Program-made: the position numbers and the translations under genes
Notes under the pieces: generated by a model
Told to the model about the DNA's origin: nothing
Databases searched by the model: none
What the model saw: only the letters and a program-made list of their open reading frames with translations
Source of the DNA: Belliella alkalica
Lineage (GTDB): Bacteria; Bacteroidota; Bacteroidia; Cytophagales; Cyclobacteriaceae
Length of the DNA: 64,000 nt
Reading direction: 5' to 3'
Assembly (NCBI RefSeq): GCF_022549785.1
Contig: NZ_JAKZGO010000017.1
Span: 36,180 to 100,179 of the forward strand
Part shown: positions 1 to 64,000 of the stretch, in pieces
Numbering within the stretch: position 1 is the stretch's first letter
How the letters are laid out: each line of letters opens with the position of its first letter

Positions 1-51
1 AACCACTGAACCGCCACTTTTAGGTAGCTGCTATTATAGGGCGTTTTTCTT

Positions 52-855
52 TTATTTCCTTGGCTTCGCTTCACTTCCTGCTAAAATTCCACCGTCAATA
101 GTCAGTTCAATTCCTGTTACATATTTGCTTTCGTCACTTGCTAAATACAAAATTCCGTAAGCTACATCAATCGGTTCTCCAAAATGTCCCATTGGAATTC
201 CGAATTCTACATCTTCAATTATTTGTTGTCTTTGTTCTCCTTCACCAAGCATAGCGTCCCACATTGGTGTCATAATAGCTGCTGGATGAACACTGTTACA
301 CCTAATCTTATATCCATTTTCTGCACAATGTAGGGCTACACTTTTTGTGTGATTTCTAACGGCTGCCTTGCTTGAAGCATATGCAACAGCACCTGGAATT
401 CCCACTACACCACTTCTTGAAGAAATGTTTACAATACTTCCGCCTTTGTCTTTCATAAGTCTGATGGCGTATTTACATCCAAGCATAACACCTGTTGAGT
501 TTACTCTGTGAACTTCTTCCCAAGAATTCAAGTCTGAATTTTCAGCGTCCCAAGGTCCCGATGATTCTAAAACCCCTGTGATTCCTGCATTATTTACTAA
601 AATGTCAAGTCGTCCGTGTTTTTTAGTTATGTACTCGGTTGCTTTCAACCAATTTTCTTCACTTCCAACGTCCAAATGCAAATAGTCAGCATTTGTCTTT
701 AAATTTTTTACAAGAGCATTTCCTTCTTCGTCCTTAATGTCAGAAACGATTACAATTGCTCCTTCTTTTAAAAAGAGTTCGGCAGTTGCACGTCCTATTC
801 CACGAGCAGAACCTGTTATTAATGCTATTTTGTCTTTTAACCTCATTTTTGTCAT
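52..855 (-). CDS. SDR family NAD(P)-dependent oxidoreductase
   Basis: A cytoplasmic short-chain dehydrogenase of 267 residues; the substrate cannot be told from sequence. The Rossmann motif TGSARGIG is at residues 14-21, D39 ends the second strand (this favours NAD over NADP), NNAG is at 88-91, and the catalytic set N119, S146, Y159 and K163 is complete. The C-terminal GxxLTIDGG-type end is typical of the classical family. A second ATG lies three codons downstream (846) and is equally plausible. The gene stands alone, with an inverted repeat about 45 bases upstream of its start. The fold is certain; glucose dehydrogenase or 3-oxoacyl reductase names would be guesses. Confidence 0.9.
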   Translation of the reverse strand: MTKMRLKDKIALITGSARGIGRATAELFLKEGAIVIVSDIKDEEGNALVKNLKTNADYLHLDVGSEENWLKATEYITKKHGRLDILVNNAGITGVLESSGPWDAENSDLNSWEEVHRVNSTGVMLGCKYAIRLMKDKGGSIVNISSRSGVVGIPGAVAYASSKAAVRNHTKSVALHCAENGYKIRCNSVHPAAIMTPMWDAMLGEGEQRQQIIEDVEFGIPMGHFGEPIDVAYGILYLASDESKYVTGIELTIDGGILAGSEAKPRK

Positions 856-900
856 TTATAGTGTCGTCTTGTCTTTAAATGCCCTTATATATAAATCTAG

Positions 901-945
901 AAAACCAGACTTTAACTACCAATTATAATAAATATGTCTGGTTTT
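901..945. repeat. Perfect 10-bp inverted repeat upstream of the SDR gene
   Basis: aaaaccagac at 901-910 is matched exactly by gtctggtttt at 936-945 with a 25-base AT-rich loop. It lies 46 bases before the minus-strand SDR start, so it could be an operator, a stem in the leader or a weak terminator. Only the symmetry is seen; the role is unknown. Confidence 0.5.
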
Positions 946-1022
946 AAACTATCCTTATCAAACCTTCTTAAAACTACACTTTCTTCACTAACACTCAAAT
1001 AACCCCATCCACTTCAAAATAA

Positions 1023-1050
1023 AAAAACCGAGCATCTCTACCCGGTTTTT
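1023..1050 (-). terminator. Rho-independent terminator after isocitrate dehydrogenase
   Basis: Read on the minus strand, an 8-bp stem (aaaaaccg at 1023-1030 against cggttttt at 1043-1050) with a 12-base loop is followed by a T-rich run. It sits 53 bases past the isocitrate dehydrogenase stop codon. Confidence 0.7.
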
Positions 1051-1102
1051 AATTTTATTCTGTGAAATTCCTCCTTCTGATTTCCTCCTTCATCCTTTCT
1101 TT

Positions 1103-2557
1103 TTATTCTCCCTGTGCCAAGCTATATGCTCTTACACCATCGAAGGAATAGAGATTTTCAGTTTTGATAAAGTCAAAGCCTAACTTGGCAACTTGATCCA
1201 TCAAGTCTAGCACTTCAGCATGTGTGATCGGTGATTGATCTGCCTTTTGGAATCTACATCTCCAGTGGTCTGTACAGAAAGTCTCTCTCATCCCTCCAGG
1301 ATATACTTTAATCCCTCTGTTCGTGATCAGCTGAAGAACAAGGCCGTTTGCATCTGCTTTTCTCAATGCATCACCAATGGAATTTGGATCTCTTCCATCT
1401 TTGTCCCAATCAATAAACACATCCACACCAATCAGTTTTTTCTCTGACTTGGTAACTGGTGAAAGCTTGATGCTGATAGGATCCTTCGCTGATTTATCAA
1501 AAATCGCAGGAGTCATATTCACCGGCTTCTGTCCCAATCTCTCGATCACGGCTTGAGCAAATTCTTGTGTACCTACTTTTTTGCTAGAAATCCCCTCTTG
1601 GTAGATATCCCCTGTATGGATACCGTCTTCCAAAGTTTTCATCCAAGCATTGCCTACTTTCTCAGCGATCTCTGGCTGACCTATATGTACGAGCATCATC
1701 ACAGCTCCATTCAGCAATCCCGATGGGTTTGCCATATCTTGACCAGCGATATCCGGTGCTGAACCATGGATCGCTTCAAACATGGCTACTTCCTCGCCAA
1801 CGTTGGCAGAACCTCCCAGACCTACTGAACCAGTCACCTGAGCAGCAATATCAGAGATGATGTCTCCATACAAGTTCAAAGTAACGATCACATCAAAAAT
1901 CTCCGGCCTCTCAGCAATCAATGCTGATCCGATATCGATGATTTTGTGATCTGTTTCGATACCTGGATATTCTTTAGCAATTTCATTGAAAGTCTTATGA
2001 AAAAGACCGTCAGCCAATTTCATGATATTGTCTTTGGTCATACAGGTCACTTTTTTTCGGCCATATTTCTTGGCATATTCAAAAGCATACCTGATGATTT
2101 TCTCAGAACCAGGTTGGGAGATCAACTTCAGACACTGATATACTTCTTGTGTTTGTCTGTGCTCGATACCTGCGTAAAGATCTTCTTCGTTTTCTCGAAT
2201 GATGACCATGTCAGTCTTAGGGAAGTGAGTTTTCACAAAAGGTGAGTAAGCCTTACAAGGTCTCACGTTTGCAAAAAGTCCAAAAGATTTTCTGGTTGTC
2301 ACATTCAAACTCTTAAATCCTCCACCTTGTGGTGTAGTGATCGGTGATTTCAAAAATACCTTGGTCTCTCTCAAGGAATCAAAAGCCTTGGGCTCCATAC
2401 CTGAGCTAATCCCTTTCAAATATACTTGTTCGCCGATTTCGATGACATCGTATTCCAACTGAGCGCCAGCAGCTTCCAAGATATTAAGTGTGGCTTTCAT
2501 GATTTCCGGTCCGATCCCATCACCATAGGCGACAGTAATTTTTGTTTTTGACGACAT
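1103..2557 (-). CDS. icd: NADP-dependent isocitrate dehydrogenase, long (Thermus-like) form
   Basis: Oxidatively decarboxylates isocitrate to 2-oxoglutarate in the TCA cycle. The start is set at the ATG of MSSKTKITVAYGDGIGPEI; an upstream in-frame ATG at 2629 would add 24 residues unlike the family and overlap the divergent small ORF. The protein is then 484 residues. Family signatures seen are YGDGIGPE near the N-terminus, the substrate loop around ITTPQGGGFKSLNVTTRK, and NLYGDIISDIAAQVTGSVGLGGSAN with the metal-binding aspartates. After about residue 340 there is a C-terminal extension of roughly 140 residues, as in the Thermus enzyme and absent from the E. coli enzyme. It is monocistronic, with a terminator downstream. 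Confidence 0.93.
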   Translation of the reverse strand: MSSKTKITVAYGDGIGPEIMKATLNILEAAGAQLEYDVIEIGEQVYLKGISSGMEPKAFDSLRETKVFLKSPITTPQGGGFKSLNVTTRKSFGLFANVRPCKAYSPFVKTHFPKTDMVIIRENEEDLYAGIEHRQTQEVYQCLKLISQPGSEKIIRYAFEYAKKYGRKKVTCMTKDNIMKLADGLFHKTFNEIAKEYPGIETDHKIIDIGSALIAERPEIFDVIVTLNLYGDIISDIAAQVTGSVGLGGSANVGEEVAMFEAIHGSAPDIAGQDMANPSGLLNGAVMMLVHIGQPEIAEKVGNAWMKTLEDGIHTGDIYQEGISSKKVGTQEFAQAVIERLGQKPVNMTPAIFDKSAKDPISIKLSPVTKSEKKLIGVDVFIDWDKDGRDPNSIGDALRKADANGLVLQLITNRGIKVYPGGMRETFCTDHWRCRFQKADQSPITHAEVLDLMDQVAKLGFDFIKTENLYSFDGVRAYSLAQGE

Positions 2558-2593
2558 ATATAAATTATGTTTTGTTGAAAATTCGTATTGTGA

Positions 2594-2601
2594 CAAAAAT
2601 A
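2594..2601 (-). promoter_or_regulatory. Possible -7 element (TAnnTTTG) for isocitrate dehydrogenase
   Basis: On the minus strand the sequence reads TATTTTTG, a match to the Bacteroidota -7 consensus, about 37 bases before the chosen icd start. A TTTG lies further upstream, but the spacer of about 25 bases is longer than usual, so this is weak. Confidence 0.3.
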
Positions 2602-2608
2602 ACAAAAA

Positions 2609-2782
2609 ATGGCGGAAGGGAATGGTCAAACCTATTATAAATTAGCAGAATATCTAACAATTAGGAAGCACTCACTCTTACCCAAATTTCTTCTTGTAGT
2701 TTTGCATCTATGTATTTTCCCGACAATTGCTTGGGGAATGCTTGCACTACTTGTATATTTGACGCTTAACATTCACCAATAA
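2609..2782 (+). CDS. Small single-span membrane protein, 57 residues
   Basis: An ATG at 2609 opens an uninterrupted 57-residue frame ending TAA at 2780-2782, only three bases before the enoyl-CoA hydratase start. The N-terminal third is polar and begins MAEGNGQTYYKLAEYLTI. Next come a basic patch (RKHSLLPK) and a hydrophobic stretch of about 25 residues (FLLVVLHLCIFPTIAWGMLALLVY), broken here by one proline. This fits a type II inner-membrane protein with the N-terminus inside. I do not recognise the family. Tight spacing to the next gene and lack of overlap with the preferred icd start support it. It may be co-transcribed with enoyl-CoA hydratase. Confidence 0.6.
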   Translation: MAEGNGQTYYKLAEYLTIRKHSLLPKFLLVVLHLCIFPTIAWGMLALLVYLTLNIHQ

Positions 2783-2785
2783 CAC

Positions 2786-3571
2786 ATGGCTGAAACACTA
2801 AATATTCTTTCTGAAGAAAAGGAAGGTATTCTCTATCTTACAGTTAACAGAGAATCCAAGCTGAATGCACTGAATTTTGCTACCCTGGAAGAGATCAGGA
2901 ATATTTTTAACGAGGTCGTTGATAATAAAGAAATCAAAGGCGTAATTATCACCGGTTCGGGTGAAAAAGCATTTATTGCTGGTGCTGATATCAGTGAAAT
3001 AGCAGAACTCAACGAGCTGAATGCCAGAAAATTTGCAGAAAATGGCCAAGAAGTTTTTGGCTTGATCGAAAATTGTCACAAGCCTGTCATCGCTGTAGTC
3101 AATGGATTTGCCTTAGGTGGTGGCTGTGAACTGGCAATGGCATGCCACATTAGGGTGGCGGTTGCAAATGCAAAATTCGGACAACCTGAAGTAAACTTAG
3201 GCATCATCCCAGGGTATGGAGGCACCCAACGCTTGACTTATCTTATCGGAAGAGGCAAAGCAAATGAATTGATGATGACTGGAGATATGATCGGCGCAGA
3301 AGAAGCAAAAAAGCTTGGTCTTGTCAATCATGTACTCGCTACAAAGGATGAATCTATGGCCAAGGCTGAAGAGATTTTGAAGAAAATAATGACAAAAGCG
3401 CCTTTGGCTATCGGTATGATAGTTGATTGTGTGAATTCTGTATATATCTCTGAAGAAAATGGCTATCAAACTGAAGCTAACAGCTTCGCTAGATGTGTCA
3501 AATCTGGGGATTATAAAGAAGGGACTTCTGCTTTCTTGGAAAAAAGAAAACCAATATTCAAAGGGGAGTAA
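2786..3571 (+). CDS. Enoyl-CoA hydratase/isomerase (crotonase family)
   Basis: Hydrates trans-2-enoyl-CoA in fatty-acid beta-oxidation or a related acyl-CoA pathway, in the cytoplasm. The protein has 261 residues, the usual length. The oxyanion-hole segments GADISEIA (66-73) and ALGGGCE are present, and both catalytic glutamates of true hydratases are conserved: E115 in GGGCE and E135 in GQPE, 20 residues apart as in rat mitochondrial hydratase. PGYGGTQRL follows. It lies three bases after a small membrane ORF and 23 bases before the flippase gene. A 3-hydroxybutyryl-CoA dehydratase (crotonase) role is also possible. Confidence 0.92.
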   Translation: MAETLNILSEEKEGILYLTVNRESKLNALNFATLEEIRNIFNEVVDNKEIKGVIITGSGEKAFIAGADISEIAELNELNARKFAENGQEVFGLIENCHKPVIAVVNGFALGGGCELAMACHIRVAVANAKFGQPEVNLGIIPGYGGTQRLTYLIGRGKANELMMTGDMIGAEEAKKLGLVNHVLATKDESMAKAEEILKKIMTKAPLAIGMIVDCVNSVYISEENGYQTEANSFARCVKSGDYKEGTSAFLEKRKPIFKGE

Positions 3572-3594
3572 TTCCCCTTTACTTTTTTTGAAGG

Positions 3595-5112
3595 ATGAGC
3601 CAACTGAAAAAACTTGCCGGACAGACGGCTATCTATGGAATCAGTAGCATTCTTGGAAGAACGATAAATTTTTTCCTTTTACCCCTTTACATCGTCTATC
3701 TAGACAAAGATGCAATGGGATCATTTACCAATATTTATGCATTCATTGCGTTTTTCAATGTGGTATTCACCTATGGAATGGAAACCACTTTTTTCAGATT
3801 CTATACTGGAAAAGGCTTGGATCAGAAAAAAGTATATTCACAAATCCAATCTCTTTTGCTCGTCAGCTCATTGTTTTTGGGTTCGCTGATTTATTTCAGT
3901 TCAGAACAATTGAGTATTTGGTTAAATTATCCAGAAAAAGCTTACCTTTTCAAATGGGTGGCGGGAATTTTGGTTATAGATGCCATCTTAGCAATACCTT
4001 ATGCCAAATTACGGGTAGAAAACAAACCACTAAAATTTGCCCTATCCAAACTCGGAAACATCCTAATAAATGTTGGGCTAAATATCCTTTTGATTGCTGT
4101 CAGTTATCACATTTGGAAAGGTGAATATTTGGTAGGGCTTCAAGGTTCCGTTGGCGCATTATACCAACCCACATGGGGGATAGAATACATTTTGATTTCC
4201 AACTTGATCGCCAATGCATTCATGATCCCAGTTTTGTTCTACTTTAGTGGGTTTTTCGCTTTCAGAATTGAAAGGGAATTTATCAAACCAATGTGGAAAT
4301 ATGCCATCCCACTTTTCTTTATGGGCTTGGCCGGTGTTACCAATGAAGTATTTTCAAGATCGATTTTTGAATTTGTCATTCCTGAAGACTTTTACCCAGG
4401 CCTGACTCCTCGGGAAGCTGGTGGTATTTTCGGAGCTAATTTCAAACTTGCCATTTTTATGAGTTTGATTATCCAAGCATTCAAGTTTGCAGCAGAACCT
4501 TTCTTCTTCAATCGATCAGAAGATAAAAATAGCCCTCAATTATTTGCTAGAGTGATGCATGCATTTATCATATTCTGCTGCCTGTTGATGATTACAGTAT
4601 CTGTCAACTTAGATCTTTTGGGGAAATTCATATTGGTCGAAAATGAATATATGGAAGTAATGTACATAGTTCCTGTTCTTCTTTTGGGATATCTATTTTT
4701 GGGAATATATTTCAATCTCAGCATTTGGTTCAAACTAACCGATCAGACCAAATACAGTTTCTATTTTACTTTGATAGGAGCAATCGTAACAATTATCGTG
4801 ATATTGGTTTTGGTTCCCAAAATTGGGTACATGGGAGCAGCCTTGAGTACCATTTCTTGTTATTTTATCATGTCAGCACTTTGCTACAGCTATGGTCAAA
4901 GATATTTCCCAATACCTTATCAGTTAGGAAAAGGGCTTTCATACATCCTACTGGCAGCTTGTTTGAGCTATGCTGGTTTCTTTTTGGAAGTTGACAACCA
5001 AATTTTTCAATTTATACTCAAAAATCTGATGGTCATTCCTTTTGTTGTTCTAATTTTGCTTTTTGAAAGAAAGGAAATCAAAACGATTTTACTCAAAAGA
5101 AATTCAAAATAG
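3595..5112 (+). CDS. Polysaccharide flippase, Wzx-like (MOP superfamily)
   Basis: A 505-residue integral membrane protein with some 12-14 hydrophobic segments, typical of exporters that flip lipid-linked oligosaccharides. It opens [20 protein letters not shown], the characteristic basic then hydrophobic first helix of the polysaccharide synthase family, with a charged break around residues 265-275 in the middle. It is followed four bases later by dUTPase, so the two are probably co-transcribed, although no sugar-assembly genes adjoin. The substrate (O-antigen, exopolysaccharide or another lipid-linked glycan) cannot be inferred. A start 132 bases upstream in another frame was ignored. Confidence 0.85.
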
Positions 5113-5116
5113 AACC

Positions 5117-5551
5117 ATGAAAGTAAAAGTCATCAACCAATCGAAGCATTCACTTCCCGAATACCAAACACCACAATCTGCAGGACTTGATCTGAGGGCA
5201 AATATTGAAGAAGAAATTATTTTGGGACCTTTGGAAAGAAAGCTAATTGGTACAGGCTTATTTTTGGAATTACCAGAAGGGTACGAAGCACAGATTCGTC
5301 CGAGATCTGGATTGGCTTTCAAACATGGCTTGACTGTATTGAATAGTCCAGGTACGATCGATGCTGATTACAGAGGTGAGATCAAAGTTCTTTTGGTAAA
5401 TCTATCCAATGAAAACTTTACCATAGTAGATGGTGAGCGAATTGCCCAAATGGTAGTCGCCAAGCATGAACAAATTAGCTGGCAAGATGCAGAATCCCTT
5501 TCCGATACAGAAAGAGGAAGTGGTGGATATGGAAGTACAGGTAAATCTTAG
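5117..5551 (+). CDS. dut: Deoxyuridine 5'-triphosphate nucleotidohydrolase (dUTPase)
   Basis: Hydrolyses dUTP to dUMP and pyrophosphate, keeping uracil out of DNA and feeding dTMP synthesis; it acts as a homotrimer. All five trimeric dUTPase motifs are visible: [18 protein letters not shown], the [15 protein letters not shown] substrate loop with its catalytic aspartate, RIAQMVVA, and the C-terminal [10 protein letters not shown] arm. The start is the ATG at 5117 ([11 protein letters not shown]), giving 144 residues. A longer frame from 5063 would overlap the flippase by 50 bases and add no family sequence. Confidence 0.96.
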
Positions 5552-5609
5552 TAGGTTCAAGAACAAATTGCACCATTTTAGCTTAATTTCCGTTATTGAA
5601 TTTGATAGA

Positions 5610-5640
5610 TTGCCGGAGTGAATAAAAGGCATTATGTTTG
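5610..5640 (+). promoter_or_regulatory. Bacteroidota-type promoter for the TPR operon
   Basis: TTG at 5610-5612 and TATGTTTG (match to TAnnTTTG) at 5633-5640 are separated by 20 bases. This is the arrangement of Bacteroidota housekeeping promoters. It lies in the 141-base gap after dut and 52 bases before the TPR gene start. Confidence 0.6.
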
Positions 5641-5692
5641 CAACTAATCTGTAACCCTATCACAAACCATACATATTCATTACCAAAAAGTT

Positions 5693-7477
5693 ATGAAACA
5701 AACTCACAGTTTCCTGACTTTCTTAAGCCACATTAATTCAAATAAAGTGAATTTATATAAATCAATCTATCTCTTTCTAATTCTTGGCTGTGTCACGCTA
5801 CACCAAGTCTCTGCCCAACAAAAACTTTCAAAAAAAGAAAGAAAACAGGCTATTGAAGAGACAAAAGCAACAAGACTTTTTATCGAAGGGCAGAAATTTC
5901 TGATGCTTGAGGATTATGACAAATCATACTTCTATTTCCAAAAAGCCAGAGAAATCGCTCCAGACGAGCCTGCCATAAGTTTTAAGATAGCAGAAATCTT
6001 CCTTAAGGCCAACAAAGTTGATGATGCTTTGGAGTATGGATTGATGGCAGTAGAAGCTGACCCTGAAAACAAATACTACAATCTGATGATGGCTGAAGTA
6101 TATTCCAAAAAAAACCAGCCTATCAAAGCTGCGGAAATTTTGGAAAGCTTGATGGAAAATTCTGATGAAAATCAAAATTACATCCTTGAGCTGGCTTCTT
6201 TATACCTAGGTGCAAACGAATACGACAAAGCACTTGATGCACTTGACCGTGCAGAAGAGTATTATGGGGTTGTAGAACAGCTTGTTGTTCAGAAACAAAG
6301 AATTTATTTAAGAAAAAACAACCTTCCAAAAGCAATTGAAGAAGGGGAAAAACTTATAAATGCGCATCCAGGAAATTCTCAATACGTATTGGGTTTAGTT
6401 GAAATCCTTTTCAACAATGGAAGGACTAAAGAAGCAATCGCAGCAATTGAAAAATCCCTTGAGGCTTATCCAAATCAACCTGATCTACAGATGGGTGCAT
6501 ATGCCCTTTACAAAGATTTAGGTGAATTTGAAATCGCAGAAGCATTGATTTTAGATGCTTTTGCTAATCCAGATTTGGATGGAATGGTAAAAGCGCAAGC
6601 TTTCTCTGATATCCTCCAAGAAATCAAAACTGAAAAAAGAGAAAAACTATTGGATAAATTAGAGGCATTTATGCTTGAGAACAATCCAAATGATTCCAAT
6701 GTACTAACAGTTGTGGGCGACAGGCGATTGTTCAATGAAAATAAAGAAGAGGCACTTTCTTACTATAAAAAATCTGCAAGCATAAATCCTGACAATCCCC
6801 AAGTATTGCAAGGAATCATCACACTCATGTTTGAAACCGGAGGTGATTTTGCGGAAATAGAAAAGTATACAATTATTGCAGTTGACGAATTCCCTGAGAG
6901 GGCAGAATTTTGGTATTTTGACGGCACTGTTAAGACTGCTTTGAAAAAATGGGAAGAGGCAAAAGAGTCACTGAAAAAATCCCAAGAAGTAAACAAAGGT
7001 AAAAACAAACAACTAGACCTGCTTGTCTATGGACAGCTGGGAGATGTGTATCACAGTCTCGACCAAAAAGAGGAAGCTTATGAGTCATATGAAAAAGTCC
7101 TGAAAGAAAGACCTAATGACGAGCATGTGCTGAATAATTATGCCTATTTCCTTTCCCTTGCAAAAAAAGACCTTGACAAGGCGCGCTCGATGTCGGAAAA
7201 GCTTGTGAAAATCTTCCCTGACAACCCAACATATCTTGACACGCATGCATGGGTTCTTTTTCAACTGGAGGATTATCAAAATGCAAAAACCTACATGGAG
7301 AAAGCTCTGAAATTTGAAGATTCACCTAGTGGGATTATGCTAGAGCATTATGGGGACATTTTATACCATTTAGGCAATAAAAGTGAAGCCTTAAGTTTTT
7401 GGAAAAAAGCAGAGGGAGGAGAAGAGACTACTGACTTATTAATCAAAAAAATCAAGGATCAGAAATATTATGAATAG
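5693..7477 (+). CDS. Secreted/periplasmic tetratricopeptide-repeat protein
   Basis: 594 residues with a signal peptide (hydrophobic YLFLILGCVTL around residues 26-36, then an SAQQ cleavage-like site) followed by about a dozen TPR units through to the C-terminus, e.g. YFYFQKAREIAPDEPAISFK and EALSYYKKSASINPDNPQVL. No catalytic domain is seen, so it is a protein-protein scaffold on the periplasmic side. It overlaps the DUF4292 lipoprotein gene by 8 bases, and the same TPR-DUF4292-EnvC order is common in Bacteroidota. Inference: it works in outer-membrane or peptidoglycan maintenance. A predicted promoter lies just upstream. Confidence 0.88.
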   Translation: MKQTHSFLTFLSHINSNKVNLYKSIYLFLILGCVTLHQVSAQQKLSKKERKQAIEETKATRLFIEGQKFLMLEDYDKSYFYFQKAREIAPDEPAISFKIAEIFLKANKVDDALEYGLMAVEADPENKYYNLMMAEVYSKKNQPIKAAEILESLMENSDENQNYILELASLYLGANEYDKALDALDRAEEYYGVVEQLVVQKQRIYLRKNNLPKAIEEGEKLINAHPGNSQYVLGLVEILFNNGRTKEAIAAIEKSLEAYPNQPDLQMGAYALYKDLGEFEIAEALILDAFANPDLDGMVKAQAFSDILQEIKTEKREKLLDKLEAFMLENNPNDSNVLTVVGDRRLFNENKEEALSYYKKSASINPDNPQVLQGIITLMFETGGDFAEIEKYTIIAVDEFPERAEFWYFDGTVKTALKKWEEAKESLKKSQEVNKGKNKQLDLLVYGQLGDVYHSLDQKEEAYESYEKVLKERPNDEHVLNNYAYFLSLAKKDLDKARSMSEKLVKIFPDNPTYLDTHAWVLFQLEDYQNAKTYMEKALKFEDSPSGIMLEHYGDILYHLGNKSEALSFWKKAEGGEETTDLLIKKIKDQKYYE

Positions 7478-8207
7478 GGTATTTTTAGGGAGTTTTTTAC
7501 TTCTATTACTTGTAGCATCAGGCTGTGCCAAAAAGCCCAACCTTTACGTTTCTGATGAGGTAATGCAAGAGTTTGAGCCTGCATACTTTGACTTCGACTA
7601 CTTAAACGCCAGGGCAAGGATAGTCATCGAGGATCAAAATGGAAAAACTACAAGGGGAACAATGAATATCCGAGCAAAAAAAGACAGTGTGATCTGGTTT
7701 AGTGTCACACCAGGGCTTGGAATTGAGGCACTCAGAGGAATTGTAACAGCTGATAAAATCAGAGTGAAAGACAGAATCAATGGTGAGGATGTAAACATGA
7801 GCTATGTTGAATTTGAGGACAGGTTTGGACTTAGCCTTTCATTGTCAATTTTTCAAAACCTCTTGTATGCCAACATTCCACATGAATTCAGCTATAGAGA
7901 TCGGCTTTTGAGAATCGGAAAATACTTTGAATTGACTCAAACGCGTGGGATAATTAGATATCATTCAAAAGTCGGTACCACCCACGGAAAAGTTGAAGAG
8001 CTTTCGGTCACTTCTATGGATGACAAAGGAGCATTATTGGCAAATTATCCTACATTTCAAGATGTGAATGAGCAACCTTTTCCCAATGCTTCACTTTTTA
8101 AGGCATCATTTTACATAGATGGTAAAGTACAAAACTCGATCATACATATCGATTTTTCTTCCATCAGCGTTACAGATACACCAATCAGTTTTCCTTTTCA
8201 GTTTTAG
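7470..8207 (+). CDS. DUF4292 family lipoprotein
   Basis: 245 residues beginning with a lipoprotein signal ending LVASGC (lipid-attachment C19). The remainder, with KKDSVIWFSVTPGLGIEALRG, fits the DUF4292 family. That family is described as resembling LolA/LolB-like beta-sheet carriers, so a role in moving lipoproteins or lipid is a reasonable inference but is not shown here. It overlaps the TPR gene by 8 bases and abuts the EnvC-like gene with two or three bases between stop and start, indicating one transcript. Confidence 0.87.
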   Translation: MNRVFLGSFLLLLLVASGCAKKPNLYVSDEVMQEFEPAYFDFDYLNARARIVIEDQNGKTTRGTMNIRAKKDSVIWFSVTPGLGIEALRGIVTADKIRVKDRINGEDVNMSYVEFEDRFGLSLSLSIFQNLLYANIPHEFSYRDRLLRIGKYFELTQTRGIIRYHSKVGTTHGKVEELSVTSMDDKGALLANYPTFQDVNEQPFPNASLFKASFYIDGKVQNSIIHIDFSSISVTDTPISFPFQF

Positions 8208-8210
8208 TTG

Positions 8211-9455
8211 ATGAAAAAATTAATATATATACTTTTCATTTTTATTGGAATCAACTCCATTCAACCAAACCAGGGGTTTACACAAACTGCAAAATCCAGG
8301 GCGCAACTTGAAAAAGAAAAGGAAGAAGTTCAGAAAAGACTATTAGAATTTAATAAAATTTTAAAGCAAACTGCCGAATCAAAAAAAACAACTATAGGTC
8401 AGCTAAATGTAGTAAATAAACAGCTAGAAACACGTGTGACCTACATAAGGACACTGAGTAGAGAAGTTAGCTTGATTAGCAAAGAGATTTCGGAGACAGA
8501 AAATAGAATCAAGTCTTTGGAGAATGATTTGGAAAACCTCAAAGAAGAATATTCTCAAATGGTATATACCTCTTCGAAGCTGAACCAAGGCCTGACCATG
8601 ACTACTTTTATATTCAGCTCTAGTACATTTAAGCAATTCTACATGAGATTGAAATACCTCAAGCAATACACTGACGCCAGAAAAAAACAAGTAGAACAAA
8701 TTGAATTGGTTACAAAAAATTTAGCAGAGCAACGAATTCGCCTTGAGGATAAAAAAGTAGAAAAGCAGCAAGTCATAAATCAAGAGGAGCAGCAAAGAAG
8801 ACAACTTGCGCAAGCGAAAACCAAGCAACAAAACATTGTAAGCTCACTTACCAAACAAGAGATTGATCTTAGAAAAAAAATCATAGAAGCAAAAAAACAA
8901 CAAGAAAACCTCAATAACCTCATCAAAAGAGCTATTGCAGAAGAAATAAGAAAAGCTGAAGCTGAAGCAAAAAAGACAAACTCTAAATCAACGAAAGCAT
9001 CAGGAAGTAGTATCCCAATGACACCTGAAGTGGCCGCATTATCGAATTCATTTGCCGGGAACAAAGGGAAACTACCTTGGCCTGTAGAAACAGGTTTTGT
9101 TTCTAAAAAATACGGGACACATCCTCATCCGACTCTAAAAGGGATCGTAGAAGACAATGATGGCGTAGATATTCAAACTTCCCCAAATTCCAATGTAAGA
9201 TCAGTCTTTGATGGAGAAGTAATCAAAATAGGAACAATTCCAGGGTATGGAGGGACTATCGTAATAAAGCATGGGGAATATTACACCATGTATAGCAAGC
9301 TCAAGGTAGTATCTGTCAAAACCGGAGACAAAGTGAAAGCAAAACAAGTGCTTGGTCAGGTTTACACCAACAAAGATGGAATTGCTGAGGTCCATTTTGA
9401 AACATGGAAAGGCTTGCAACCGATGAACCCATCAGCTTGGCTTGCCGGGCAATAG
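8211..9455 (+). CDS. EnvC-like murein hydrolase activator with degenerate LytM domain
   Basis: 414 residues: signal peptide, a long coiled coil (about 25-250, rich in E/K/Q) and a C-terminal LytM/M23 domain. Of the M23 zinc ligands, the GVDI aspartate and the HFE histidine remain. The first histidine is replaced (EDNDGVD rather than xHxGxD), and the HxH position reads MYSKL. The domain is therefore probably not a peptidase but an activator of amidases, as E. coli EnvC is. It acts in the periplasm at division. ATG at 8211 is preferred over the TTG directly before it. It belongs to the TPR-DUF4292 operon. Confidence 0.88.
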   Translation: MKKLIYILFIFIGINSIQPNQGFTQTAKSRAQLEKEKEEVQKRLLEFNKILKQTAESKKTTIGQLNVVNKQLETRVTYIRTLSREVSLISKEISETENRIKSLENDLENLKEEYSQMVYTSSKLNQGLTMTTFIFSSSTFKQFYMRLKYLKQYTDARKKQVEQIELVTKNLAEQRIRLEDKKVEKQQVINQEEQQRRQLAQAKTKQQNIVSSLTKQEIDLRKKIIEAKKQQENLNNLIKRAIAEEIRKAEAEAKKTNSKSTKASGSSIPMTPEVAALSNSFAGNKGKLPWPVETGFVSKKYGTHPHPTLKGIVEDNDGVDIQTSPNSNVRSVFDGEVIKIGTIPGYGGTIVIKHGEYYTMYSKLKVVSVKTGDKVKAKQVLGQVYTNKDGIAEVHFETWKGLQPMNPSAWLAGQ

Positions 9456-9508
9456 ATATTAATTATTCGTATATTTATAAAAAAAGAAGAATAACAGTGC
9501 ACTATTCC

Positions 9509-9539
9509 TTTGCGTTAGCGTACGACTGTTATATCTTTG
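9509..9539 (+). promoter_or_regulatory. Bacteroidota-type promoter for tatA-gatA
   Basis: TTTG at 9509-9512, a 19-base spacer and TATCTTTG at 9532-9539 make a full match to the TTTG-N19-TAnnTTTG consensus, 31 bases before the tatA ATG. Confidence 0.72.
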
Positions 9540-9569
9540 TATCAAATTCAAAATCTAAATAAAAAGATC

Positions 9570-9776
9570 ATGACAGCATTAGGTTTTATCGGAGGAATGA
9601 GCCCAGGATCTATGATTCTAATAATCTTGGTAATTGTATTGTTCTTCGGTGCCAAAAGAATCCCTGAATTAGCGAGAGGATTGGGTAGAGGAATCAGAGA
9701 GTTCAAGGACGCTACAAAAGAAATCCAAAATGACCTCGAAGACGGGTTGAAGGATGACAAAAAGAAGAAAGACTAA
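9570..9776 (+). CDS. tatA: Twin-arginine translocase subunit TatA/TatE
   Basis: A 68-residue inner-membrane protein that polymerises to form the Tat pore for folded proteins. It shows the family plan: a short periplasmic N-terminus, one membrane span (about 14-27), the hinge FGAKRIPELARGLG, an amphipathic helix and a highly charged tail ending KDDKKKKD. The start is the ATG at 9570; an in-frame start 33 bases upstream falls inside the promoter -7 element and is unlikely. tatC is not in this window. gatA begins 12 bases after the stop. Confidence 0.93.
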   Translation: MTALGFIGGMSPGSMILIILVIVLFFGAKRIPELARGLGRGIREFKDATKEIQNDLEDGLKDDKKKKD

Positions 9777-9788
9777 AAAAATCAAACA

Positions 9789-11219
9789 TTGGAAAAATTC
9801 CTTTCATTTGACGAAATAAAAAAGTCGCTAGAAAACAAGCAAACTGATTGTACAGCGATTGTAAATTATTATCTGAACAATATCAAAACGAAGGCGCACC
9901 TAAACGCCTTCGTTGAAGTTTATACGGAATCCGCACTACAACAGGCTGCTAACGTAGACCAGAAAATCAACTCAGGTAATGCTGGTAGATTAGCCGGAAT
10001 GGTAATTGGAATCAAAGACGTCCTTTGCTACAAAGGTCATGAGTCTAATGCTTCTAGTAAAATCCTTGAAGGATTCGAGTCCCAGTTTACAGCTACAGCT
10101 GTTCAGAGACTTTTAGATGAAGATGCCATAATCATTGGAAGCTTGAATTGTGATGAATTCGGCATGGGTAGTTCCAACGAGAACTCTGTGCACGGAAAAG
10201 TATTAAATGCTGCTGACGAGAGCCGAGTTCCAGGTGGTTCCTCTGGTGGTTCTGCAGTAGCTGTTCAAGCCAATCTTTGTACAGTTTCATTGGGTACTGA
10301 TACTGGTGGATCGGTTAGGCAACCGGCAGCTTTTACAGGCTTAGTTGGAATCAAACCTACATATTCAAGAGTCTCAAGATGGGGCTTGATTGCTTATGCA
10401 TCTTCATTTGACACTATTGGAGTTTTCTCCAGAAACGTACCTGACAATGCATTGGTAATGGAAATTATGGCAGGGTCTGATGATTTTGACAGTACTGTAT
10501 CCAAGAAGCCAGTACCGCATTATAGCGAACTGCTACACTTTGACAAAAGGGTGAAGGTCGCTTACCTCAAAGAGTCCATAGAATCACCTGCCCTACAACC
10601 TGAAATCAAGGAAAACACATTGGCTGTATTGGAAAGATTGAAAAACGAGGGGCATCAAGTAGACGAAGTTAATTTTCCACTTTTGAAATATGTGCTTCCT
10701 ACGTACTATATTCTTACTACTGCTGAAGCAAGTTCCAATCTATCAAGATTTGACGGCGTAAAGTATGGCTATAGAACACCAAACGCGCACAATTTGGAGA
10801 GCATGTACAAATTGACTCGTAGCGAAGGATTTGGAGATGAAGTAAAGCGAAGAATCATGCTTGGCACTTTTGTCTTAAGTGCTAGCTATTATGATGCTTA
10901 TTTTACCAAAGCTCAAAAAGTTAGAAGGTTGATAAAAGAGTTTACCGAAGATTTATTAAATAAATATGACTATATTATTATGCCAACTACGCCATCCACG
11001 GCGTTTAAGTTTGGAGAACATAGTAATGATCCAGTCGCTATGTATTTAGAAGATCTATTCACAGTACAAGCATCAGTATCAGGAGTTCCGGCTTTATCTA
11101 TTCCGAATGGGTTAGATAAAAATGGCTTGCCAATCGGTTTACAAATCATGGCAAATTCATTTAAAGAAGCTGAGCTTTATGCTTTTGCAAACTACCTAAC
11201 GATGTCCAATAACAAATAA
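9789..11219 (+). CDS. gatA: Asp-tRNA(Asn)/Glu-tRNA(Gln) amidotransferase subunit A
   Basis: The glutaminase subunit of GatCAB, which converts mischarged Glu-tRNA(Gln) or Asp-tRNA(Asn) to the amide form. 476 residues, amidase-signature fold. The Ser-cisSer-Lys triad is visible as K76 (in GIKDV), S151 (in PGGSSGGS) and S175 (in TGGS), with spacings equal to those of the staphylococcal enzyme. The start is a TTG at 9789, since no ATG is available before the conserved N-terminus. gatB and gatC are not adjacent, which is common in Bacteroidota. It probably shares the tatA promoter. Confidence 0.93.
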   Translation: MEKFLSFDEIKKSLENKQTDCTAIVNYYLNNIKTKAHLNAFVEVYTESALQQAANVDQKINSGNAGRLAGMVIGIKDVLCYKGHESNASSKILEGFESQFTATAVQRLLDEDAIIIGSLNCDEFGMGSSNENSVHGKVLNAADESRVPGGSSGGSAVAVQANLCTVSLGTDTGGSVRQPAAFTGLVGIKPTYSRVSRWGLIAYASSFDTIGVFSRNVPDNALVMEIMAGSDDFDSTVSKKPVPHYSELLHFDKRVKVAYLKESIESPALQPEIKENTLAVLERLKNEGHQVDEVNFPLLKYVLPTYYILTTAEASSNLSRFDGVKYGYRTPNAHNLESMYKLTRSEGFGDEVKRRIMLGTFVLSASYYDAYFTKAQKVRRLIKEFTEDLLNKYDYIIMPTTPSTAFKFGEHSNDPVAMYLEDLFTVQASVSGVPALSIPNGLDKNGLPIGLQIMANSFKEAELYAFANYLTMSNNK

Positions 11220-11232
11220 AATTTACCTGACC

Positions 11233-12639
11233 ATGAAAAATCTAATTCCCTCCATTTCCTTTACTTTGATAATGGTTTTGTCTGGAAATTCTATTGTTTA
11301 TGGTCAGGAACCACTTTTTCAAATAGAAGTAGAAGAAGAAAGTATTTCTCCAACTTATTCATTTGACTTTGTTCCAGATTTCACTTACGATGAAGTCGCA
11401 AGAAAAATCAAGGCAATGGACACTGAAATGCCCTTTGAATTGAACGAGAGGATTTTCTCATTCATAAACTATTTTGCAGTTAGGAATAGGGATTATGCTA
11501 GAATGGTATTGGAAAGACAGTCTACATACTTCCCTCTTTTTGAGCAAACTCTGGCACATCACGACATGCCAGATGATGTAAAATACCTAGCAATAATAGA
11601 ATCTGGACTTAATCCAAGAGCAAAATCAAGGGTCGGTGCTATGGGACTTTGGCAGTTTATGCCAGCTACAGGAAGGATGTATAACCTTCAAGCAAACAAC
11701 GACATAGACGACAGAATGGATCCTGAACTTTCGACTGACGCTGCTGCCAAGTATTTAAAATCCCTTTACAAAATGTTTGGGAATTGGGAATTGGCACTCG
11801 CAGCTTACAATTGTGGGCCTGGAAATGTAAGAAAAGCAATCCGGAAATCCGGTGGAAAGCAAACTTTTTGGGAAGTGTATGATCATTTACCAAAGGAAAC
11901 AAGAAGCTATGTTCCACAATTTCAGGCAATGATGTATATTCTTAGATATGCAGAAGATCACAATTTGTTTTTGGAAGAACCATCCTACCCTATTGCTTAC
12001 AAAAAAATCCAATTCAACCAAGAAGTAGATTTGGATCAACTTGCCCAGATTTCAGGATTGTGTATCGAAGACTTGGAACAATTAAATCCTTCTGTACAAA
12101 ACAGAATGATCCCATCTTCACACAAACATATAGCTTTAAAAGTACCTGCATCAAAAGCAGAGTTCATCGCACAAAATCAGCAAGAATTCAAAAATGCGGT
12201 AGCACTAACGGACGAAAGAGTAAATGTGCTAAGAGCTGCTAAAAATGCACAGAATCCATTGATAAAATCATCATCAAACAATCCAGCAGAGTCACTACTT
12301 AACTATAAGGTGAAATCAGGTGACGTATTGGGGAACATTGCACAAAGACATGGTACAACTGTTACTGATATTAAAAACTGGAATAACCTAAGCTCAAACA
12401 CAATAAAAGTTGGGCAAACATTGAAAATATATTCAAAGAAACCTGTTCAAAATTCAACTTTGGCTAACAATAATACTGAGGTAAATCAAAACAGTTCAAA
12501 GATGTACACAGTTCAGCCAGGAGATTCATTGTGGCTAATTACCAAGAAATTAAATGGAGTCACCATAGAACAAATCAAGAAATTGAATAACCTGAATTCA
12601 AACCAGATTAAGCCTGGGCAAAAATTAATCATAGGGTAA
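11233..12639 (+). CDS. MltD-like lytic transglycosylase with LysM repeats
   Basis: Cleaves peptidoglycan glycan strands to form 1,6-anhydromuramyl ends. 468 residues with a signal peptide (to about residue 24), then the SLT domain around 100-240 with catalytic E123 in IIESGLNP, and the motifs AMGLWQFMPATGR and ALAAYNCGPGNVRKA. A degenerate LysM-like segment (near 275-300) is followed by two clear C-terminal LysM units (YKVKSGDVL..., YTVQPGDSLW...) that bind peptidoglycan. There is no lipobox. It lies 13 bases after gatA and is probably in the same transcript. Confidence 0.92.
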   Translation: MKNLIPSISFTLIMVLSGNSIVYGQEPLFQIEVEEESISPTYSFDFVPDFTYDEVARKIKAMDTEMPFELNERIFSFINYFAVRNRDYARMVLERQSTYFPLFEQTLAHHDMPDDVKYLAIIESGLNPRAKSRVGAMGLWQFMPATGRMYNLQANNDIDDRMDPELSTDAAAKYLKSLYKMFGNWELALAAYNCGPGNVRKAIRKSGGKQTFWEVYDHLPKETRSYVPQFQAMMYILRYAEDHNLFLEEPSYPIAYKKIQFNQEVDLDQLAQISGLCIEDLEQLNPSVQNRMIPSSHKHIALKVPASKAEFIAQNQQEFKNAVALTDERVNVLRAAKNAQNPLIKSSSNNPAESLLNYKVKSGDVLGNIAQRHGTTVTDIKNWNNLSSNTIKVGQTLKIYSKKPVQNSTLANNNTEVNQNSSKMYTVQPGDSLWLITKKLNGVTIEQIKKLNNLNSNQIKPGQKLIIG

Positions 12640-12715
12640 ACTAATTTAATAGTGATTTTATTTTTCTTTATTTAACTAATTGTTAAATTAGTCCTAAACA
12701 TCTATCATAAAACTT

Positions 12716-13822
12716 ATGAAATCATTTAATAGACTATTCCCGATAGTTTTCATCATTCTTTCCATTGTTGCATTTGTATCATGTGATGAAAACTCTGAAA
12801 ATGCCAATTCTACAAAACCTAAAGCCAGAGGAGCTATAGGAGAAATAATCTTAGCAATCGATTCTACAAAATGGCAAGGACCTGTTGGCGATGCCCTACA
12901 GGCTGTTTTCTTAGATAATGTAAAAGGGTTGATCAGGGATGAACCCATGTTTTCGATAAGACGAGTAGATCCACGCGCAATGAATAGGATCTTTAAAATG
13001 GCCACTAACATAGTTTATGTTACTACCTTTGACGACAAAAGAGCTGGAAGCCAGAGCATAAACTCTCTATTTAGCAAAGAATCTAAAGAAAAAGCACAAT
13101 CAGACCCATCGCTGTATTTATTGAGAAGTGAAGATGAATTTGCTGTTGGCCAAGAATTGATTTATCTCTTCGGTAACAATGAGGAAGAATTGATCAAAAA
13201 TCTTACAACAAACAAAGGTAAACTACAAAATCTTTTTCAGGTACGTGAAAGAAAAAGACTAGAAAAAAGCTTAATGAATAGAAAAAGTGCCTTGGCTAGA
13301 AATGCAGGTCAAAAACTTGGGTTAGATATCAATGTACCAGCATCATACCAAGTTGCCAAGACAGAAGATGACTTTTTATGGCTTAGACAACCTACCCCAA
13401 GACCTGACAGAGCTGATATCAGTCTTTTCTTTTATGAAACAAACTACACTTCTGAAGACCAGACATTTCCGGAAAACATTATAAAGCTTCGAGACCAAAT
13501 TGCCCAAAAGCATCTATACGGTGACCCTAACAATAGAGAGTCATTTTTGGTAATTGAGAAAGTAGATCCAACTCCTGTATTTAATAACTTCAATATAAAT
13601 GGTAACTTTGCCGTAGAAATTCGTGGTGGATGGAAAACGAACAATATATCAATGGGCGGTTCCTTCCTTGCTTATGTTATGGTAGATTCGGAAAAAGGAA
13701 AACTTTACTACATGGAAGGCTTCGTATATTTCCCAAATAAAGAACATAGAGAAGCAATAAGAGAAATAGAAACACTTTTATTAGCTACAGATATTCTTTC
13801 TAAATCAGAAGAGGCAAGCTAA
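12716..13822 (+). CDS. DUF4837 family lipoprotein
   Basis: 368 residues with a lipoprotein signal ending FVSC (C23). The body (GAIGEIILAIDSTKWQGPVGD...) matches the Bacteroidota-specific DUF4837 family, whose function is unknown. A family feature is a two-part layout: a region with VTTFDD-type strands, then a second half including FYETNYTSEDQT. The 76-base gap before it contains a small TTAACTAATTGTTAA-like symmetry, but no convincing promoter was found. It is followed 22 bases later by malic enzyme. Membership is recognised from the N-terminal region; the role is unknown. Confidence 0.82.
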   Translation: MKSFNRLFPIVFIILSIVAFVSCDENSENANSTKPKARGAIGEIILAIDSTKWQGPVGDALQAVFLDNVKGLIRDEPMFSIRRVDPRAMNRIFKMATNIVYVTTFDDKRAGSQSINSLFSKESKEKAQSDPSLYLLRSEDEFAVGQELIYLFGNNEEELIKNLTTNKGKLQNLFQVRERKRLEKSLMNRKSALARNAGQKLGLDINVPASYQVAKTEDDFLWLRQPTPRPDRADISLFFYETNYTSEDQTFPENIIKLRDQIAQKHLYGDPNNRESFLVIEKVDPTPVFNNFNINGNFAVEIRGGWKTNNISMGGSFLAYVMVDSEKGKLYYMEGFVYFPNKEHREAIREIETLLLATDILSKSEEAS

Positions 13823-13844
13823 TAAACCTAAATAATTAACCTTT

Positions 13845-16109
13845 ATGGCGATTAAAATCAGAAAAGAAGACGCTCTAAATTACCACACACAAGGAAAGCC
13901 TGGTAAAATCGAGGTGATTCCTACCAAACCCCTTTCAAGTCAACTTGACTTAGCTTTGGCATACTCACCGGGAGTAGCAGAGCCATGTAAAGAAATCGAA
14001 GCAGACAAAGAAAATGTTTATAAATATACCGCAAAAGGCAATCTCGTAGCTGTTATTTCCAACGGAACTGCAGTGCTAGGGCTAGGCGATATCGGACCTG
14101 AGGCATCCAAACCTGTCATGGAAGGCAAAGGTGTACTTTTCAAAAAGTTCGCAGGTATCGATGTATTTGATATAGAAATTGACGAAAAAGATCCCAAGAA
14201 ACTCATTCAAATCATCAAGTCCTTAGAGCCAACTTTTGGAGGAATAAATCTTGAGGACATCAAAGCTCCTGAATGCTTTGAAATAGAGACTACGCTCAAA
14301 AAGGAAATGAAGATACCGGTCATGCATGATGATCAGCATGGTACAGCAATCATTTCTGGTGCTGCACTGCTGAATGCACTTGAAGTGGTAGGCAAAAATA
14401 TCGAAGATATCAAACTTGTCGTAAATGGCGCAGGTGCATCAGCTGTTTCTTGCACCAGATTTTATATGAGCCTCGGAGTGAAGCGCGACAATATCGTCAT
14501 GTGTGACAAAGAAGGTGCTATCAGAATGGATAGGCCTGATTTGGACTCCATCAAAAAGGAATTTGCTACTTCGAGAGATATCAATACTTTGACAGAAGCA
14601 CTATCTGGAGCGGATGTATTCTTAGGCCTTTCGGCAGGGAATATCGTGTCTGGAGACCAAATCAAAGTAATGGCACCAAATCCACTAGTATTTGCGCTTG
14701 CTAATCCTGATCCTGAAATAGCTTACGATGTAGCGATGGCTGCTCGTGAAGATTTGATTATGGCGACAGGTAGATCAGATTATCCTAATCAAGTCAATAA
14801 CGTTCTTGGTTTTCCTTACATTTTTAGGGGAGCCTTAGATGTACGAGCTACTTCCATAAACGAGGCCATGAAACTGGCGGCGGCAAAAGCAATCGCTAAA
14901 CTTGCTAAAGAACCGGTTCCTGAAATTGTAAATAAAGCATATGGTGATAACAAGCTTGCTTTTGGGCCAACTTATTTAATTCCAAAGCCATTTGACCCAA
15001 GGCTAATAACTACCATCGCTCCTGCAGTAGCGAAAGCTGCAATGGAATCTGGTGTTGCCAAAACTATGATTACAGATTGGGAGGCTTATGAACTCGAGCT
15101 TCAGGAAAGAATAGGCATTGATCAAAGGTTGATGTCAAGAGTAATCTCACGAGCCAAAAAAGACCCTAAACGCGTAGTATTTGCAGAAGCCGACAATATC
15201 AAGATATTGAAAGCTGCACAGATGATACGAGACGAGAAAATCGCTATCCCAATTTTGCTGGGTAACGAAGAGAAAATCATGGGTATGATCGAAGAAAACA
15301 AACTCGATCTCAACGGTGTAACAATCATTGATACCTACAAGAATATCGAAAAACTTCAAACCTATGGTGAGGTCCTTTTCAAAAAACGTCAGAGAAAGGG
15401 AGTGACATCCAAGGAGGCTGTTAGATTGATGCGAGACAGAAATTATTTTGGAGCTATGATGGTAGAACTAGGAGAAGCTGATGCATTGATTTCTGGTTTG
15501 ACCAAGGATTATCCAAAAACAATCCTGCCTTCGCTTCACGTGATTGGTGTAAAAGAAGGTACTGCTAGAGTAGCAGGTATGTACATTATGAATACAGATA
15601 AAGGTCCCTACTTCTTTGCAGATACTACCGTAAATTTGAACCCTACAGCTGAAGAGCTTGTAGAAATAATTGGCTTGACAGCAAATGGCGTAAAATTCTT
15701 TGACATAGAACCAAGAGTAGCGGTACTTTCCTACTCAAATTTCGGGTCTGCAAAAGGAGATACAGCCCTAAAAACAGCAAAGGCGGCCACCTTAGCAAAG
15801 GCCAAATACCCAGAGTTAATAATAGAAGGTGAAATGCAGGCAAACGTTGCGTTGAACGAAGAAATTCAAAAAGAAAACTATCCATTTAGCGCACTTATAG
15901 GGAAGAAAGCAAACACACTTATATTCCCTGATTTGAGTTCTGGAAATATTGCCTACAAATTGCTTTCCGAAATTGGAAATGCTGAAGCAATTGGCCCTGT
16001 ACTTTTGGGAATGAATAAACCTGTTCATATATTACAGCTTGGTAGCTCAATCAGAGAAATTGTCAACATGGTAGCAATTGCTGTGGTAGATGCACAAACT
16101 AAAAGTTAA
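13845..16109 (+). CDS. maeB: NADP-dependent malic enzyme with phosphotransacetylase-like domain
   Basis: Decarboxylates malate to pyruvate, making NADPH. 754 residues, the hybrid MaeB type. The malic N-domain runs to about residue 165 (YSPGVAEPC, then [12 protein letters not shown] and MHDDQHGTA). A Rossmann NAD(P)-binding domain follows to about 410 ([12 protein letters not shown]). A phosphotransacetylase-like C-terminal domain (about 430-750) begins [11 protein letters not shown]; in E. coli MaeB this domain is regulatory rather than catalytic. It is followed three bases later by ruvA. Confidence 0.94.
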
Positions 16110-16112
16110 TAT

Positions 16113-16712
16113 ATGATTGCATATCTAAAAGGAAAACTGGTTTTCAAAGACCCAACTTTTGTAATTATTGATATTTCAGGTATAGGATATCATGTAAAAA
16201 TATCCTTACAGACATATTCGAAAATAAAAGACGAGGAGCAAGTTATGCTCCTCACTTTTTTGCACATCAAAGAAGACGCTCATACACTTTATGGATTCAA
16301 GGAGGAAGCAGAAAAAAAACTTTTTTTGAATCTGATTTCTATCAGCGGAGTTGGACCAAATACAGGCTTAATGATTTTGTCATCACTAAGTTCAGAAGAG
16401 CTTGAAATGGCAATTATCCAAGAAGATTTTAAAACAATCCAAAATGTGAAAGGTGTAGGAGTAAAAACTGCACAAAGAATTGTACTAGAATTGAAGGATA
16501 AGGTCAAAAAAGACTCAATTTTAGAACTTTCTACTAATTCCACTGGATTTTTACATCAAAACAATAAAGTTAAAGAAGAGGCGTTACAGGCTCTAATGAC
16601 TCTAGGGTTTCCTAAAAACACCGCTGAAAAAAATATAGCAGCAATTTTAAAAAAAACAGGTCCAGATATTTCATTAGAAGATTTAATTAAAGCATCTTTA
16701 AAGTCAACATAA
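16113..16712 (+). CDS. ruvA: Holliday junction branch migration protein RuvA
   Basis: Binds Holliday junctions as a tetramer and recruits the RuvB motor. 199 residues with the N-terminal OB fold (MIAYLKGKL... IDISGIGYHVKIS), two helix-hairpin-helix motifs (ISGVGPNTGL and VKGVGVKTAQRIVLELKDK) and the C-terminal three-helix domain (EEALQALMTLGFPKNTAEKNI). It starts three bases after the malic enzyme stop and ends 19 bases before sprA. ruvA next to sprA is a recurrent Bacteroidota arrangement. Confidence 0.96.
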   Translation: MIAYLKGKLVFKDPTFVIIDISGIGYHVKISLQTYSKIKDEEQVMLLTFLHIKEDAHTLYGFKEEAEKKLFLNLISISGVGPNTGLMILSSLSSEELEMAIIQEDFKTIQNVKGVGVKTAQRIVLELKDKVKKDSILELSTNSTGFLHQNNKVKEEALQALMTLGFPKNTAEKNIAAILKKTGPDISLEDLIKASLKST

Positions 16713-16731
16713 TCCTTTAATTGATAAACAA

Positions 16732-19700
16732 TTGAACTTTTGCATTAATTTTTTTTTACACGTCAAAAGTGTCCGTTTATTTCCCCTAACAATTCTTGTT
16801 GTATTGTTGGGTGGCATGTCAATGCCTAATTTAAATGCTCAACAAGTAGCACAGGACACTACAATTACAAAACTAGATTCCTTAGATAAGAGAAGGGTCC
16901 TTCCATCATTCTTATTATGGAAAAATTTGAATACCAATCCTCTGTATCCAAATCAATACCAATTTCGGAATATTCAGTCGCCATTCTATCCATCTTCTCC
17001 TAGACAGGAAAGGGTGCAGGTTGAATTAGACTCTACTCTGAAATACAGAATCCAAGATCAGATCGACTCCACAGATGTAAACTCAGGGTATATTTATGAC
17101 TTTGATGAATATTCAAAAATAGAAGAGTTTAGACTTAGGCAACAATATTGGAGAGATCGCTCTCGGGGTAGTGATGGAGAAAGTGCAGTGAGCGGCAGAG
17201 GACTAATTCCTCCATTGACCACTAGCCCTAGTTTTGACCGTATTTTTGGTGGAAATGAAATAAACATTACACCAACTGGCTATGTAAATTTGGATCTTGG
17301 AGCTATATTCAGAAGAGTAGACAACCCTTCAATACCCATTAGGCAGCAACAAAATGGTGGCTTCAACTTCAACCAACAGATACAAATGAGTGTAAATGGT
17401 TCTTTGGGTCAAAAAATGAAACTTGGAGCAAATTTTGACTCCAACAATACTTTTGACTTTCAAAACCAACTCAAATTAGAATATGCAGGGTTTGATGAAG
17501 ATATTATTAAATCAATAGAAATAGGCAATGTAAGTATGCCTGTTCAAAATAGCCTAATACAAGGTGCTCAAAATCTTTTTGGAGTAAAAACTCAGCTTCA
17601 ATTTGGGAAACTTTTTGTAACAGGTGTTGCTTCAACTCAGCGAGGAAGAAGAGATGAATTGGTTATTGAAGGAGGTGGTCAAGGAAGATCTTTTGAAATC
17701 CAAGGATCTGAGTACGATGAAAACAGGCACTTTTTCTTAGCTCATTTCTTCAGAGACAATTATGAAAGATGGCTACGTGGTCTGCCTCAGGTTCTTTCTG
17801 GTGTGAATATTACTCGAGTTGAGGTTTATATCATGAACAGAGCAAATAATACTGAAACCCTCCGGAACTTCGCTGCATTTATTGATTTGGGTGAAGGACA
17901 GCGAATTTTCAGACCGGGTAATCCCAATGTAGGGACAGGTACTCCTGGAGCTCCTGCAGCAAATGGGTCCAACCTACTTTATAACAACCTTAATAGCAAC
18001 CCAGCTTATAGGCCATTTGACACAGGCTCTGCGGCCATTGAGTCCAACTTAAACCTTACTAGGGGCTCTGATTTTGAACAAATAAATGGAGCAAGAAAGT
18101 TAGCCCCAACTGAATTTATTTTTAATAGGGAACTAGGTTACATTTCTTTGACTAGAAAACTACAAAATGACGAAGTCTTGGCTGTATCTTATGAATATAC
18201 ACACAATGGAAATGTATATAAAGTAGGTGAGCTTTCAGAAGATTATCAAAATAGACCTGAGGATCAAATCATTTTTATGAAAATGTTGAGACCAGCACGA
18301 ATCAACACTAGATTACCAACTTGGGACTTGATGATGAAAAATGTCTATAATTTGAATGCAAATCAGATTCAAAGAGATGGTTTTCAACTACAAGTAATCT
18401 ATAGAGATGACAGAACTGGTCTAGATAACCCAAGTCTGCTAGAAGGTCAAAATGTAAAAAACATTCCTTTGATTAGACTTACAGGCTTAGATAACCTCAA
18501 CCCTCAAAATGACCCTTCTCCTGACGGTAATTTTGATTTTATTCCAGGAATAACAATCTTTCCAGATAGGGGGATGATAGTTTTTCCTGTCTTGGAACCA
18601 TTTGGACGTACACTCCAAAACCTTTTCTTGCCAAATGAAGGCGCTTTGATTGATAAGTTTGTCTTTGACACCTTATACAGAACCACACAAGCAGATGCAG
18701 AACTTGTCACAAGACTCAACAAGTATTTTATTAGAGGAAGACTCACTGCGGGTTCTGCTTCAGAAATTATGCTTCCAGGACTGAATATCTCACCTGGTTC
18801 TGTCATTGTCATGGCAGGAAACATCCCTTTAACAGAAGGAGTAGATTTTACAATTGATTATAATATAGGAAGGCTGAACATAATAAACGAAGGTATCCTT
18901 CAATCAGGAAAAAGGATAAACATAAGCTTTGAAAAAGCAGATCTTGTTTCCTTCCAAACACGAAGCTTGCTGGGAACTCGGCTTGATTATGTGTTTAGTG
19001 ACAAATTTAATTTAGGAGGGACATTCTTATACTTAAATGAAAGGCCAAACATCACTAGAATAGCTGCGGGTAGTGAAACTTTAAGAAACAGTATGTGGGG
19101 ATTGGATGCAAACTTCAGTGATGAGTCTAGGTTCTTAACAAAACTTGCAGATGCTTTGCCTTTTACCAATACGAAAGAAAAATCACTGGTTCAGTTTAGC
19201 GGTGAGTTTGCCCAATTGATTCCTGGTACATCAAATCGTGTAAACGGAGAGCAAGCAGCTTATATTGATGATTTTGAAACCGCTATCACTGCTTTTAATC
19301 TTGGTGGTGCAGCTGCACAAAACTGGCATTTGGCATCTACACCAAAAACAGAAAATGATGCATTTGATCTAAGTTCTACTACAGAAGACCGGCTTGGCAA
19401 TGCTTACAGAAGAGCAAAAGTAGCATGGTATAACATTGATAATATTTTTTATAGAGAATCAGGACCAGGTGTACCGACTAACATTTCAAGAGAAGATAGG
19501 CAAAATCACTATGTAAGGAGGGTGATTCCTCAGGAAATATTCCCACGTAGAGATCGAGACGTTATAATCGTTCCTGAGCCGTTATTTGAAATGGCATATT
19601 TCCCAAGTGAACGCGGCATGTATAACTACAACACTAACTTGGATAGTGATGGACTCCTACCAAATCCTAGAAACAACTATGGCGGGGTCACACGTGCCAT

Positions 19701-22700
19701 CACCACGGAAGTGGATTTTGATAGAACAAACATCGAGTACATTGAATTTTGGCTATTGGATCCATTTATTCAGGGTGAAAACGGTAGAGTTTTAGATGGT
19801 ATTTTCAATGAAAACAATACTACTGGAGGTAAATTAAGAATAAACCTAGGTGATGTATCCGAAGACATTATCAAAGACGGCAGACATGGCTTTGAAAATG
19901 GTCTTCCAGCTGATGGAGATCCAGCTTCGACTGCAACTACAGAATGGGGAAGAATCACACGAGAGCAATTCTTAATACCGGCATTTGACAACTCGGCTGA
20001 GGCCAGAGAAAATCAAGACATTGGTCTTGATGGATTAAAGAGCAGTGAAGAAGTCGAGTTTTTCAGAGATCGATTTATTAATAGACTCAATGTAAATCAG
20101 GCTGCATTGAATAGGATCTTGGAAGATCCTTCTGAGGATGACTTTCAATACTATCTTGATGAAAATCTTGACCAAAACAATGTCAAAATTCTTGAAAGGT
20201 ACAAAAAATTCAATGGTATGGAAGGTAATACGCCAGTGACAGCAAACCAAAACCTATCCTTTACCCCTTCTGGATCAAACCTTCCAAACAATGAAGATCT
20301 AAATAACGACAATACTATCAATGAAGTAGAAAGTTATTATGAATATGAATTGGACCTTCGTCCAGGGCAGCTTGAAGTTGGTAGAAATTATATTGTCGAT
20401 AAAGTGACTAGTAACCAAAGTGGAGATGAAGTAAACTGGTACTTGTTTAGGATTCCAGTAAGAAATCCAGACCGCATAGAAGGAGATATATCTGGCTTCA
20501 AATCAATTAGGTTTATGCGAACATATTTGACTGATTTTGAGCAACCAGTAGTCATGAGAATGGCAAACTTCAGACTTGTCGGTTCACAGTGGAGAGTATT
20601 TCAAGAGTCTCTTTTTGAAAGAGGCTTTTTTGAGATCCCAGAACCAGATGTTTCAAATTTGACAGTAGGAGTTGTCAATATTGAGGAAAACAGTCAAGGA
20701 AGTCCCACTCAAAGCCCCTATGTTCTTCCTCCTGGCATAACAAGAGATCGAGACAATCTTTCTACAGTCGAAAGACAATTGAACGAACAATCACTGAGAC
20801 TATGTGTAGAAGATCTACAATCTAGAGATGCAAGAGCTGTATTCAAAAATACAAGACAAGATTTAGTACAATTTGGCAGTATCAAAATGTTTTTCCACGC
20901 TGATAGTGATGATGCAGAAGATGGTGAATTGACTGCATTTTTGAGATTAGGCACTGATTATACAGACAACTATTATGAAATAGAGGTACCACTTTTGATT
21001 ACCCCAAAAGGAACTAGAGACCCTAGGCAAATCTGGCCTTTGGAAAATGAAATAGATATAGCAATTTCTGAAATAGTCGGCGTAAAAGTAGAAAGAGACG
21101 CTCAGCAATCCCCGTTGAACTTGCCGTTCACCAAAAATGTCAGACAATATAAAGTCACTGTAGTGGGTAGACCTGAGCTGAGCTTTGTTCAAGGAATGAT
21201 GATTGGGGTAAGAAACCCAGGTGAAACTGGATCTGCATCAAAATCTGTATGTATTTGGGCAAATGAACTCAGAGCAACTGGATTTAATGAATCTGCTGGG
21301 TGGGCAGCTAATGCAATTTTGAATACAAAAATTGCAGATGTAGCAACTATTTCTACTTCCATTCGTCACAACTCAATAGGTTTTGGAGGATTGGAGACAA
21401 GGTTATCACAAAGAGCAAGGCATTCTACCACACAATATGATATTTCGGCAAATGTGGCTTTGGAAAAACTTGTTCCAGAAGCACTCAATGTCAGTATTCC
21501 AATGTATATAAGTCTAGAAAACTCGACTACCAAACCAGAGTTTGACCCACTCAACGCTGATGTACCGTTTGAACTAGCGCTAAGTAAATTCAATACAGAT
21601 GCTGAAAGAGAATTATATCAATCACAGGTATTAGACCAAGTCAGACGAAGAAATATCGGCTTTACGAATGTTAGAAAAAATAAAAATCCAGAAAGAGAAA
21701 CTTCTAGAATATATGACTTAAGCAATTTTTCATTCTCTTATGCCTACGGTTCTGTTAGACAAAGTAATATCAACACAGAGTCATATGATTTTCAAACTTA
21801 TGTTGGAAATATAGCATATAACTATCAACCAAAACCCGTTGTACTTGAACCATTCAAAAACTCAACCTTATTTAGCGGGTCATATGGTAAATTAATGAAA
21901 GATTTCAACATTAATTTTGTCCCTAGCTCAGTATCAGCAAGGATTGATATGGACAGAAGGTTTATGCGCACGCAATATCGAAATGATGATTTGACAACTG
22001 ATGGAGTAGATCCATTTTTCCAAAAAAGTTTCTTTATCAATAGATTTTACAATGTCAACTGGGACTTGACAAAAAACCTAAGAGTTGATTTTATGAGTAG
22101 AGTATTAGCAATAGTAGACGAACCGGAAGGGGAGATTGATACGGACGCTAAGCTAGACTCTATTCGAAATAATATCAGAAGACTAGGTAGAACAACCAAT
22201 TACAATCACCGTTTGGATGTGAATTATAAGATTCCATTGAACAAAATCCCTTTATTGGATTGGATTAGTACTGATGTAAGGTATGCTGCTGACTATACTT
22301 GGATGACAGGAGCCATAGGCCAGAAAGATACCCTGGGAAATGTAATTCAGAACACAAGAGACAGGACTGTCACAGGTAAACTTGACTTTGTGAAACTCTA
22401 CAACAAAAGCGCCAAATACAAAGCCCTCACCGCACCAAAAAGACCTTCAATACCTGGTAGAACTGTGGTAAATGCTGAAGACACTATTGGGACTCCATTT
22501 ACCAATAAGCTTATCAAGTTTGCTACAATGATTAAGGATATCAACTTCAGGTATTCCATTGTTGAGGGTACATTTTTGCCTGGCTATATGGAAAATACAG
22601 GACTGCTTGGTTTGGATAGAAGCTTTCTAAATCCAGGCTTTGGCTTTATCCTAGGTAGCCAAGACCCAAGCATGAGATTTGGACTAGCCAATAATGGCCT

Positions 22701-23862
22701 TATCGCACCAAGCGCCGAGCTGACGCAACAGTTTAGACAAAATCAAGCTATAAATCTTCAAGTATCAGGTATTGCAGAACCATTCAGAGATTTCAGGGTT
22801 AATTTTGAAGCAAGAAAAAGAGAATCAGGTGAATACAGTGAGATATTTAGAAATTCGGAGACTAATCCAGGGCAATTTAGACCTATAAGCCCAAATAGAA
22901 TGGGAGGTTACAGCATAACATATTCAATGATCAAAACAACATTCTCCAGAGATGATCGGAACAACAACTCCCCTCTTTTCAATAATTTTGGCAGATATAG
23001 AGAAATCATCCAATCTAGATTGAATTCATCCAACCCTGGTGGAGAATATGCATTAAATGGGCAGGATGTCCTCGGGTTAGCATTCATTGCGGCCTATAGT
23101 GGTAAAGACCCAGAAAGTATGAATCTAAATCCTTTTCCAAAAATCCCACTTCCAAATTGGAGGTTGGACTACAAAGGACTTACTCAAATTCCAGCTTTAA
23201 GGGAGTACTTCTCAAGTATCAATATTACGCATGGGTATTCTTCCACTTATGAGGTGAGTAATTTCTCGAATTCCCTTCTATATCAAAATGGTCTAGAATT
23301 ATTCAATTCAATACAAAATATCCCTGGCGCCAGCCTAACAGATGATTTTGGACTTTATATCCCTATTTTTATACTAAACCAGGTGATTTTGACGGAACGT
23401 TTCTCCCCGTTGATAGGAGTAAACTTTCTGACAAAGGACAGACTAAATATATCAATTGAATATAATTCTGAAAGAAATCTAGGATTAAATTTCTCTAATG
23501 CCCAAGTGACAGAACAAAGAAGTAGAGACTTCGGATTTGATCTAGGTTATACCAAATCAGGTGTGAAAATACCTTTCAAAATACAAGGTAGACAAGAAGT
23601 ACTGAGTAATGATTTACAATTACGAATCAATACCAGAGTAGTAGACACAAGGCAAGTTCAAAGGAAAATCGAAGAAGGAAGCACGGTAACAAACGGGAAC
23701 CTCAACCTTCAAATAAGGCCGACTGTAGGATATGTTATCAACCAAAATCTAAATATCACTTTATATTTTGATCGAACGATCAATGATCCTAGAGTCACTA
23801 CTGCATTTAGAAGGAGTTCTACTGCATTTGGCGGACAATTAAGATTTAATTTAAGCCAATAG
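16732..23862 (+). CDS. sprA: T9SS outer-membrane translocon SprA (Sov)
   Basis: The very large outer-membrane barrel through which type IX secretion substrates leave the cell; 2376 residues, in the normal range. An N-terminal signal (hydrophobic [16 protein letters not shown], then NAQQ) precedes repeated SprA-type domains, for example [13 protein letters not shown]...[24 protein letters not shown] and [26 protein letters not shown]. The C-terminal part is rich in alternating aromatic strands and ends QLRFNLSQ. No ATG precedes the signal, so TTG at 16732 is taken as start. The ruvA-sprA-gcvH-vanZ-tonB order supports the call. porU and porV of the same system are at 34-38.6 kb. Confidence 0.95.
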
Positions 23863-23914
23863 GTTTTATCATTTGAGTAAAGCTTGTATTTTTGAACATC
23901 CTAAAAAAAATAAT

Positions 23915-24292
23915 ATGAATTTCCCTAAAGAACTCAAGTACACGAATGACCATGAATGGGTTAAAATTGATGGTGATGTAGCAACTATCGGCATTACAGA
24001 ATTTGCTCAAAGAGAACTAGGTGATATTGTCTATGTAGAAGTAGAAACAGTTGGAGAAACAATCGCCACAGGTGAAATTTTCGGAACTGTAGAAGCTGTA
24101 AAAACAGTATCAGACCTTTTTATGCCATTAGAAGGTGAAATAGTTGAATTTAACGAGGAGTTGGAAGCATCTCCTGAAGTAGTCAATGAAGACCCATATG
24201 GAGCAGGCTGGATGATCAAAGTGAAAATATCAGGAGAGTTACCATCTGATTTACTTTCTTCTGAAGAATATTCTGAATTGGTTGGTGCTTGA
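23915..24292 (+). CDS. gcvH: Glycine cleavage system H protein
   Basis: The lipoyl carrier of the glycine cleavage system, shuttling the aminomethyl group between P, T and L proteins. 125 residues from the ATG at 23915 ([16 protein letters not shown]). The lipoylation site is the lysine in [13 protein letters not shown]. The C-terminal MIKVKIS segment is typical. A longer in-frame start at 23873 overlaps the likely leader. A TATTTTTG (-7-like) stands at 23887-23894, but no -33 partner is correctly spaced. The other gcv genes are elsewhere. Confidence 0.95.
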
Positions 24293-24677
24293 TAAAATCA
24301 CAAAATACAGATTACTTCCGGCGTTAATTTGGTCAATAATATTGTTTATTGCCATGCTAAGCCCAGGAAATAATTTTCCTAATACCCCAAATATTCCTTA
24401 CAAAGATAAGATCGTTCATTTCTTGTTGTTCTTTATATTGAACATAACGTGGATGAGAGTATGGATAATTGATAGTAACAAGAAAAAAAGAGATCGAAAA
24501 TTATTTACTAGTTATTTAGTTTTTGGAATAGTAATTGCTATATTAGTAGAGTATTTGCAAATGTATGTTCCTAATCGATCATTTGACTATTATGACATTG
24601 CCGCAAATATGCTTGGAGGTGCCGCTGGGATAATTTGTTTTTATATTTTATATAAGATAGATTCCAAACTTGTATAA
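24282..24677 (+). CDS. VanZ-like membrane protein
   Basis: 131 residues with four hydrophobic segments. The family signatures are seen: [13 protein letters not shown] after the first span and [24 protein letters not shown] before the last. VanZ was named for a teicoplanin-resistance gene, but members in Bacteroidota sit beside gcvH and have no proven function. Initiation is at TTG 24282 or GTG 24285, overlapping the gcvH stop by about 10 bases and implying translational coupling. Confidence 0.85.
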
Positions 24678-24748
24678 GTAAAAATAAATAACTAGAATTG
24701 TTATCTCCAAACTGGAAGAAGTTAATAACCTTAATAAAGTAAACAACC

Positions 24749-25423
24749 ATGGAAGCTAAGAAGACACCAGAAGCTGACTTGACCAAAAGATCAGGAATGT
24801 TCTTGAATCTAGGTCTACTTGTTAGTGTTGGTCTAGTTCTATTTGCTTTTGAATACAAGTCTTTTGACGACAGAGATTTAAAAGATTTAGGACAGGTATC
24901 CGATGATTTTGAAGAATTATTGGACATTCCCATCACAGAACAACCACCACCGCCACCGCCACCGGTAGAGCAGCCTGTAATTCAGGAAATCCCTGATGAA
25001 ATTGAAATCGAAGAAAAAATTGAGGTCAATTTTGATGTGGATGTGAAAGAAGAAACAGTAATCAAAGAAGTTGTTATTTCTGACGCTCCTGTTGAAGAAA
25101 AAGCAGACGCTATTTTTGATGTTGTGGAAAATGCTCCAAACCCTCCAGGAGGTATGGAAGGTTGGAATCAGTATTTGAGCAAAAACCTCAAATATCCAAC
25201 CCAAGCTCGAAGAATGGGTATCGAAGGTACAGTATATGTTGTGTTTGTTGTAAATACTGATGGAACAATACAAGATGTCGATGTCTTAAGAGGAATTGGC
25301 GGAGGTTGCGATGAAGAAGCTATGAGAGTAGTAAAAGCAGCCCCTAAATGGGAGCCAGGAAAACAAAGAGGTAGACCTGTAAGAGTTAGAATGAGATTAC
25401 CAATCAGATTCAAACTTGGTTAA
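24749..25423 (+). CDS. Energy transducer TonB (paralogue 1)
   Basis: Couples the proton-motive force to outer-membrane transporters. 224 residues: a cytoplasmic start, one inner-membrane span (about 18-35, MFLNLGLLVSVGLVLFAFEY), a proline-rich run (EQPPPPPPPVEQP), an acidic linker and the TonB_C domain (KNLKYPTQARRMGIEGTVYV to the RMRLPIRFKLG end). It is closely similar over its whole length to the next gene (26358). exbB and exbD are not here. The gene closes the ruvA-sprA-gcvH-vanZ block and is followed by a clear terminator. Confidence 0.93.
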   Translation: MEAKKTPEADLTKRSGMFLNLGLLVSVGLVLFAFEYKSFDDRDLKDLGQVSDDFEELLDIPITEQPPPPPPPVEQPVIQEIPDEIEIEEKIEVNFDVDVKEETVIKEVVISDAPVEEKADAIFDVVENAPNPPGGMEGWNQYLSKNLKYPTQARRMGIEGTVYVVFVVNTDGTIQDVDVLRGIGGGCDEEAMRVVKAAPKWEPGKQRGRPVRVRMRLPIRFKLG

Positions 25424-25436
25424 TTAGATAAAAAAT

Positions 25437-25462
25437 AAAAAAGGACTTCGGTCCTTTTTTTT
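25437..25462 (+). terminator. Rho-independent terminator after tonB paralogue 1
   Basis: aaaaaaggac at 25437-25446, a TTCG loop, then gtcctttttt and further T residues to 25462. A stable tetraloop stem with a U tract, 13 bases past the stop. Confidence 0.92.
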
Positions 25463-26357
25463 ATGCTTACATTTTTACAACTTTTTACCATTCTCTTACA
25501 TGCACGTAGGCAATTATTATATTATTGCATAGCCGATTCAAGCTCAGATGTCCATGAAACCAGTGGCAAAGAAAATTAGGTCTATTCCTAGGAGCTATAT
25601 TGATGTGACTTATATTATCAATAGCCACTTGATATAATTCGATTACTTCTAGTGGCTATGTCAACAAAAGTCACCAACTGTTTTTGACCGCATTACATTT
25701 GAACACAAAAAGTACATTTGGTATATGACTATCCGCAAAGACACCTAAAAGTGAATTTTCACATGAAATCATTCAGATAATCATCGGCAGACGAACCGTA
25801 TGCAACAGCGGAATTAAAAGTATGTCCCAAATTATATGTGCATATTGGCCTAAAGTCAGACATGCATAATCTGGTATATGATTATCCGCAATCATGCCAC
25901 TAATCAATTAAACGATTGTTTTTTGGCAAACTGATACTCATTGATATTGGATATTTATTGATATTGGTTCGAAGTTACAGGTTAATTCAATTATTTAGAT
26001 TCTACTGGTATGAAAACGGATATACATAATCTGGTATTTTTGAAATGACTTTTTCAAACAGTATCAAAGTGAATCAAAATGATTAATTTATCATTGATAC
26101 TAATTAAAACTATACTGATTTTCACTAATTCGACATAGTATAATCACCACCAAAAGACATCAATTGAATAAGTTAAAATAGTCCTGTCAAAAAAGTTGAA
26201 TTTTTTATTATTAATAAATTAGTTAATACAATTTTTTATAACTAACTTTTATTTATTAAAACTTAAACTCTCATTAAAGATAGACAAATCACGTTAGAAG
26301 GCACTGTCAATACCAATAGCGGACTTCTAACTTAACATTCAACTAAAAGAAAAAATC
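25463..26357 (+). other. Non-coding, repeat-bearing spacer between the two tonB genes
   Basis: About 0.9 kb without a credible gene in any frame. It contains a 9-bp perfect hairpin (atagccact at 25621-25629 with agtggctat at 25651-25659), a lone 20-base piece (25719-25738) matching the left end of the dispersed 150-bp element with one mismatch, and one full copy of that element (25876-26026) framed by a 13-bp direct repeat. A short open stretch around 25550-25636 codes at most 29 residues and is not recognised. The last 200 bases, just before the second tonB gene, are very AT-rich and presumably hold its promoter, which I could not place. Confidence 0.7.
25876..26026 (+). mobile_element. Dispersed 150-bp MITE-like element, copy A
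   Basis: One of three near-identical copies (others at 54441 and 63366), and the same length (151 bases) as the third. The left end (TATCCGcaaTCATgCCacTA) and the reverse complement of the right end (TATCCGtttTCATaCCagTA) are imperfect terminal inverted repeats of about 25 bases. The core holds GATATTGG-type units. It has no open reading frame. The 13-mer cataatctggtat occurs on both sides (25865-25877 and 26025-26037), as a target duplication might. The mobile nature is inferred; no transposase is present. Confidence 0.65.
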
Positions 26358-27029
26358 ATGGAAATCAAGAAAACACCAAATGCAGACCTATCCACCAAAA
26401 CAGGGATGTTTTTCAATTTAGGCCTAGTTGTCAGCATTTCTCTAGCTCTATTTGCCTTCAATTACAAAGTCTATGATGCTAATGGTACAATTACCCAAAT
26501 ACAACAAAGCAACATTGATGATGAATTACTAGACATACCTATAACAGTTCAAGAGACGCCTCCTCCTCCGCCCATCGAACAGCCCATACTAAAAGAAGTA
26601 CCCAATGAAATAGAAATAGAAAAGATTGAGTTCGTAATTGATGTAGATACAAAAGATGAGTTAGTAATTCAGGATATCGAAATTACAGATACTCCAATCA
26701 TAGAAGATGCTGATGAGATTTTTGAATTTGTGGAATCAGCACCCACACCAGTAGGCGGTATGAGTGCCTGGAATAAGTATCTACAAAAAAACCTCAAATA
26801 TCCGACCCCAGCTAGACGAATGGGGATAGAGGGTACAGTCACAGTTGTCTTTGTGGTAAACACTGACGGCTCCTTGCAAGACATCGAAATTCTAAGAGGT
26901 CTCGATGGAGGATGCAATGAAGAGGCCATTAGGGTTATTAAAAACGCTCCAAGTTGGCAGCCTGGAAAACAAAGAGGAAGGCCAGTCAGAGTTCGAATGA
27001 GAATGCCAATAAAATTCAAATTAGGATAA
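26358..27029 (+). CDS. Energy transducer TonB (paralogue 2)
   Basis: 223 residues with the same plan as the gene at 24749: one membrane span near residues 18-35, a shorter proline run (ETPPPPPIEQP), an acidic linker and a TonB_C domain ending RMRMPIKFKLG. The C-terminal domains of the two differ at only about a quarter of positions, so this is a tandem duplicate that has diverged mainly in the linker. It is separated from the first copy by a terminator and the repeat-bearing spacer, so it must have its own promoter. A strong terminator follows. Confidence 0.92.
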   Translation: MEIKKTPNADLSTKTGMFFNLGLVVSISLALFAFNYKVYDANGTITQIQQSNIDDELLDIPITVQETPPPPPIEQPILKEVPNEIEIEKIEFVIDVDTKDELVIQDIEITDTPIIEDADEIFEFVESAPTPVGGMSAWNKYLQKNLKYPTPARRMGIEGTVTVVFVVNTDGSLQDIEILRGLDGGCNEEAIRVIKNAPSWQPGKQRGRPVRVRMRMPIKFKLG

Positions 27030-27040
27030 ATAAAACAAAA

Positions 27041-27083
27041 AAGAACCCGAGTAAAGTTAAAAAAATACTTTATTCGGGTTCTT
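27041..27083 (+). terminator. Rho-independent terminator after tonB paralogue 2
   Basis: aagaacccgagtaaagt at 27041-27057 pairs with actttattcgggttctt at 27067-27083, 16 of 17 positions, around a short A-rich loop. A long, strong stem 11 bases past the stop; the flanking A and T tracts are short. The rest of the gap to 27340 shows nothing recognisable. Confidence 0.85.
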
Positions 27084-27340
27084 CATTGGAATCAAATCAA
27101 AAAGCCCTAAAAAGACAATTTACAATTCAACTTGCAAAAAACAATTATGGCTCTTTGTTGCGAAATTTAAAGATGTGGTGATATACCACTTGGCCAAAAG
27201 CCATTTAAATTATGTATTAAATATAATTAATGAATCCGTTGACTATTCCGCTACATACAGGTCTCTCCTGTGGACTGTTGACAGTTTCAAGAAATTTAAT
27301 TTGTAGAATTGAATTACAGTTATCATTACGGAAAATCATA

Positions 27341-28219
27341 TTATAATATATTCAGTGCTTGCTCCTTGATTTTTTCAAGTTCATCCTTCATTACAATGAC
27401 ATGCTTTTGAATGCTTGCATCATTTGCTTTGGAACCAATTGTATTGATTTCCCTACCTATTTCTTGACTAATAAAACCTAACTTTTTCCCTTGATTGGTA
27501 TCTTCATCTAAGTTTTTTTGAAAGTAATCTAAGTGAGTACCGAGTCTAACTATTTCTTCAGTGATATCTACTTTCTCGAAGTAATATATCAACTCCTGCT
27601 CAAACCTGTTTTTATCAAAATCATTCTCTTCTAGCCAATCTTTAAAGTTATTTCTAATCCTCTGCCTAATTCGATCTTTCCTAATAGGATCTTCTTTTTC
27701 AACGTTCCTGAGGCCTTCTTTGATAATGCTCAAATTTTCATTGAATTTTTTCTCCAAAACATTTCCTTCATCTGTCCTGAAAGCATCGCACTTTACCAAA
27801 GCTTGCTGAATTACATCTTTGACCACATTCCATTCTTCACCAACAGCAACTTTTTCAGTAGATTGAGTCATCACATTTGGTGATTGGACTGCTAGCTTAA
27901 ACACATCACTAGTGTTGGCCCCGACTAAGTTTGCCATAGCCAAATATCGATGGTAATAACCAGCAAAAAGAGTCTCATCAAACCCAACTGGAAGTTCTTC
28001 TCCTGACTTTCTGCTGAAGTCAATGGAAATATTTACTTTTCCTCTTTCAAGAATAGCACTGACTATATTTCGGATTTCTAGCTCTTTGTCAGAAAACTGT
28101 TTTGGACTTCTAATTGAAAGATCCAGAAATTTTGAATTTAACGTTTTCACTTCTACACTGACAACGAAAGTATCATCTTCAAAACTGGCTAAACCGTAGC
28201 CTGTCATTGATTTAATCAT
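27341..28219 (-). CDS. YicC/YloC family endoribonuclease
   Basis: 292 residues, full family length. It shows the YicC N-terminal signature MIKSMTGYGLASFED, then VEVKTLNSKFLDLSIR, and the DUF1732 C-terminal block with EELIYYFEKVDITEE, LGTHLDYF, GKKLGFISQEIGREINTIGSKANDA. YicC proteins have been characterised as endoribonucleases in E. coli and B. subtilis; the RNA target here is unknown. It begins 19 bases after the stop of the upstream (minus-strand) large outer-membrane gene. gmk, its usual neighbour, is not in the window. Confidence 0.9.
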   Translation of the reverse strand: MIKSMTGYGLASFEDDTFVVSVEVKTLNSKFLDLSIRSPKQFSDKELEIRNIVSAILERGKVNISIDFSRKSGEELPVGFDETLFAGYYHRYLAMANLVGANTSDVFKLAVQSPNVMTQSTEKVAVGEEWNVVKDVIQQALVKCDAFRTDEGNVLEKKFNENLSIIKEGLRNVEKEDPIRKDRIRQRIRNNFKDWLEENDFDKNRFEQELIYYFEKVDITEEIVRLGTHLDYFQKNLDEDTNQGKKLGFISQEIGREINTIGSKANDASIQKHVIVMKDELEKIKEQALNIL

Positions 28220-28238
28220 AAATTAGCAAATAAATAAA

Positions 28239-31200
28239 TTAGAAATTATACCCTAAGGTAACATAAAATTTTAGATCTTGATTTTGATAATTTCTGATCG
28301 GCCTTGCTAAATCAAATTTAACGTAATAATTCAACAGGACTGTTCTAAGTCCAGCACCATAACTTTGAAGCCATGGATTATTAAAATTATTTAGAGTTAT
28401 CAAAAACGGAGAACCCTCTGAATCAATAACTTCTGTATTCTGATCATTGATACGTTCCCAAGGTGGTGAATCATTCCAAGAAGTTCCAACATCATAGAAC
28501 GCTACCAACTGAAAGTTCTTAATAAAATTCGAAGTGATATTTCCTCTTGACAAATATGAAAACAAAGGTATTCTCAACTCCGAAGAAAATGTCACTACAT
28601 TCTTGCCCCTAATTTCATCGTAATCATACCCTCTCAAGTCAACAAATTCAGCAAATAAAATATTGGAGTTTTCAACCCCTCCTGAATTCCTAACTGGCGA
28701 AGCTTCTGGCCTATTCGTAGGTGGCCTATAAAACTGATTGAAAAGCCAGTTATCCATACCTCCGACTAAATATGATTGAGGGTTTTTTCCAAAAAATGAT
28801 CCAGCGAATAACCTCGTTGCAAAAGTGATATTCTTATGGATTTTTTGATAATTCCTTAAATCCAAGTAAGCGTTTGTAAATGACCTTTCTCCAGCATTCA
28901 AACCTTGGTAGTGAACAGCACCTATTTTACCTTTCAATCCCTGCTGCATATACAAGCCAAGCTGCTGGGTTTTATCTACCACAAATTCTACTTTGGCGCC
29001 AGCATAGTTTACATCAAATCTGTTTTGCTCTGGTACAGTCCCCCGCAATATTGAATCAGAATTCAAATTAAAATATTGACTTTTTGCAAAGAATGGTGCT
29101 GCCATGACTCTACTATGGACAGAAAAGGGATATGAAAAACCTAACTCAGCTTTTGTCAAAACGTATTTCTGAAATGTAAGGTCACCTTCTGTTACTTGAA
29201 TCGATCGCCTGTCAAACCTAGCCCTAAGGTCAACTCTTTGTTTGAGGTATTGATAATCGAAGAAAATATCACTGCCTGATCTAAAGTCCAAGGTAGCCAT
29301 TATACCACCTTCAAATAAATGATTCTCAAGTAAATCAGACATTTTACCATTCAAACTTATACCAAAACCTCTGAGAGGATCAACCACAAACGTAGTCTTC
29401 AGGCTGTTTGTGATGAATTGGGGAGTCATTTTTTGTGGCCCAGTGACTGTCTTTCTCAAACTCTGTCTCCTAAAATTATCAAGTAGGCTACTTCTTGCTT
29501 GTAGTTGTGACAAACCTGTAACCGGCTGACTTATCACAGGAATAGTATCAAATGTGTAATTTTCGGTGTCAATACCTCCACGTCTTTCAAACCTTAGCTT
29601 CTCTGTATTGATACTTCCTGTAGTATTCCCTACAATTGGAGGGATACTATCTAGAATTGGTTCTGATACGGTTGTTTGAGGTGCTCTTGTGACCCCTGTG
29701 TTAGTTTGGGGAGTCCTACCTCCTATCATCAGATCTTCCAATCTAATATTCAAAGTTGAATCTCTTTTAACTTCTTCAATCACAATTGGTGCCCTCTGAT
29801 CCTCTGACTGATCATTCCTACCCACTTCTTGTTGTTCTATTCTTCTGGAGCTCAACCTTTCATTTAGCACTTTTGCCTGCTGAATCTGAACCCTCGGAGT
29901 GCTTGGCGTAAATTGATCTGTATTTGTATAAGGTTCCATTACCAATACACTTTGATTACCGTCTCTATAAGAATAGGCAATCCTATTTAGACGAGCAGAG
30001 TAGTCAAATGCCTCAAGACTTTTATTGAATGCGGATACCTGGCTAGCTATAGAGCCATTGACACTCATTCTCATTAAGTTCATGATACCGCTTTGATCGC
30101 TCAAATGTAGTATAAAGTTACCGTTGAGTACGGATGCTTTAATATTCTTATTATTACTATTAGTCAATTTGCTAGTAACTTCTGTAGAATCTGTTATATC
30201 GATTCTAAATAGATTAAAATAATTAGGAAGCTGCCTTACATCAGGGTATCTGGTCAATACAGAATCTGGTAACTCAGTGAAATTAGAGGAAAAAATAATT
30301 GTAGAATCATTTAAAAAAACTGGATCAATATTGTCGAAAACATCATTTGTCAATCGCTTACCTACGCCCCTAACGTTTAGCGAGAATATATCTGTTTTTC
30401 CATTATTAGATATTGCTGAAACAACCATATTCCTTCCTGAAGAATTATAATCGATACTCAAGATCTGGGTAATATTTCTAAGAAATATTTTATCTTGACT
30501 TGATCCATCAATTGCCCTCAAAATCAGAGATGTTGTCCCCCTTTTATAGGAAGCTATTGCCAAATTCAAGGTGTCTTTCCAAGCTATTACAGGACTAGTC
30601 AAGTTGGCAGGCTGATCCGAGGATCTACTTCCACCCGAAAAAATGGTTCTCTCTCTATTATTACTTAGTTCGCGAACTTGTATTTTAAACTTTCCTCCGT
30701 TGTTTATAACATAAGCTAAATGTTTACCATCTGGGCTGAATTTTATATCATTGATAATTCCTAGCTGCGATGACTTCGTTTGGTTGATGACGTTATTTTG
30801 ATTGTAATCTTTAAACGTCGTCAGTACTGGCGCATTGGTTTGAATATAAAACTGTTTCCACTGTTCTCTAAATGCATTATAATTTAACCCTATTGTATTA
30901 GCAATGCTATTTTCTTCATTTCGATTGATCCTACTTAGGTTGAGAATACTTGAAATATATCTTCTCCCATACTTTTCTGAAATGAAATTCCATATAGATT
31001 GACCTACTAATGCAGCTTCTTTTTCCTGTAATCTATGAAATTTGTTTTTCTTTTCATTTTTGAAATAGTGTCTGATATAGTCATCCATTTCCATACTCCA
31101 TCCATGTGCAATATACATTGCAGCACCTTCTATATACCATTCAGGAAAGCTATTTATCAAATTAGACTGAAAAGCATCCGCTATGGTCGATCCATATAGC

Positions 31201-31652
31201 ATTTCTTCAATGATGACTTTAGAAGTGCCATAAACCAACTCCTTTTTGAAACTCTCCCAGTCACCAGTGAAGGCCACTTCACCTAGCAGTTTGCTGAAAA
31301 ATGTTTGACCATCAACAGTAAAATCATCTTTATTGAGGTTTAGATTACTTTGCAATAACTCTTCAGGGGAGTTATATATAAAAATCTTTGGTTTGGTATA
31401 AGCTACGTAACCTATTACCTGAGTCAATCTATCAAATTCATTTTCCAAATAATCAATCGCCATACGGGCATTGGTTACACCTCCATCATAGTAGTAGACC
31501 TCAAAATTATTGGAACTGAATAGATACCACTCTATATTTTTATGTTGAATTCTGTTTTTACCAAACCTTTCTTGATCAAATTGAGCAATAGACTTTATGG
31601 CAGGCAAAGTAAGCCCTATAAGGAGTGTTAAGTAGAAAATTCTTTTTTTCAT
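28239..31652 (-). CDS. Large TolB-like propeller plus outer-membrane beta-barrel protein
   Basis: 1137 residues with a signal peptide (to about 23, KSIAQFD). Residues 30-270 resemble the peptidase-MA fold (PEWYIEGAAMYIAHG aligns with its EWLSEGLA-type segment), but the HExxH zinc motif is absent. Residues 290-620 carry PD40/TolB propeller blades (IKFSPDGKHLAYV). A polar linker of about 100 residues follows, then a C-terminal part rich in amphipathic strands ending LGYNF, with a terminal aromatic as in BAM substrates. It is probably an outer-membrane protein with a periplasmic or surface propeller. Databases usually call such proteins TolB-like; the role is unknown. Confidence 0.8.
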   Translation of the reverse strand: MKKRIFYLTLLIGLTLPAIKSIAQFDQERFGKNRIQHKNIEWYLFSSNNFEVYYYDGGVTNARMAIDYLENEFDRLTQVIGYVAYTKPKIFIYNSPEELLQSNLNLNKDDFTVDGQTFFSKLLGEVAFTGDWESFKKELVYGTSKVIIEEMLYGSTIADAFQSNLINSFPEWYIEGAAMYIAHGWSMEMDDYIRHYFKNEKKNKFHRLQEKEAALVGQSIWNFISEKYGRRYISSILNLSRINRNEENSIANTIGLNYNAFREQWKQFYIQTNAPVLTTFKDYNQNNVINQTKSSQLGIINDIKFSPDGKHLAYVINNGGKFKIQVRELSNNRERTIFSGGSRSSDQPANLTSPVIAWKDTLNLAIASYKRGTTSLILRAIDGSSQDKIFLRNITQILSIDYNSSGRNMVVSAISNNGKTDIFSLNVRGVGKRLTNDVFDNIDPVFLNDSTIIFSSNFTELPDSVLTRYPDVRQLPNYFNLFRIDITDSTEVTSKLTNSNNKNIKASVLNGNFILHLSDQSGIMNLMRMSVNGSIASQVSAFNKSLEAFDYSARLNRIAYSYRDGNQSVLVMEPYTNTDQFTPSTPRVQIQQAKVLNERLSSRRIEQQEVGRNDQSEDQRAPIVIEEVKRDSTLNIRLEDLMIGGRTPQTNTGVTRAPQTTVSEPILDSIPPIVGNTTGSINTEKLRFERRGGIDTENYTFDTIPVISQPVTGLSQLQARSSLLDNFRRQSLRKTVTGPQKMTPQFITNSLKTTFVVDPLRGFGISLNGKMSDLLENHLFEGGIMATLDFRSGSDIFFDYQYLKQRVDLRARFDRRSIQVTEGDLTFQKYVLTKAELGFSYPFSVHSRVMAAPFFAKSQYFNLNSDSILRGTVPEQNRFDVNYAGAKVEFVVDKTQQLGLYMQQGLKGKIGAVHYQGLNAGERSFTNAYLDLRNYQKIHKNITFATRLFAGSFFGKNPQSYLVGGMDNWLFNQFYRPPTNRPEASPVRNSGGVENSNILFAEFVDLRGYDYDEIRGKNVVTFSSELRIPLFSYLSRGNITSNFIKNFQLVAFYDVGTSWNDSPPWERINDQNTEVIDSEGSPFLITLNNFNNPWLQSYGAGLRTVLLNYYVKFDLARPIRNYQNQDLKFYVTLGYNF

Positions 31653-31673
31653 TAGTTAAAGATAACTTACGTT

Positions 31674-32726
31674 TTAAATATACTTAAAAAAACGACTTAT
31701 ATTAACATCAATATGGGGTTGATTTTGATTTACTAATAAATCAAACATCATTTTACTATAGTATGGTATCAAGGAAACACCTTTAGCTCCAAAACCATTG
31801 AAGATGTAAACGCAATCATGGTCAGGATGTTTACCTAACATCGGTCTCCTATCTTTTGTTGCGGGCCTTACGCCAGATTTATGTACGACGAGTTTTTTGT
31901 TTTGGATTTTCATCAGATTATCCAATCTATCATACAGTTCATTTTTTGCTCTTTCAGTGGGCCCTTCATCCAAATCATGCCATGAATAAGTGGATCCTAC
32001 CCTTACCAGACCATTTTCTAAAGCAATCCTGAAAACACCCCTATTTATAATTTCCTTGGGATGAAATTCTTGTTCTAAATCCAATATTTCACCTTTGACC
32101 GGAGAGAATGGAAGATATTTGAAAAAGGCACTTTTCATAGCGCCCAAACCATTACAGTACACTATGCCTCTAGCTTCAATATCTCTGTAGGTAATTTTTC
32201 CATCACCAAAACCCAATTCATTTTCTTCAAATGATTCTTCTAGCAGAAAATCCTTCTCTAAAAGGAATTTAGAATAAACATCTAGCAGAGTATTTATATC
32301 CAAATAGCCCGACTGTGCCAGCATTACTCCACCATGTTCATTTACAACTTCCTCAAAAAGACTTTTAGTATGAATTTTTTCTAAATAAGTTTGGAATTTT
32401 GAATCACTACTATTGCCCATCCATTCATTTTGTTCCTCTACAGATAAAAAAGGTCTATATATCGGCTTTTTAAAAAGAAAATTCGTCCCAAACTCTTGCT
32501 CCATTGTCTCATACAGCGGCTCTATTTCTGGAAACAACAAATCTGCGTTCCAAGTCTTTACCATCTTGCGTCCCGTAAGAGGATTATACAATCCAGCAGC
32601 TACCCTACTACTATTATTTGACTCGGGCTGATCTATTACCAAAACAGAATAGCCCGATTTGATCAACCTATATGACAATACTGTGCCTGCCAATCCTTGT
32701 CCAATGAGTAAAAAATCTACTTCCAT
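31674..32726 (-). CDS. FAD-dependent oxidoreductase (DAO family)
   Basis: 350 residues from the ATG at 32726 (MEVDFLLIGQGLAGTVLSY), with the dinucleotide-binding GxGxxG at residues 9-14 and a C-terminal DAO signature (RPATKDRRPMLGKHP, then IFNGFGAKGVSLIPY). It resembles the glycine/D-amino-acid oxidase group; the related C-terminal domain of MnmC is another possibility, since NPLTGRK near the N-terminus is of that kind. A TTG start six bases earlier is less likely. It is divergent from the MBL gene with only 58 bases between. Confidence 0.82.
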   Translation of the reverse strand: MEVDFLLIGQGLAGTVLSYRLIKSGYSVLVIDQPESNNSSRVAAGLYNPLTGRKMVKTWNADLLFPEIEPLYETMEQEFGTNFLFKKPIYRPFLSVEEQNEWMGNSSDSKFQTYLEKIHTKSLFEEVVNEHGGVMLAQSGYLDINTLLDVYSKFLLEKDFLLEESFEENELGFGDGKITYRDIEARGIVYCNGLGAMKSAFFKYLPFSPVKGEILDLEQEFHPKEIINRGVFRIALENGLVRVGSTYSWHDLDEGPTERAKNELYDRLDNLMKIQNKKLVVHKSGVRPATKDRRPMLGKHPDHDCVYIFNGFGAKGVSLIPYYSKMMFDLLVNQNQPHIDVNISRFFKYI

Positions 32727-32784
32727 GCCCAAAAATAAATTCTTTATTCGTTATTTTGATACTTTCAAGAAAATGTTTCCCAAT

Positions 32785-33438
32785 ATGCTAAAATTAAAAT
32801 ATTTTACTTTCAATCCTTTTATGGAAAACACCTATGTCTTATTTGACGAGACCAAAGAAGCTATAATCTTTGACCCTGGATGTTACGAAAAAAACGAAAG
32901 GGAAAAGCTACATGATTTCATCTTGAAAGAGGGTCTTATTGTAAAATATTTAATCAATACACATTGCCACATAGATCATGTATTGGGAAATGCATTTGTC
33001 AAAAGACAGTATAATGTACCATTACTTATCCATCAAAATGAAGTCATGGTTCTCAAATCTGTTTCTGCCTATGCTTCCAATTATGGATTCCCTGGTTATG
33101 AAGAGACTGAAGCGGATCAGTTTATTGATGAAAGTGACGAAATCAAATTTGGTAATACAACTTTGAAAATCAAATTTGTCCCTGGTCATGCACCTGGCCA
33201 TTTGGTTTTTTATCATGAAGGCAGTAAGTTATGTATTGCAGGAGATACTTTGTTTCAGGGAAGTATTGGAAGGACTGACCTTCCTGGTGGAGATCATCAG
33301 ACTTTGTTGTCTGCGATTAAGTCTGAAATGTTTACATTGCCGAATGACATGGTAATATATCCAGGCCATGGCCCTGAGACAACGGTCGAATATGAAAAAG
33401 AAAATAATCCATTTGTCGGAAAAAGAGCGAAATTTTGA
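32785..33438 (+). CDS. MBL-fold metallo-hydrolase (glyoxalase II-like)
   Basis: 217 residues from the ATG at 32785 (MLKLKYFTFNPFMENTY). The metal motif HCHIDH is at residues 60-65 (H60, H62, D64, H65), with further ligands in PGHAPGH, AGDTLF and YPGHGPET. This layout (AGDTLFQGSIGRTDLPGG) is that of hydroxyacylglutathione-hydrolase-like thioesterases of Bacteroidota; the true substrate is unknown. Longer in-frame starts overlap the divergent oxidoreductase and are rejected. The stop TGA overlaps the pssA ATG by one base. Confidence 0.9.
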   Translation: MLKLKYFTFNPFMENTYVLFDETKEAIIFDPGCYEKNEREKLHDFILKEGLIVKYLINTHCHIDHVLGNAFVKRQYNVPLLIHQNEVMVLKSVSAYASNYGFPGYEETEADQFIDESDEIKFGNTTLKIKFVPGHAPGHLVFYHEGSKLCIAGDTLFQGSIGRTDLPGGDHQTLLSAIKSEMFTLPNDMVIYPGHGPETTVEYEKENNPFVGKRAKF

Positions 33439-34139
33439 TGATCAAAAAACACATTCCCAATAGCATCACCAGCCTAAACCTGTTATCTGGAATGATAGGG
33501 ATCTATTTTGTCCTTTCGGGAAAAATCGAATATGGGGCATATTTTATTATTTTGGCGGCGATTTTTGATTTTCTGGACGGTTTTGTAGCCAGAATTCTAA
33601 AAGTACACAGTGAGATTGGAAAGCAACTGGATTCATTAGCTGATTTGGTGACCTTTGGGGTTTTACCATCCTTTATCCTTTTTCAATGGACAAAAGAACT
33701 CACAGATTCCGAGTACTTACCCTTTATTGCTTTGATAATGGGAGTTTTTTCTGCCATAAGGCTTGCCAAATTCAATGTTGACACCAGACAAACAGATCGC
33801 TTTATTGGAATTCCGACACCTGCCAATGCATTACTTGTAAGCACACTACCTTTTTTTGTTTCAAAATTCCCCCAAATCGCAAGCTACATTGAGCAACCTT
33901 TGGTTCTCTTGACAATTGCCGTGGTAATGTCTGTTCTCTTGATTGCAGAAATCCCACTTATAGCATTGAAATTCAAGAACTACCTCCCTAAAGACAATGT
34001 CTTTCGATACTTAGTTTTGGCAATTGGGCTGCTGTGTCTTATAACTTTGGGCTTTGCAGGGATTCCAATTATAATTATTTCTTATATTGTACTTTCTGTA
34101 TTGGAAGGGGTGATCAATAAAAATGAGAGTAGCTTATAA
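33438..34139 (+). CDS. pssA: CDP-diacylglycerol-serine O-phosphatidyltransferase
   Basis: Makes phosphatidylserine, precursor of phosphatidylethanolamine, in the inner membrane. 233 residues, about seven hydrophobic segments. The CDP-alcohol phosphotransferase motif DG(x2)AR(x8)G(x3)D(x3)D is complete in DFLDGFVAR...GKQLDSLAD. It begins at the ATG overlapping the MBL stop (TGATG), and its last 17 bases overlap porU, so the three genes appear translationally coupled. Confidence 0.93.
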   Translation: MIKKHIPNSITSLNLLSGMIGIYFVLSGKIEYGAYFIILAAIFDFLDGFVARILKVHSEIGKQLDSLADLVTFGVLPSFILFQWTKELTDSEYLPFIALIMGVFSAIRLAKFNVDTRQTDRFIGIPTPANALLVSTLPFFVSKFPQIASYIEQPLVLLTIAVVMSVLLIAEIPLIALKFKNYLPKDNVFRYLVLAIGLLCLITLGFAGIPIIIISYIVLSVLEGVINKNESSL

Positions 34140-37100
34140 GATATTTCTAAATGCAATTTTGCTTTGTTACTTTTTTGTATCATTCATTTGTGTCTCTTCA
34201 AATGCACAGTCTCAATTTTTCAAATTTCCAATCACAGAGTCCGGTGTTTACAAAATTTCCCAAAATCAGTTGAATCAAGTTGGAATTACTGGGTTAGAAA
34301 ACATATCGATTTTTGGAAATCCTGGCCTTCTGCCCCAACGACTTGATAGTCTTGATTTGACACTTAAAGAAATCCCTACAAAAATAATCGGATCAGAATT
34401 ATTTGTTTATTTGGAAGGTCCAAATATTATCAATGCTCAAACTAATGACTGGGAATACCAGCATCACTATTACACTGACACTGTATTTTATCTTATATCA
34501 AATCAAGTACCTACCATCAGAATCCAAGAATCAGAAAGATCCCAAAACAACTTCAATGGTAGCTTGCATCTGATTGCTGTAAAAAAAGAAGAAAGCCACA
34601 ACCTCCTAACCTCGGGGAGAAATTGGTACGGAACAGCATTCTACGGAAATCAATCTTACAACCACTCTTTCAACATACCAAATGAAAATGCTGGTTTGGG
34701 AATTGTAAAAGTAAAAGTCATGGCACAATCTTTACAGGAGAGTCGACTAAATTTACAAGTGAACGGGCAAGCAATAGAGGATTTTAGTATTCCTGCGATT
34801 CCTAATACTACATTTGGAATCAAAGGAAGGGAAGAAACTGTATTATCAAATTTCCCAATTGCATCAAATGCTACAGCAGCAGTAAGGCTGACGCAACAAA
34901 GTGCTGACATCAACGGCGATGCGTTCATCGACTATGTTTCTATAGCAATCCCATTTTCCAATAACAATTTACCAAACGGACTTTTTTATAATCTCTCTGC
35001 AGTCCCATTAAGCATCTCTCCGATAGCAGGTAAAGAATTGTTTAGCATATCCAACGCCTATGAAATAAAACATGTCCTCAGCCAAACTGAAATCAAACCA
35101 AGAGAAAAAATTATTGTCTTTGGGAGAAATGAAACCAGGAATATTCCGACTCCCATTTCAGTAAACCTCCACTTAAGAAATAATCCAATCACAGAATCCC
35201 TCATAATCGTCAGCCCTGAATCACTTTTATCTCAAGCAAAAAGACTTGCAAATCATAAAAATTCTATAGGGATTAGAAGTAAAGTGGTAACATTGAATGA
35301 AGTTTTTGATGCCTTTGGATATGGCACTTATGATATTACTGCCATTCGAAATTTCCTATCCTACCACTATTTAAATAATGGACAAATAAAGAATGTGCTG
35401 TTTTTCGGAAAAGGCACAATTGACTACAAAAGAAAAATTGAAGGAGGAAGACCAAATCTCGTCCCATCCTATAGTTCAAAAAGCAGTCTTAACCCCCTAT
35501 CAACTTATTCGTCTGATGATTATTATGGTTTTTTGGAAATAGGACAGGGTGAGTGGGATGAGAACAATTCCGGAGATGAAATCCTCAAGGTTGGTATTGG
35601 GAGAATTCCAGCTATCAGTATTCAAGAAGCAAGGGAAGCTGTAGATAAAATTATCGCATATGAAACAAGAACTGAAAACCAAGGAGATTGGAAACGAAGA
35701 GTAGCATTTTTTGCGGATGATGGAGATAATAATATCCATTTATCCAATGCAGAAAGCCATGCAAAGTTTTTGACTGAAAACCATCCCGAATATATCGTAG
35801 AAAAACTATACCTAGATCGGTATGAGCAAGTCAGAAATGATGGGAGACAGTCTTCTCCGCAAGCCAAAGATGCATTGAAAACCACAATCGAAGAGGGAGT
35901 TTTGATATTAAACTATGTGGGCCATGGAAACGAAACTACTCTAACTGCTGAGCGAGTCTTCCAATCTTCTGACCTGAGAGATTGGGTTGACACCCCACTC
36001 CTTCCATTAGTAGTGACAGCAACTTGTGAATTTGGACGACATGACAGCCCATACATACGCTCTGGAGCAGAAGAAATGCTATTTGCTAAAAACAAAGGAG
36101 CCATTAGTCTACTGACAACAGGACGCCCTGTATTCAGCAGCAGTAATTTCACATTGAATAAAGCTTTTATTGAAGCAGTTTTTGAAAAAGAAAATGGAGA
36201 AAACTTAGATTTGGGAGAAATTTTCAAGAGAACCAAAAACAACAGCTTAAATGGGGCGCTGAACAGAAATTTTTCACTACTTGGAGACCCTTCTCTAAAA
36301 TTGGCAATACCTGAACTTCTTTCAAAAGTGAAAAAAGTAATGGATATTGACCTAGAAGTAGAAATCGACACCCTCAGTGCAATGCAAAAAATCTTTGTAA
36401 GAGGAAAAATAGTAGATCCTCTTACAGAATCTTCCATCTCGAATTCTAAAGGGACTTACAAATTGGTTTTATTTGACAGAAAAGAAATGAAACAGACCTT
36501 AGGAGATGAAAGCAGTCCAGTAAATTTTGAAGTGGAAGGAAATATTCTGTTTCAAGGGATTGGGAATATTTTTGATGGGGCATTTGAGACAGAAATTTTT
36601 ATTCCTAAAAACATCAGTACCGACTTTGGTGAAGGCATCATTCGAGTATTTGCAACACTCGAAAATAATCAGGAAGCAATGTCGGCAAAGAAAACAATCA
36701 TTGGAGGAGTCAATCAAATGATCACTGAGGACACAGAAGGCCCATTGATAGAAATGCTATTTGGAAATAAATATGGAGAAGATCTGACAGTATTCTCAGC
36801 ATACAATATCCGCTTGATGGCTAATCTTAGTGATGAAAGTGGGATCAATATTTCCACCACGAATACAGATCAAAATATTACTTTGAGAATCAACGATAGT
36901 CATCCAGTCTTCTTGAATAGCTTTTATAATTCGATAGACAACGGCTATAAAAAAGGCAGGATTTTAGTTCCAATAGAAGGGCTAAACGAAGGGATCAATA
37001 CAATTTCTTTGGAAGTGTGGGACAATGTCGGGAATAGGTCGTATATGGAGAGAGAGATTCTGGTAGAAGGAAGCTCATCTATAAGGATCCTTAAAAGTAC

Positions 37101-37389
37101 TACTTATCCAAATCCAAGCATAGAGTTCAGTAAATTTAAAGTAGAGCATAATCGAACTGGTGAAAACTTAATGCTGCACTTGCGAGTTTTCTCCATATTA
37201 GGACATGAAATATATCGAGCTAGCAAGCGTTATGTGAAGGCTAATTATATTTTGGACGACTTAGAGTGGATTTTTTTCCATTCTAAAACCAAATATCCAA
37301 CAAAAGGAACTTATATTTACGAATTAGAGCTCGTATCAGAAATAGACAATACTTCGGATAGAAAGAGCGGCAAAATAATCATTAAATGA
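34123..37389 (+). CDS. porU: T9SS sortase PorU (C25 gingipain-type peptidase)
   Basis: The cell-surface enzyme that removes the C-terminal signal of T9SS cargo and attaches it to A-LPS or another anchor. 1088 residues: signal peptide to about 28 (SSNAQS), a beta-rich N-region, the C25 peptidase domain (about 370-740) with catalytic H601 (NYVGHGNE) and C635 (TATCEFGRHD), Ig-like strands, and its own C-terminal sorting-like domain (YPNPSIEFSKFKVEHNRT...GTYIYELEL...GKIIIK), which PorU is known to retain. It overlaps pssA by 17 bases and porV by 4 (ATGA). Confidence 0.95.
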   Translation: MRVAYKIFLNAILLCYFFVSFICVSSNAQSQFFKFPITESGVYKISQNQLNQVGITGLENISIFGNPGLLPQRLDSLDLTLKEIPTKIIGSELFVYLEGPNIINAQTNDWEYQHHYYTDTVFYLISNQVPTIRIQESERSQNNFNGSLHLIAVKKEESHNLLTSGRNWYGTAFYGNQSYNHSFNIPNENAGLGIVKVKVMAQSLQESRLNLQVNGQAIEDFSIPAIPNTTFGIKGREETVLSNFPIASNATAAVRLTQQSADINGDAFIDYVSIAIPFSNNNLPNGLFYNLSAVPLSISPIAGKELFSISNAYEIKHVLSQTEIKPREKIIVFGRNETRNIPTPISVNLHLRNNPITESLIIVSPESLLSQAKRLANHKNSIGIRSKVVTLNEVFDAFGYGTYDITAIRNFLSYHYLNNGQIKNVLFFGKGTIDYKRKIEGGRPNLVPSYSSKSSLNPLSTYSSDDYYGFLEIGQGEWDENNSGDEILKVGIGRIPAISIQEAREAVDKIIAYETRTENQGDWKRRVAFFADDGDNNIHLSNAESHAKFLTENHPEYIVEKLYLDRYEQVRNDGRQSSPQAKDALKTTIEEGVLILNYVGHGNETTLTAERVFQSSDLRDWVDTPLLPLVVTATCEFGRHDSPYIRSGAEEMLFAKNKGAISLLTTGRPVFSSSNFTLNKAFIEAVFEKENGENLDLGEIFKRTKNNSLNGALNRNFSLLGDPSLKLAIPELLSKVKKVMDIDLEVEIDTLSAMQKIFVRGKIVDPLTESSISNSKGTYKLVLFDRKEMKQTLGDESSPVNFEVEGNILFQGIGNIFDGAFETEIFIPKNISTDFGEGIIRVFATLENNQEAMSAKKTIIGGVNQMITEDTEGPLIEMLFGNKYGEDLTVFSAYNIRLMANLSDESGINISTTNTDQNITLRINDSHPVFLNSFYNSIDNGYKKGRILVPIEGLNEGINTISLEVWDNVGNRSYMEREILVEGSSSIRILKSTTYPNPSIEFSKFKVEHNRTGENLMLHLRVFSILGHEIYRASKRYVKANYILDDLEWIFFHSKTKYPTKGTYIYELELVSEIDNTSDRKSGKIIIK

Positions 37390-38603
37390 AAATATCGGTA
37401 AGCCATTCATTCAAGACACTTTTTCTTTCCTTGGTATGTCTTTCTGCGTATGAAGTATCTGCGCAAAACTCGACAATCATTTCTGGACAGGATCCTAATA
37501 GACGTGTTATCACCACTGCTGTACCTTTTTTGAATTTTGCTCCTGACAGTAGGCATTCAGCAATGGGAGATGTAGGTGTAGCCACGTCTCCGGACGCCAA
37601 CTCAGCGCATTGGAATGCAGGCAAACTCGCTTTCATCAAAGATGACATGGGTCTTTCACTTTCGTATTCTCCATGGCTAGGTCGAATAGTAAACGATATG
37701 TCAGTGAGTTATTTGACGGGATTCAAAAAAATAGATGAAAACTCAGCCTTTGGATTTGATCTACGCTACTTCAATATGGGAGACATACAATTGACAGATC
37801 AAAGAGGAAATGAGTTGGGAGAATTTACACCAAGAGATATTGCAATCGGTGGTACTTACTCCCGAAGGTTGTCGCAGAACTTAGGTTTGGGAATCTCTGC
37901 TCGATTTATCCACTCCAATCTATCAGGGAATATCTCATCTGCTGGCGGATCTGAAAGCAGACCTGGAGTGTCTGTAGGGACAGACATAGGATTGTACTAC
38001 ACAAAAGATGTACTTCTAGGCAACAAAGAGGGTGTATGGTCTTGGGGGACATCTATTACCAACATAGGACCAAAACTGACTTACAACAGCTCTGAAGATT
38101 TGGATTATATCCCTACTAATTTCAGAATCGGAACGGCATACCAAATCAAAATAGATCAATTGAATTCAATAACTTTTGCTTTAGATTTCAACAAACTAAT
38201 GGTACCTACACCTCCTATTTATAGCAGAGATGAAAATGGGAATTTAATAACAGACTCCAACGACAATTTAGTGATAGCACCTGGTAACGGGAAAGACCCA
38301 AATAGACCATTGATATCAGGAATGTTCGGTTCGTTTACAGATGCTCCAGGTGGATTCAGTGAAGAAATGCAAGAGGTGATGATTTCGTTTGGAGTCGAGT
38401 ATGTATACAATGAAACACTCGCTTTGAGAACTGGTTATTTTCATGAAAACATCAATAAAGGAGGAAGAAGGTATTTTACTATGGGTGTAGGTTTTAACTA
38501 TAAAGCCCTAGGATTTGACTTCTCTTACCTTGTACCACAAGTACAAAACCATCCATTAGCTGAGACTTTAAGACTTTCTCTCGCATACAATCTTTCAAAA
38601 TAA
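37386..38603 (+). CDS. porV: T9SS outer-membrane protein PorV (LptO)
   Basis: 405 residues with a signal peptide (SAYEVSAQN). An FadL/OmpP1-like beta-barrel, it accepts cargo from the SprA translocon and brings it to PorU. Family features are FLNFAPDSRHSAMGDVGVATSPD ANSAHWNAGK near the N-terminus, FGFDLRYFNMGDI, and the terminal strand LRLSLAYNLSK. Its ATG lies inside the porU stop (ATGA overlap) and its TAA overlaps the ATG of the M16 gene, so expression is coupled along the operon. Confidence 0.95.
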   Translation: MKISVSHSFKTLFLSLVCLSAYEVSAQNSTIISGQDPNRRVITTAVPFLNFAPDSRHSAMGDVGVATSPDANSAHWNAGKLAFIKDDMGLSLSYSPWLGRIVNDMSVSYLTGFKKIDENSAFGFDLRYFNMGDIQLTDQRGNELGEFTPRDIAIGGTYSRRLSQNLGLGISARFIHSNLSGNISSAGGSESRPGVSVGTDIGLYYTKDVLLGNKEGVWSWGTSITNIGPKLTYNSSEDLDYIPTNFRIGTAYQIKIDQLNSITFALDFNKLMVPTPPIYSRDENGNLITDSNDNLVIAPGNGKDPNRPLISGMFGSFTDAPGGFSEEMQEVMISFGVEYVYNETLALRTGYFHENINKGGRRYFTMGVGFNYKALGFDFSYLVPQVQNHPLAETLRLSLAYNLSK

Positions 38604-39874
38604 TGATTTTAGATAGAAGCAAAGCACCGGAATTCCTAATTCCAGAAAACATCACATTACAAAACCCTATCAAGCGGACTCTTCACAATGGAGTCCACTT
38701 GTATTTTATACCCACACCTGAAATTGACGCCATCCGACTCGAAATCAACACTGATACCCAAAGATCTTTGAATATAGTCGATAAAAAACTCACTTCATTT
38801 TTTACACTGAATATGATAATGGAGGGGACCAAGCAAATGTCCGCTCTTGAATTGGATGATTTCTTTGATCAGTATGCAAGTGAAGTAGAAGTAAGTTCGG
38901 GCTTTGAAAACAATAGTATCTCCTTACTTACTACAAAAAAACATTTTGCAAATGTATTCCCTGTATTTAGATCATTGCTGACAGAAGCTGTTTTTCCAGA
39001 AAAGGAACTCGCTAAAAGAAAATCCCAAAAAGCACTAAGTATTAGTCTTCAAAGAGAACAAAATGGAGCTCGAGCAAGTCAACTATTCAGAAAACAACTC
39101 TTTGGGGAAAGCCATCCCTACGGATTGATTTCAGACGAAAATGATGTGGAAATCATTACTAGAGAAGACTTACAAGATTATTATGAGAATTCACTTTGGT
39201 TCAACCCTGAGATTTTTCTTACTGGAAATGTAGAAGAAAAAGAGCTGGATATGATTACCGAGCTTTTGGGATCTATTGAAGTAAGTTTTACAGAAAGAGA
39301 ATATCCTTTGTTTTCAAATATTACAAAAGAAAGATTGTATGAAGTCAAAGAAAAGTCCCTTCAATCTACTATTCGGATAGGCTGTCATTTAATCCCAAAA
39401 AGCCATCCTGATTATCATGCCCTCTCTGTTTTCAACACGATTTTGGGTGGGTATTTTGGATCAAGGCTTATCAAAAACATCAGAGAAGAAAAAGGTCACA
39501 CTTACGGCATCTACAGCAGCATAGGAAGTTTGAAGAACGCAGATTATTGGGTTGTAATGGCGGATGTCCAAAAACAATACCTCAATGAAGTCATAACTGA
39601 AATATATAAGGAAATAGACTTGTTGAAAACTGAACTGGTTGGACCTGATGAATTGGAAACTGTCAGAAACTATATGATTGGAAATTTCTTATCAAATTTC
39701 AGTTCTGCATTTGACTTAATTGGAAGGTTTAAAAGTATTCATCAGGCAGGAATGGATCAGAATTTCTACTATGAAAAACTAGATTTCATTAGAAAATTCA
39801 CAGCCCAGGATATTCTAAATGTAGGTCAAAAGTACCTTAACCGAAATAACATGGTGGAAGTCATCGTTGGGTAA
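38603..39874 (+). CDS. M16 family (insulinase-like) protein lacking the zinc site
   Basis: 423 residues, the length of single M16B subunits. The M16 fold is evident (TLHNGVHLYFIPTPEIDAI near 30; HPDYHALSVFNTILGGYFGSRLIKNIREEKGHTYGI near 275-305). Where active members have HxxEH, this one reads FFTLNMIMEGT, so both histidines and the glutamate are missing. The R...Y pair of the partner subunit (REEKGHTYGIYS) is kept. It is therefore probably the non-catalytic half of a heterodimeric periplasmic or cytosolic peptidase; there is no signal peptide. No active partner is in the window. The start overlaps the porV stop by one base. Confidence 0.85.
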   Translation: MILDRSKAPEFLIPENITLQNPIKRTLHNGVHLYFIPTPEIDAIRLEINTDTQRSLNIVDKKLTSFFTLNMIMEGTKQMSALELDDFFDQYASEVEVSSGFENNSISLLTTKKHFANVFPVFRSLLTEAVFPEKELAKRKSQKALSISLQREQNGARASQLFRKQLFGESHPYGLISDENDVEIITREDLQDYYENSLWFNPEIFLTGNVEEKELDMITELLGSIEVSFTEREYPLFSNITKERLYEVKEKSLQSTIRIGCHLIPKSHPDYHALSVFNTILGGYFGSRLIKNIREEKGHTYGIYSSIGSLKNADYWVVMADVQKQYLNEVITEIYKEIDLLKTELVGPDELETVRNYMIGNFLSNFSSAFDLIGRFKSIHQAGMDQNFYYEKLDFIRKFTAQDILNVGQKYLNRNNMVEVIVG

Positions 39875-40006
39875 TAAAAGAAAAGTTTCCCAACTGCTAG
39901 CAAGGGCTTCTCAATTCTTAATTTCAAAATGACATCAATCCTTTTTGAGATTTTTCGATGTATGTAGAGTAGTTAGTGGAGACACAAACCAAGGAAATAA
40001 GTTTGG

Positions 40007-40054
40007 CAAAAATACTTACATTGAGAGAAAATGGTAGAAGTAATGGTTAGTTAA
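40007..40054 (+). pseudogene. Decayed remnant resembling the 3' end of the M16 gene
   Basis: A 48-base stretch aligns without gaps to the last 48 bases of the M16 gene (39827-39874 by equivalence), 34 of 48 identical, and translates as QKYLH-stop-EKMVEVMVS-stop against QKYLNRNNMVEVIVG-stop. It carries one internal stop. It suggests an old tandem duplication whose second copy has been nearly erased. The rest of the 250-base gap shows nothing recognisable. Confidence 0.45.
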
Positions 40055-40127
40055 AACAATAAATGCTAGTAGTTTTCTATACTTTAGACATTTAAAAAGG
40101 TCCTATCAAAAGAATGTAAATTCCTTT

Positions 40128-41078
40128 CTACTTTTTCAACCATAAGTAAAGATAAGACAGATCAACCCTAACCTTTGACCATTTTCTAAATAAGTGATAC
40201 TCGACACCACTTGCGCTCAGTGATTTGGCTAGCTCTAAGAAACCTACAGCTACATCAAAATTTGCTGACCAAAGCGCATGTTTGGCTTCAAACATCACTC
40301 TTTTTAGTAACGCTAGATCTTCCGCCCTATTTTCATTCAAAGATTTGATTTTCTGGCAAATCTTCAAGGTGGAAGGGAGCATAATTGACGTTTTTGGAAG
40401 GTATTGATTTTTGGAAAAGGATTTTGGGTGAATCCTTTTGTTGATTCCCACATGATCTGAAAAGACTGCCATGTATTCTCTGGATAGTCTGACCATAATA
40501 TCAAAATCCTCATAAGACAATCCCTCGTCATAGCCTCCTATGGCTTTTAGTTTTGCCGCATCAAAAACCAATGTAGCTGACAAAATAGGATTTTCGGCAA
40601 CTATCTGTTTGTACAGGTTCCCTTCATTCACAGAATCGAGAAGCGTCCCTTTTTGATTTCTTTGATAAAAGGTTTTTGATTTTTTGCCTACTTCAAAAAG
40701 GTTTGCATCACAAAAGCAAAATGCAGCGGTTGAGTTTTTTTGTAGCTTTGTAGTGCTTCTTTTTATATGACTGGGGCGAATCAGATCATCTCCTGAAAGA
40801 TCTATAACATACTTCCCTTTACTAATTCCCAATCCTTTATTGAAATTTTCGCAATAGGAAATAGCACTGCTATTGAAGATTGTATGAATATTCAATTTGC
40901 TATTTTGGGCAACCCATGATTTTACTAGATAAGGAGATTGATCCTTACTTCCATTCTCAAGAATTATCAATTCAAAATTCTCATAATCTTGATTTGCTAC
41001 ACTTTCGAGGCATTCAAGAATATAATCTTCCTGATTGAAAACAGTACAAATGATGGAAACCAAATCAGATTTGTCCAT
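40128..41078 (-). CDS. Family 2 glycosyltransferase
   Basis: 316 residues from the ATG at 41078 (MDKSDLVSIICTVFNQEDYI). GT-A fold signatures: SIICTVFNQEDYILECLESVANQ at the N-terminus, IILENGSKDQS for nucleotide-sugar binding, and the DxD-like DLSGDDL around residue 100, then YEDFDIMVRLS. It transfers a sugar to a surface glycan or lipid; donor and acceptor are unknown. A longer start (41126) would overlap the preceding gene by 47 bases. It lies one base after that gene, last in a three-gene set with a sugar isomerase. Confidence 0.88.
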   Translation of the reverse strand: MDKSDLVSIICTVFNQEDYILECLESVANQDYENFELIILENGSKDQSPYLVKSWVAQNSKLNIHTIFNSSAISYCENFNKGLGISKGKYVIDLSGDDLIRPSHIKRSTTKLQKNSTAAFCFCDANLFEVGKKSKTFYQRNQKGTLLDSVNEGNLYKQIVAENPILSATLVFDAAKLKAIGGYDEGLSYEDFDIMVRLSREYMAVFSDHVGINKRIHPKSFSKNQYLPKTSIMLPSTLKICQKIKSLNENRAEDLALLKRVMFEAKHALWSANFDVAVGFLELAKSLSASGVEYHLFRKWSKVRVDLSYLYLWLKK

Positions 41079-41079
41079 T

Positions 41080-42006
41080 TCAAAAGATTTTTCCCCAAGT
41101 ACACTTATTGACCCAAGAGTCAGCATATTTTTCCTTAAAAAACATCAACTTATGATTGGGGGATCCCTCTATATCAGAAGAACCCAAGTCCAGAAACGAC
41201 ACTTTCTGTTCCATCGCCAGCTTTAATAAATACACCATCAACAACTCCCCCGTATATTTAGATTGGTTTTTAGGATCGATCGCAGAATAAAAGTAGTAAA
41301 GACTATTTGAGGTTAATTTTACAGCAACTGCATGAGCTACAGCTTTAGATTCCTGCAAAATCGAAATCACAAAATATCTTTCTGGATAACTAGAAACTTG
41401 ATGAATCAGTCTTTTTTCGTCAATACTTGACGAATGCCCTTTTTGAATTTTCCATAGTGACATTTGCTCTAAAAAATTAAAACTTTGAATATTTCCCACT
41501 ACGGCATTGAAATTAAGCTTTTTAGTTTTTTCGATCAGCTTTGGGAAAAGTTGCTGAAAAGCATTCTTGATTTTCTTTTTTCCAGAAAGAATTTGATGAT
41601 TCAACAGTTTTTCCAATTTGAATCCTTGACAAAAAAGCAGATAGCCTATCAAGTCAGATTTTGATCCATAAACATTAGGAGCTTGCGTTATTTTTAAAGA
41701 GACTACATTCATTTCAATCATGCATTCAGACAAAAATCCTATCATTTGTCCGATGACCTCTGAGGAAACCGAATCATGAATCCAAAAACCTCCAAATGGA
41801 CTCTTAGGGATTGACATTGCCTGCCGTTCTTGATTTATAAAAACAAAAATTTCTCCCTTCTCCAGTTCTTTTTTCTTCAGAATCAAATGAAAATAACCCC
41901 CATTTTCTTCTGGTCTGAATGCTTGTAAAAAATAATCTGAGGACAATTCAGCAACTGGTTTGAATTCCAAATTGTAGCTTTCATTAATACTCTTTTTAAT
42001 ATTCAT
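41080..42006 (-). CDS. GNAT/FemAB-like acyltransferase
   Basis: 308 residues from the ATG at 42006 (MNIKKSINESYNLEF). Two GNAT-like halves are suggested; the second contains AVAHAVAVKLTSNSLYYFYSAIDPKNQSKYTGELLMVYLLKLA and FLDLGSSDIEGSPNHKLMFFKEKYA, as in FemAB-type and lipid II aminoacyl-transfer-like proteins of Bacteroidota surface-glycan loci. Inference: it acylates a sugar or a lipid-linked intermediate made by this cluster. It overlaps the FdtA-like gene by 11 bases and directly precedes the glycosyltransferase. A start at 42087 would overlap the upstream gene by 92 bases. Confidence 0.65.
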   Translation of the reverse strand: MNIKKSINESYNLEFKPVAELSSDYFLQAFRPEENGGYFHLILKKKELEKGEIFVFINQERQAMSIPKSPFGGFWIHDSVSSEVIGQMIGFLSECMIEMNVVSLKITQAPNVYGSKSDLIGYLLFCQGFKLEKLLNHQILSGKKKIKNAFQQLFPKLIEKTKKLNFNAVVGNIQSFNFLEQMSLWKIQKGHSSSIDEKRLIHQVSSYPERYFVISILQESKAVAHAVAVKLTSNSLYYFYSAIDPKNQSKYTGELLMVYLLKLAMEQKVSFLDLGSSDIEGSPNHKLMFFKEKYADSWVNKCTWGKIF

Positions 42007-42397
42007 CGAATTGACTTTTATCCCTAATATAATCGCTTTCCAAAAACTCCTGGTCAGACAAAACCAATAAGACCGTATCCTTTTCAAATGTAACTTCCGA
42101 CCAAAACATTGCAGGCAAAATTAAAGCTTTGTTCGGATGGTCGAGAATAAATTCATATTTACTACTTGACTTACCTTCCAGACTCACCTTAACTGAACCC
42201 TTCAGTGCTATCAATACTTGAGTTTCTTTTTTGTGGGCATGCACTCCTCGCTTTCCACCCTGTGGTACTTCAGTAATCCAAAAAGACCTTTTGATCGAAA
42301 AAGGCAAAGCTTCAGAATATTCGAAGAAGTGAAGACTACCTGTTTCATTGACTATACCTTCCAGTAATATTAATTTGGGATTTGAGAAGTTGTTCAT
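41996..42397 (-). CDS. FdtA/QdtA-like sugar 3,4-ketoisomerase (WxcM-like cupin)
   Basis: 133 residues forming one cupin domain. It carries the WxcM/FdtA signature: FWITEVPQGGKRGVHAHKKETQVLIALKGSV with the catalytic-type histidine pair HAH, and LVLSDQEFLESDYIRDKSQF at the C-terminus. Family members isomerise dTDP-4-keto-6-deoxyglucose to the 3-keto form for deoxyaminosugar synthesis. The aminotransferase (FdtB-like) that normally follows is absent here; instead a GNAT/FemAB-like gene and a GT2 follow. It is divergent from yigZ, with 122 bases between. Confidence 0.85.
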   Translation of the reverse strand: MNNFSNPKLILLEGIVNETGSLHFFEYSEALPFSIKRSFWITEVPQGGKRGVHAHKKETQVLIALKGSVKVSLEGKSSSKYEFILDHPNKALILPAMFWSEVTFEKDTVLLVLSDQEFLESDYIRDKSQFDEY

Positions 42398-42519
42398 ATT
42401 AATTCAAAATTAAAATAATATTTAGGAATAGTACCAGTCTAAAATTTCTATTTTGTTAATTTTGAAAGATTACAAGATGAATCAAATACCACAATCTGAA
42501 GAAATTTGAGTTTAGACTA

Positions 42520-43119
42520 ATGAACGACACTTACCTTACTATATCAAATGTATCAGAAGGACTCTATAAGGAAAAAGGTAGTAAATTTTTGGCTTTTGCC
42601 TATCCTGTGTCGGATGAAAATGAAGTCAAAGAAATTCTAGACAGCCTTAGAAAGCAGTATTATGATGCAAGGCATCATTGCTATGCCTACATCTTGGGCA
42701 AAAATCAAGATCAATACAGAGCAAATGATGATGGAGAACCAAACCATTCTGCTGGAGATCCAATATTGGGTCAAATCCGGTCAAAAAACCTTACCAATAC
42801 ACTAATTGTAGTCATTCGTTATTTTGGTGGAACAAAACTGGGTGTTGGCGGTCTTATTACAGCTTACAAAACCGCTGCTTTTGAAGCCTTGGAAAACAAT
42901 GAAATTATGGAGGCTATAGTCAAGAAAAAGGCAACCTTGAAATTTGACTACATAGCAATGAATGATGTAATGCGTTTGGTAAAAGATTTAGATTTGGAAA
43001 TCCTCTCACAGGATTTTGACAACACCTGTAAAATGACTGTCAGTGTCAGGGAGGGCGTAATCGATAATTTTGAATCTAAAATCAATGATTTAGAAATGGT
43101 TAAGATTCTTACCGATTAA
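42520..43119 (+). CDS. YigZ family protein (IMPACT N-terminal domain)
   Basis: 199 residues. The UPF0029/IMPACT core is clear: KGSKFLAFAYPVSDENEV, ARHHCYAYILG, DDGEPNHSAGDPIL, VVIRYFGGTKLGVGGLITAYKTAA. The second, DUF1949 domain covers about 135-199. The molecular function is not established; relatives bind ribosomes or GCN1-like partners in eukaryotes. A TAATTTTG (-7-like) lies at 42457-42464 without a clear -33 partner. Its 3' end overlaps the convergent exonuclease gene by 11 bases. Confidence 0.9.
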   Translation: MNDTYLTISNVSEGLYKEKGSKFLAFAYPVSDENEVKEILDSLRKQYYDARHHCYAYILGKNQDQYRANDDGEPNHSAGDPILGQIRSKNLTNTLIVVIRYFGGTKLGVGGLITAYKTAAFEALENNEIMEAIVKKKATLKFDYIAMNDVMRLVKDLDLEILSQDFDNTCKMTVSVREGVIDNFESKINDLEMVKILTD

Positions 43120-43711
43120 ATAGATCATCCAAATAACCCTGCGCTTGGAGCTTTTTGTAGATTTCCAAACAAACCCAAGCATCAGTCGCTGCATAGAGCA
43201 TTTGCTTTTCAGTGAGCGTCGCTGCTTCCCAATTGGACACTTGCTCTGACTTAGAAATCCTGATTTCCATAACCATTGCAGCCAAATTTCGAACACCAAT
43301 ATTGAGAAATCCTGCTTTTTTCAATTCTTCATTCAAGTCAAAAAAACTGGCAGGAACAAAATCCTGAGCATACTTTCTAAGCCCTCTTAAATCATCTAAA
43401 ACAGCCGCACCAATTTTCAAAATACTTCGGTCTTCCATAATTTCCCGAAAGCCAGCTGGCAAACCCAATTCATTTAACCTAATCAAAAAAGCTACATCCG
43501 GAGTGGAAAGTTGCAAGAGAGAAACATAATTGTAAACTCCTTTTTTGAAGGCCGGCTTAGTCTCTGTATCAAAACCAATCAAAGAGTGTGAGGACAATTC
43601 CTCTACAGCCTCTTGAACTTGATCCATGGAGTTGATTAGAATGATCTCTCCTTCAAATTGCCCCAATGGAAGCTCATTTACCTGCTCTTTTGTAATACTT
43701 TTTGGAATCAT
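43109..43711 (-). CDS. 3'-5' exonuclease, DEDDy (RNase D-like)
   Basis: 200 residues, a single exonuclease domain with no HRDC. Exo I is LIGFDTETKPAF (D48, E50), Exo II includes KIGAAVLDDLRGL, and Exo III is MLYAATDAWVCLEIY, giving the Y...D pair of the DEDDy type. It degrades nucleic acid from the 3' end, RNA or DNA unresolved. The start overlaps the nhaC stop as ATGA, so the two are coupled. Confidence 0.9.
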   Translation of the reverse strand: MIPKSITKEQVNELPLGQFEGEIILINSMDQVQEAVEELSSHSLIGFDTETKPAFKKGVYNYVSLLQLSTPDVAFLIRLNELGLPAGFREIMEDRSILKIGAAVLDDLRGLRKYAQDFVPASFFDLNEELKKAGFLNIGVRNLAAMVMEIRISKSEQVSNWEAATLTEKQMLYAATDAWVCLEIYKKLQAQGYLDDLFNR

Positions 43712-45189
43712 ACTGAAAATTCCTTTCTGATTTCAATCATTTCCTCTTCTGAATAATAATTAATTCCCAGTTTAAAATAACCATACATTATCGTCATAAA
43801 TGGACTTATTATATTGAAAAAACAATACGGAGCATAAGTCAAGGTAGCAACTCCCAATACAGAAGCTTGGGTAGCGCCACAAGTATTCCAAGGGATCAGA
43901 ACTGACGTGACAGTTGCACTATCTTCCAAAGTTCTACTTAAATTCTCGGGTCTCAAACCTCTTTTTCTATATATATCGGCGTACATTCTACCCGGCACAA
44001 GGATAGCCAGGTATTGGTCAGACGTGGTCACATTGAAAAACACACAAGTAGCAGCAGTAGATGCCACCAAAGAGCCAACGGAATGTACTTTTTTGATTAC
44101 TGCTTCTGCCAATACTGCCAGCATTTTACTTTCTTCCATGATCCCTCCAAATATCATCGCACAAATAATCAACCAAATGGTATTGAGCATTCCTGACATT
44201 CCTCCTGTTACAAGCAATTCATTTACGATATCATTGGAAGTGGTGACACTCACCTCTCCATAGAGAGACATCATTACTGCTTTGAAAGCATTGTATGCAT
44301 ATCCTTGGCCTGCTTCGTTGGCTATGGAATAGATGATTTGGGGCTGGAAAATAATCGCAAAAACACCTCCCAACAATGCTCCTGCAAGCAATGCCGGAAC
44401 TGCAGGGACTTTTTTGACAATCAGCCCAATCACAATCAAAGGGACTATGAAAAGCCATCCACTGATATTGAATTTCTCTAGAATCACACTTGATATCCCT
44501 TTGACTTGCTCTACTGAACCCTCTGCTCCACTAGTAAAACCAATTATCCCGAAAATCACCAAAGTAATCAATATCGATGGGACGGTAGTTTTGGTCATAT
44601 GCCTGATGTGCGTAAACAAATCCGTACCCGCCATCGCTGGAGCGAGGTTTGTAGTATCAGAAAGTGGTGACATTTTATCACCAAAATACGCTCCAGAGAG
44701 AATTGCTCCTGCTATAATTCCCTCACTAAATCCTAAAGCCTTTCCTATCCCCAACAAAGCAACTCCAACAGTAGCTACTGTAGTCCAACTAGAACCTGTC
44801 GAGATTGAAACTACTGCACTCACAATACAAGCCGCTATCAAAAATATTGTAGGATTTAGTACTTGCAAACCATAATAAATCATCGCTGGCACAATTCCAC
44901 TAATCATCCAAGTCCCGGCTAATGAACCTATCAGAAGCAAAATCAAAATACTTGACATAGCCGAACTGATACTTTTTACTATACCATCTTGGAGTGTCTC
45001 CCACCTAATATTCAATCTAAACACTGCAATCAACGCCGCTATAGCAGATGAAATAACCAAGACCATCTGATTGGACCCACTGAGACCATCTGTCCCAAAA
45101 ATCCATATGTTGATCACAAGTAGAACTATTAAAAATAATATTGGAAACATTGCTTCCAATAATGATGGGTCTTTACGAATCTTAACCAT
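43708..45189 (-). CDS. nhaC: Na+/H+ antiporter NhaC family
   Basis: 493 residues, 11-13 predicted membrane spans. Typical NhaC segments are SISTGSSWTTVATVGVALLGIGKALGF, GAYFGDKMSPLSDTTNLAPAMAGTDLF and ILIPWNTCGATQASVLGV. It exchanges cytoplasmic Na+ for protons at the inner membrane. It is the first gene of a two-gene unit with the exonuclease. Arginine/ornithine or malate/lactate exchangers share the fold, so the substrate is inferred from similarity. Confidence 0.88.
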   Translation of the reverse strand: MVKIRKDPSLLEAMFPILFLIVLLVINIWIFGTDGLSGSNQMVLVISSAIAALIAVFRLNIRWETLQDGIVKSISSAMSSILILLLIGSLAGTWMISGIVPAMIYYGLQVLNPTIFLIAACIVSAVVSISTGSSWTTVATVGVALLGIGKALGFSEGIIAGAILSGAYFGDKMSPLSDTTNLAPAMAGTDLFTHIRHMTKTTVPSILITLVIFGIIGFTSGAEGSVEQVKGISSVILEKFNISGWLFIVPLIVIGLIVKKVPAVPALLAGALLGGVFAIIFQPQIIYSIANEAGQGYAYNAFKAVMMSLYGEVSVTTSNDIVNELLVTGGMSGMLNTIWLIICAMIFGGIMEESKMLAVLAEAVIKKVHSVGSLVASTAATCVFFNVTTSDQYLAILVPGRMYADIYRKRGLRPENLSRTLEDSATVTSVLIPWNTCGATQASVLGVATLTYAPYCFFNIISPFMTIMYGYFKLGINYYSEEEMIEIRKEFSV

Positions 45190-45250
45190 TTAGCATATTT
45201 TGGATTTTTCTAAAGCATGAAATTAATAAAATTTTGGAACTTTCCACTTC

Positions 45251-46372
45251 TTAATAATTGCTTACTAACTCTTCTGCTGTCTGCCAACCGATTGCAACAC
45301 CCATTCCACCCAACCTCACTGCAAGACCAACATCATCATTCAGCATAGTAATTATAGGTTTTTTGGTTGTTCCAAAAGCCATTATCCCAGACCATTCCAT
45401 TTCAATTTCCACTTGCTGCTTCGGCATGATCACTTTTCTAATGAGATCGACTAGGTACGCTTTAATATTTTGATTGATTTCAAATTGATCTGTCTGTTCT
45501 GCGTCAAAATCCAAATTTCTTCCTCCGCCCATCATTAACCTATTTCCTTCCAAAGCTCTGAAATATACATACCCCTCATCATAATGAAATGCTCCTTGCC
45601 AATCGATCTTATCCTTCAAAGGTTTCGTCACTAAAATCAATCCGCGACCTGGTTTGATATCAAGATCAGGTATTAATTTATCCGTAAATGCATTAGTACA
45701 AATAGCGATTTGTTTTGCTTGGAAAGGAATTACTTGTGATTCCAAACCATTTTTTACATAAACCTTCTTATGAGTTACATCTAAGGAATCTACTTTTGCA
45801 CCAGTCAAAATTTTCACATCCAAAGACTGGCATTTTGACCATAGTCTTTGAAGATATAAACCGGTATCCAATTCGCCTTCAAATTTGTTTTTGATGATGT
45901 ACTTAACATTTGGTCCGAAACGGAACGGCTGAACATCATCCAAAACCTCAAAAACATCGTCTTCGAAGATGGGGAAAAGCATTCCATTGATTCGGGAAAT
46001 TTCCGACAAAACATTTTCTTGGCTTTGTATGATCAGTTCCATGCCTCCATTGGATTTGTAACCAATAGCTTCATCTCCAAAAAACTTCCTGATCGCCAAA
46101 AGACCTCTGTATCTTTTTTCCACCAATTCAAAAACCTCTTTATCCGACATGGATTTCAAGTCATCCAAAATCTCTGTCAGGCTTCCAAAACATGCGAAAC
46201 CAGCATTTTTGGTACTTGCTCCGCTGGGAAACACCCCTCTTTCTAGGACAAGAACCGACTTTTTCGGAAATCTGATTTTATATTGGATAGCAGTAGAGAG
46301 CCCTACGATTCCTGCTCCAATGATGATCATGTCATGATTCAGAAAATGTTTTTTCTCCCAAAAACTGAGCAT
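45251..46372 (-). CDS. FAD-dependent oxidoreductase (DAO family, glycine-oxidase-like)
   Basis: 373 residues. The FAD-binding GxGxxG occurs at 19-24 (DMIIIGAGIVGLSTAIQY), the ADP-ribose acidic end at LVLERG, and GASTKNAGFACFG follows. The C-terminal part has YVYFRALEGNRLMMGGGRNLDFD and EMEWSGIMAFGTTKKPII, as in gamma-glutamylputrescine oxidase-like proteins. It oxidises an amine or amino acid, identity unknown. It is probably monocistronic; the neighbour at 46459 is divergent. Confidence 0.85.
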   Translation of the reverse strand: MLSFWEKKHFLNHDMIIIGAGIVGLSTAIQYKIRFPKKSVLVLERGVFPSGASTKNAGFACFGSLTEILDDLKSMSDKEVFELVEKRYRGLLAIRKFFGDEAIGYKSNGGMELIIQSQENVLSEISRINGMLFPIFEDDVFEVLDDVQPFRFGPNVKYIIKNKFEGELDTGLYLQRLWSKCQSLDVKILTGAKVDSLDVTHKKVYVKNGLESQVIPFQAKQIAICTNAFTDKLIPDLDIKPGRGLILVTKPLKDKIDWQGAFHYDEGYVYFRALEGNRLMMGGGRNLDFDAEQTDQFEINQNIKAYLVDLIRKVIMPKQQVEIEMEWSGIMAFGTTKKPIITMLNDDVGLAVRLGGMGVAIGWQTAEELVSNY

Positions 46373-46458
46373 TATTTTATGTGATTTAGTGAAAATTCAA
46401 GACTATTTATTAAATTAATCAGGATATTCCAAAAACATCCATCTAAAGCTGTTTCTAC

Positions 46459-46938
46459 ATGCGTAAAATTGACGAGTTATTGTACGAATATGGGTTGAGT
46501 CACCAAAATGAAACCAACAAAACCATCCATTGGATTTGTGTGCCCGCGATTTTTTTCAGCATTGTAGGATTGATCTTCAGCATTCCTTCAGAGACTTTGG
46601 AAATATACTTACCATTTCTTCAGAATTTTGCCAACTGGGCTACCATTGTATTGGCAATTGTGTTGGTTTATTACCTGACTATCTCACCGCCATTGACTTT
46701 GGGAATGTTCTTTTTTTCTGCGTTATGTTTGGCAGTTGCCAATCTTATTGATTTGATATCACCCGTACCATTGTGGGCAATATCCATTGGGATATTTACC
46801 ATTTCGTGGATCTTTCAGTTTTATGGACATAAGATCGAAGGCAAAAAACCGTCATTTTTGAAAGACATACAGTTTCTTCTCATTGGCCCAGCCTGGTTGA
46901 TGCATTTTATTTATAAAAGAATGGGATTTGCCTATTGA
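46459..46938 (+). CDS. Mpo1-like (DUF962) membrane protein
   Basis: 159 residues with four hydrophobic segments. DUF962 signatures are present: YGLSHQNETNKTIHWICVPAIF near the N-terminus and FYGHKIEGKKPSFLKDIQFLLIGPAWLM near the C-terminus, holding the conserved histidines thought to bind iron. Yeast Mpo1 is a 2-hydroxy fatty-acid dioxygenase in phytosphingosine breakdown; a sphingolipid or hydroxy-lipid role would suit a sphingolipid-making Bacteroidota but is inference. It stands alone. The following 225-base gap shows nothing definite. Confidence 0.88.
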   Translation: MRKIDELLYEYGLSHQNETNKTIHWICVPAIFFSIVGLIFSIPSETLEIYLPFLQNFANWATIVLAIVLVYYLTISPPLTLGMFFFSALCLAVANLIDLISPVPLWAISIGIFTISWIFQFYGHKIEGKKPSFLKDIQFLLIGPAWLMHFIYKRMGFAY

Positions 46939-47163
46939 TGATTTGCTGATTGCTTTGTGAGGACAGAGGCCAAGCGGAAAAGGCTAAGGTGATAGATAAA
47001 ATATTAAACATAGATTGACATTTGATTTCCAACAATATTGGACCAATGTGCAAAAGACATTTTATAAATTTCTTTATGCAATTGTTCCAAACCTTGAACT
47101 TTTGGGTTAGAGATTGTTATTTTATTTTTAACTTCGAGTTGAATTATAATTTAACTCTTTTTT

Positions 47164-49179
47164 ATGAACCAACTTATACTTGCGAGTGCTGAAATGCCCA
47201 TGCTGTCCGACATTGTAGTTATTTTTGGCTTAGCTACTTTGGTAATTTTACTTTTCATGAGGTTGAAAATCCCAACCATCATTGGATTTCTATTCACAGG
47301 GGCCATTGCCGGCCCTTATGGTCTCTCATTGGTAAATGCCTCCACAGCAGTAGAAGTTCTTTCAGAAGTAGGAGTCATTCTATTGCTCTTCGTGATCGGA
47401 ATGGAATTTTCTCTTAAAAGTCTTCTGTCGATCAAAAAAGCGGTATTTATTGGTGGCTCTCTTCAAGTGGGTTTGACCATTGGAGCGACTACATTATTGA
47501 CTTATAGTTTTGGTTTTGATTGGAATGTAGCTGTTTTCTTCGGGTTTCTATTTGCATTGAGTAGTACAGCAATTGTATTGAAACTCCTACAAGAGTATGG
47601 GCAAGTCAACACAATTCCAGGACGAACTACATTGGCTATATTGATATTTCAAGATGTGGTGATCGTACCACTGATGCTTTTCACTCCAATGTTGGCAGGA
47701 GAATCAGACAATGTTCTACTTTCATTGCTTTATTTAGCACTCAAAGGTGCTTTGGTGATATTGCTTACGATTATAAGTGCAAAATATATTATCCCACAAC
47801 TTCTTTTCAGAGTCACCAAAACAAGGAATGAAGAGCTGTTTCTGCTTAGTATTATCTTGACTTGCTTTGCTGTAGCATATGTCACTTCGCTTCTAGGTTT
47901 GTCCTTGGGTCTTGGGGCATTTTTAGCTGGTTTGATTATCAGTGAGTCGGACTACAGTCACCACGCTACTGGAAAAATACTCCCATTTAGAGAGATATTT
48001 TTGAGTTTTTTCTTTGTGTCTGTAGGTATGTTGTTTGACATTACTTTCCTATATGAGCATATATTCATCATTCTCGGACTGACTGCTTTGACTTTCCTTA
48101 TTAAGTTTTTGGTTGTGGCCGTTTCGGTAAGAGCAATTGGACAAGGCTTCAAAGAAGCCTTTATGGTAGCATTTTCCATCTTCCAAGTAGGTGAATTCTC
48201 TTTGCTTTTGGCTAAAGAGGGATTGAAGTATAACCTATTAGATCCTGACACATACCAATATTTTTTAGCAATTTCTATCTTGACTATGACCGTCACGCCA
48301 TTTGTCTTGAAGAAAAGGGAAGATTTGGCTTGTGGGCTTTTGAACTTACCGCTTCCGAGCAGGCTAAGCAAGAGGCTAACTAATGAAAGCATCCCAAATA
48401 TTACATTGGATACCAAAGAGCTAAAGGATCATCTAGTCATCATAGGCTATGGATTGAATGGCAGGAACCTTTCTAAAGCTGCCAAATCTGCAAATATCCC
48501 TTATTCCATTATTGAGACAAACCCTGAAACAGTAAAAGTAGAATCCCTAAATGGTGAGCCTATCATGTATGGTGATGCCGCAAATGATACTGTTTTGGAA
48601 CATGTAAACATCCACAAAGCAAGAGTCGCTGTCATTGCGATATCAAATCCAGAAGCGACCAAGCGAATCATAGCTTCTATAAGGCACATAACGCAAAATC
48701 CTTATATCATCGTAAGGACACGCTATTTAGGAGAAATGGAAGAAAACCTAAAACTTGGAGCCAACGAAGTGATTCCTGAAGAGTTTGAGACTTCTATAGA
48801 AATTTTCACTAGAGTTTTGAACAAATACCTAGTTTCAAAACATGATATTGACGATTTCACTGTAGAGATCCGTTCGCACAATTATGAAATGTTCAGAAAT
48901 CTTTCGACGGAAGCCAACTCTAAGTTCAAAGTAGAATTGCCTGACATTAATTTTGTGAGTTTGAAAGTAGAAAAGGACTCTGGAGACTATATCAACATTC
49001 CATTGAAAGATGCTCAAATCAGAGATAAATTTGGGATAAATATTGTCGCCATCAAACGAAAAAGCAAAACCATCGCTGAAATCACTGCAAATGAAAAACT
49101 CAAATTAGGAGATACAGTTTACGCTGTTGGAAAGCCAGAAGCATTGGAAAAATTTGCAGAAGAGCTGGAGATAGAATAA
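47164..49179 (+). CDS. CPA2-family monovalent cation:proton antiporter with TrkA domains
   Basis: 671 residues. A Kef/YbaL-type transport domain of about 12 spans fills 10-390 (FTGAIAGPYGLS, LLLFVIGMEFSLKSL, FQDVVIVPLML, SLGLGAFLAGLIIS). An RCK/TrkA-N domain starts near 420 (LVIIGYGLNGRNLSKAAK, nucleotide-binding GxGxxG), and a TrkA-C domain ends the protein (about 585-670). It exports K+ or Na+ in exchange for protons under nucleotide control. It is monocistronic, ending at a two-way terminator. Confidence 0.9.
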   Translation: MNQLILASAEMPMLSDIVVIFGLATLVILLFMRLKIPTIIGFLFTGAIAGPYGLSLVNASTAVEVLSEVGVILLLFVIGMEFSLKSLLSIKKAVFIGGSLQVGLTIGATTLLTYSFGFDWNVAVFFGFLFALSSTAIVLKLLQEYGQVNTIPGRTTLAILIFQDVVIVPLMLFTPMLAGESDNVLLSLLYLALKGALVILLTIISAKYIIPQLLFRVTKTRNEELFLLSIILTCFAVAYVTSLLGLSLGLGAFLAGLIISESDYSHHATGKILPFREIFLSFFFVSVGMLFDITFLYEHIFIILGLTALTFLIKFLVVAVSVRAIGQGFKEAFMVAFSIFQVGEFSLLLAKEGLKYNLLDPDTYQYFLAISILTMTVTPFVLKKREDLACGLLNLPLPSRLSKRLTNESIPNITLDTKELKDHLVIIGYGLNGRNLSKAAKSANIPYSIIETNPETVKVESLNGEPIMYGDAANDTVLEHVNIHKARVAVIAISNPEATKRIIASIRHITQNPYIIVRTRYLGEMEENLKLGANEVIPEEFETSIEIFTRVLNKYLVSKHDIDDFTVEIRSHNYEMFRNLSTEANSKFKVELPDINFVSLKVEKDSGDYINIPLKDAQIRDKFGINIVAIKRKSKTIAEITANEKLKLGDTVYAVGKPEALEKFAEELEIE

Positions 49180-49190
49180 AGTAAACTGTC

Positions 49191-49263
49191 AAAAACCTTT
49201 CAGGTGTAATTCAAAGGATTTCTTGTTCAAAAGAAGCAAGAAAATACGACCTGAAAGGTTTTT
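49191..49263. terminator. Bidirectional terminator between antiporter and patatin genes
   Basis: aaaaacctttcaggt (49191-49205) is fully complementary to acctgaaaggttttt (49249-49263). An inner stem (tttcttg with caagaaa) is nested inside. It lies between convergent genes with A/T tracts on both ends, so it can serve both. Confidence 0.8.
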
Positions 49264-49316
49264 ACTTACTAGAACAAACAACTTACATTACAATTTTAAG
49301 TCTTAAATAAGAAATT

Positions 49317-51617
49317 TTATTCCTCAGGGACAAGGAATTTGATCCTTCGCACTTTTCGCAGAGCATTTCTATTCTGGACACTATTGATATTGTCGATGAT
49401 TGATACCTTTTCTCTTGCCGTCAACCTCCAATTCAAAGAAGCCCTTTGGATCTCTTGTTCCTCTTGGTTCACTACACCCACAGAATCTACCAACCCCCTT
49501 TCTCTCAAATATTGACTTGTAGAATATTCAAATTCAATTCTATCAATTTCAAAGTCCATTGATTCCTTGAATTGATTGTAAAGCACTTCATTATTCAAAG
49601 TTTGAATATTATCCCAGTTGATCAATATATTTTTCAGGGGAGTGGAGAGTTTTTGCAGGATTGTAGGAAGGATTTTTTGATCAATTTCCGTGAATTTCTC
49701 AGAATCCCTAATTGTAATCAAAGTAACACCTGAAGTGTTTTCTTTGATCCAGTCTTGAAACACATAAATAAATCTCAATGCATCTTGAATCCCAAAGTTA
49801 TCAGAAATCCCCGCATCCATGGTCTCCATTTGTGGAGATGAGGGCAATTGAATATGGGGAGTGATAAATGGGAAAGTCGCTCCCATTCTCAAAGCACTAA
49901 TAAATCTTAGGTTTTCGGCATCTTGATCTCTAAAAAACCTGAGGAAATCTATGCCTTGACTTTTTTCATTCACCCCTTCCGATTGTGAAGCTGAGATTCC
50001 CATATAAGACATCGAGTGAGGTGAAATAAAAAGCTTTCTCCCATCATTGGTAATCAAAGGGGTGATTGGTAGCATTGGGATTTTACTTTCAAATTCTGGC
50101 TTCGAATAGGCAAAAAGAGGTTTGTCAAGAATTTTTTCAGTATTGATATTCAATTGATTTTCAAAAGCAAAGCCTCTATCCTGCAAATATTTTCTATTAT
50201 TGTATTCGTAATATTGATTTCTAATAAATAAATCATTCACCAAAAGTGTAAAAATAATTGGGTTCAGATTATCAGAAGAAATTTGATCAAGGTACTTTTT
50301 ATCCAAAAAATCAATCCCTTCACCTTCTGCATTTCTCAAATAAAGCTCTCTGAAAAATGCTGCACCAACTACCCCACCAGAAGCCCCTGTGAGCATTTGA
50401 GTATGCTTAAAAACTCTGCCTTCACTTTCAGATTCTAAATTCTGAAGAACATTAAGTGACCACAAAGCTGCTCTTTGCCCACCTCCACTTGTTGTGATAA
50501 ATATCATTCTAGGCCTTTGTCCTTGTCCAAATTTAGCCTTCCAATTCTCTAGGATTTCTATTGTTGCCTGCCTGTCTTTTTCCAAAGTATCAGGATGAAG
50601 TAGCCTTTGTAAGTTCTCCAAATTATAAATAGCTGGTTCTGTATCATAATCCATTCCAAATGCAGTATGAGGTCTATTTAGAAACTGAGATTTTGAGAGA
50701 AAATTAAAAACCAAAATAGCTCCAATCATAGCCGGTATCAACCAGTCTCTCAACCAAAAAGCCAATGCTCCAACGAGCATCATAATAATGGACAACAACA
50801 AAGTAGCACTAACTGCGGCAGGAATCTGAAGAATTGGGTACTCTCTAAAAAATCCCAAAAATAAAATCAATACAATAAGTCCACTCTGTATAATAAACAA
50901 GTTTAAATGGTTTTGGTCAAATACCCGCAACAATTGCTTGCTTTCAAATTTGGACAAATCACTTCTAACCGGCTGGATTCCAAACCGAATATCAATATAA
51001 TTGTAGACCTTTTCTTTGCTTTTTTTATTCTCCTTGATTTGATTGAGGATATTCGCTCTAGGGATTTTAGATTTTCTTAATTTTTTCTCTACTGAATCAG
51101 CAAATAATACGAAAAAATCCTTGTTTGTAAAACCAAAGTATGCGAAAATCATAGCATAAATCAATATTGATCCACTAGCAAAACCAAAGAAAAATTCCAA
51201 AACCTCCCAGTAACTATCATGTTCATTATCAAACTGAAATTTCACAAAGCAGAAGATATATGTTAAATAGAAAAATAAGGGGACGATCGCATTATTGATC
51301 GTAAATTGAATAAAAGGCCTAGGGATTACTGCAAGAAATTTGAATTTGGCACCATCTAAAATATAAGAAGTCATGTGAAATGCCATTGTAAAAACCCCAA
51401 AGGCAATTCCCACTAGAAAAAAGCCCTTCCAAGACACTTCATTAAGATATTCAGGATCGAGGAACAAATAAGGGATTCCTAAAACGGACCCAAAGTTTTG
51501 TGTGATTATCAAGATCAATATAACCCAAAGTAATAACAAAGGAATATTCTTTTTCAAATGCATGAAAAACAATTGAACCGGAAAGCTATAATTTATTTTT
51601 TCCCACATAGACGTCAT
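49317..51617 (-). CDS. Patatin-like phospholipase with N-terminal membrane domain
   Basis: 766 residues. About 330 N-terminal residues hold some 6-8 membrane spans; the rest is a patatin domain. It has the oxyanion motif SGGGQRAALW, the nucleophile serine in TGASGGVVG (GxSxG), and the catalytic aspartate in MDAGISDNFG (the usual DGG/DGA-type motif). It would hydrolyse acyl lipids at the inner membrane with the active site cytoplasmic, by inference. The first ATG at 51617 and one at 51608 are both possible. It is monocistronic; a TACCTTTT (-7-like) lies upstream without a clear -33. Confidence 0.85.
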   Translation of the reverse strand: MTSMWEKINYSFPVQLFFMHLKKNIPLLLLWVILILIITQNFGSVLGIPYLFLDPEYLNEVSWKGFFLVGIAFGVFTMAFHMTSYILDGAKFKFLAVIPRPFIQFTINNAIVPLFFYLTYIFCFVKFQFDNEHDSYWEVLEFFFGFASGSILIYAMIFAYFGFTNKDFFVLFADSVEKKLRKSKIPRANILNQIKENKKSKEKVYNYIDIRFGIQPVRSDLSKFESKQLLRVFDQNHLNLFIIQSGLIVLILFLGFFREYPILQIPAAVSATLLLSIIMMLVGALAFWLRDWLIPAMIGAILVFNFLSKSQFLNRPHTAFGMDYDTEPAIYNLENLQRLLHPDTLEKDRQATIEILENWKAKFGQGQRPRMIFITTSGGGQRAALWSLNVLQNLESESEGRVFKHTQMLTGASGGVVGAAFFRELYLRNAEGEGIDFLDKKYLDQISSDNLNPIIFTLLVNDLFIRNQYYEYNNRKYLQDRGFAFENQLNINTEKILDKPLFAYSKPEFESKIPMLPITPLITNDGRKLFISPHSMSYMGISASQSEGVNEKSQGIDFLRFFRDQDAENLRFISALRMGATFPFITPHIQLPSSPQMETMDAGISDNFGIQDALRFIYVFQDWIKENTSGVTLITIRDSEKFTEIDQKILPTILQKLSTPLKNILINWDNIQTLNNEVLYNQFKESMDFEIDRIEFEYSTSQYLRERGLVDSVGVVNQEEQEIQRASLNWRLTAREKVSIIDNINSVQNRNALRKVRRIKFLVPEE

Positions 51618-51738
51618 ACTAAAAGGTAATATACAGTAAATTTTATTTTCGAGAAAAGTTAAAATTGAATTGCACTTTTGTACCTAGTAGTCTCATTTAA
51701 AAATTAGCAAAAATCAAAACTGAAATGACACCAATTGA

Positions 51739-51769
51739 TTGTAGCTTTTGGCAATAAGCATTACCTTCG
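51739..51769 (+). promoter_or_regulatory. Probable promoter for the DUF4494 gene
   Basis: TTG at 51739-51741, a 20-base spacer and TACCTTCG at 51762-51769, one base off the TAnnTTTG consensus. It lies 27 bases before the start codon. Confidence 0.45.
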
Positions 51770-51796
51770 CAATCGCACTTATTAATTAAGAAAAAT

Positions 51797-52417
51797 ATGA
51801 GAGTTTGGTTCTTGTGTAAAGTAAAGTATGCAAAAGAAAATGAAGAAGGATTGCTAAAAAATGTCTCTGAGCAATACTTGGTAGATGCCGTCTCATTTAC
51901 CGAAGCGGAAGCTAGGATATATGATATGTTGGGCTCTGTTATCAGGGGCGATTTTCAAGTTACTAATATCAGCAAAAGCAATATTGTTGATGTATTTTTC
52001 TATGAAGACATCGATATCTGGCATAAGTGTAAAATCACCTATATCGTAACAGATGCTGATAGTGGCAAAGAAAAAAAGGTGACTCAATTCATGTTAGTAA
52101 CAGCACATGATGTCAAAGAAGCATTTGAAAGGATATTCGAAAGCCTCAACAATATGCTCGTAACTTTTAGAGTTCCAGAAGTAACTGAAAGTCCTATTGT
52201 GGAAATATTCCCATATGAAAAAGACGATGAAGAATTGTTACCTCCACCAGCGGCCAATCTAAAACCATTGAGTGAAGTTAAGGCAGATCAAGAAAGAAGA
52301 GAAGAAGCAAGAGCTGCCAATAAGCCTCAAGAAGAGGATTTCGATTCAGAAGAGGAAGAAGCTAAACTAATAGAATACAACGAAGAAGATTCAAAAAATG
52401 ATCAAGAGGAGCTTTAA
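51797..52417 (+). CDS. DUF4494 family protein
   Basis: 206 residues, cytoplasmic. The first 150 (MRVWFLCKVKYAKENEEG..., VDAVSFTEAEARIYD, IDIWHKCKITYIVTDADSGKEKK) form the DUF4494 domain found across Bacteroidota. The remaining 55 residues are a low-complexity acidic tail (EEEEAKLIEYNEEDSKNDQEEL). The function is unknown. The stop codon is inside the stem of its own terminator. Confidence 0.88.
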   Translation: MRVWFLCKVKYAKENEEGLLKNVSEQYLVDAVSFTEAEARIYDMLGSVIRGDFQVTNISKSNIVDVFFYEDIDIWHKCKITYIVTDADSGKEKKVTQFMLVTAHDVKEAFERIFESLNNMLVTFRVPEVTESPIVEIFPYEKDDEELLPPPAANLKPLSEVKADQERREEARAANKPQEEDFDSEEEEAKLIEYNEEDSKNDQEEL

Positions 52418-52430
52418 GCTCCTTTTTTTA
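52408..52430 (+). terminator. Rho-independent terminator overlapping the DUF4494 stop codon
   Basis: ggagctttaagctcc at 52408-52422 is a self-complementary stem followed by seven T residues. The TAA stop is in the loop. Confidence 0.85.
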
Positions 52431-52795
52431 TTTAAAAGGTAGTGAATTATACTTATTATTTTATTTTAAAAATTAATATTTTTTGTATTATTTAAAGAAC
52501 ATAGTATATTATTTAACATCATATTTTACAATCTATCATTAGAAACTAAGCATAATTTTCGTTAAATAAAACATTTATATTTTTTAAAATATTAATCATA
52601 TTTTTAAATATATTACATGTTATATTTTAGTATAATAACACTAAATATTATTTATTTCAACTTTAATACTAATAAAAATTAATCTAAAAGTAAATAAATT
52701 ATATTTATAATTTTCATATATATATTATTGTATTTTAAATAATATTATCTGCTTTTTAATGCTAATCACAATGATTAAAAGATTAATTTTGGGCA
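52431..52795. other. Extremely AT-rich non-coding spacer
   Basis: About 365 bases made almost wholly of A and T, with no open frame and no TAnnTTTG promoter that stands out from the background. It lies directly upstream of the PAS-domain gene. Nothing else is recognisable. Such DNA is likely to be curved and bound by nucleoid proteins. Confidence 0.7.
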
Positions 52796-53833
52796 ATGGA
52801 AACAATAGCCAAATTGGTAGAAAAAGATATATACTCAATGATGGAGTCAAAATATTATTATCTGGTTGAATTAGACAAAAACGGAAAAGTAAATAATACC
52901 AATATCAGACTAAAAAACATATTTACATCCGTAGAGACCCCATTGATAGGCCAATCTTTTGGTGAGATATTATTTCCCAATGATTTTTTGAATTTCCAAA
53001 ACTCACATCGGATTGCTATGGAGGAGAATTCTACTAATTTTCAGATTGATCTTAGAAAAGTAAATGAAGACAATTCAGACTTTCATTGGACGCGTTGGGA
53101 GTTTACAATCACACGTAAAGAAAATTCGGATTTTACTATAATGGGAATTGGACACGATATTTTGAAAATCAATGAGAAAATAATAGAATTTCCCGAGTTT
53201 ATATATGAACATCAAATCAAAAACGAAATCATGGAAGGTCTATTTGAGGACAACCTGATAGGTTTTTGGCTTTGGGATATAGAAAACGAAAATGACCAAC
53301 TAAGTGTTTCGCTACGTACAATGTTAGGCTATGATAATACCTCAAAGGATAAAAAAGAAGTGAAATGGAAAAAACATATTCACATCCAAGATAAAGAGAA
53401 AGTAAATCAGCATTTGGAAGAACACTTCAGTAGTTTTGGAGAAACCCCATTCCACAGTGAACTGAGAATACTTTCCTTATCTGGAAAAGAAATATGGTCT
53501 ATCGCATATGGTAAAGTTGTAAAGTGGGATGAAGATGGTAAACCTTTGAATATGATAGGATGTTTTTTTGATATTTCTGAAAAAAAGAAATCAGAAATCA
53601 TCTTAGACAAACAAAACAAATTTCTTAGAGAACTTACTTTCAACCAATCTCATATGATGCGTTCAAAATTGGCAAATATTATGGGCATACTGGAAGTTAT
53701 TCAGCCAAGACAAAACCAAGAAGAATTAGATCAACTTTTGAGCCTACTGAAAGAAGAGGCTTACAAATTGGATAAGGCCCTACAAGATAGCATTCATTCT
53801 TCAAGTGCTTTGAATTCAAGCAAGACTAACTAA
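52796..53833 (+). CDS. Tandem PAS protein with a histidine-kinase-like DHp end but no ATPase
   Basis: 345 residues, no membrane span. Two PAS folds are seen: about 15-125 (KYYYLVELDKNGKVNNTNIRLK, IGQSFGEILFP) and about 145-265 with a PAC segment (NDQLSVSLRTMLGYDN, ELRILSLSGKEIW...GCFFDISEKKKSE). The last 75 residues look like the dimerisation helices of a Bacteroidota histidine kinase, with an H-box-like SHMMRSKLANIMGIL. The gene stops before any N, G1 or G2 ATP-binding box. It could accept a phosphate from another kinase, or be a truncated kinase. It converges with the DUF2911 gene, overlapping by 4 bases. Confidence 0.8.
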   Translation: METIAKLVEKDIYSMMESKYYYLVELDKNGKVNNTNIRLKNIFTSVETPLIGQSFGEILFPNDFLNFQNSHRIAMEENSTNFQIDLRKVNEDNSDFHWTRWEFTITRKENSDFTIMGIGHDILKINEKIIEFPEFIYEHQIKNEIMEGLFEDNLIGFWLWDIENENDQLSVSLRTMLGYDNTSKDKKEVKWKKHIHIQDKEKVNQHLEEHFSSFGETPFHSELRILSLSGKEIWSIAYGKVVKWDEDGKPLNMIGCFFDISEKKKSEIILDKQNKFLRELTFNQSHMMRSKLANIMGILEVIQPRQNQEELDQLLSLLKEEAYKLDKALQDSIHSSSALNSSKTN

Positions 53834-54423
53834 TTATTAATACTTAAATTGATCACAAAGCTTCTTTCTGCCCAACTGAATTTCAATTCTCCAGTCTGTG
53901 CGTCTTTGCTGATTACTTCAAACTTCAATTGTTCAACCTGATCGGCAGATGGAATATTTTCAACTTCAATTCTCAACACATCTTCTGTTTGGTCATAATC
54001 GTCTGCCAAATGCTGCTCGTAATTTGAATTCAAGATGACTGTCCAACCATTTTCTTTTGGTATAGTAAACAAGGCATATTTCCCAGCTGGGGCTGACTCT
54101 CCTTCAATGATCAAATCTTCATTAAAAGAAATACTTGTAGCTGAATGCGCTCCTGTCACCCATACTTCATCATAAGCCACCAAGCCTCCAAAAACCTGCC
54201 GTCCTCTTACACTCGGGGCAGAATAATCGACATGGACATGGTTGGAACCGATATTAGCCATGGCTGCGGTTCGGGGACTTTTTGAATTTGCAGCTTCAGA
54301 TGTTGCTCCATGGTCATGATGGGCATGCCCGTTTGATTCCTCTACTTTGCCCTCTTCCTTATTTGAAGAACAAGAAAGGATAATCATTGAAGAAAGGATG
54401 ATTAGATAATTTTTGGTTTTCAT
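53830..54423 (-). CDS. DUF2911 lipoprotein with His-rich N-terminus
   Basis: 197 residues. The signal ends with a lipobox (IILSC, C18). The mature start is polar with clustered histidines (H33, H35, H36, H38 in GHAHHDHG), suggestive of metal binding. The DUF2911 domain follows: SPRTAAMANIGSNHVHVDYSAPSVRGRQVFGG, EVWVTGAHSATSISF, GKYALFTIP. The function is unknown. It is the last gene in the metal-efflux direction of transcription, 233 bases after the adaptor gene, but a repeat element lies between and may supply or break transcription. Confidence 0.85.
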   Translation of the reverse strand: MKTKNYLIILSSMIILSCSSNKEEGKVEESNGHAHHDHGATSEAANSKSPRTAAMANIGSNHVHVDYSAPSVRGRQVFGGLVAYDEVWVTGAHSATSISFNEDLIIEGESAPAGKYALFTIPKENGWTVILNSNYEQHLADDYDQTEDVLRIEVENIPSADQVEQLKFEVISKDAQTGELKFSWAERSFVINLSINN

Positions 54424-54440
54424 ATTTGTGATAATATTTT

Positions 54441-54590
54441 ATACGATTATTCGAAATCATGCCACTAATCAATTAAACTAGGATTTATTGGCAAATGGAT
54501 ACTAATAGATATTGGATAATTATTGATATTGGTTCGAAATCATAGGTTAATTCTATTATTTAGATTCTACCGGTATGAAAGCGGATATAA
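54441..54590 (+). mobile_element. Dispersed 150-bp MITE-like element, copy B
   Basis: Aligned end to end with the copies at 25876 and 63366 and in the same orientation. It is the most diverged of the three, with changes mainly around 54477-54500 and at the ends. The imperfect terminal inverted repeat is retained (TTCGaaaTCATgCCacTA at the left, CCggTATGA at the right). It begins 18 bases upstream of the DUF2911 start codon and has no open frame. Confidence 0.62.
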
Positions 54591-54597
54591 GTATTAG

Positions 54598-54652
54598 GAT
54601 ATTGGAATTTCTTACCATATATCCCAATATCTATAAATATCAATAAGTATCA
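54598..54652. repeat. GATATTGG-type repeats after the adaptor gene
   Basis: ggatattgg near 54598-54606 and cccaatatct at 54623-54632 form an inverted pair, and aaatatcaataagtatca follows. It is directly downstream of the minus-strand adaptor stop codon and could act as a weak terminator hairpin. Confidence 0.6.
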
Positions 54653-54655
54653 TTT

Positions 54656-56419
54656 TTAATGCTGATGCCCAACCTGCACCTCAGGCTTATTGTCAGAAGA
54701 AGAAGTCACTCTTTTCCCTGGCTGATATGTTTCCTTGACTTCACCACAGGTCAACATCATATCACCAAAGTATGGATTTCGGATTTCCTTTTCACTGCTT
54801 AACCAGTAAGCACCTTGGTCTTTAAAGGCCATGGGACAATACTGCCTGTAGATGGTATTTTCAACCACTCCAAAATACTCTACCGCTTCAATTAAATTGT
54901 CAGAAAGAGTTTCAAAATGCTTTCTTTGCTCCTCCACATCGGCTGTTTGGGCAATTTTGTCCAAACTACTTTGGATAGGCCTTAACAAATCCATCCAGAT
55001 ATCATGGGCTTTGCTATCTAGCAACTTCATGTCAACTTTTGATAAAGTTGACTTTGCAGGGGAAATGGTATTCTGAGTGGCTTTTGCATCTGTTTTTACC
55101 AAAGCATCCTTGATAGGCAAATAGCTTTCAACAAAGGAAGTCAATTGCTTCCTGAATGCTTCCGGTGTATCCAAGGTCTTCACTTCAGGTCGTGTCATCA
55201 TGCTGTAATTTCCACTCAATTGGGCTGCAGCATCAATGGCAAAAACTCCATTACTGACAATTTGCTCACCTTCCTCTACGCCAGACAAGACCAAGTAGTC
55301 ATCTCCAACCCTAGCTCCGATTTCAATCTCCCGCATTTCAAATGCAGGTGCTTCTTTGTTTCCAACTTGTACATACACCACTGATCTAGGTCCTGTCCAA
55401 AGAATCGCTGTCTTGGGAATCATCAACCCAGACTGACCTGCCTGAGAAGTGGAAATATTAGCTGATACAAACATCTCTGGCTTCAGTTCAAAGTTCCGAT
55501 TAACCGCTTCTGCCCTGATTCCCACTGTTCGGGTATCTGGATTCAACACTGGATCGATGTAAGTAACTTTGGCTTTGAATTCCTTTCCTGGATAGGCCGA
55601 CACCGAGAAACTCAAATCATCCCCTTTGCGGATCGCTCCCAAATCAGATTCATAAGCATCCAACATGACCCAAACATTACTCAAATCCACTATTTCAAAA
55701 AGGGCGGATCCCCTACTTACAAAATCACCCACTGCTATATTCCGTGCAGTAACTACACCTGCAACATCAGCAAAAATGTCAAACTGTGTTTGAACCTCTC
55801 CTGAACTTTCAATAGCTGCAATTTGCTCTTCAGAGATTTTCCACAACCTCAACTTCTCTTTGGTTGCTTGGTACAAAGCTGGTTGCCGATCCTTGATTTT
55901 TGCTGTTTCCAAAAGTTCTTTTTGTGCATTAACCAACTCAGGTGAATAGAGTGTCGCTAACTTCTGACCTCTCTGCACTTCTTGTCCGGTAAAATTGATG
56001 TACAACTGATCCACTCGCCCAGCATAATTTGCAGTCAGGCTTTTTACCCGCTGTTCATTCGCTTGGATTTTACCTGTGAGGGTGAGTTTCCCTGAACCTG
56101 TTCCAGATTTTACCCTAGTGGTCTGCACATTGGAAAGCGCAACTGCCTCAGGGGTAATTTCCAATACAAAAGGACTGGATTCACCGCCTTTTTTATTGCT
56201 TACAGGTGTGAGCGCCATTCCACAAAGTGGACATTGGCCGGGTTCATTTTGCCGGATTTGCGGATGCATGGAGCAGGTGTATTCCACACCGTTTTCGTCA
56301 ATATGGGTATGTTCGTGATCAGGATGTTCTTCCCCTCCCCCACGAATCAACCAACCCGCAACAGCACCAAAGAATAGGCAGCTGAGGATGATGATTATAA
56401 TATTCCTTTTATTTTTCAT
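54656..56419 (-). CDS. CusB-like periplasmic adaptor of an RND metal efflux pump
   Basis: 587 residues linking the RND pump to the outer-membrane channel. One N-terminal membrane anchor (about 7-25) precedes a His-rich run (EEHPDHEHTH, 30-39). A heavy-metal-binding motif follows: C49, M51, H52, then CPLCGM (C63, C66, M68). The membrane-fusion core (about 90-420) has lipoyl-like and hairpin parts (GKIQANEQRVKSL, VTARNIAVGDFVSRG). The last 150 residues form a DUF3347-type domain with YCPMAFKDQGAYWLS and GDMMLTCGEV, also Cys/Met rich. This suits Cu(I). It is transcribed after the TolC-like gene across a repeat-filled gap. Confidence 0.93.
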   Translation of the reverse strand: MKNKRNIIIIILSCLFFGAVAGWLIRGGGEEHPDHEHTHIDENGVEYTCSMHPQIRQNEPGQCPLCGMALTPVSNKKGGESSPFVLEITPEAVALSNVQTTRVKSGTGSGKLTLTGKIQANEQRVKSLTANYAGRVDQLYINFTGQEVQRGQKLATLYSPELVNAQKELLETAKIKDRQPALYQATKEKLRLWKISEEQIAAIESSGEVQTQFDIFADVAGVVTARNIAVGDFVSRGSALFEIVDLSNVWVMLDAYESDLGAIRKGDDLSFSVSAYPGKEFKAKVTYIDPVLNPDTRTVGIRAEAVNRNFELKPEMFVSANISTSQAGQSGLMIPKTAILWTGPRSVVYVQVGNKEAPAFEMREIEIGARVGDDYLVLSGVEEGEQIVSNGVFAIDAAAQLSGNYSMMTRPEVKTLDTPEAFRKQLTSFVESYLPIKDALVKTDAKATQNTISPAKSTLSKVDMKLLDSKAHDIWMDLLRPIQSSLDKIAQTADVEEQRKHFETLSDNLIEAVEYFGVVENTIYRQYCPMAFKDQGAYWLSSEKEIRNPYFGDMMLTCGEVKETYQPGKRVTSSSDNKPEVQVGHQH

Positions 56420-56460
56420 TGTATCTTATTCAAAATATTTGAAGTTCTTATTTTAAGGGT

Positions 56461-56590
56461 AGATATTGATGGATATTGGATATTTTTTGATATTTTGCTA
56501 GCATCTACCATTTTCATTTGAACTTATCCAAAACCAATATCTACCGATATCAAATAGTATCTTTAATATCAACCAATATCCACCAATATC
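56461..56590. repeat. Inverted arrays of GATATTGG-like units between channel and adaptor genes
   Basis: Units in one sense (agatattgatggatattgg..., 56461-56497) face units in the opposite sense (ccaatatctaccgatatc..., 56534-56590) across about 36 bases. They fill the whole gap between the TolC-like stop and the adaptor start. Transcribed, this would form a long imperfect hairpin. Confidence 0.7.
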
Positions 56591-56593
56591 ATT

Positions 56594-58117
56594 TCAAATC
56601 CCTATTAACGTTTCAACCCTGGCAAACTGAATTTCCCTTTCAATTTTTGTATTCAGCAAATTCAACCGGAAGTCTAGGAGTTCACGTTGAATATTGAGTA
56701 CTTCCTCAAAGGAACTTCCTTCGTTGGCATATGATGTGACTGATAGTTCCATGGTCTGCTTGGTGAGTTCTATCTGCTCTTCCAAAAGAGTGACTTTCCT
56801 GGTTGCATCTTTGATGGAAACAAGGATGCTTTCAAACTCTGTTTCCAGAGTTCTTTGAAGGTCTTCTTTCTGCTTTTCGTTAGCTTCCCAATAGAGTTTG
56901 GATTCTGATTCCATGGCTTTGTATTTTTTACGGTAAATCGGCAATGATACAGTAGCCATAGGCATCACCATATTGTTTCCCATGCCTGCGGGCATATAGT
57001 CCATGCCATTCATTCCACCGGGGGCACCCATTTCAGGTCTAGGAGAAAAGACCATATAGTTCAAGCCCAACCCAAACATAGGTTTCCCCTCTAATTTGGC
57101 CATCTCACCTTGTTTTTGGTAAACCAAACCTTCTTTTTCCAGCATGAGCAACATAGGGTTGGTTTCTAAAATCTGCTCAAGCATGGTGAATTCCCAACCT
57201 ATATTTTTTTGGGTAGAAATTTCCGTCTCAAATTCCAAAGGCTCGTTTTTATCTCGTCCCAAAAGTTGGTTGAAGCGAACTAAAAATGGCCGCTTATCCA
57301 CTTCCAATTGCTGCAAATCACTTTCCAAGGCCTTGATCTGTACTTGCAAGCGCAGTACATCTGTCAATTTGCCTGATCCCCCACCTGATCCCATACTGGA
57401 CATGGCAGAGCCCCCTGAGGAGGAAGCCCCCGAGGAGGATGAAGAACTGCCTCCTCCCATGCCCATGCCATCACTTCCGCCGTTCTGCTGACCTGAGCGG
57501 GTAGGCCTTCTTACAGCGGCCGAAACAGATGAAACTGCATCCGATGTATTTCCTCCTTGGTAACGGATGATCGCCAACTCCTCCAAGGACTTCAATATAT
57601 CCAAATTGGATTCTGTAATTTCAATGCTATTCTGCAATTGCTGTAACTGGAAGTAAGTCTCCTTTACCTGGTACAGGAGCACATTTCGCTGCTGTCTAAA
57701 CTCCTCGTATTTGGCTTCTGCCATCAAAGTCGCTTCATCCTTTTGTGTTTTCAGCATCCCAAACCATGGAAACATCTGCATCACCGAAGCCTCCGCCCGC
57801 TGATTCCCCATCAACAACTCCATTGGCCTTGTGAAGACTCCAATGTTTAATTGAGGGTTTTCAAGGGTGACTTGATTTGTTTTTTCCAAAGAAGCCTGAT
57901 ATCCTTTAAATGAAGCTTGAAGGGCAGGATTGTTCTCAGCAGCTTCTTCGAGATATTGATCTAGGGATTGGGAATACCCATTAACACTAACCATAAAAAT
58001 CAGAATTAATAGATATTGGTAGATACTTGATATTGATAGATATTGTTTGGGAATACAAACCATTCTTCCACTATTAGCAATGGCCCTTTTATTCGTTATT
58101 TTTAAAAGAGTTTTCAT
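56594..58117 (-). CDS. TolC-like outer-membrane channel (CusC role)
   Basis: 507 residues, outer-membrane factor family. The conserved start of the mature part is SLDQYLEEAAENNPALQASFKGYQ, and periplasmic helices run to the end (SFEEVLNIQRELLDFRLNLLN). Two odd parts: residues about 190-250 are a Gly/Ser/Met low-complexity insert (GMGMGGGSSSSSSG), and a Met/Gly-rich loop near 370-385 (MNGMDYMPAGMGNNMVMPM) may bind metal. The signal region is unusual: codons about 25-38 (QYLSISSIYQYLLI) consist of the GATATTGG repeat read in frame. An internal ATG at 58063 could be the real start. It overlaps the four-helix-bundle gene by 4 bases (ATGA). Confidence 0.9.
   Translation of the reverse strand: MKTLLKITNKRAIANSGRMVCIPKQYLSISSIYQYLLILIFMVSVNGYSQSLDQYLEEAAENNPALQASFKGYQASLEKTNQVTLENPQLNIGVFTRPMELLMGNQRAEASVMQMFPWFGMLKTQKDEATLMAEAKYEEFRQQRNVLLYQVKETYFQLQQLQNSIEITESNLDILKSLEELAIIRYQGGNTSDAVSSVSAAVRRPTRSGQQNGGSDGMGMGGGSSSSSSGASSSGGSAMSSMGSGGGSGKLTDVLRLQVQIKALESDLQQLEVDKRPFLVRFNQLLGRDKNEPLEFETEISTQKNIGWEFTMLEQILETNPMLLMLEKEGLVYQKQGEMAKLEGKPMFGLGLNYMVFSPRPEMGAPGGMNGMDYMPAGMGNNMVMPMATVSLPIYRKKYKAMESESKLYWEANEKQKEDLQRTLETEFESILVSIKDATRKVTLLEEQIELTKQTMELSVTSYANEGSSFEEVLNIQRELLDFRLNLLNTKIEREIQFARVETLIGI
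58005..58046. repeat. GATATTGG-type repeat inside the TolC-like signal region
   Basis: Units agatattggtagatacttga and tattgatagatattg at 58010-58045 match those in the non-coding gaps. Here they are within an open reading frame and encode part of the hydrophobic signal segment. Confidence 0.7.
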
Positions 58118-58506
58118 TTCAATTCTTTTTTTGAATTGTAAATAGATTTAATGTAATTGTTCAGTTTAAGAGATAATGTGTCTGAAACTGATTTAACCTC
58201 CAAAAACTCCTCCTTTGTAATAATTTCTCTTTCCAGCATAAGACTTAACCAATGATTGATCGATTCAAACATTGAACCTCTACTATTGTATAAAAATCTA
58301 ACCCTATCTAAATAGTGGTAGCGTCCATAAGACTCCGCAATATTTGCTCCTATAGAATCGGTAGACTCAATAAACTGATCGCCAATAATTTTTCGATTTT
58401 GCCAAGTCATTTTTGAATATATTACCCAAGCGAGCTTCGAAAGCTCTCTAGCCAATTTATAGACCTCTAGATCCTCTAATTTTATATAACCCTTTTTATC
58501 TTCCAT
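58114..58506 (-). CDS. Four-helix-bundle protein (23S rRNA IVS/S23 family)
   Basis: 130 residues from the ATG at 58506 (MEDKKGYIKLEDLEVYKLA); a TTG seven codons upstream is possible. The family signatures are seen: LEVYKLARELSKLAW, DQFIESTDSIGANIAESYGRYHYLDRVRFLYNSRGSMFESINHWL. Members form small pentameric alpha bundles. Some are encoded in 23S rRNA intervening sequences; others (Avd) accompany diversity-generating retroelements. No reverse transcriptase is present here. It sits between the RND pump and channel genes, its stop overlapping the channel start, and is flanked by oppositely oriented repeat arrays. Its role in efflux, if any, is unknown. Confidence 0.88.
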   Translation of the reverse strand: MEDKKGYIKLEDLEVYKLARELSKLAWVIYSKMTWQNRKIIGDQFIESTDSIGANIAESYGRYHYLDRVRFLYNSRGSMFESINHWLSLMLEREIITKEEFLEVKSVSDTLSLKLNNYIKSIYNSKKELK

Positions 58507-58532
58507 AATATCAAATTTTTCTACCAAACAAC

Positions 58533-58690
58533 TGATTACTAAACCAATATCAAGAAATATCTAACCCACCTCCCGAAGGGCAGGTATCTATTAATATCTT
58601 TTTAAGATCCTCAATCCCTTTCCCAAAACCAACCAAACGACTGATATCAAGACCAATATCTACCAATATCAAATATCAACTAATATCAAA
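58533..58690. repeat. CCAATATC-type repeat arrays between pump and four-helix-bundle genes
   Basis: Two groups of units (58541-58606 and 58641-58689; e.g. accaatatctaccaatatc) in the opposite sense to the array at 58005. Between them is a small symmetry, acctcccgaagggcaggt (58567-58584), like a terminator stem. They fill the gap between the pump stop and the next gene. Confidence 0.7.
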
Positions 58691-58693
58691 ATC

Positions 58694-61600
58694 CTAATTT
58701 TTACCAACTTGAAACTCCTTAAATTTCCCATAAAGCACCGGAACAATAAACAGTGAAATCAATGCCACGGTCATCCCCCCAAAAGCTGGAATAGCCATTG
58801 GGATCATGATGTCAGAACCTCTTCCTGAACTTGTGAGAACTGGCAATAGAGCCAATAAAGTAGTAGCTGAGGTCATCAGACAGGGCCTTACTCTTTTCAG
58901 GCCAGCTTCCAAAACTGCTTTTCGGACTTCCTTGACATTCTCAGGCTGGATTCTTTCAAAACTTTGTTTCAAGTATGTACCCATCACAACCCCATCATCT
59001 GTGGCAATACCAAAGAGGGCAATGAAACCTACCCAAACTGCCACAGAAAGGTTGAATGTCCGCATTTGAAAGAGTTCCCGCATGTTGGTTCCCATGAAAC
59101 TGAAATCAAAGAACCAACCCTGACCATATAACCAAAGCATCAGAAAACCTCCCGAAAAGGCCATGGCTATGGCTGAGAAAATCATCAAGACCATGGCAGT
59201 AGACCTGAACTGCAAATACAAGATCAAGAAGATCACCGCTAATGAAAGGGGAATGACAATGGCCAATCGTTTTTCAGCGCGGATTTGATTTTCATAGCTT
59301 CCAGAGAAGGTATAGGAGACTCCTGCCGGCACTTCCAATTCTCCAGAATTTATCTTCTTTATAATAAAATCCTTGGCATTATCCACTACGGTTCCTTCGG
59401 CAAAACCATCTCTTTTATCAAACAGGACATAGCCCACCAAGAAGGTATTTTCGCCTCGAATCATCATCGGACCTGGACGGTAGTTGATTTCTGCCAATTG
59501 ACCCAAAGGAATCTGAGCACCTGTGGGTGTGCTGACCAAAATTCGTCTCAAAGCCTCAGGATCGTCCCTGTATTCCCTCGCATACCTCGCCCTGATGGCA
59601 TACCGCTCCCTTCCTTCTACTGTAGTACTCAGCGTCATTCCTCCAATAGCCACTTCTATAAATTCCTGCACATCGGCAATATTCAGCCCGTACCTACCCA
59701 ATTGGGTTCTATCCAGATCGATTTCCATATATGGCTTACCTAGGGATCGGTCAGCAAATACTGCCTCAGATTTGACTGAAGGTACTTCTTTGAGCAGTGA
59801 TTCCAGTTTGAGACTGAAATTCTCAATTGTCTCCAAATCTGGCCCATAGACTTTCATACCCATTGGCGCTCGCATCCCTGTCTGCAACATCACCAATCGG
59901 GTTTCGATAGGCTGTAGCTTTGGCGCAGAAGTTACTCCAGGAAGGTTTGAAGTACGGATTTGTATTTCATCCCAGATATCATCTGGCGTTTGGATTTCAT
60001 CCCTCCATTGACGGAAGTATTGTCCTTTTCTTTCATCGGAAACCAAGTATTTGGAAATATTTCGAGTTATTGCCCTTCTTTGGGCTTCTTCCATGTAATT
60101 CTTGTCATCATCCCAAATGGCACCATCGCTACGATCATACCACCAGTATTTATCATTGACCAGTACCTGATAATTGCCGTCTCTATTGACCTTGAACCTG
60201 AGTTTGCGGGCATCATCATCTTGCAGGTACTCGGTTTTGTAATTGATGATGTTTTCGTACATGGACATAGGCGCCGGATCCAATGGGCTCTCTGCTCTTC
60301 CAGCTTTTCCAACCACCATTTCCACTTCAGGAATCGCCTGAACCAGCATATCCAGTTGCTTCACTATCTGCATATTGGCCTCCACACCTGAATGTGGCAT
60401 AGAAGTCGGCATCAATAGAAAAGACCCCTCGTTCAATGCAGGCATAAACTCTTTGCCCATCCCCGGAAGTGCATGTGTAAGTCCAGACCAAACAGAAGTA
60501 GTCCGTATATTCCAGCCTACTTGGTCAAAACCCTTGGCGACAAAGCCAAAAATGCTATTGAACCCTAACCAGACATTTGCGGCAAAGAGAATGATCAATG
60601 CAGGAAGCAAAAGAAATACCCTCGCATGCTCCAGGCACCATTTCAACATGTGGGCATAGAAGCGGATAAATAAAGAGAAAAGTCCCAAAACCAAACCCAA
60701 GACTAAGGCAATGAAAAGAAAATTCACAAATACTGATTGCGTCAGTCCTAATGGCCTCCATTCAAAAGCCAGTAAAACGGAAACAGCCACGACAGCAATC
60801 AACATGGCTATCTGATTTTTATATTTCCCGTTTTGTGTCTGCTTTGGAAAGAAATGATGGATCAATTGATTGGCTGCAAAGGCCAACAAAACCCATCCTG
60901 CCCAAGGGAAATAGAACAACAAAATCAAGCCAGCAAAAGCCATCAGGAAATTGAGGATTGTTCTGTAATTTTTAGATTTGACTTTGGCTCCAAAAACCCA
61001 ATGGGCAAAGGCTGGCATAAATACCAAAGTGAAAATCAAAGCCGCTATCAAAGCGAAAGTCTTGGTGTAAGCCAAAGGACCGAAAAGTTTGCCTTCTGCC
61101 GCTTGGAGCGTGAATACAGGTAAGAAACTCACAATCGTAGTCATCACTGCAGTCAGGATTGCCGAACTCACTTCAGTAGTAGCTTCATATATTATCTGAA
61201 GTTTGGTTTTTTTATCCCCTGATTCTTCGAGATGGCGGAGAATATTTTCATTTAGAATAATCCCCAAATCCACCATTGTTCCAATGGCAATGGCAATCCC
61301 TGAAAGTGCCACAATATTGGCATCCACGCCCACATACTTCATCATGATAAAGCACATCAAAACAGCCAAAGGCAGAAGTGCAGAAATCAAGAGGGAAGCC
61401 CTGAGGTTATACACCATCACCATGATCACAATAATGGTAATCAGGATTTGAAGACTGATGGCTTCATTGAGGGTGCTCAAGGTTTCTTTTATCAGACCCG
61501 AACGATCATAAAAAGGCACTATGGTCACTTTAGAAACCGTACCATCTTCCAGAGTTTTGGTAGGAAGACCTGGAGAGATCTCTTCAATTTTGGCTTTGAT

Positions 61601-62563
61601 GGCATCGATGACTTGTAAAGGATTGTCTCCGTATCGGGCCACCACTACCCCACCTACTGCTTCCGCACCTCCTTTGTCCAATATTGCTCTTTCAGCACGG
61701 CTTGCAGGCCCGATGTTGACTTTGGCGATGTCTTTGATGCGCAAGGGAACGTTGTTGCTCACTTTTACCACGGCTTTTTCGATATCCTCCAGAGACTTCA
61801 CATAGCCCAGTCCACGGACGATAAACTCCACCTGATTAATTTCCATGGTATTGGCACCAATGTCCAGATTGGATTGCTTGATGGCGTTCATTACCTGCAT
61901 CATGGAGACATTGTGGGCTTTCATGGCTACAGGATCGAGGTCAACTTGGTATTCCTTCACATGACCGCCGATGCTGGCCACTTCTGCGACACCTTCTGTA
62001 CCCGCCAATCCATAGCGCACATAGTAATCTTGGATACTTCTGAGTTCGTGCAAATCCCATCCACCTGCCGGATTACCATTTTCATCTCTGCCTTCAAGCG
62101 TATAAAAGTACACCTGTCCCAATCCGGTTGCATCCGGTCCAAGTTTGGGTTGAACACCCTCGGGAAGGAGCCCTGATGGCAAAGAGTTGAGTTTTTCCAG
62201 AATCCTTGACCGGCTCCAGTAAAACTCTATTTCCTCTTCGAAGATGATATAGATGGAAGAAAAGCCAAACATAGAAGTGCTTCGGATGGATTTCACCCCA
62301 GGCATACCAAGTAGTGAAGTAGTCAAAGGATAGGTAATCTGATCTTCGACATCCTGAGGAGAACGTCCCATCCAATCGGTAAAGACGATCTGCTGGTTTT
62401 CCCCGATATCTGGAATGGCATCTACTGGTACAGGGTCGTTGGGCAGGAAGCCAGTGTTCCAGTTGAATGGAGCAGTCACTATCCCCCATGCCACTACAAG
62501 GACGAGTAGTATGACTGTGACCAGTTTATTTTCGAGAAAGAATTTTATTGTTTTATTAAGCAT
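58694..62563 (-). CDS. CusA/CzcA-family heavy-metal RND efflux pump
   Basis: The proton-driven inner-membrane pump of a tripartite exporter. 1289 residues from the ATG at 62563 (MLNKTIKFFLENKLV); a TTG 45 bases upstream adds no family sequence. RND features: DWMGRSPQDVEDQITYPLTTSLLGMPGVKSIRSTS, a charged TM4 (GTMVDLGIILNENILRHLEE), and GIATDDGVVMGTYL near the end. MLQTGMRAPMGMKVYGPD and FLLMPTSMPHSG are Met-rich where CusA carries its copper path, favouring Cu(I)/Ag(I). It is about 240 residues longer than E. coli CusA, with extra hydrophobic segments near 540-690 and an insert near 790-860. Confidence 0.93.
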   Translation of the reverse strand: MLNKTIKFFLENKLVTVILLVLVVAWGIVTAPFNWNTGFLPNDPVPVDAIPDIGENQQIVFTDWMGRSPQDVEDQITYPLTTSLLGMPGVKSIRSTSMFGFSSIYIIFEEEIEFYWSRSRILEKLNSLPSGLLPEGVQPKLGPDATGLGQVYFYTLEGRDENGNPAGGWDLHELRSIQDYYVRYGLAGTEGVAEVASIGGHVKEYQVDLDPVAMKAHNVSMMQVMNAIKQSNLDIGANTMEINQVEFIVRGLGYVKSLEDIEKAVVKVSNNVPLRIKDIAKVNIGPASRAERAILDKGGAEAVGGVVVARYGDNPLQVIDAIKAKIEEISPGLPTKTLEDGTVSKVTIVPFYDRSGLIKETLSTLNEAISLQILITIIVIMVMVYNLRASLLISALLPLAVLMCFIMMKYVGVDANIVALSGIAIAIGTMVDLGIILNENILRHLEESGDKKTKLQIIYEATTEVSSAILTAVMTTIVSFLPVFTLQAAEGKLFGPLAYTKTFALIAALIFTLVFMPAFAHWVFGAKVKSKNYRTILNFLMAFAGLILLFYFPWAGWVLLAFAANQLIHHFFPKQTQNGKYKNQIAMLIAVVAVSVLLAFEWRPLGLTQSVFVNFLFIALVLGLVLGLFSLFIRFYAHMLKWCLEHARVFLLLPALIILFAANVWLGFNSIFGFVAKGFDQVGWNIRTTSVWSGLTHALPGMGKEFMPALNEGSFLLMPTSMPHSGVEANMQIVKQLDMLVQAIPEVEMVVGKAGRAESPLDPAPMSMYENIINYKTEYLQDDDARKLRFKVNRDGNYQVLVNDKYWWYDRSDGAIWDDDKNYMEEAQRRAITRNISKYLVSDERKGQYFRQWRDEIQTPDDIWDEIQIRTSNLPGVTSAPKLQPIETRLVMLQTGMRAPMGMKVYGPDLETIENFSLKLESLLKEVPSVKSEAVFADRSLGKPYMEIDLDRTQLGRYGLNIADVQEFIEVAIGGMTLSTTVEGRERYAIRARYAREYRDDPEALRRILVSTPTGAQIPLGQLAEINYRPGPMMIRGENTFLVGYVLFDKRDGFAEGTVVDNAKDFIIKKINSGELEVPAGVSYTFSGSYENQIRAEKRLAIVIPLSLAVIFLILYLQFRSTAMVLMIFSAIAMAFSGGFLMLWLYGQGWFFDFSFMGTNMRELFQMRTFNLSVAVWVGFIALFGIATDDGVVMGTYLKQSFERIQPENVKEVRKAVLEAGLKRVRPCLMTSATTLLALLPVLTSSGRGSDIMIPMAIPAFGGMTVALISLFIVPVLYGKFKEFQVGKN

Positions 62564-62617
62564 AGTTTCTGAAACTAACTTTTCTTTAATCTGAAATACT
62601 TCATTCAAGTAGAAACA

Positions 62618-62652
62618 GATATTTATGGATACTAGATATTATTGGATATTAC
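62618..62652. repeat. GATATTGG-type repeat upstream of the pump gene
   Basis: agatatttatggatact then agatattattggatatta: three to four degenerate units about 55 bases before the pump start codon, so within its leader or promoter region. Confidence 0.6.
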
Positions 62653-62707
62653 TGACTAGCAGCAAGCCTTAAACTAAAATTTGAAAGGAGATAAAAGATT
62701 GGGGAAT

Positions 62708-62740
62708 AGACCTGTCAGGTTTTGAAAACCTGACAGGTCT
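62708..62740. repeat. 33-bp perfect palindrome
   Basis: agacctgtcaggtttt at 62708-62723, one central G, then its exact reverse complement to 62740. It lies in the gap between the HYC_CC_PP stop and the pump start, so it may terminate or attenuate transcription. The sequence resembles dispersed palindromes common in Bacteroidota gaps and the arm of the terminator at 49191. Confidence 0.8.
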
Positions 62741-62851
62741 TCAACCTTTAAATCCTTCAAAATTTACTCTTCATCAAGAAGAAAATTCTAATTCTCTTTG
62801 AGCCTTAGTGACTTTGTGGTAATTCAAACCACACTCATTAGAAAGAAAAAA

Positions 62852-63232
62852 TCATATCAGGAATACCTGACAAAAAATATAAATCGGTGTATTTTGTAAT
62901 GTTGGAGGTGAGGAATCAGCAAAAGTTGTCACCTCTTTATCATTGTTCCTTACTTTGAACAATTCCGTATTAAAGGCCAAATCTACATAATCAAAACCAA
63001 AAGGTTGAAAATTCAAAACTGTAGAGAGTTGCTGTTCAGTATTCGGAAGTTCCAAATTGGAAATGTCATCACAACAACCTTGCATGGGAGTATTGGACTC
63101 ACAGCAGGTTTTGTATTCAGCAAAAACATTGATCCTTTGGAAGTCATCTCCACAGAAATGCATGGAATAGCTCAGCCCTGCGTTAAAAAACACATAGAAT
63201 GCAAGGAGTGCTATTTTGATAAATGACTTCAC
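62852..63232 (-). CDS. HYC_CC_PP family small secreted Cys-rich protein
   Basis: 126 residues. A signal-like N-terminus (about 5-22) is followed by the family motifs: HFCGD (H25, C27), CC at 43-44, CC at 53-54, and SSPP at about 107-110, with an aromatic end. The named family (HYC...CC...PP) is Bacteroidota-specific and is often found before RND metal-efflux operons, as here. The spaced His/Cys residues suggest periplasmic metal binding or sensing, by inference. It is first in the direction of transcription, 288 bases before the pump gene. Confidence 0.82.
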   Translation of the reverse strand: MKSFIKIALLAFYVFFNAGLSYSMHFCGDDFQRINVFAEYKTCCESNTPMQGCCDDISNLELPNTEQQLSTVLNFQPFGFDYVDLAFNTELFKVRNNDKEVTTFADSSPPTLQNTPIYIFCQVFLI

Positions 63233-63249
63233 GATTGATTAATACGAAA

Positions 63250-63257
63250 CAAAGATA
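63250..63257 (-). promoter_or_regulatory. Likely -7 element for the HYC_CC_PP/efflux genes
   Basis: On the minus strand TATCTTTG, a full match to TAnnTTTG, 17 bases before the start codon. The -33 region shows only a TTTA-like partial match. Confidence 0.45.
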
Positions 63258-63365
63258 CTAAAGTTGTGAGAAGTAAATGTATAAAATTTATGTTGGATTT
63301 TATACAGAATGGTTAAATGAGCAAATTATCACGATTTAACTATTAATGTATTTAAATAAAAAAAA

Positions 63366-63516
63366 ATATGATTATCCGCAATCATGCCATTAATCAATTA
63401 AACGATTGTTTTTTGGCAAACTGATACTAATAGATATTGGATATTTATTGATATTGGTTCGAAATCACAGGCTATTTCAATTATTTAGATTCTACTGGTA
63501 TGAAAACGGATATACA
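63366..63516 (+). mobile_element. Dispersed 150-bp MITE-like element, copy C
   Basis: 151 bases, nearly identical to copy A (25876) with roughly ten differences and in the same orientation. It has the same imperfect terminal inverted repeats and GATATTGG core, with no open frame. It lies 134 bases upstream of the HYC_CC_PP start, i.e. at the promoter side of the efflux cluster. The flanks are A-rich and show no clear direct repeat. Confidence 0.65.
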
Positions 63517-63823
63517 CAAAAAATTAAATTATTAGACTTTGAAGCAAACAATTACCATATCAATAGAAAAGTTCAATAGTCTTAATCAATCCAAAAAACT
63601 TAGACCCCCTTAATCAAACCTTCGAGGTTTCCCCCTTGTCTTTCTGCTAAATTTTTAAGTCTAAACATCCTTCATCACTGCGGCCAATCCAAAAAAAACA
63701 ATACCATCACATATTTCTCCCAGTTTAAAAACCTTACGCGGCTCTGCGTGAACCATCCCTTTCCCCAAAAATCTGCGCCCCTCTGCATTCTTGGCGAGAT
63801 CTTTCAGCCTGGGGTTTAAACGC
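63517..63823. other. Non-coding gap before the rRNA operon end
   Basis: No gene seen in 300 bases. It contains a small hairpin (aaacc-ttcga-ggttt, 63616-63630) and phrases such as ttacgcggctctgcgtgaacc that recur in gaps of Bacteroidota genomes (recollection, not searched). Confidence 0.5.
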
Positions 63824-63860
63824 AAAAAAGCCAGTCGCGAATGCTATCGTGACTGGCTTT
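63824..63860 (-). terminator. Terminator of the rRNA operon
   Basis: On the minus strand aaagccagtc pairs with gactggcttt, the stem extended by CGA/TCG with one mismatch, then a T run. It lies just past the 5S gene. Confidence 0.88.
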
Positions 63861-63867
63861 GAATAAT

Positions 63868-63977
63868 GTGGCGGCGACCTACTCTCCCGGGTGTAACCCC
63901 AGTACCATCGGCGCTGCAGGGCTTAACTTCTCTGTTCGGGATGGGAAGAGGTGGGACCCCTGCGCTAGGCCGCCTAA
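63868..63977 (-). rRNA. rrf: 5S ribosomal RNA
   Basis: About 108-110 bases on the minus strand. The diagnostic loop CCCGAACAGAGAAGTTAAGC and the end helix (GGCGGCC near 63977 pairing with GCCGCC near 63870) are present. 23S and 16S genes should lie beyond the right edge. Exact ends are approximate by a few bases. Confidence 0.95.
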
Positions 63978-64000
63978 ATCTTTGGACTTTTTGATATAGC

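Follow-up and report, generated by a model that had tools for sequence, protein, structure and literature searches.

The 64,000-nucleotide stretch of Belliella alkalica DNA analysed here (the window) carries three copies of family A, a family of 152-bp MITEs with ends of the IS1595 type and target duplications of 8 bp. Judging from sequence comparison, this family was very probably mobilised in trans by a transposase of the IS1595 family. The initial annotation had described three copies of about 150 bp aligning end to end in one orientation, and all of them are present, without internal gaps. The copies were correctly placed, but their ends had to be moved by 1–3 bases to the boundaries that give the target duplication, each copy then spanning 152 bp. 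The features of the window are as follows:

25716–25723, no strand: outer 8-bp array box ATTTGGTA, 7/8 identical to the next box
25724–25868, + strand: degenerate older MITE, 145 bp, from a different family, standing first in the array; left end exactly TATGNNTATCCGC, right end with 3 mismatches
25869–25876, no strand: target duplication of 8 bp (ATCTGGTA) on the left side of copy 1, which also serves the neighbouring MITE as its right box
25877–26028, + strand: family A copy 1 (locus L018), 152 bp, 0.026 from the copy consensus
25933–25967, + strand: core of copy 1, corresponding to that of copy 3
26029–26036, no strand: target duplication of 8 bp (ATCTGGTA) on the right side of copy 1
54442–54593, + strand: family A copy 2, the most decayed window copy, target duplication not clear
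54498–54532, + strand: core of copy 2, corresponding to that of copy 3
63367–63518, + strand: family A copy 3, 152 bp, target A-rich
63367–63393, + strand: left terminal inverted repeat of copy 3, matching the end of sister-species IS1595 elements
63423–63457, + strand: core of copy 3, with four GATATT-like boxes in two units of 17 bp
63492–63518, – strand: right terminal inverted repeat of copy 3

The terminal inverted repeats, rightly called imperfect in the initial annotation, are about 26 bp long (TATGATTATCCGCAATCATGCCACTA vs. TATGTATATCCGTTTTCATACCAGTA). The short consensus is non-coding, with at least one stop in each of the six frames, in agreement with the earlier remark that no reading frame survives. 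At least 36 near-full copies are present in the host assembly, a count that is a lower bound, 40 of the 120 first-look candidates having been scored. Since the 35 near-full matches found besides the query have E values from 4.0e-70 to 2.0e-45, chance is ruled out as the source of the family. Mean pairwise identity is 0.939; among the 33 copies of consensus length three are identical to the consensus, and copy 2, at 0.112 from it, is the most decayed. The search of the genome and its relatives proposed earlier thus returned many more copies, including relatives in related genera recovered by a BLAST-like search. No ORF of at least 70 aa shares more than 20 bases with any of the 36 copies.

Target duplications of 8 bp are exact in 21 of the 36 copies, against 0.62 on average and at most 4 in 1000 shuffles, and any other duplication length from 4 to 15 is exact in at most 3 of the same copies. 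At fixed boundaries, 10/36 copies have duplications matching at fewer than 7 of 8 positions. The targets are rich in A+T and show a weak consensus. In the window, the flanks of copy 2 match at 4/8 positions and those of copy 3 at 6/8 (AAAAAAAA / AAAAATTA). What looked like a repeat of 13 bp at copy 1, CATAATCTGGTAT, was rejected, being the 8-bp duplication extended by chance matches between the flank and the element end.

Comparison with 1.785 Mb of Belliella calami provided the empty sites that the initial annotation had suggested looking for in sister strains. A match longer than 200 bases was found in the compared part for 16 of the 36 host loci; L001, L008, L018, L023 and L103 were excluded (single flank, paralogue matches or rearrangement). 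Among the 11 sites alignable on both flanks, the element is absent from B. calami at eight, shared at two and replaced by a different MITE at one. The eight lacking sites include three with diverged targets (L002, L019 and L029, the last with an extra host stretch of about 440 bases) and one at which a second element is also missing (L105), and one of the two shared sites is rearranged on its left side (L009). At the remaining site, an identical 8-bp target is occupied by family A in the host and by a different MITE family in B. calami, with no array. A second apparent replacement of this kind (B. calami contig C43, position 362272, vs. host contig C29) was rejected: the targets differ and lie about 20 bp apart.

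The candidate partner was found in the sister species. Three IS1595-family elements of about 1040 bp (1040–1042) with ends matching family A and with target duplications of 8 bp, which are a hallmark of the IS1595 family, occur in B. calami (L071), Belliella G001 (L069) and B. buryatensis (L065); the duplications are 8/8 in L065 and L069 and 6/8 in L071. By profile matches, the B. calami transposase belongs to the IS1595 family (NCBIfam NF033547, 181.3 bits against a cut-off of 75; Pfam PF12762, 74.9, and PF12760, 26.2). The family A ends agree with this IS type at 42–43 of 50 sites (23 and 20 per 25-site end) and with four other IS end types at 36–39. In searches, the matches between family A and the IS copies are confined to the ends, so simple loss of the interior from the IS copies compared does not account for family A. 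The genus has further MITE families, many of them likewise about 152 bp long, which fit other IS1595 end types; family E (L253), scored against the IS end types, has a best match of 43. The earlier proposal to look for an IS sharing the 25-base ends was productive, and the MITE reading now has the copy number, the empty sites of B. calami and an IS with such ends behind it.

The host assembly, a draft of 105 contigs from which an IS may be missing, gave no match to PF12762, the IS1595 catalytic domain, and a protein search for the transposase returned three short and weak matches. Because the catalytic domain is missing from the assembly, family A looks orphaned in its host. The proposed pairing with IS1595 is drawn from the similarity of ends between species, the partner being absent from the host assembly. 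Several observations speak against this pairing. The family A ends differ from the IS ends at some sites, and among the three IS copies of the matching type the gene is open in B. calami only (it has one internal stop in G001 and is split over two frames in B. buryatensis), yet just four near-full family A copies are present there.

Other origins of the repeats are far less probable. A non-coding RNA, or a regulatory element acting as RNA, conserved at fixed places beside genes would agree with the folding of a single copy, which is better than that of shuffled sequence (z –3.14 on the + strand, –2.59 on the – strand), with the inverted ends and core hairpin preserved in 18 aligned copies, and with the intergenic position of the copies by a simple ORF call, copy 2 lying 18 bp upstream of the start of ORF 53830–54423 (–). 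However, inverted ends alone predict hairpins, the covariation term amounts to –0.06 of –7.47 kcal/mol, changes on both sides are seen in 3 of 24 pairs of the 18 aligned copies, and a search of Rfam gave no family at the copies. The neighbouring genes occur in every arrangement (13 – –, 8 + +, 7 + –, 7 – + and 1 open among the 36 copies). The initial annotation had named constant orthologous places with conserved RNA structure, or a lack of further copies, as arguments against mobility; what we found is a family of many copies, unshared with B. calami at most of the alignable sites, with almost no covariation. With the 8-bp duplications added, a structured RNA is largely refuted and very improbable. 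Still less credible is a palindromic element of the REP/RAYT or attC type, dispersed by an enzyme that leaves its target unduplicated: short length, inverted ends, intergenic location and high copy number would suit it, but the 8-bp duplications reject it, and the sister species have an IS1595 transposase whose element ends match those of family A.

Returning to the MITE reading, copy 1 follows another MITE in an array of two, and the three 8-bp boxes that flank and separate them are almost identical (ATTTGGTA/ATCTGGTA/ATCTGGTA). Arrays of this form occur repeatedly, and one includes an IS. In a sample of 2.195 Mb chosen independently of the arrays, the gaps between facing ends of neighbours (50 pairs, gaps 0–60) peak at 8 bp with 6 pairs, followed by four at 9 bp and at most three at any other gap. 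At 14 junctions with a gap of 8, three boxes match at 7/8 or better in seven, only two boxes in five and none in two. The array, the 8-bp duplication, the IS1595 identity and the absence of the transposase from the host assembly all go beyond the initial annotation.

The arrays may be explained in different ways while the elements remain MITEs. It is quite conceivable, at somewhat less than even chances, that they mark sequence hotspots hit independently, with no targeting of occupied sites; the single target holding different families in the two species without an array and the weak consensus of the A+T-rich targets fit this explanation, while the peak of gaps at 8 bp and the half of the gap-8 junctions with three agreeing boxes argue against it. 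A more speculative suggestion, which we consider rather unlikely as a whole, is that the IS1595 group seeks targets occupied by relatives: the transposase would recognise a resident end with its 8-bp duplication and insert the next element in those 8 bp, building arrays in which different MITE families, and even the IS itself, have a single duplicated target in common, while the GATATT core of families A and E would be a conserved putative protein-binding site keeping gene-free 152-bp elements transposable.

This core comprises 35 bp (element positions 57–91), consisting of two 17-bp units with four GATATT-like boxes. Across genera no other part of the element is so well conserved: 27 of the 35 positions do not vary among 12 sequences. 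The alignment holds 18 family A copies from several genera (L266 replacing L260, which has a small insertion); six rows recruited by the exact core pattern were excluded from the conservation count, and the remaining relatives came from the BLAST-like search, which may favour the core too. The search of a plasmid collection gave no records, and that of a viral collection with the exact core pattern gave no contigs.

We suppose that the transposase would have attached to the inverted termini and linked the element to a target staggered by 8 bp in A+T-rich sequence between genes, that a target already holding a relative may sometimes have been reused, giving arrays in which target duplications alternate with elements (TSD–element–TSD–element–TSD), and that a later loss of the IS in the host lineage would have left the family an orphan.

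Several MITE families are thus tied to different IS1595 end types within one bacterial genus. Belliella species range from many IS1595 genes to none, which makes the birth, spread and orphaning of MITEs traceable by species. One-target arrays make the target choice of the IS1595 transposase directly testable, and the fixed length and conserved core raise the question of the internal needs of a gene-less MITE.

An IS1595-linked MITE has already been published, and the unusual features here are the same-target arrays and the core. Among the literature matches listed, in which subscription journals are thinly covered, there was neither an IS1595 MITE in Bacteroidota nor bacterial MITEs with one common duplicated target; a tandem IS–MITE insertion is described for Pseudomonas syringae (PMC3189936). 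The Belliella IS1595 elements share the ends and the 8-bp duplication of family A and differ in their length and in having a transposase gene (intact in L071 only). The published MITE of Haloquadratum walsbyi (ISHwa6 type; PMC3852290) has 165 bp, 25-bp inverted ends, an 8-bp duplication and 7 copies; family A is likewise short, with inverted ends, an 8-bp duplication and an IS1595 partner. The two are likened by description, and in contrast to the archaeal element family A has at least 36 copies, belongs to Bacteroidota and has no partner in the assembly. BrickBuilt and MITEPgRS/MITE464 of Porphyromonas gingivalis (PMC4596501) are also Bacteroidota MITEs with short internal tandem repeats; they have IS5-type ends, repeats of 23 or 41 nt and irregular duplications (BrickBuilt), whereas family A combines IS1595-type ends with a fixed core of two 17-bp units and 8-bp duplications.

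The three window copies claimed in the initial annotation do exist, align with internal gaps of zero and belong to family A (152 bp, termini TATG..ATA). A genome-wide search raises the number in the host (4.95 Mb, 105 contigs) to at least 36 near-full elements, with fragments in addition; the figure is a minimum, since just 40 of the 120 initial candidates were scored. Mean pairwise identity within the family is 0.939; 33 copies have the consensus length, three of them being identical to the consensus, and shorter copies (135–145 bp) are found. None of the 36 overlaps an ORF of at least 70 aa by more than 20 bases, and the adjoining genes show every arrangement. Matches were also obtained in relatives, namely in six of eight Belliella genomes and in 10 of the 59 genomes searched (host counted in both), some via one end or the core alone. 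The exact core pattern occurs in 23 stretches on named contigs, the carriers being Belliella calami, B. pelovolcani, B. kenyensis and B. buryatensis and, outside the genus, Arthrospiribacter ruber, Mongoliibacter ruber, a Mongoliibacter sp. and Indibacter alkaliphilus.

With the boundaries set at TATG..ATA (152 bp), 21 of 36 copies have the same 8-mer on both flanks and 26 have flanking 8-mers that agree in at least seven bases. Shuffled flanks (n = 1000) yield 0.62 exact pairs on average and never more than 4; any other duplication length from 4 to 15 gives at most three exact copies. Empty sites, which the initial annotation had proposed to look for in sister strains, were found in a sister species, B. 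calami. In the 1.785 Mb of B. calami fetched (out of about 4.7 Mb), 16 of the 36 loci were matched, 11 with both flanks in order, and eight of these 11 lack the element. A single target copy, exact or one base off, stands at L014, L024, L028 and L106, the targets have diverged at L002, L019 and L029, and at L105 the neighbouring element is absent as well. The element is common to both species at two sites (L007 and L009), and at L026 a single 8-bp target (ATATTTAA versus ATATTTGA) holds MITEs of different families in the two species:
B. calami, G002 C43:167613-167749, a different 137-bp MITE
host, G000 C29:225028-225179, family A

An IS sharing the ends, likewise on that annotation's list of checks, was reached through isolated end matches in sister genomes, which belong to elements of about 1040 bp encoding an IS1595 transposase (NF033547, 181.3 bits; PF12762 and PF12760 also matched). 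Their 8-bp duplications agree at 8/8 positions in L065 (B. buryatensis), 8/8 in L069 (Belliella genome G001) and 6/8 in L071 (B. calami). The transposase gene is open in one of the three, that of B. calami; the G001 copy has an internal stop and the B. buryatensis copy is split over two frames. Among the eight Belliella genomes examined, the IS1595 catalytic domain is present in six and absent from the host and B. kenyensis. Since this domain is absent from the host, where a protein search gave three short and weak matches, family A looks orphaned there, within the limits of the draft assembly.

The host contains 106 and B. calami 147 instances of the 13-base end pattern TATGNNTATCCGC; its reversed control matches neither genome. 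Inverted end pairs no more than 260 bp apart number 38 in 1.77 Mb of B. calami (16 of exactly 152 bp, 24 of 151–154 bp, nine of 137–146 bp) and sort into several MITE families. When five IS end types were scored over 50 end sites, alpha was best for families A (43) and B (44), beta for D (47), gamma for E (43) and delta for C2 (39; runner-up 36) and, weakly, for C (41; runner-up 40). We infer that each family is mobilised by the IS type of matching ends. B. buryatensis carries a separate family of about 154 bp (L061, L062, L063, L064, L066, L067), its copies closely similar and with ends of the same kind. In other families (e.g., B. calami C11:120365 and C11:112872), the GATATT core is replaced by an inverted end copy, GCGGATA.T.GTC, near the element middle.

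Two 17-bp units, together bearing four GATATT-like boxes, make up the family A core (positions 57–91). Conservation was counted in 12 sequences picked without use of the core motif, four of them close copies from the host or B. calami. Invariant positions number 27 of 35 in the core, compared with 10/27 and 12/27 at the ends and 8/29 and 13/34 in the stretches between; with three close copies removed, the values are 28/35 versus 13/27, 15/27, 9/29 and 14/34. An alignment of 18 copies, drawn from Belliella, Arthrospiribacter, Mongoliibacter and Indibacter, spans 152 gapless columns, one copy carrying an insertion being omitted. Family E has the same core at offset 56–57 (56 in A). Allowing one mismatch, the four-box motif has 59 sites in the host, MITE-internal ones counted, and 82 in B. 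kenyensis, with none in 48 of 59 genomes and none for the reversed control. The core could, speculatively, be a protein-binding site. A single copy tested against shuffled sequence folds better, and an outer stem and core hairpin are kept across the 18 aligned copies, but the covariation term is −0.06 of −7.47 kcal/mol; inverted ends plus an invariant core would yield such a result unaided.

Four-box repeats with the 17-bp period also lie outside the three window MITEs and may be a separate dispersed repeat, of which a longer array occupies host C62:187473-187573:
window 56462-56494, four-box repeat
window 58012-58044, four-box repeat
window 58655-58687, four-box repeat
window 62618-62650, four-box repeat

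Some elements share a target in arrays. Ahead of window copy 1 (25877-26028) lies a degenerate MITE of 145 bp, and the three target boxes of 8 bp are ATTTGGTA, ATCTGGTA and ATCTGGTA. Mutually similar genes, called TonB-like by sequence appearance, lie on both sides:
window 24749-25423, TonB-like gene
window 26358-27029, TonB-like gene
Over 2.195 Mb picked regardless of arrays (window, host C29 and B. calami contigs), the commonest spacing between the facing ends of adjacent elements is 8 bp (6 of 50 gaps of 0–60 bp; four at 9 bp, at most three at any other). A larger set, to which places selected for their arrays contribute, has 39 junctions with gaps of 0–20 bp, 14 of them at 8 bp. Among these 14, the three boxes agree in at least 7/8 bases in seven, only two agree in five, and none in two. 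One of the seven, L069, is an array of IS1595 and a MITE with TTAAATTA three times. An apparent triple MITE array was seen in L301 (13917-14374; host C17), where boxes 1–3 agree (ATAAATAA, ATAAATAA, TTAAATAA) and box 4 does not. The transposase may seek occupied sites, or one hotspot may be hit twice.

Earlier reports describe an IS1595-linked MITE of Haloquadratum walsbyi (165 bp, 8-bp duplications; PMC3852290) and MITEs containing internal minisatellites in P. gingivalis (PMC4596501); a term search of the main text of a 2024 prokaryotic-MITE review gave no mention of IS1595. Family A is therefore a new family of a published type, the IS1595-linked MITE.
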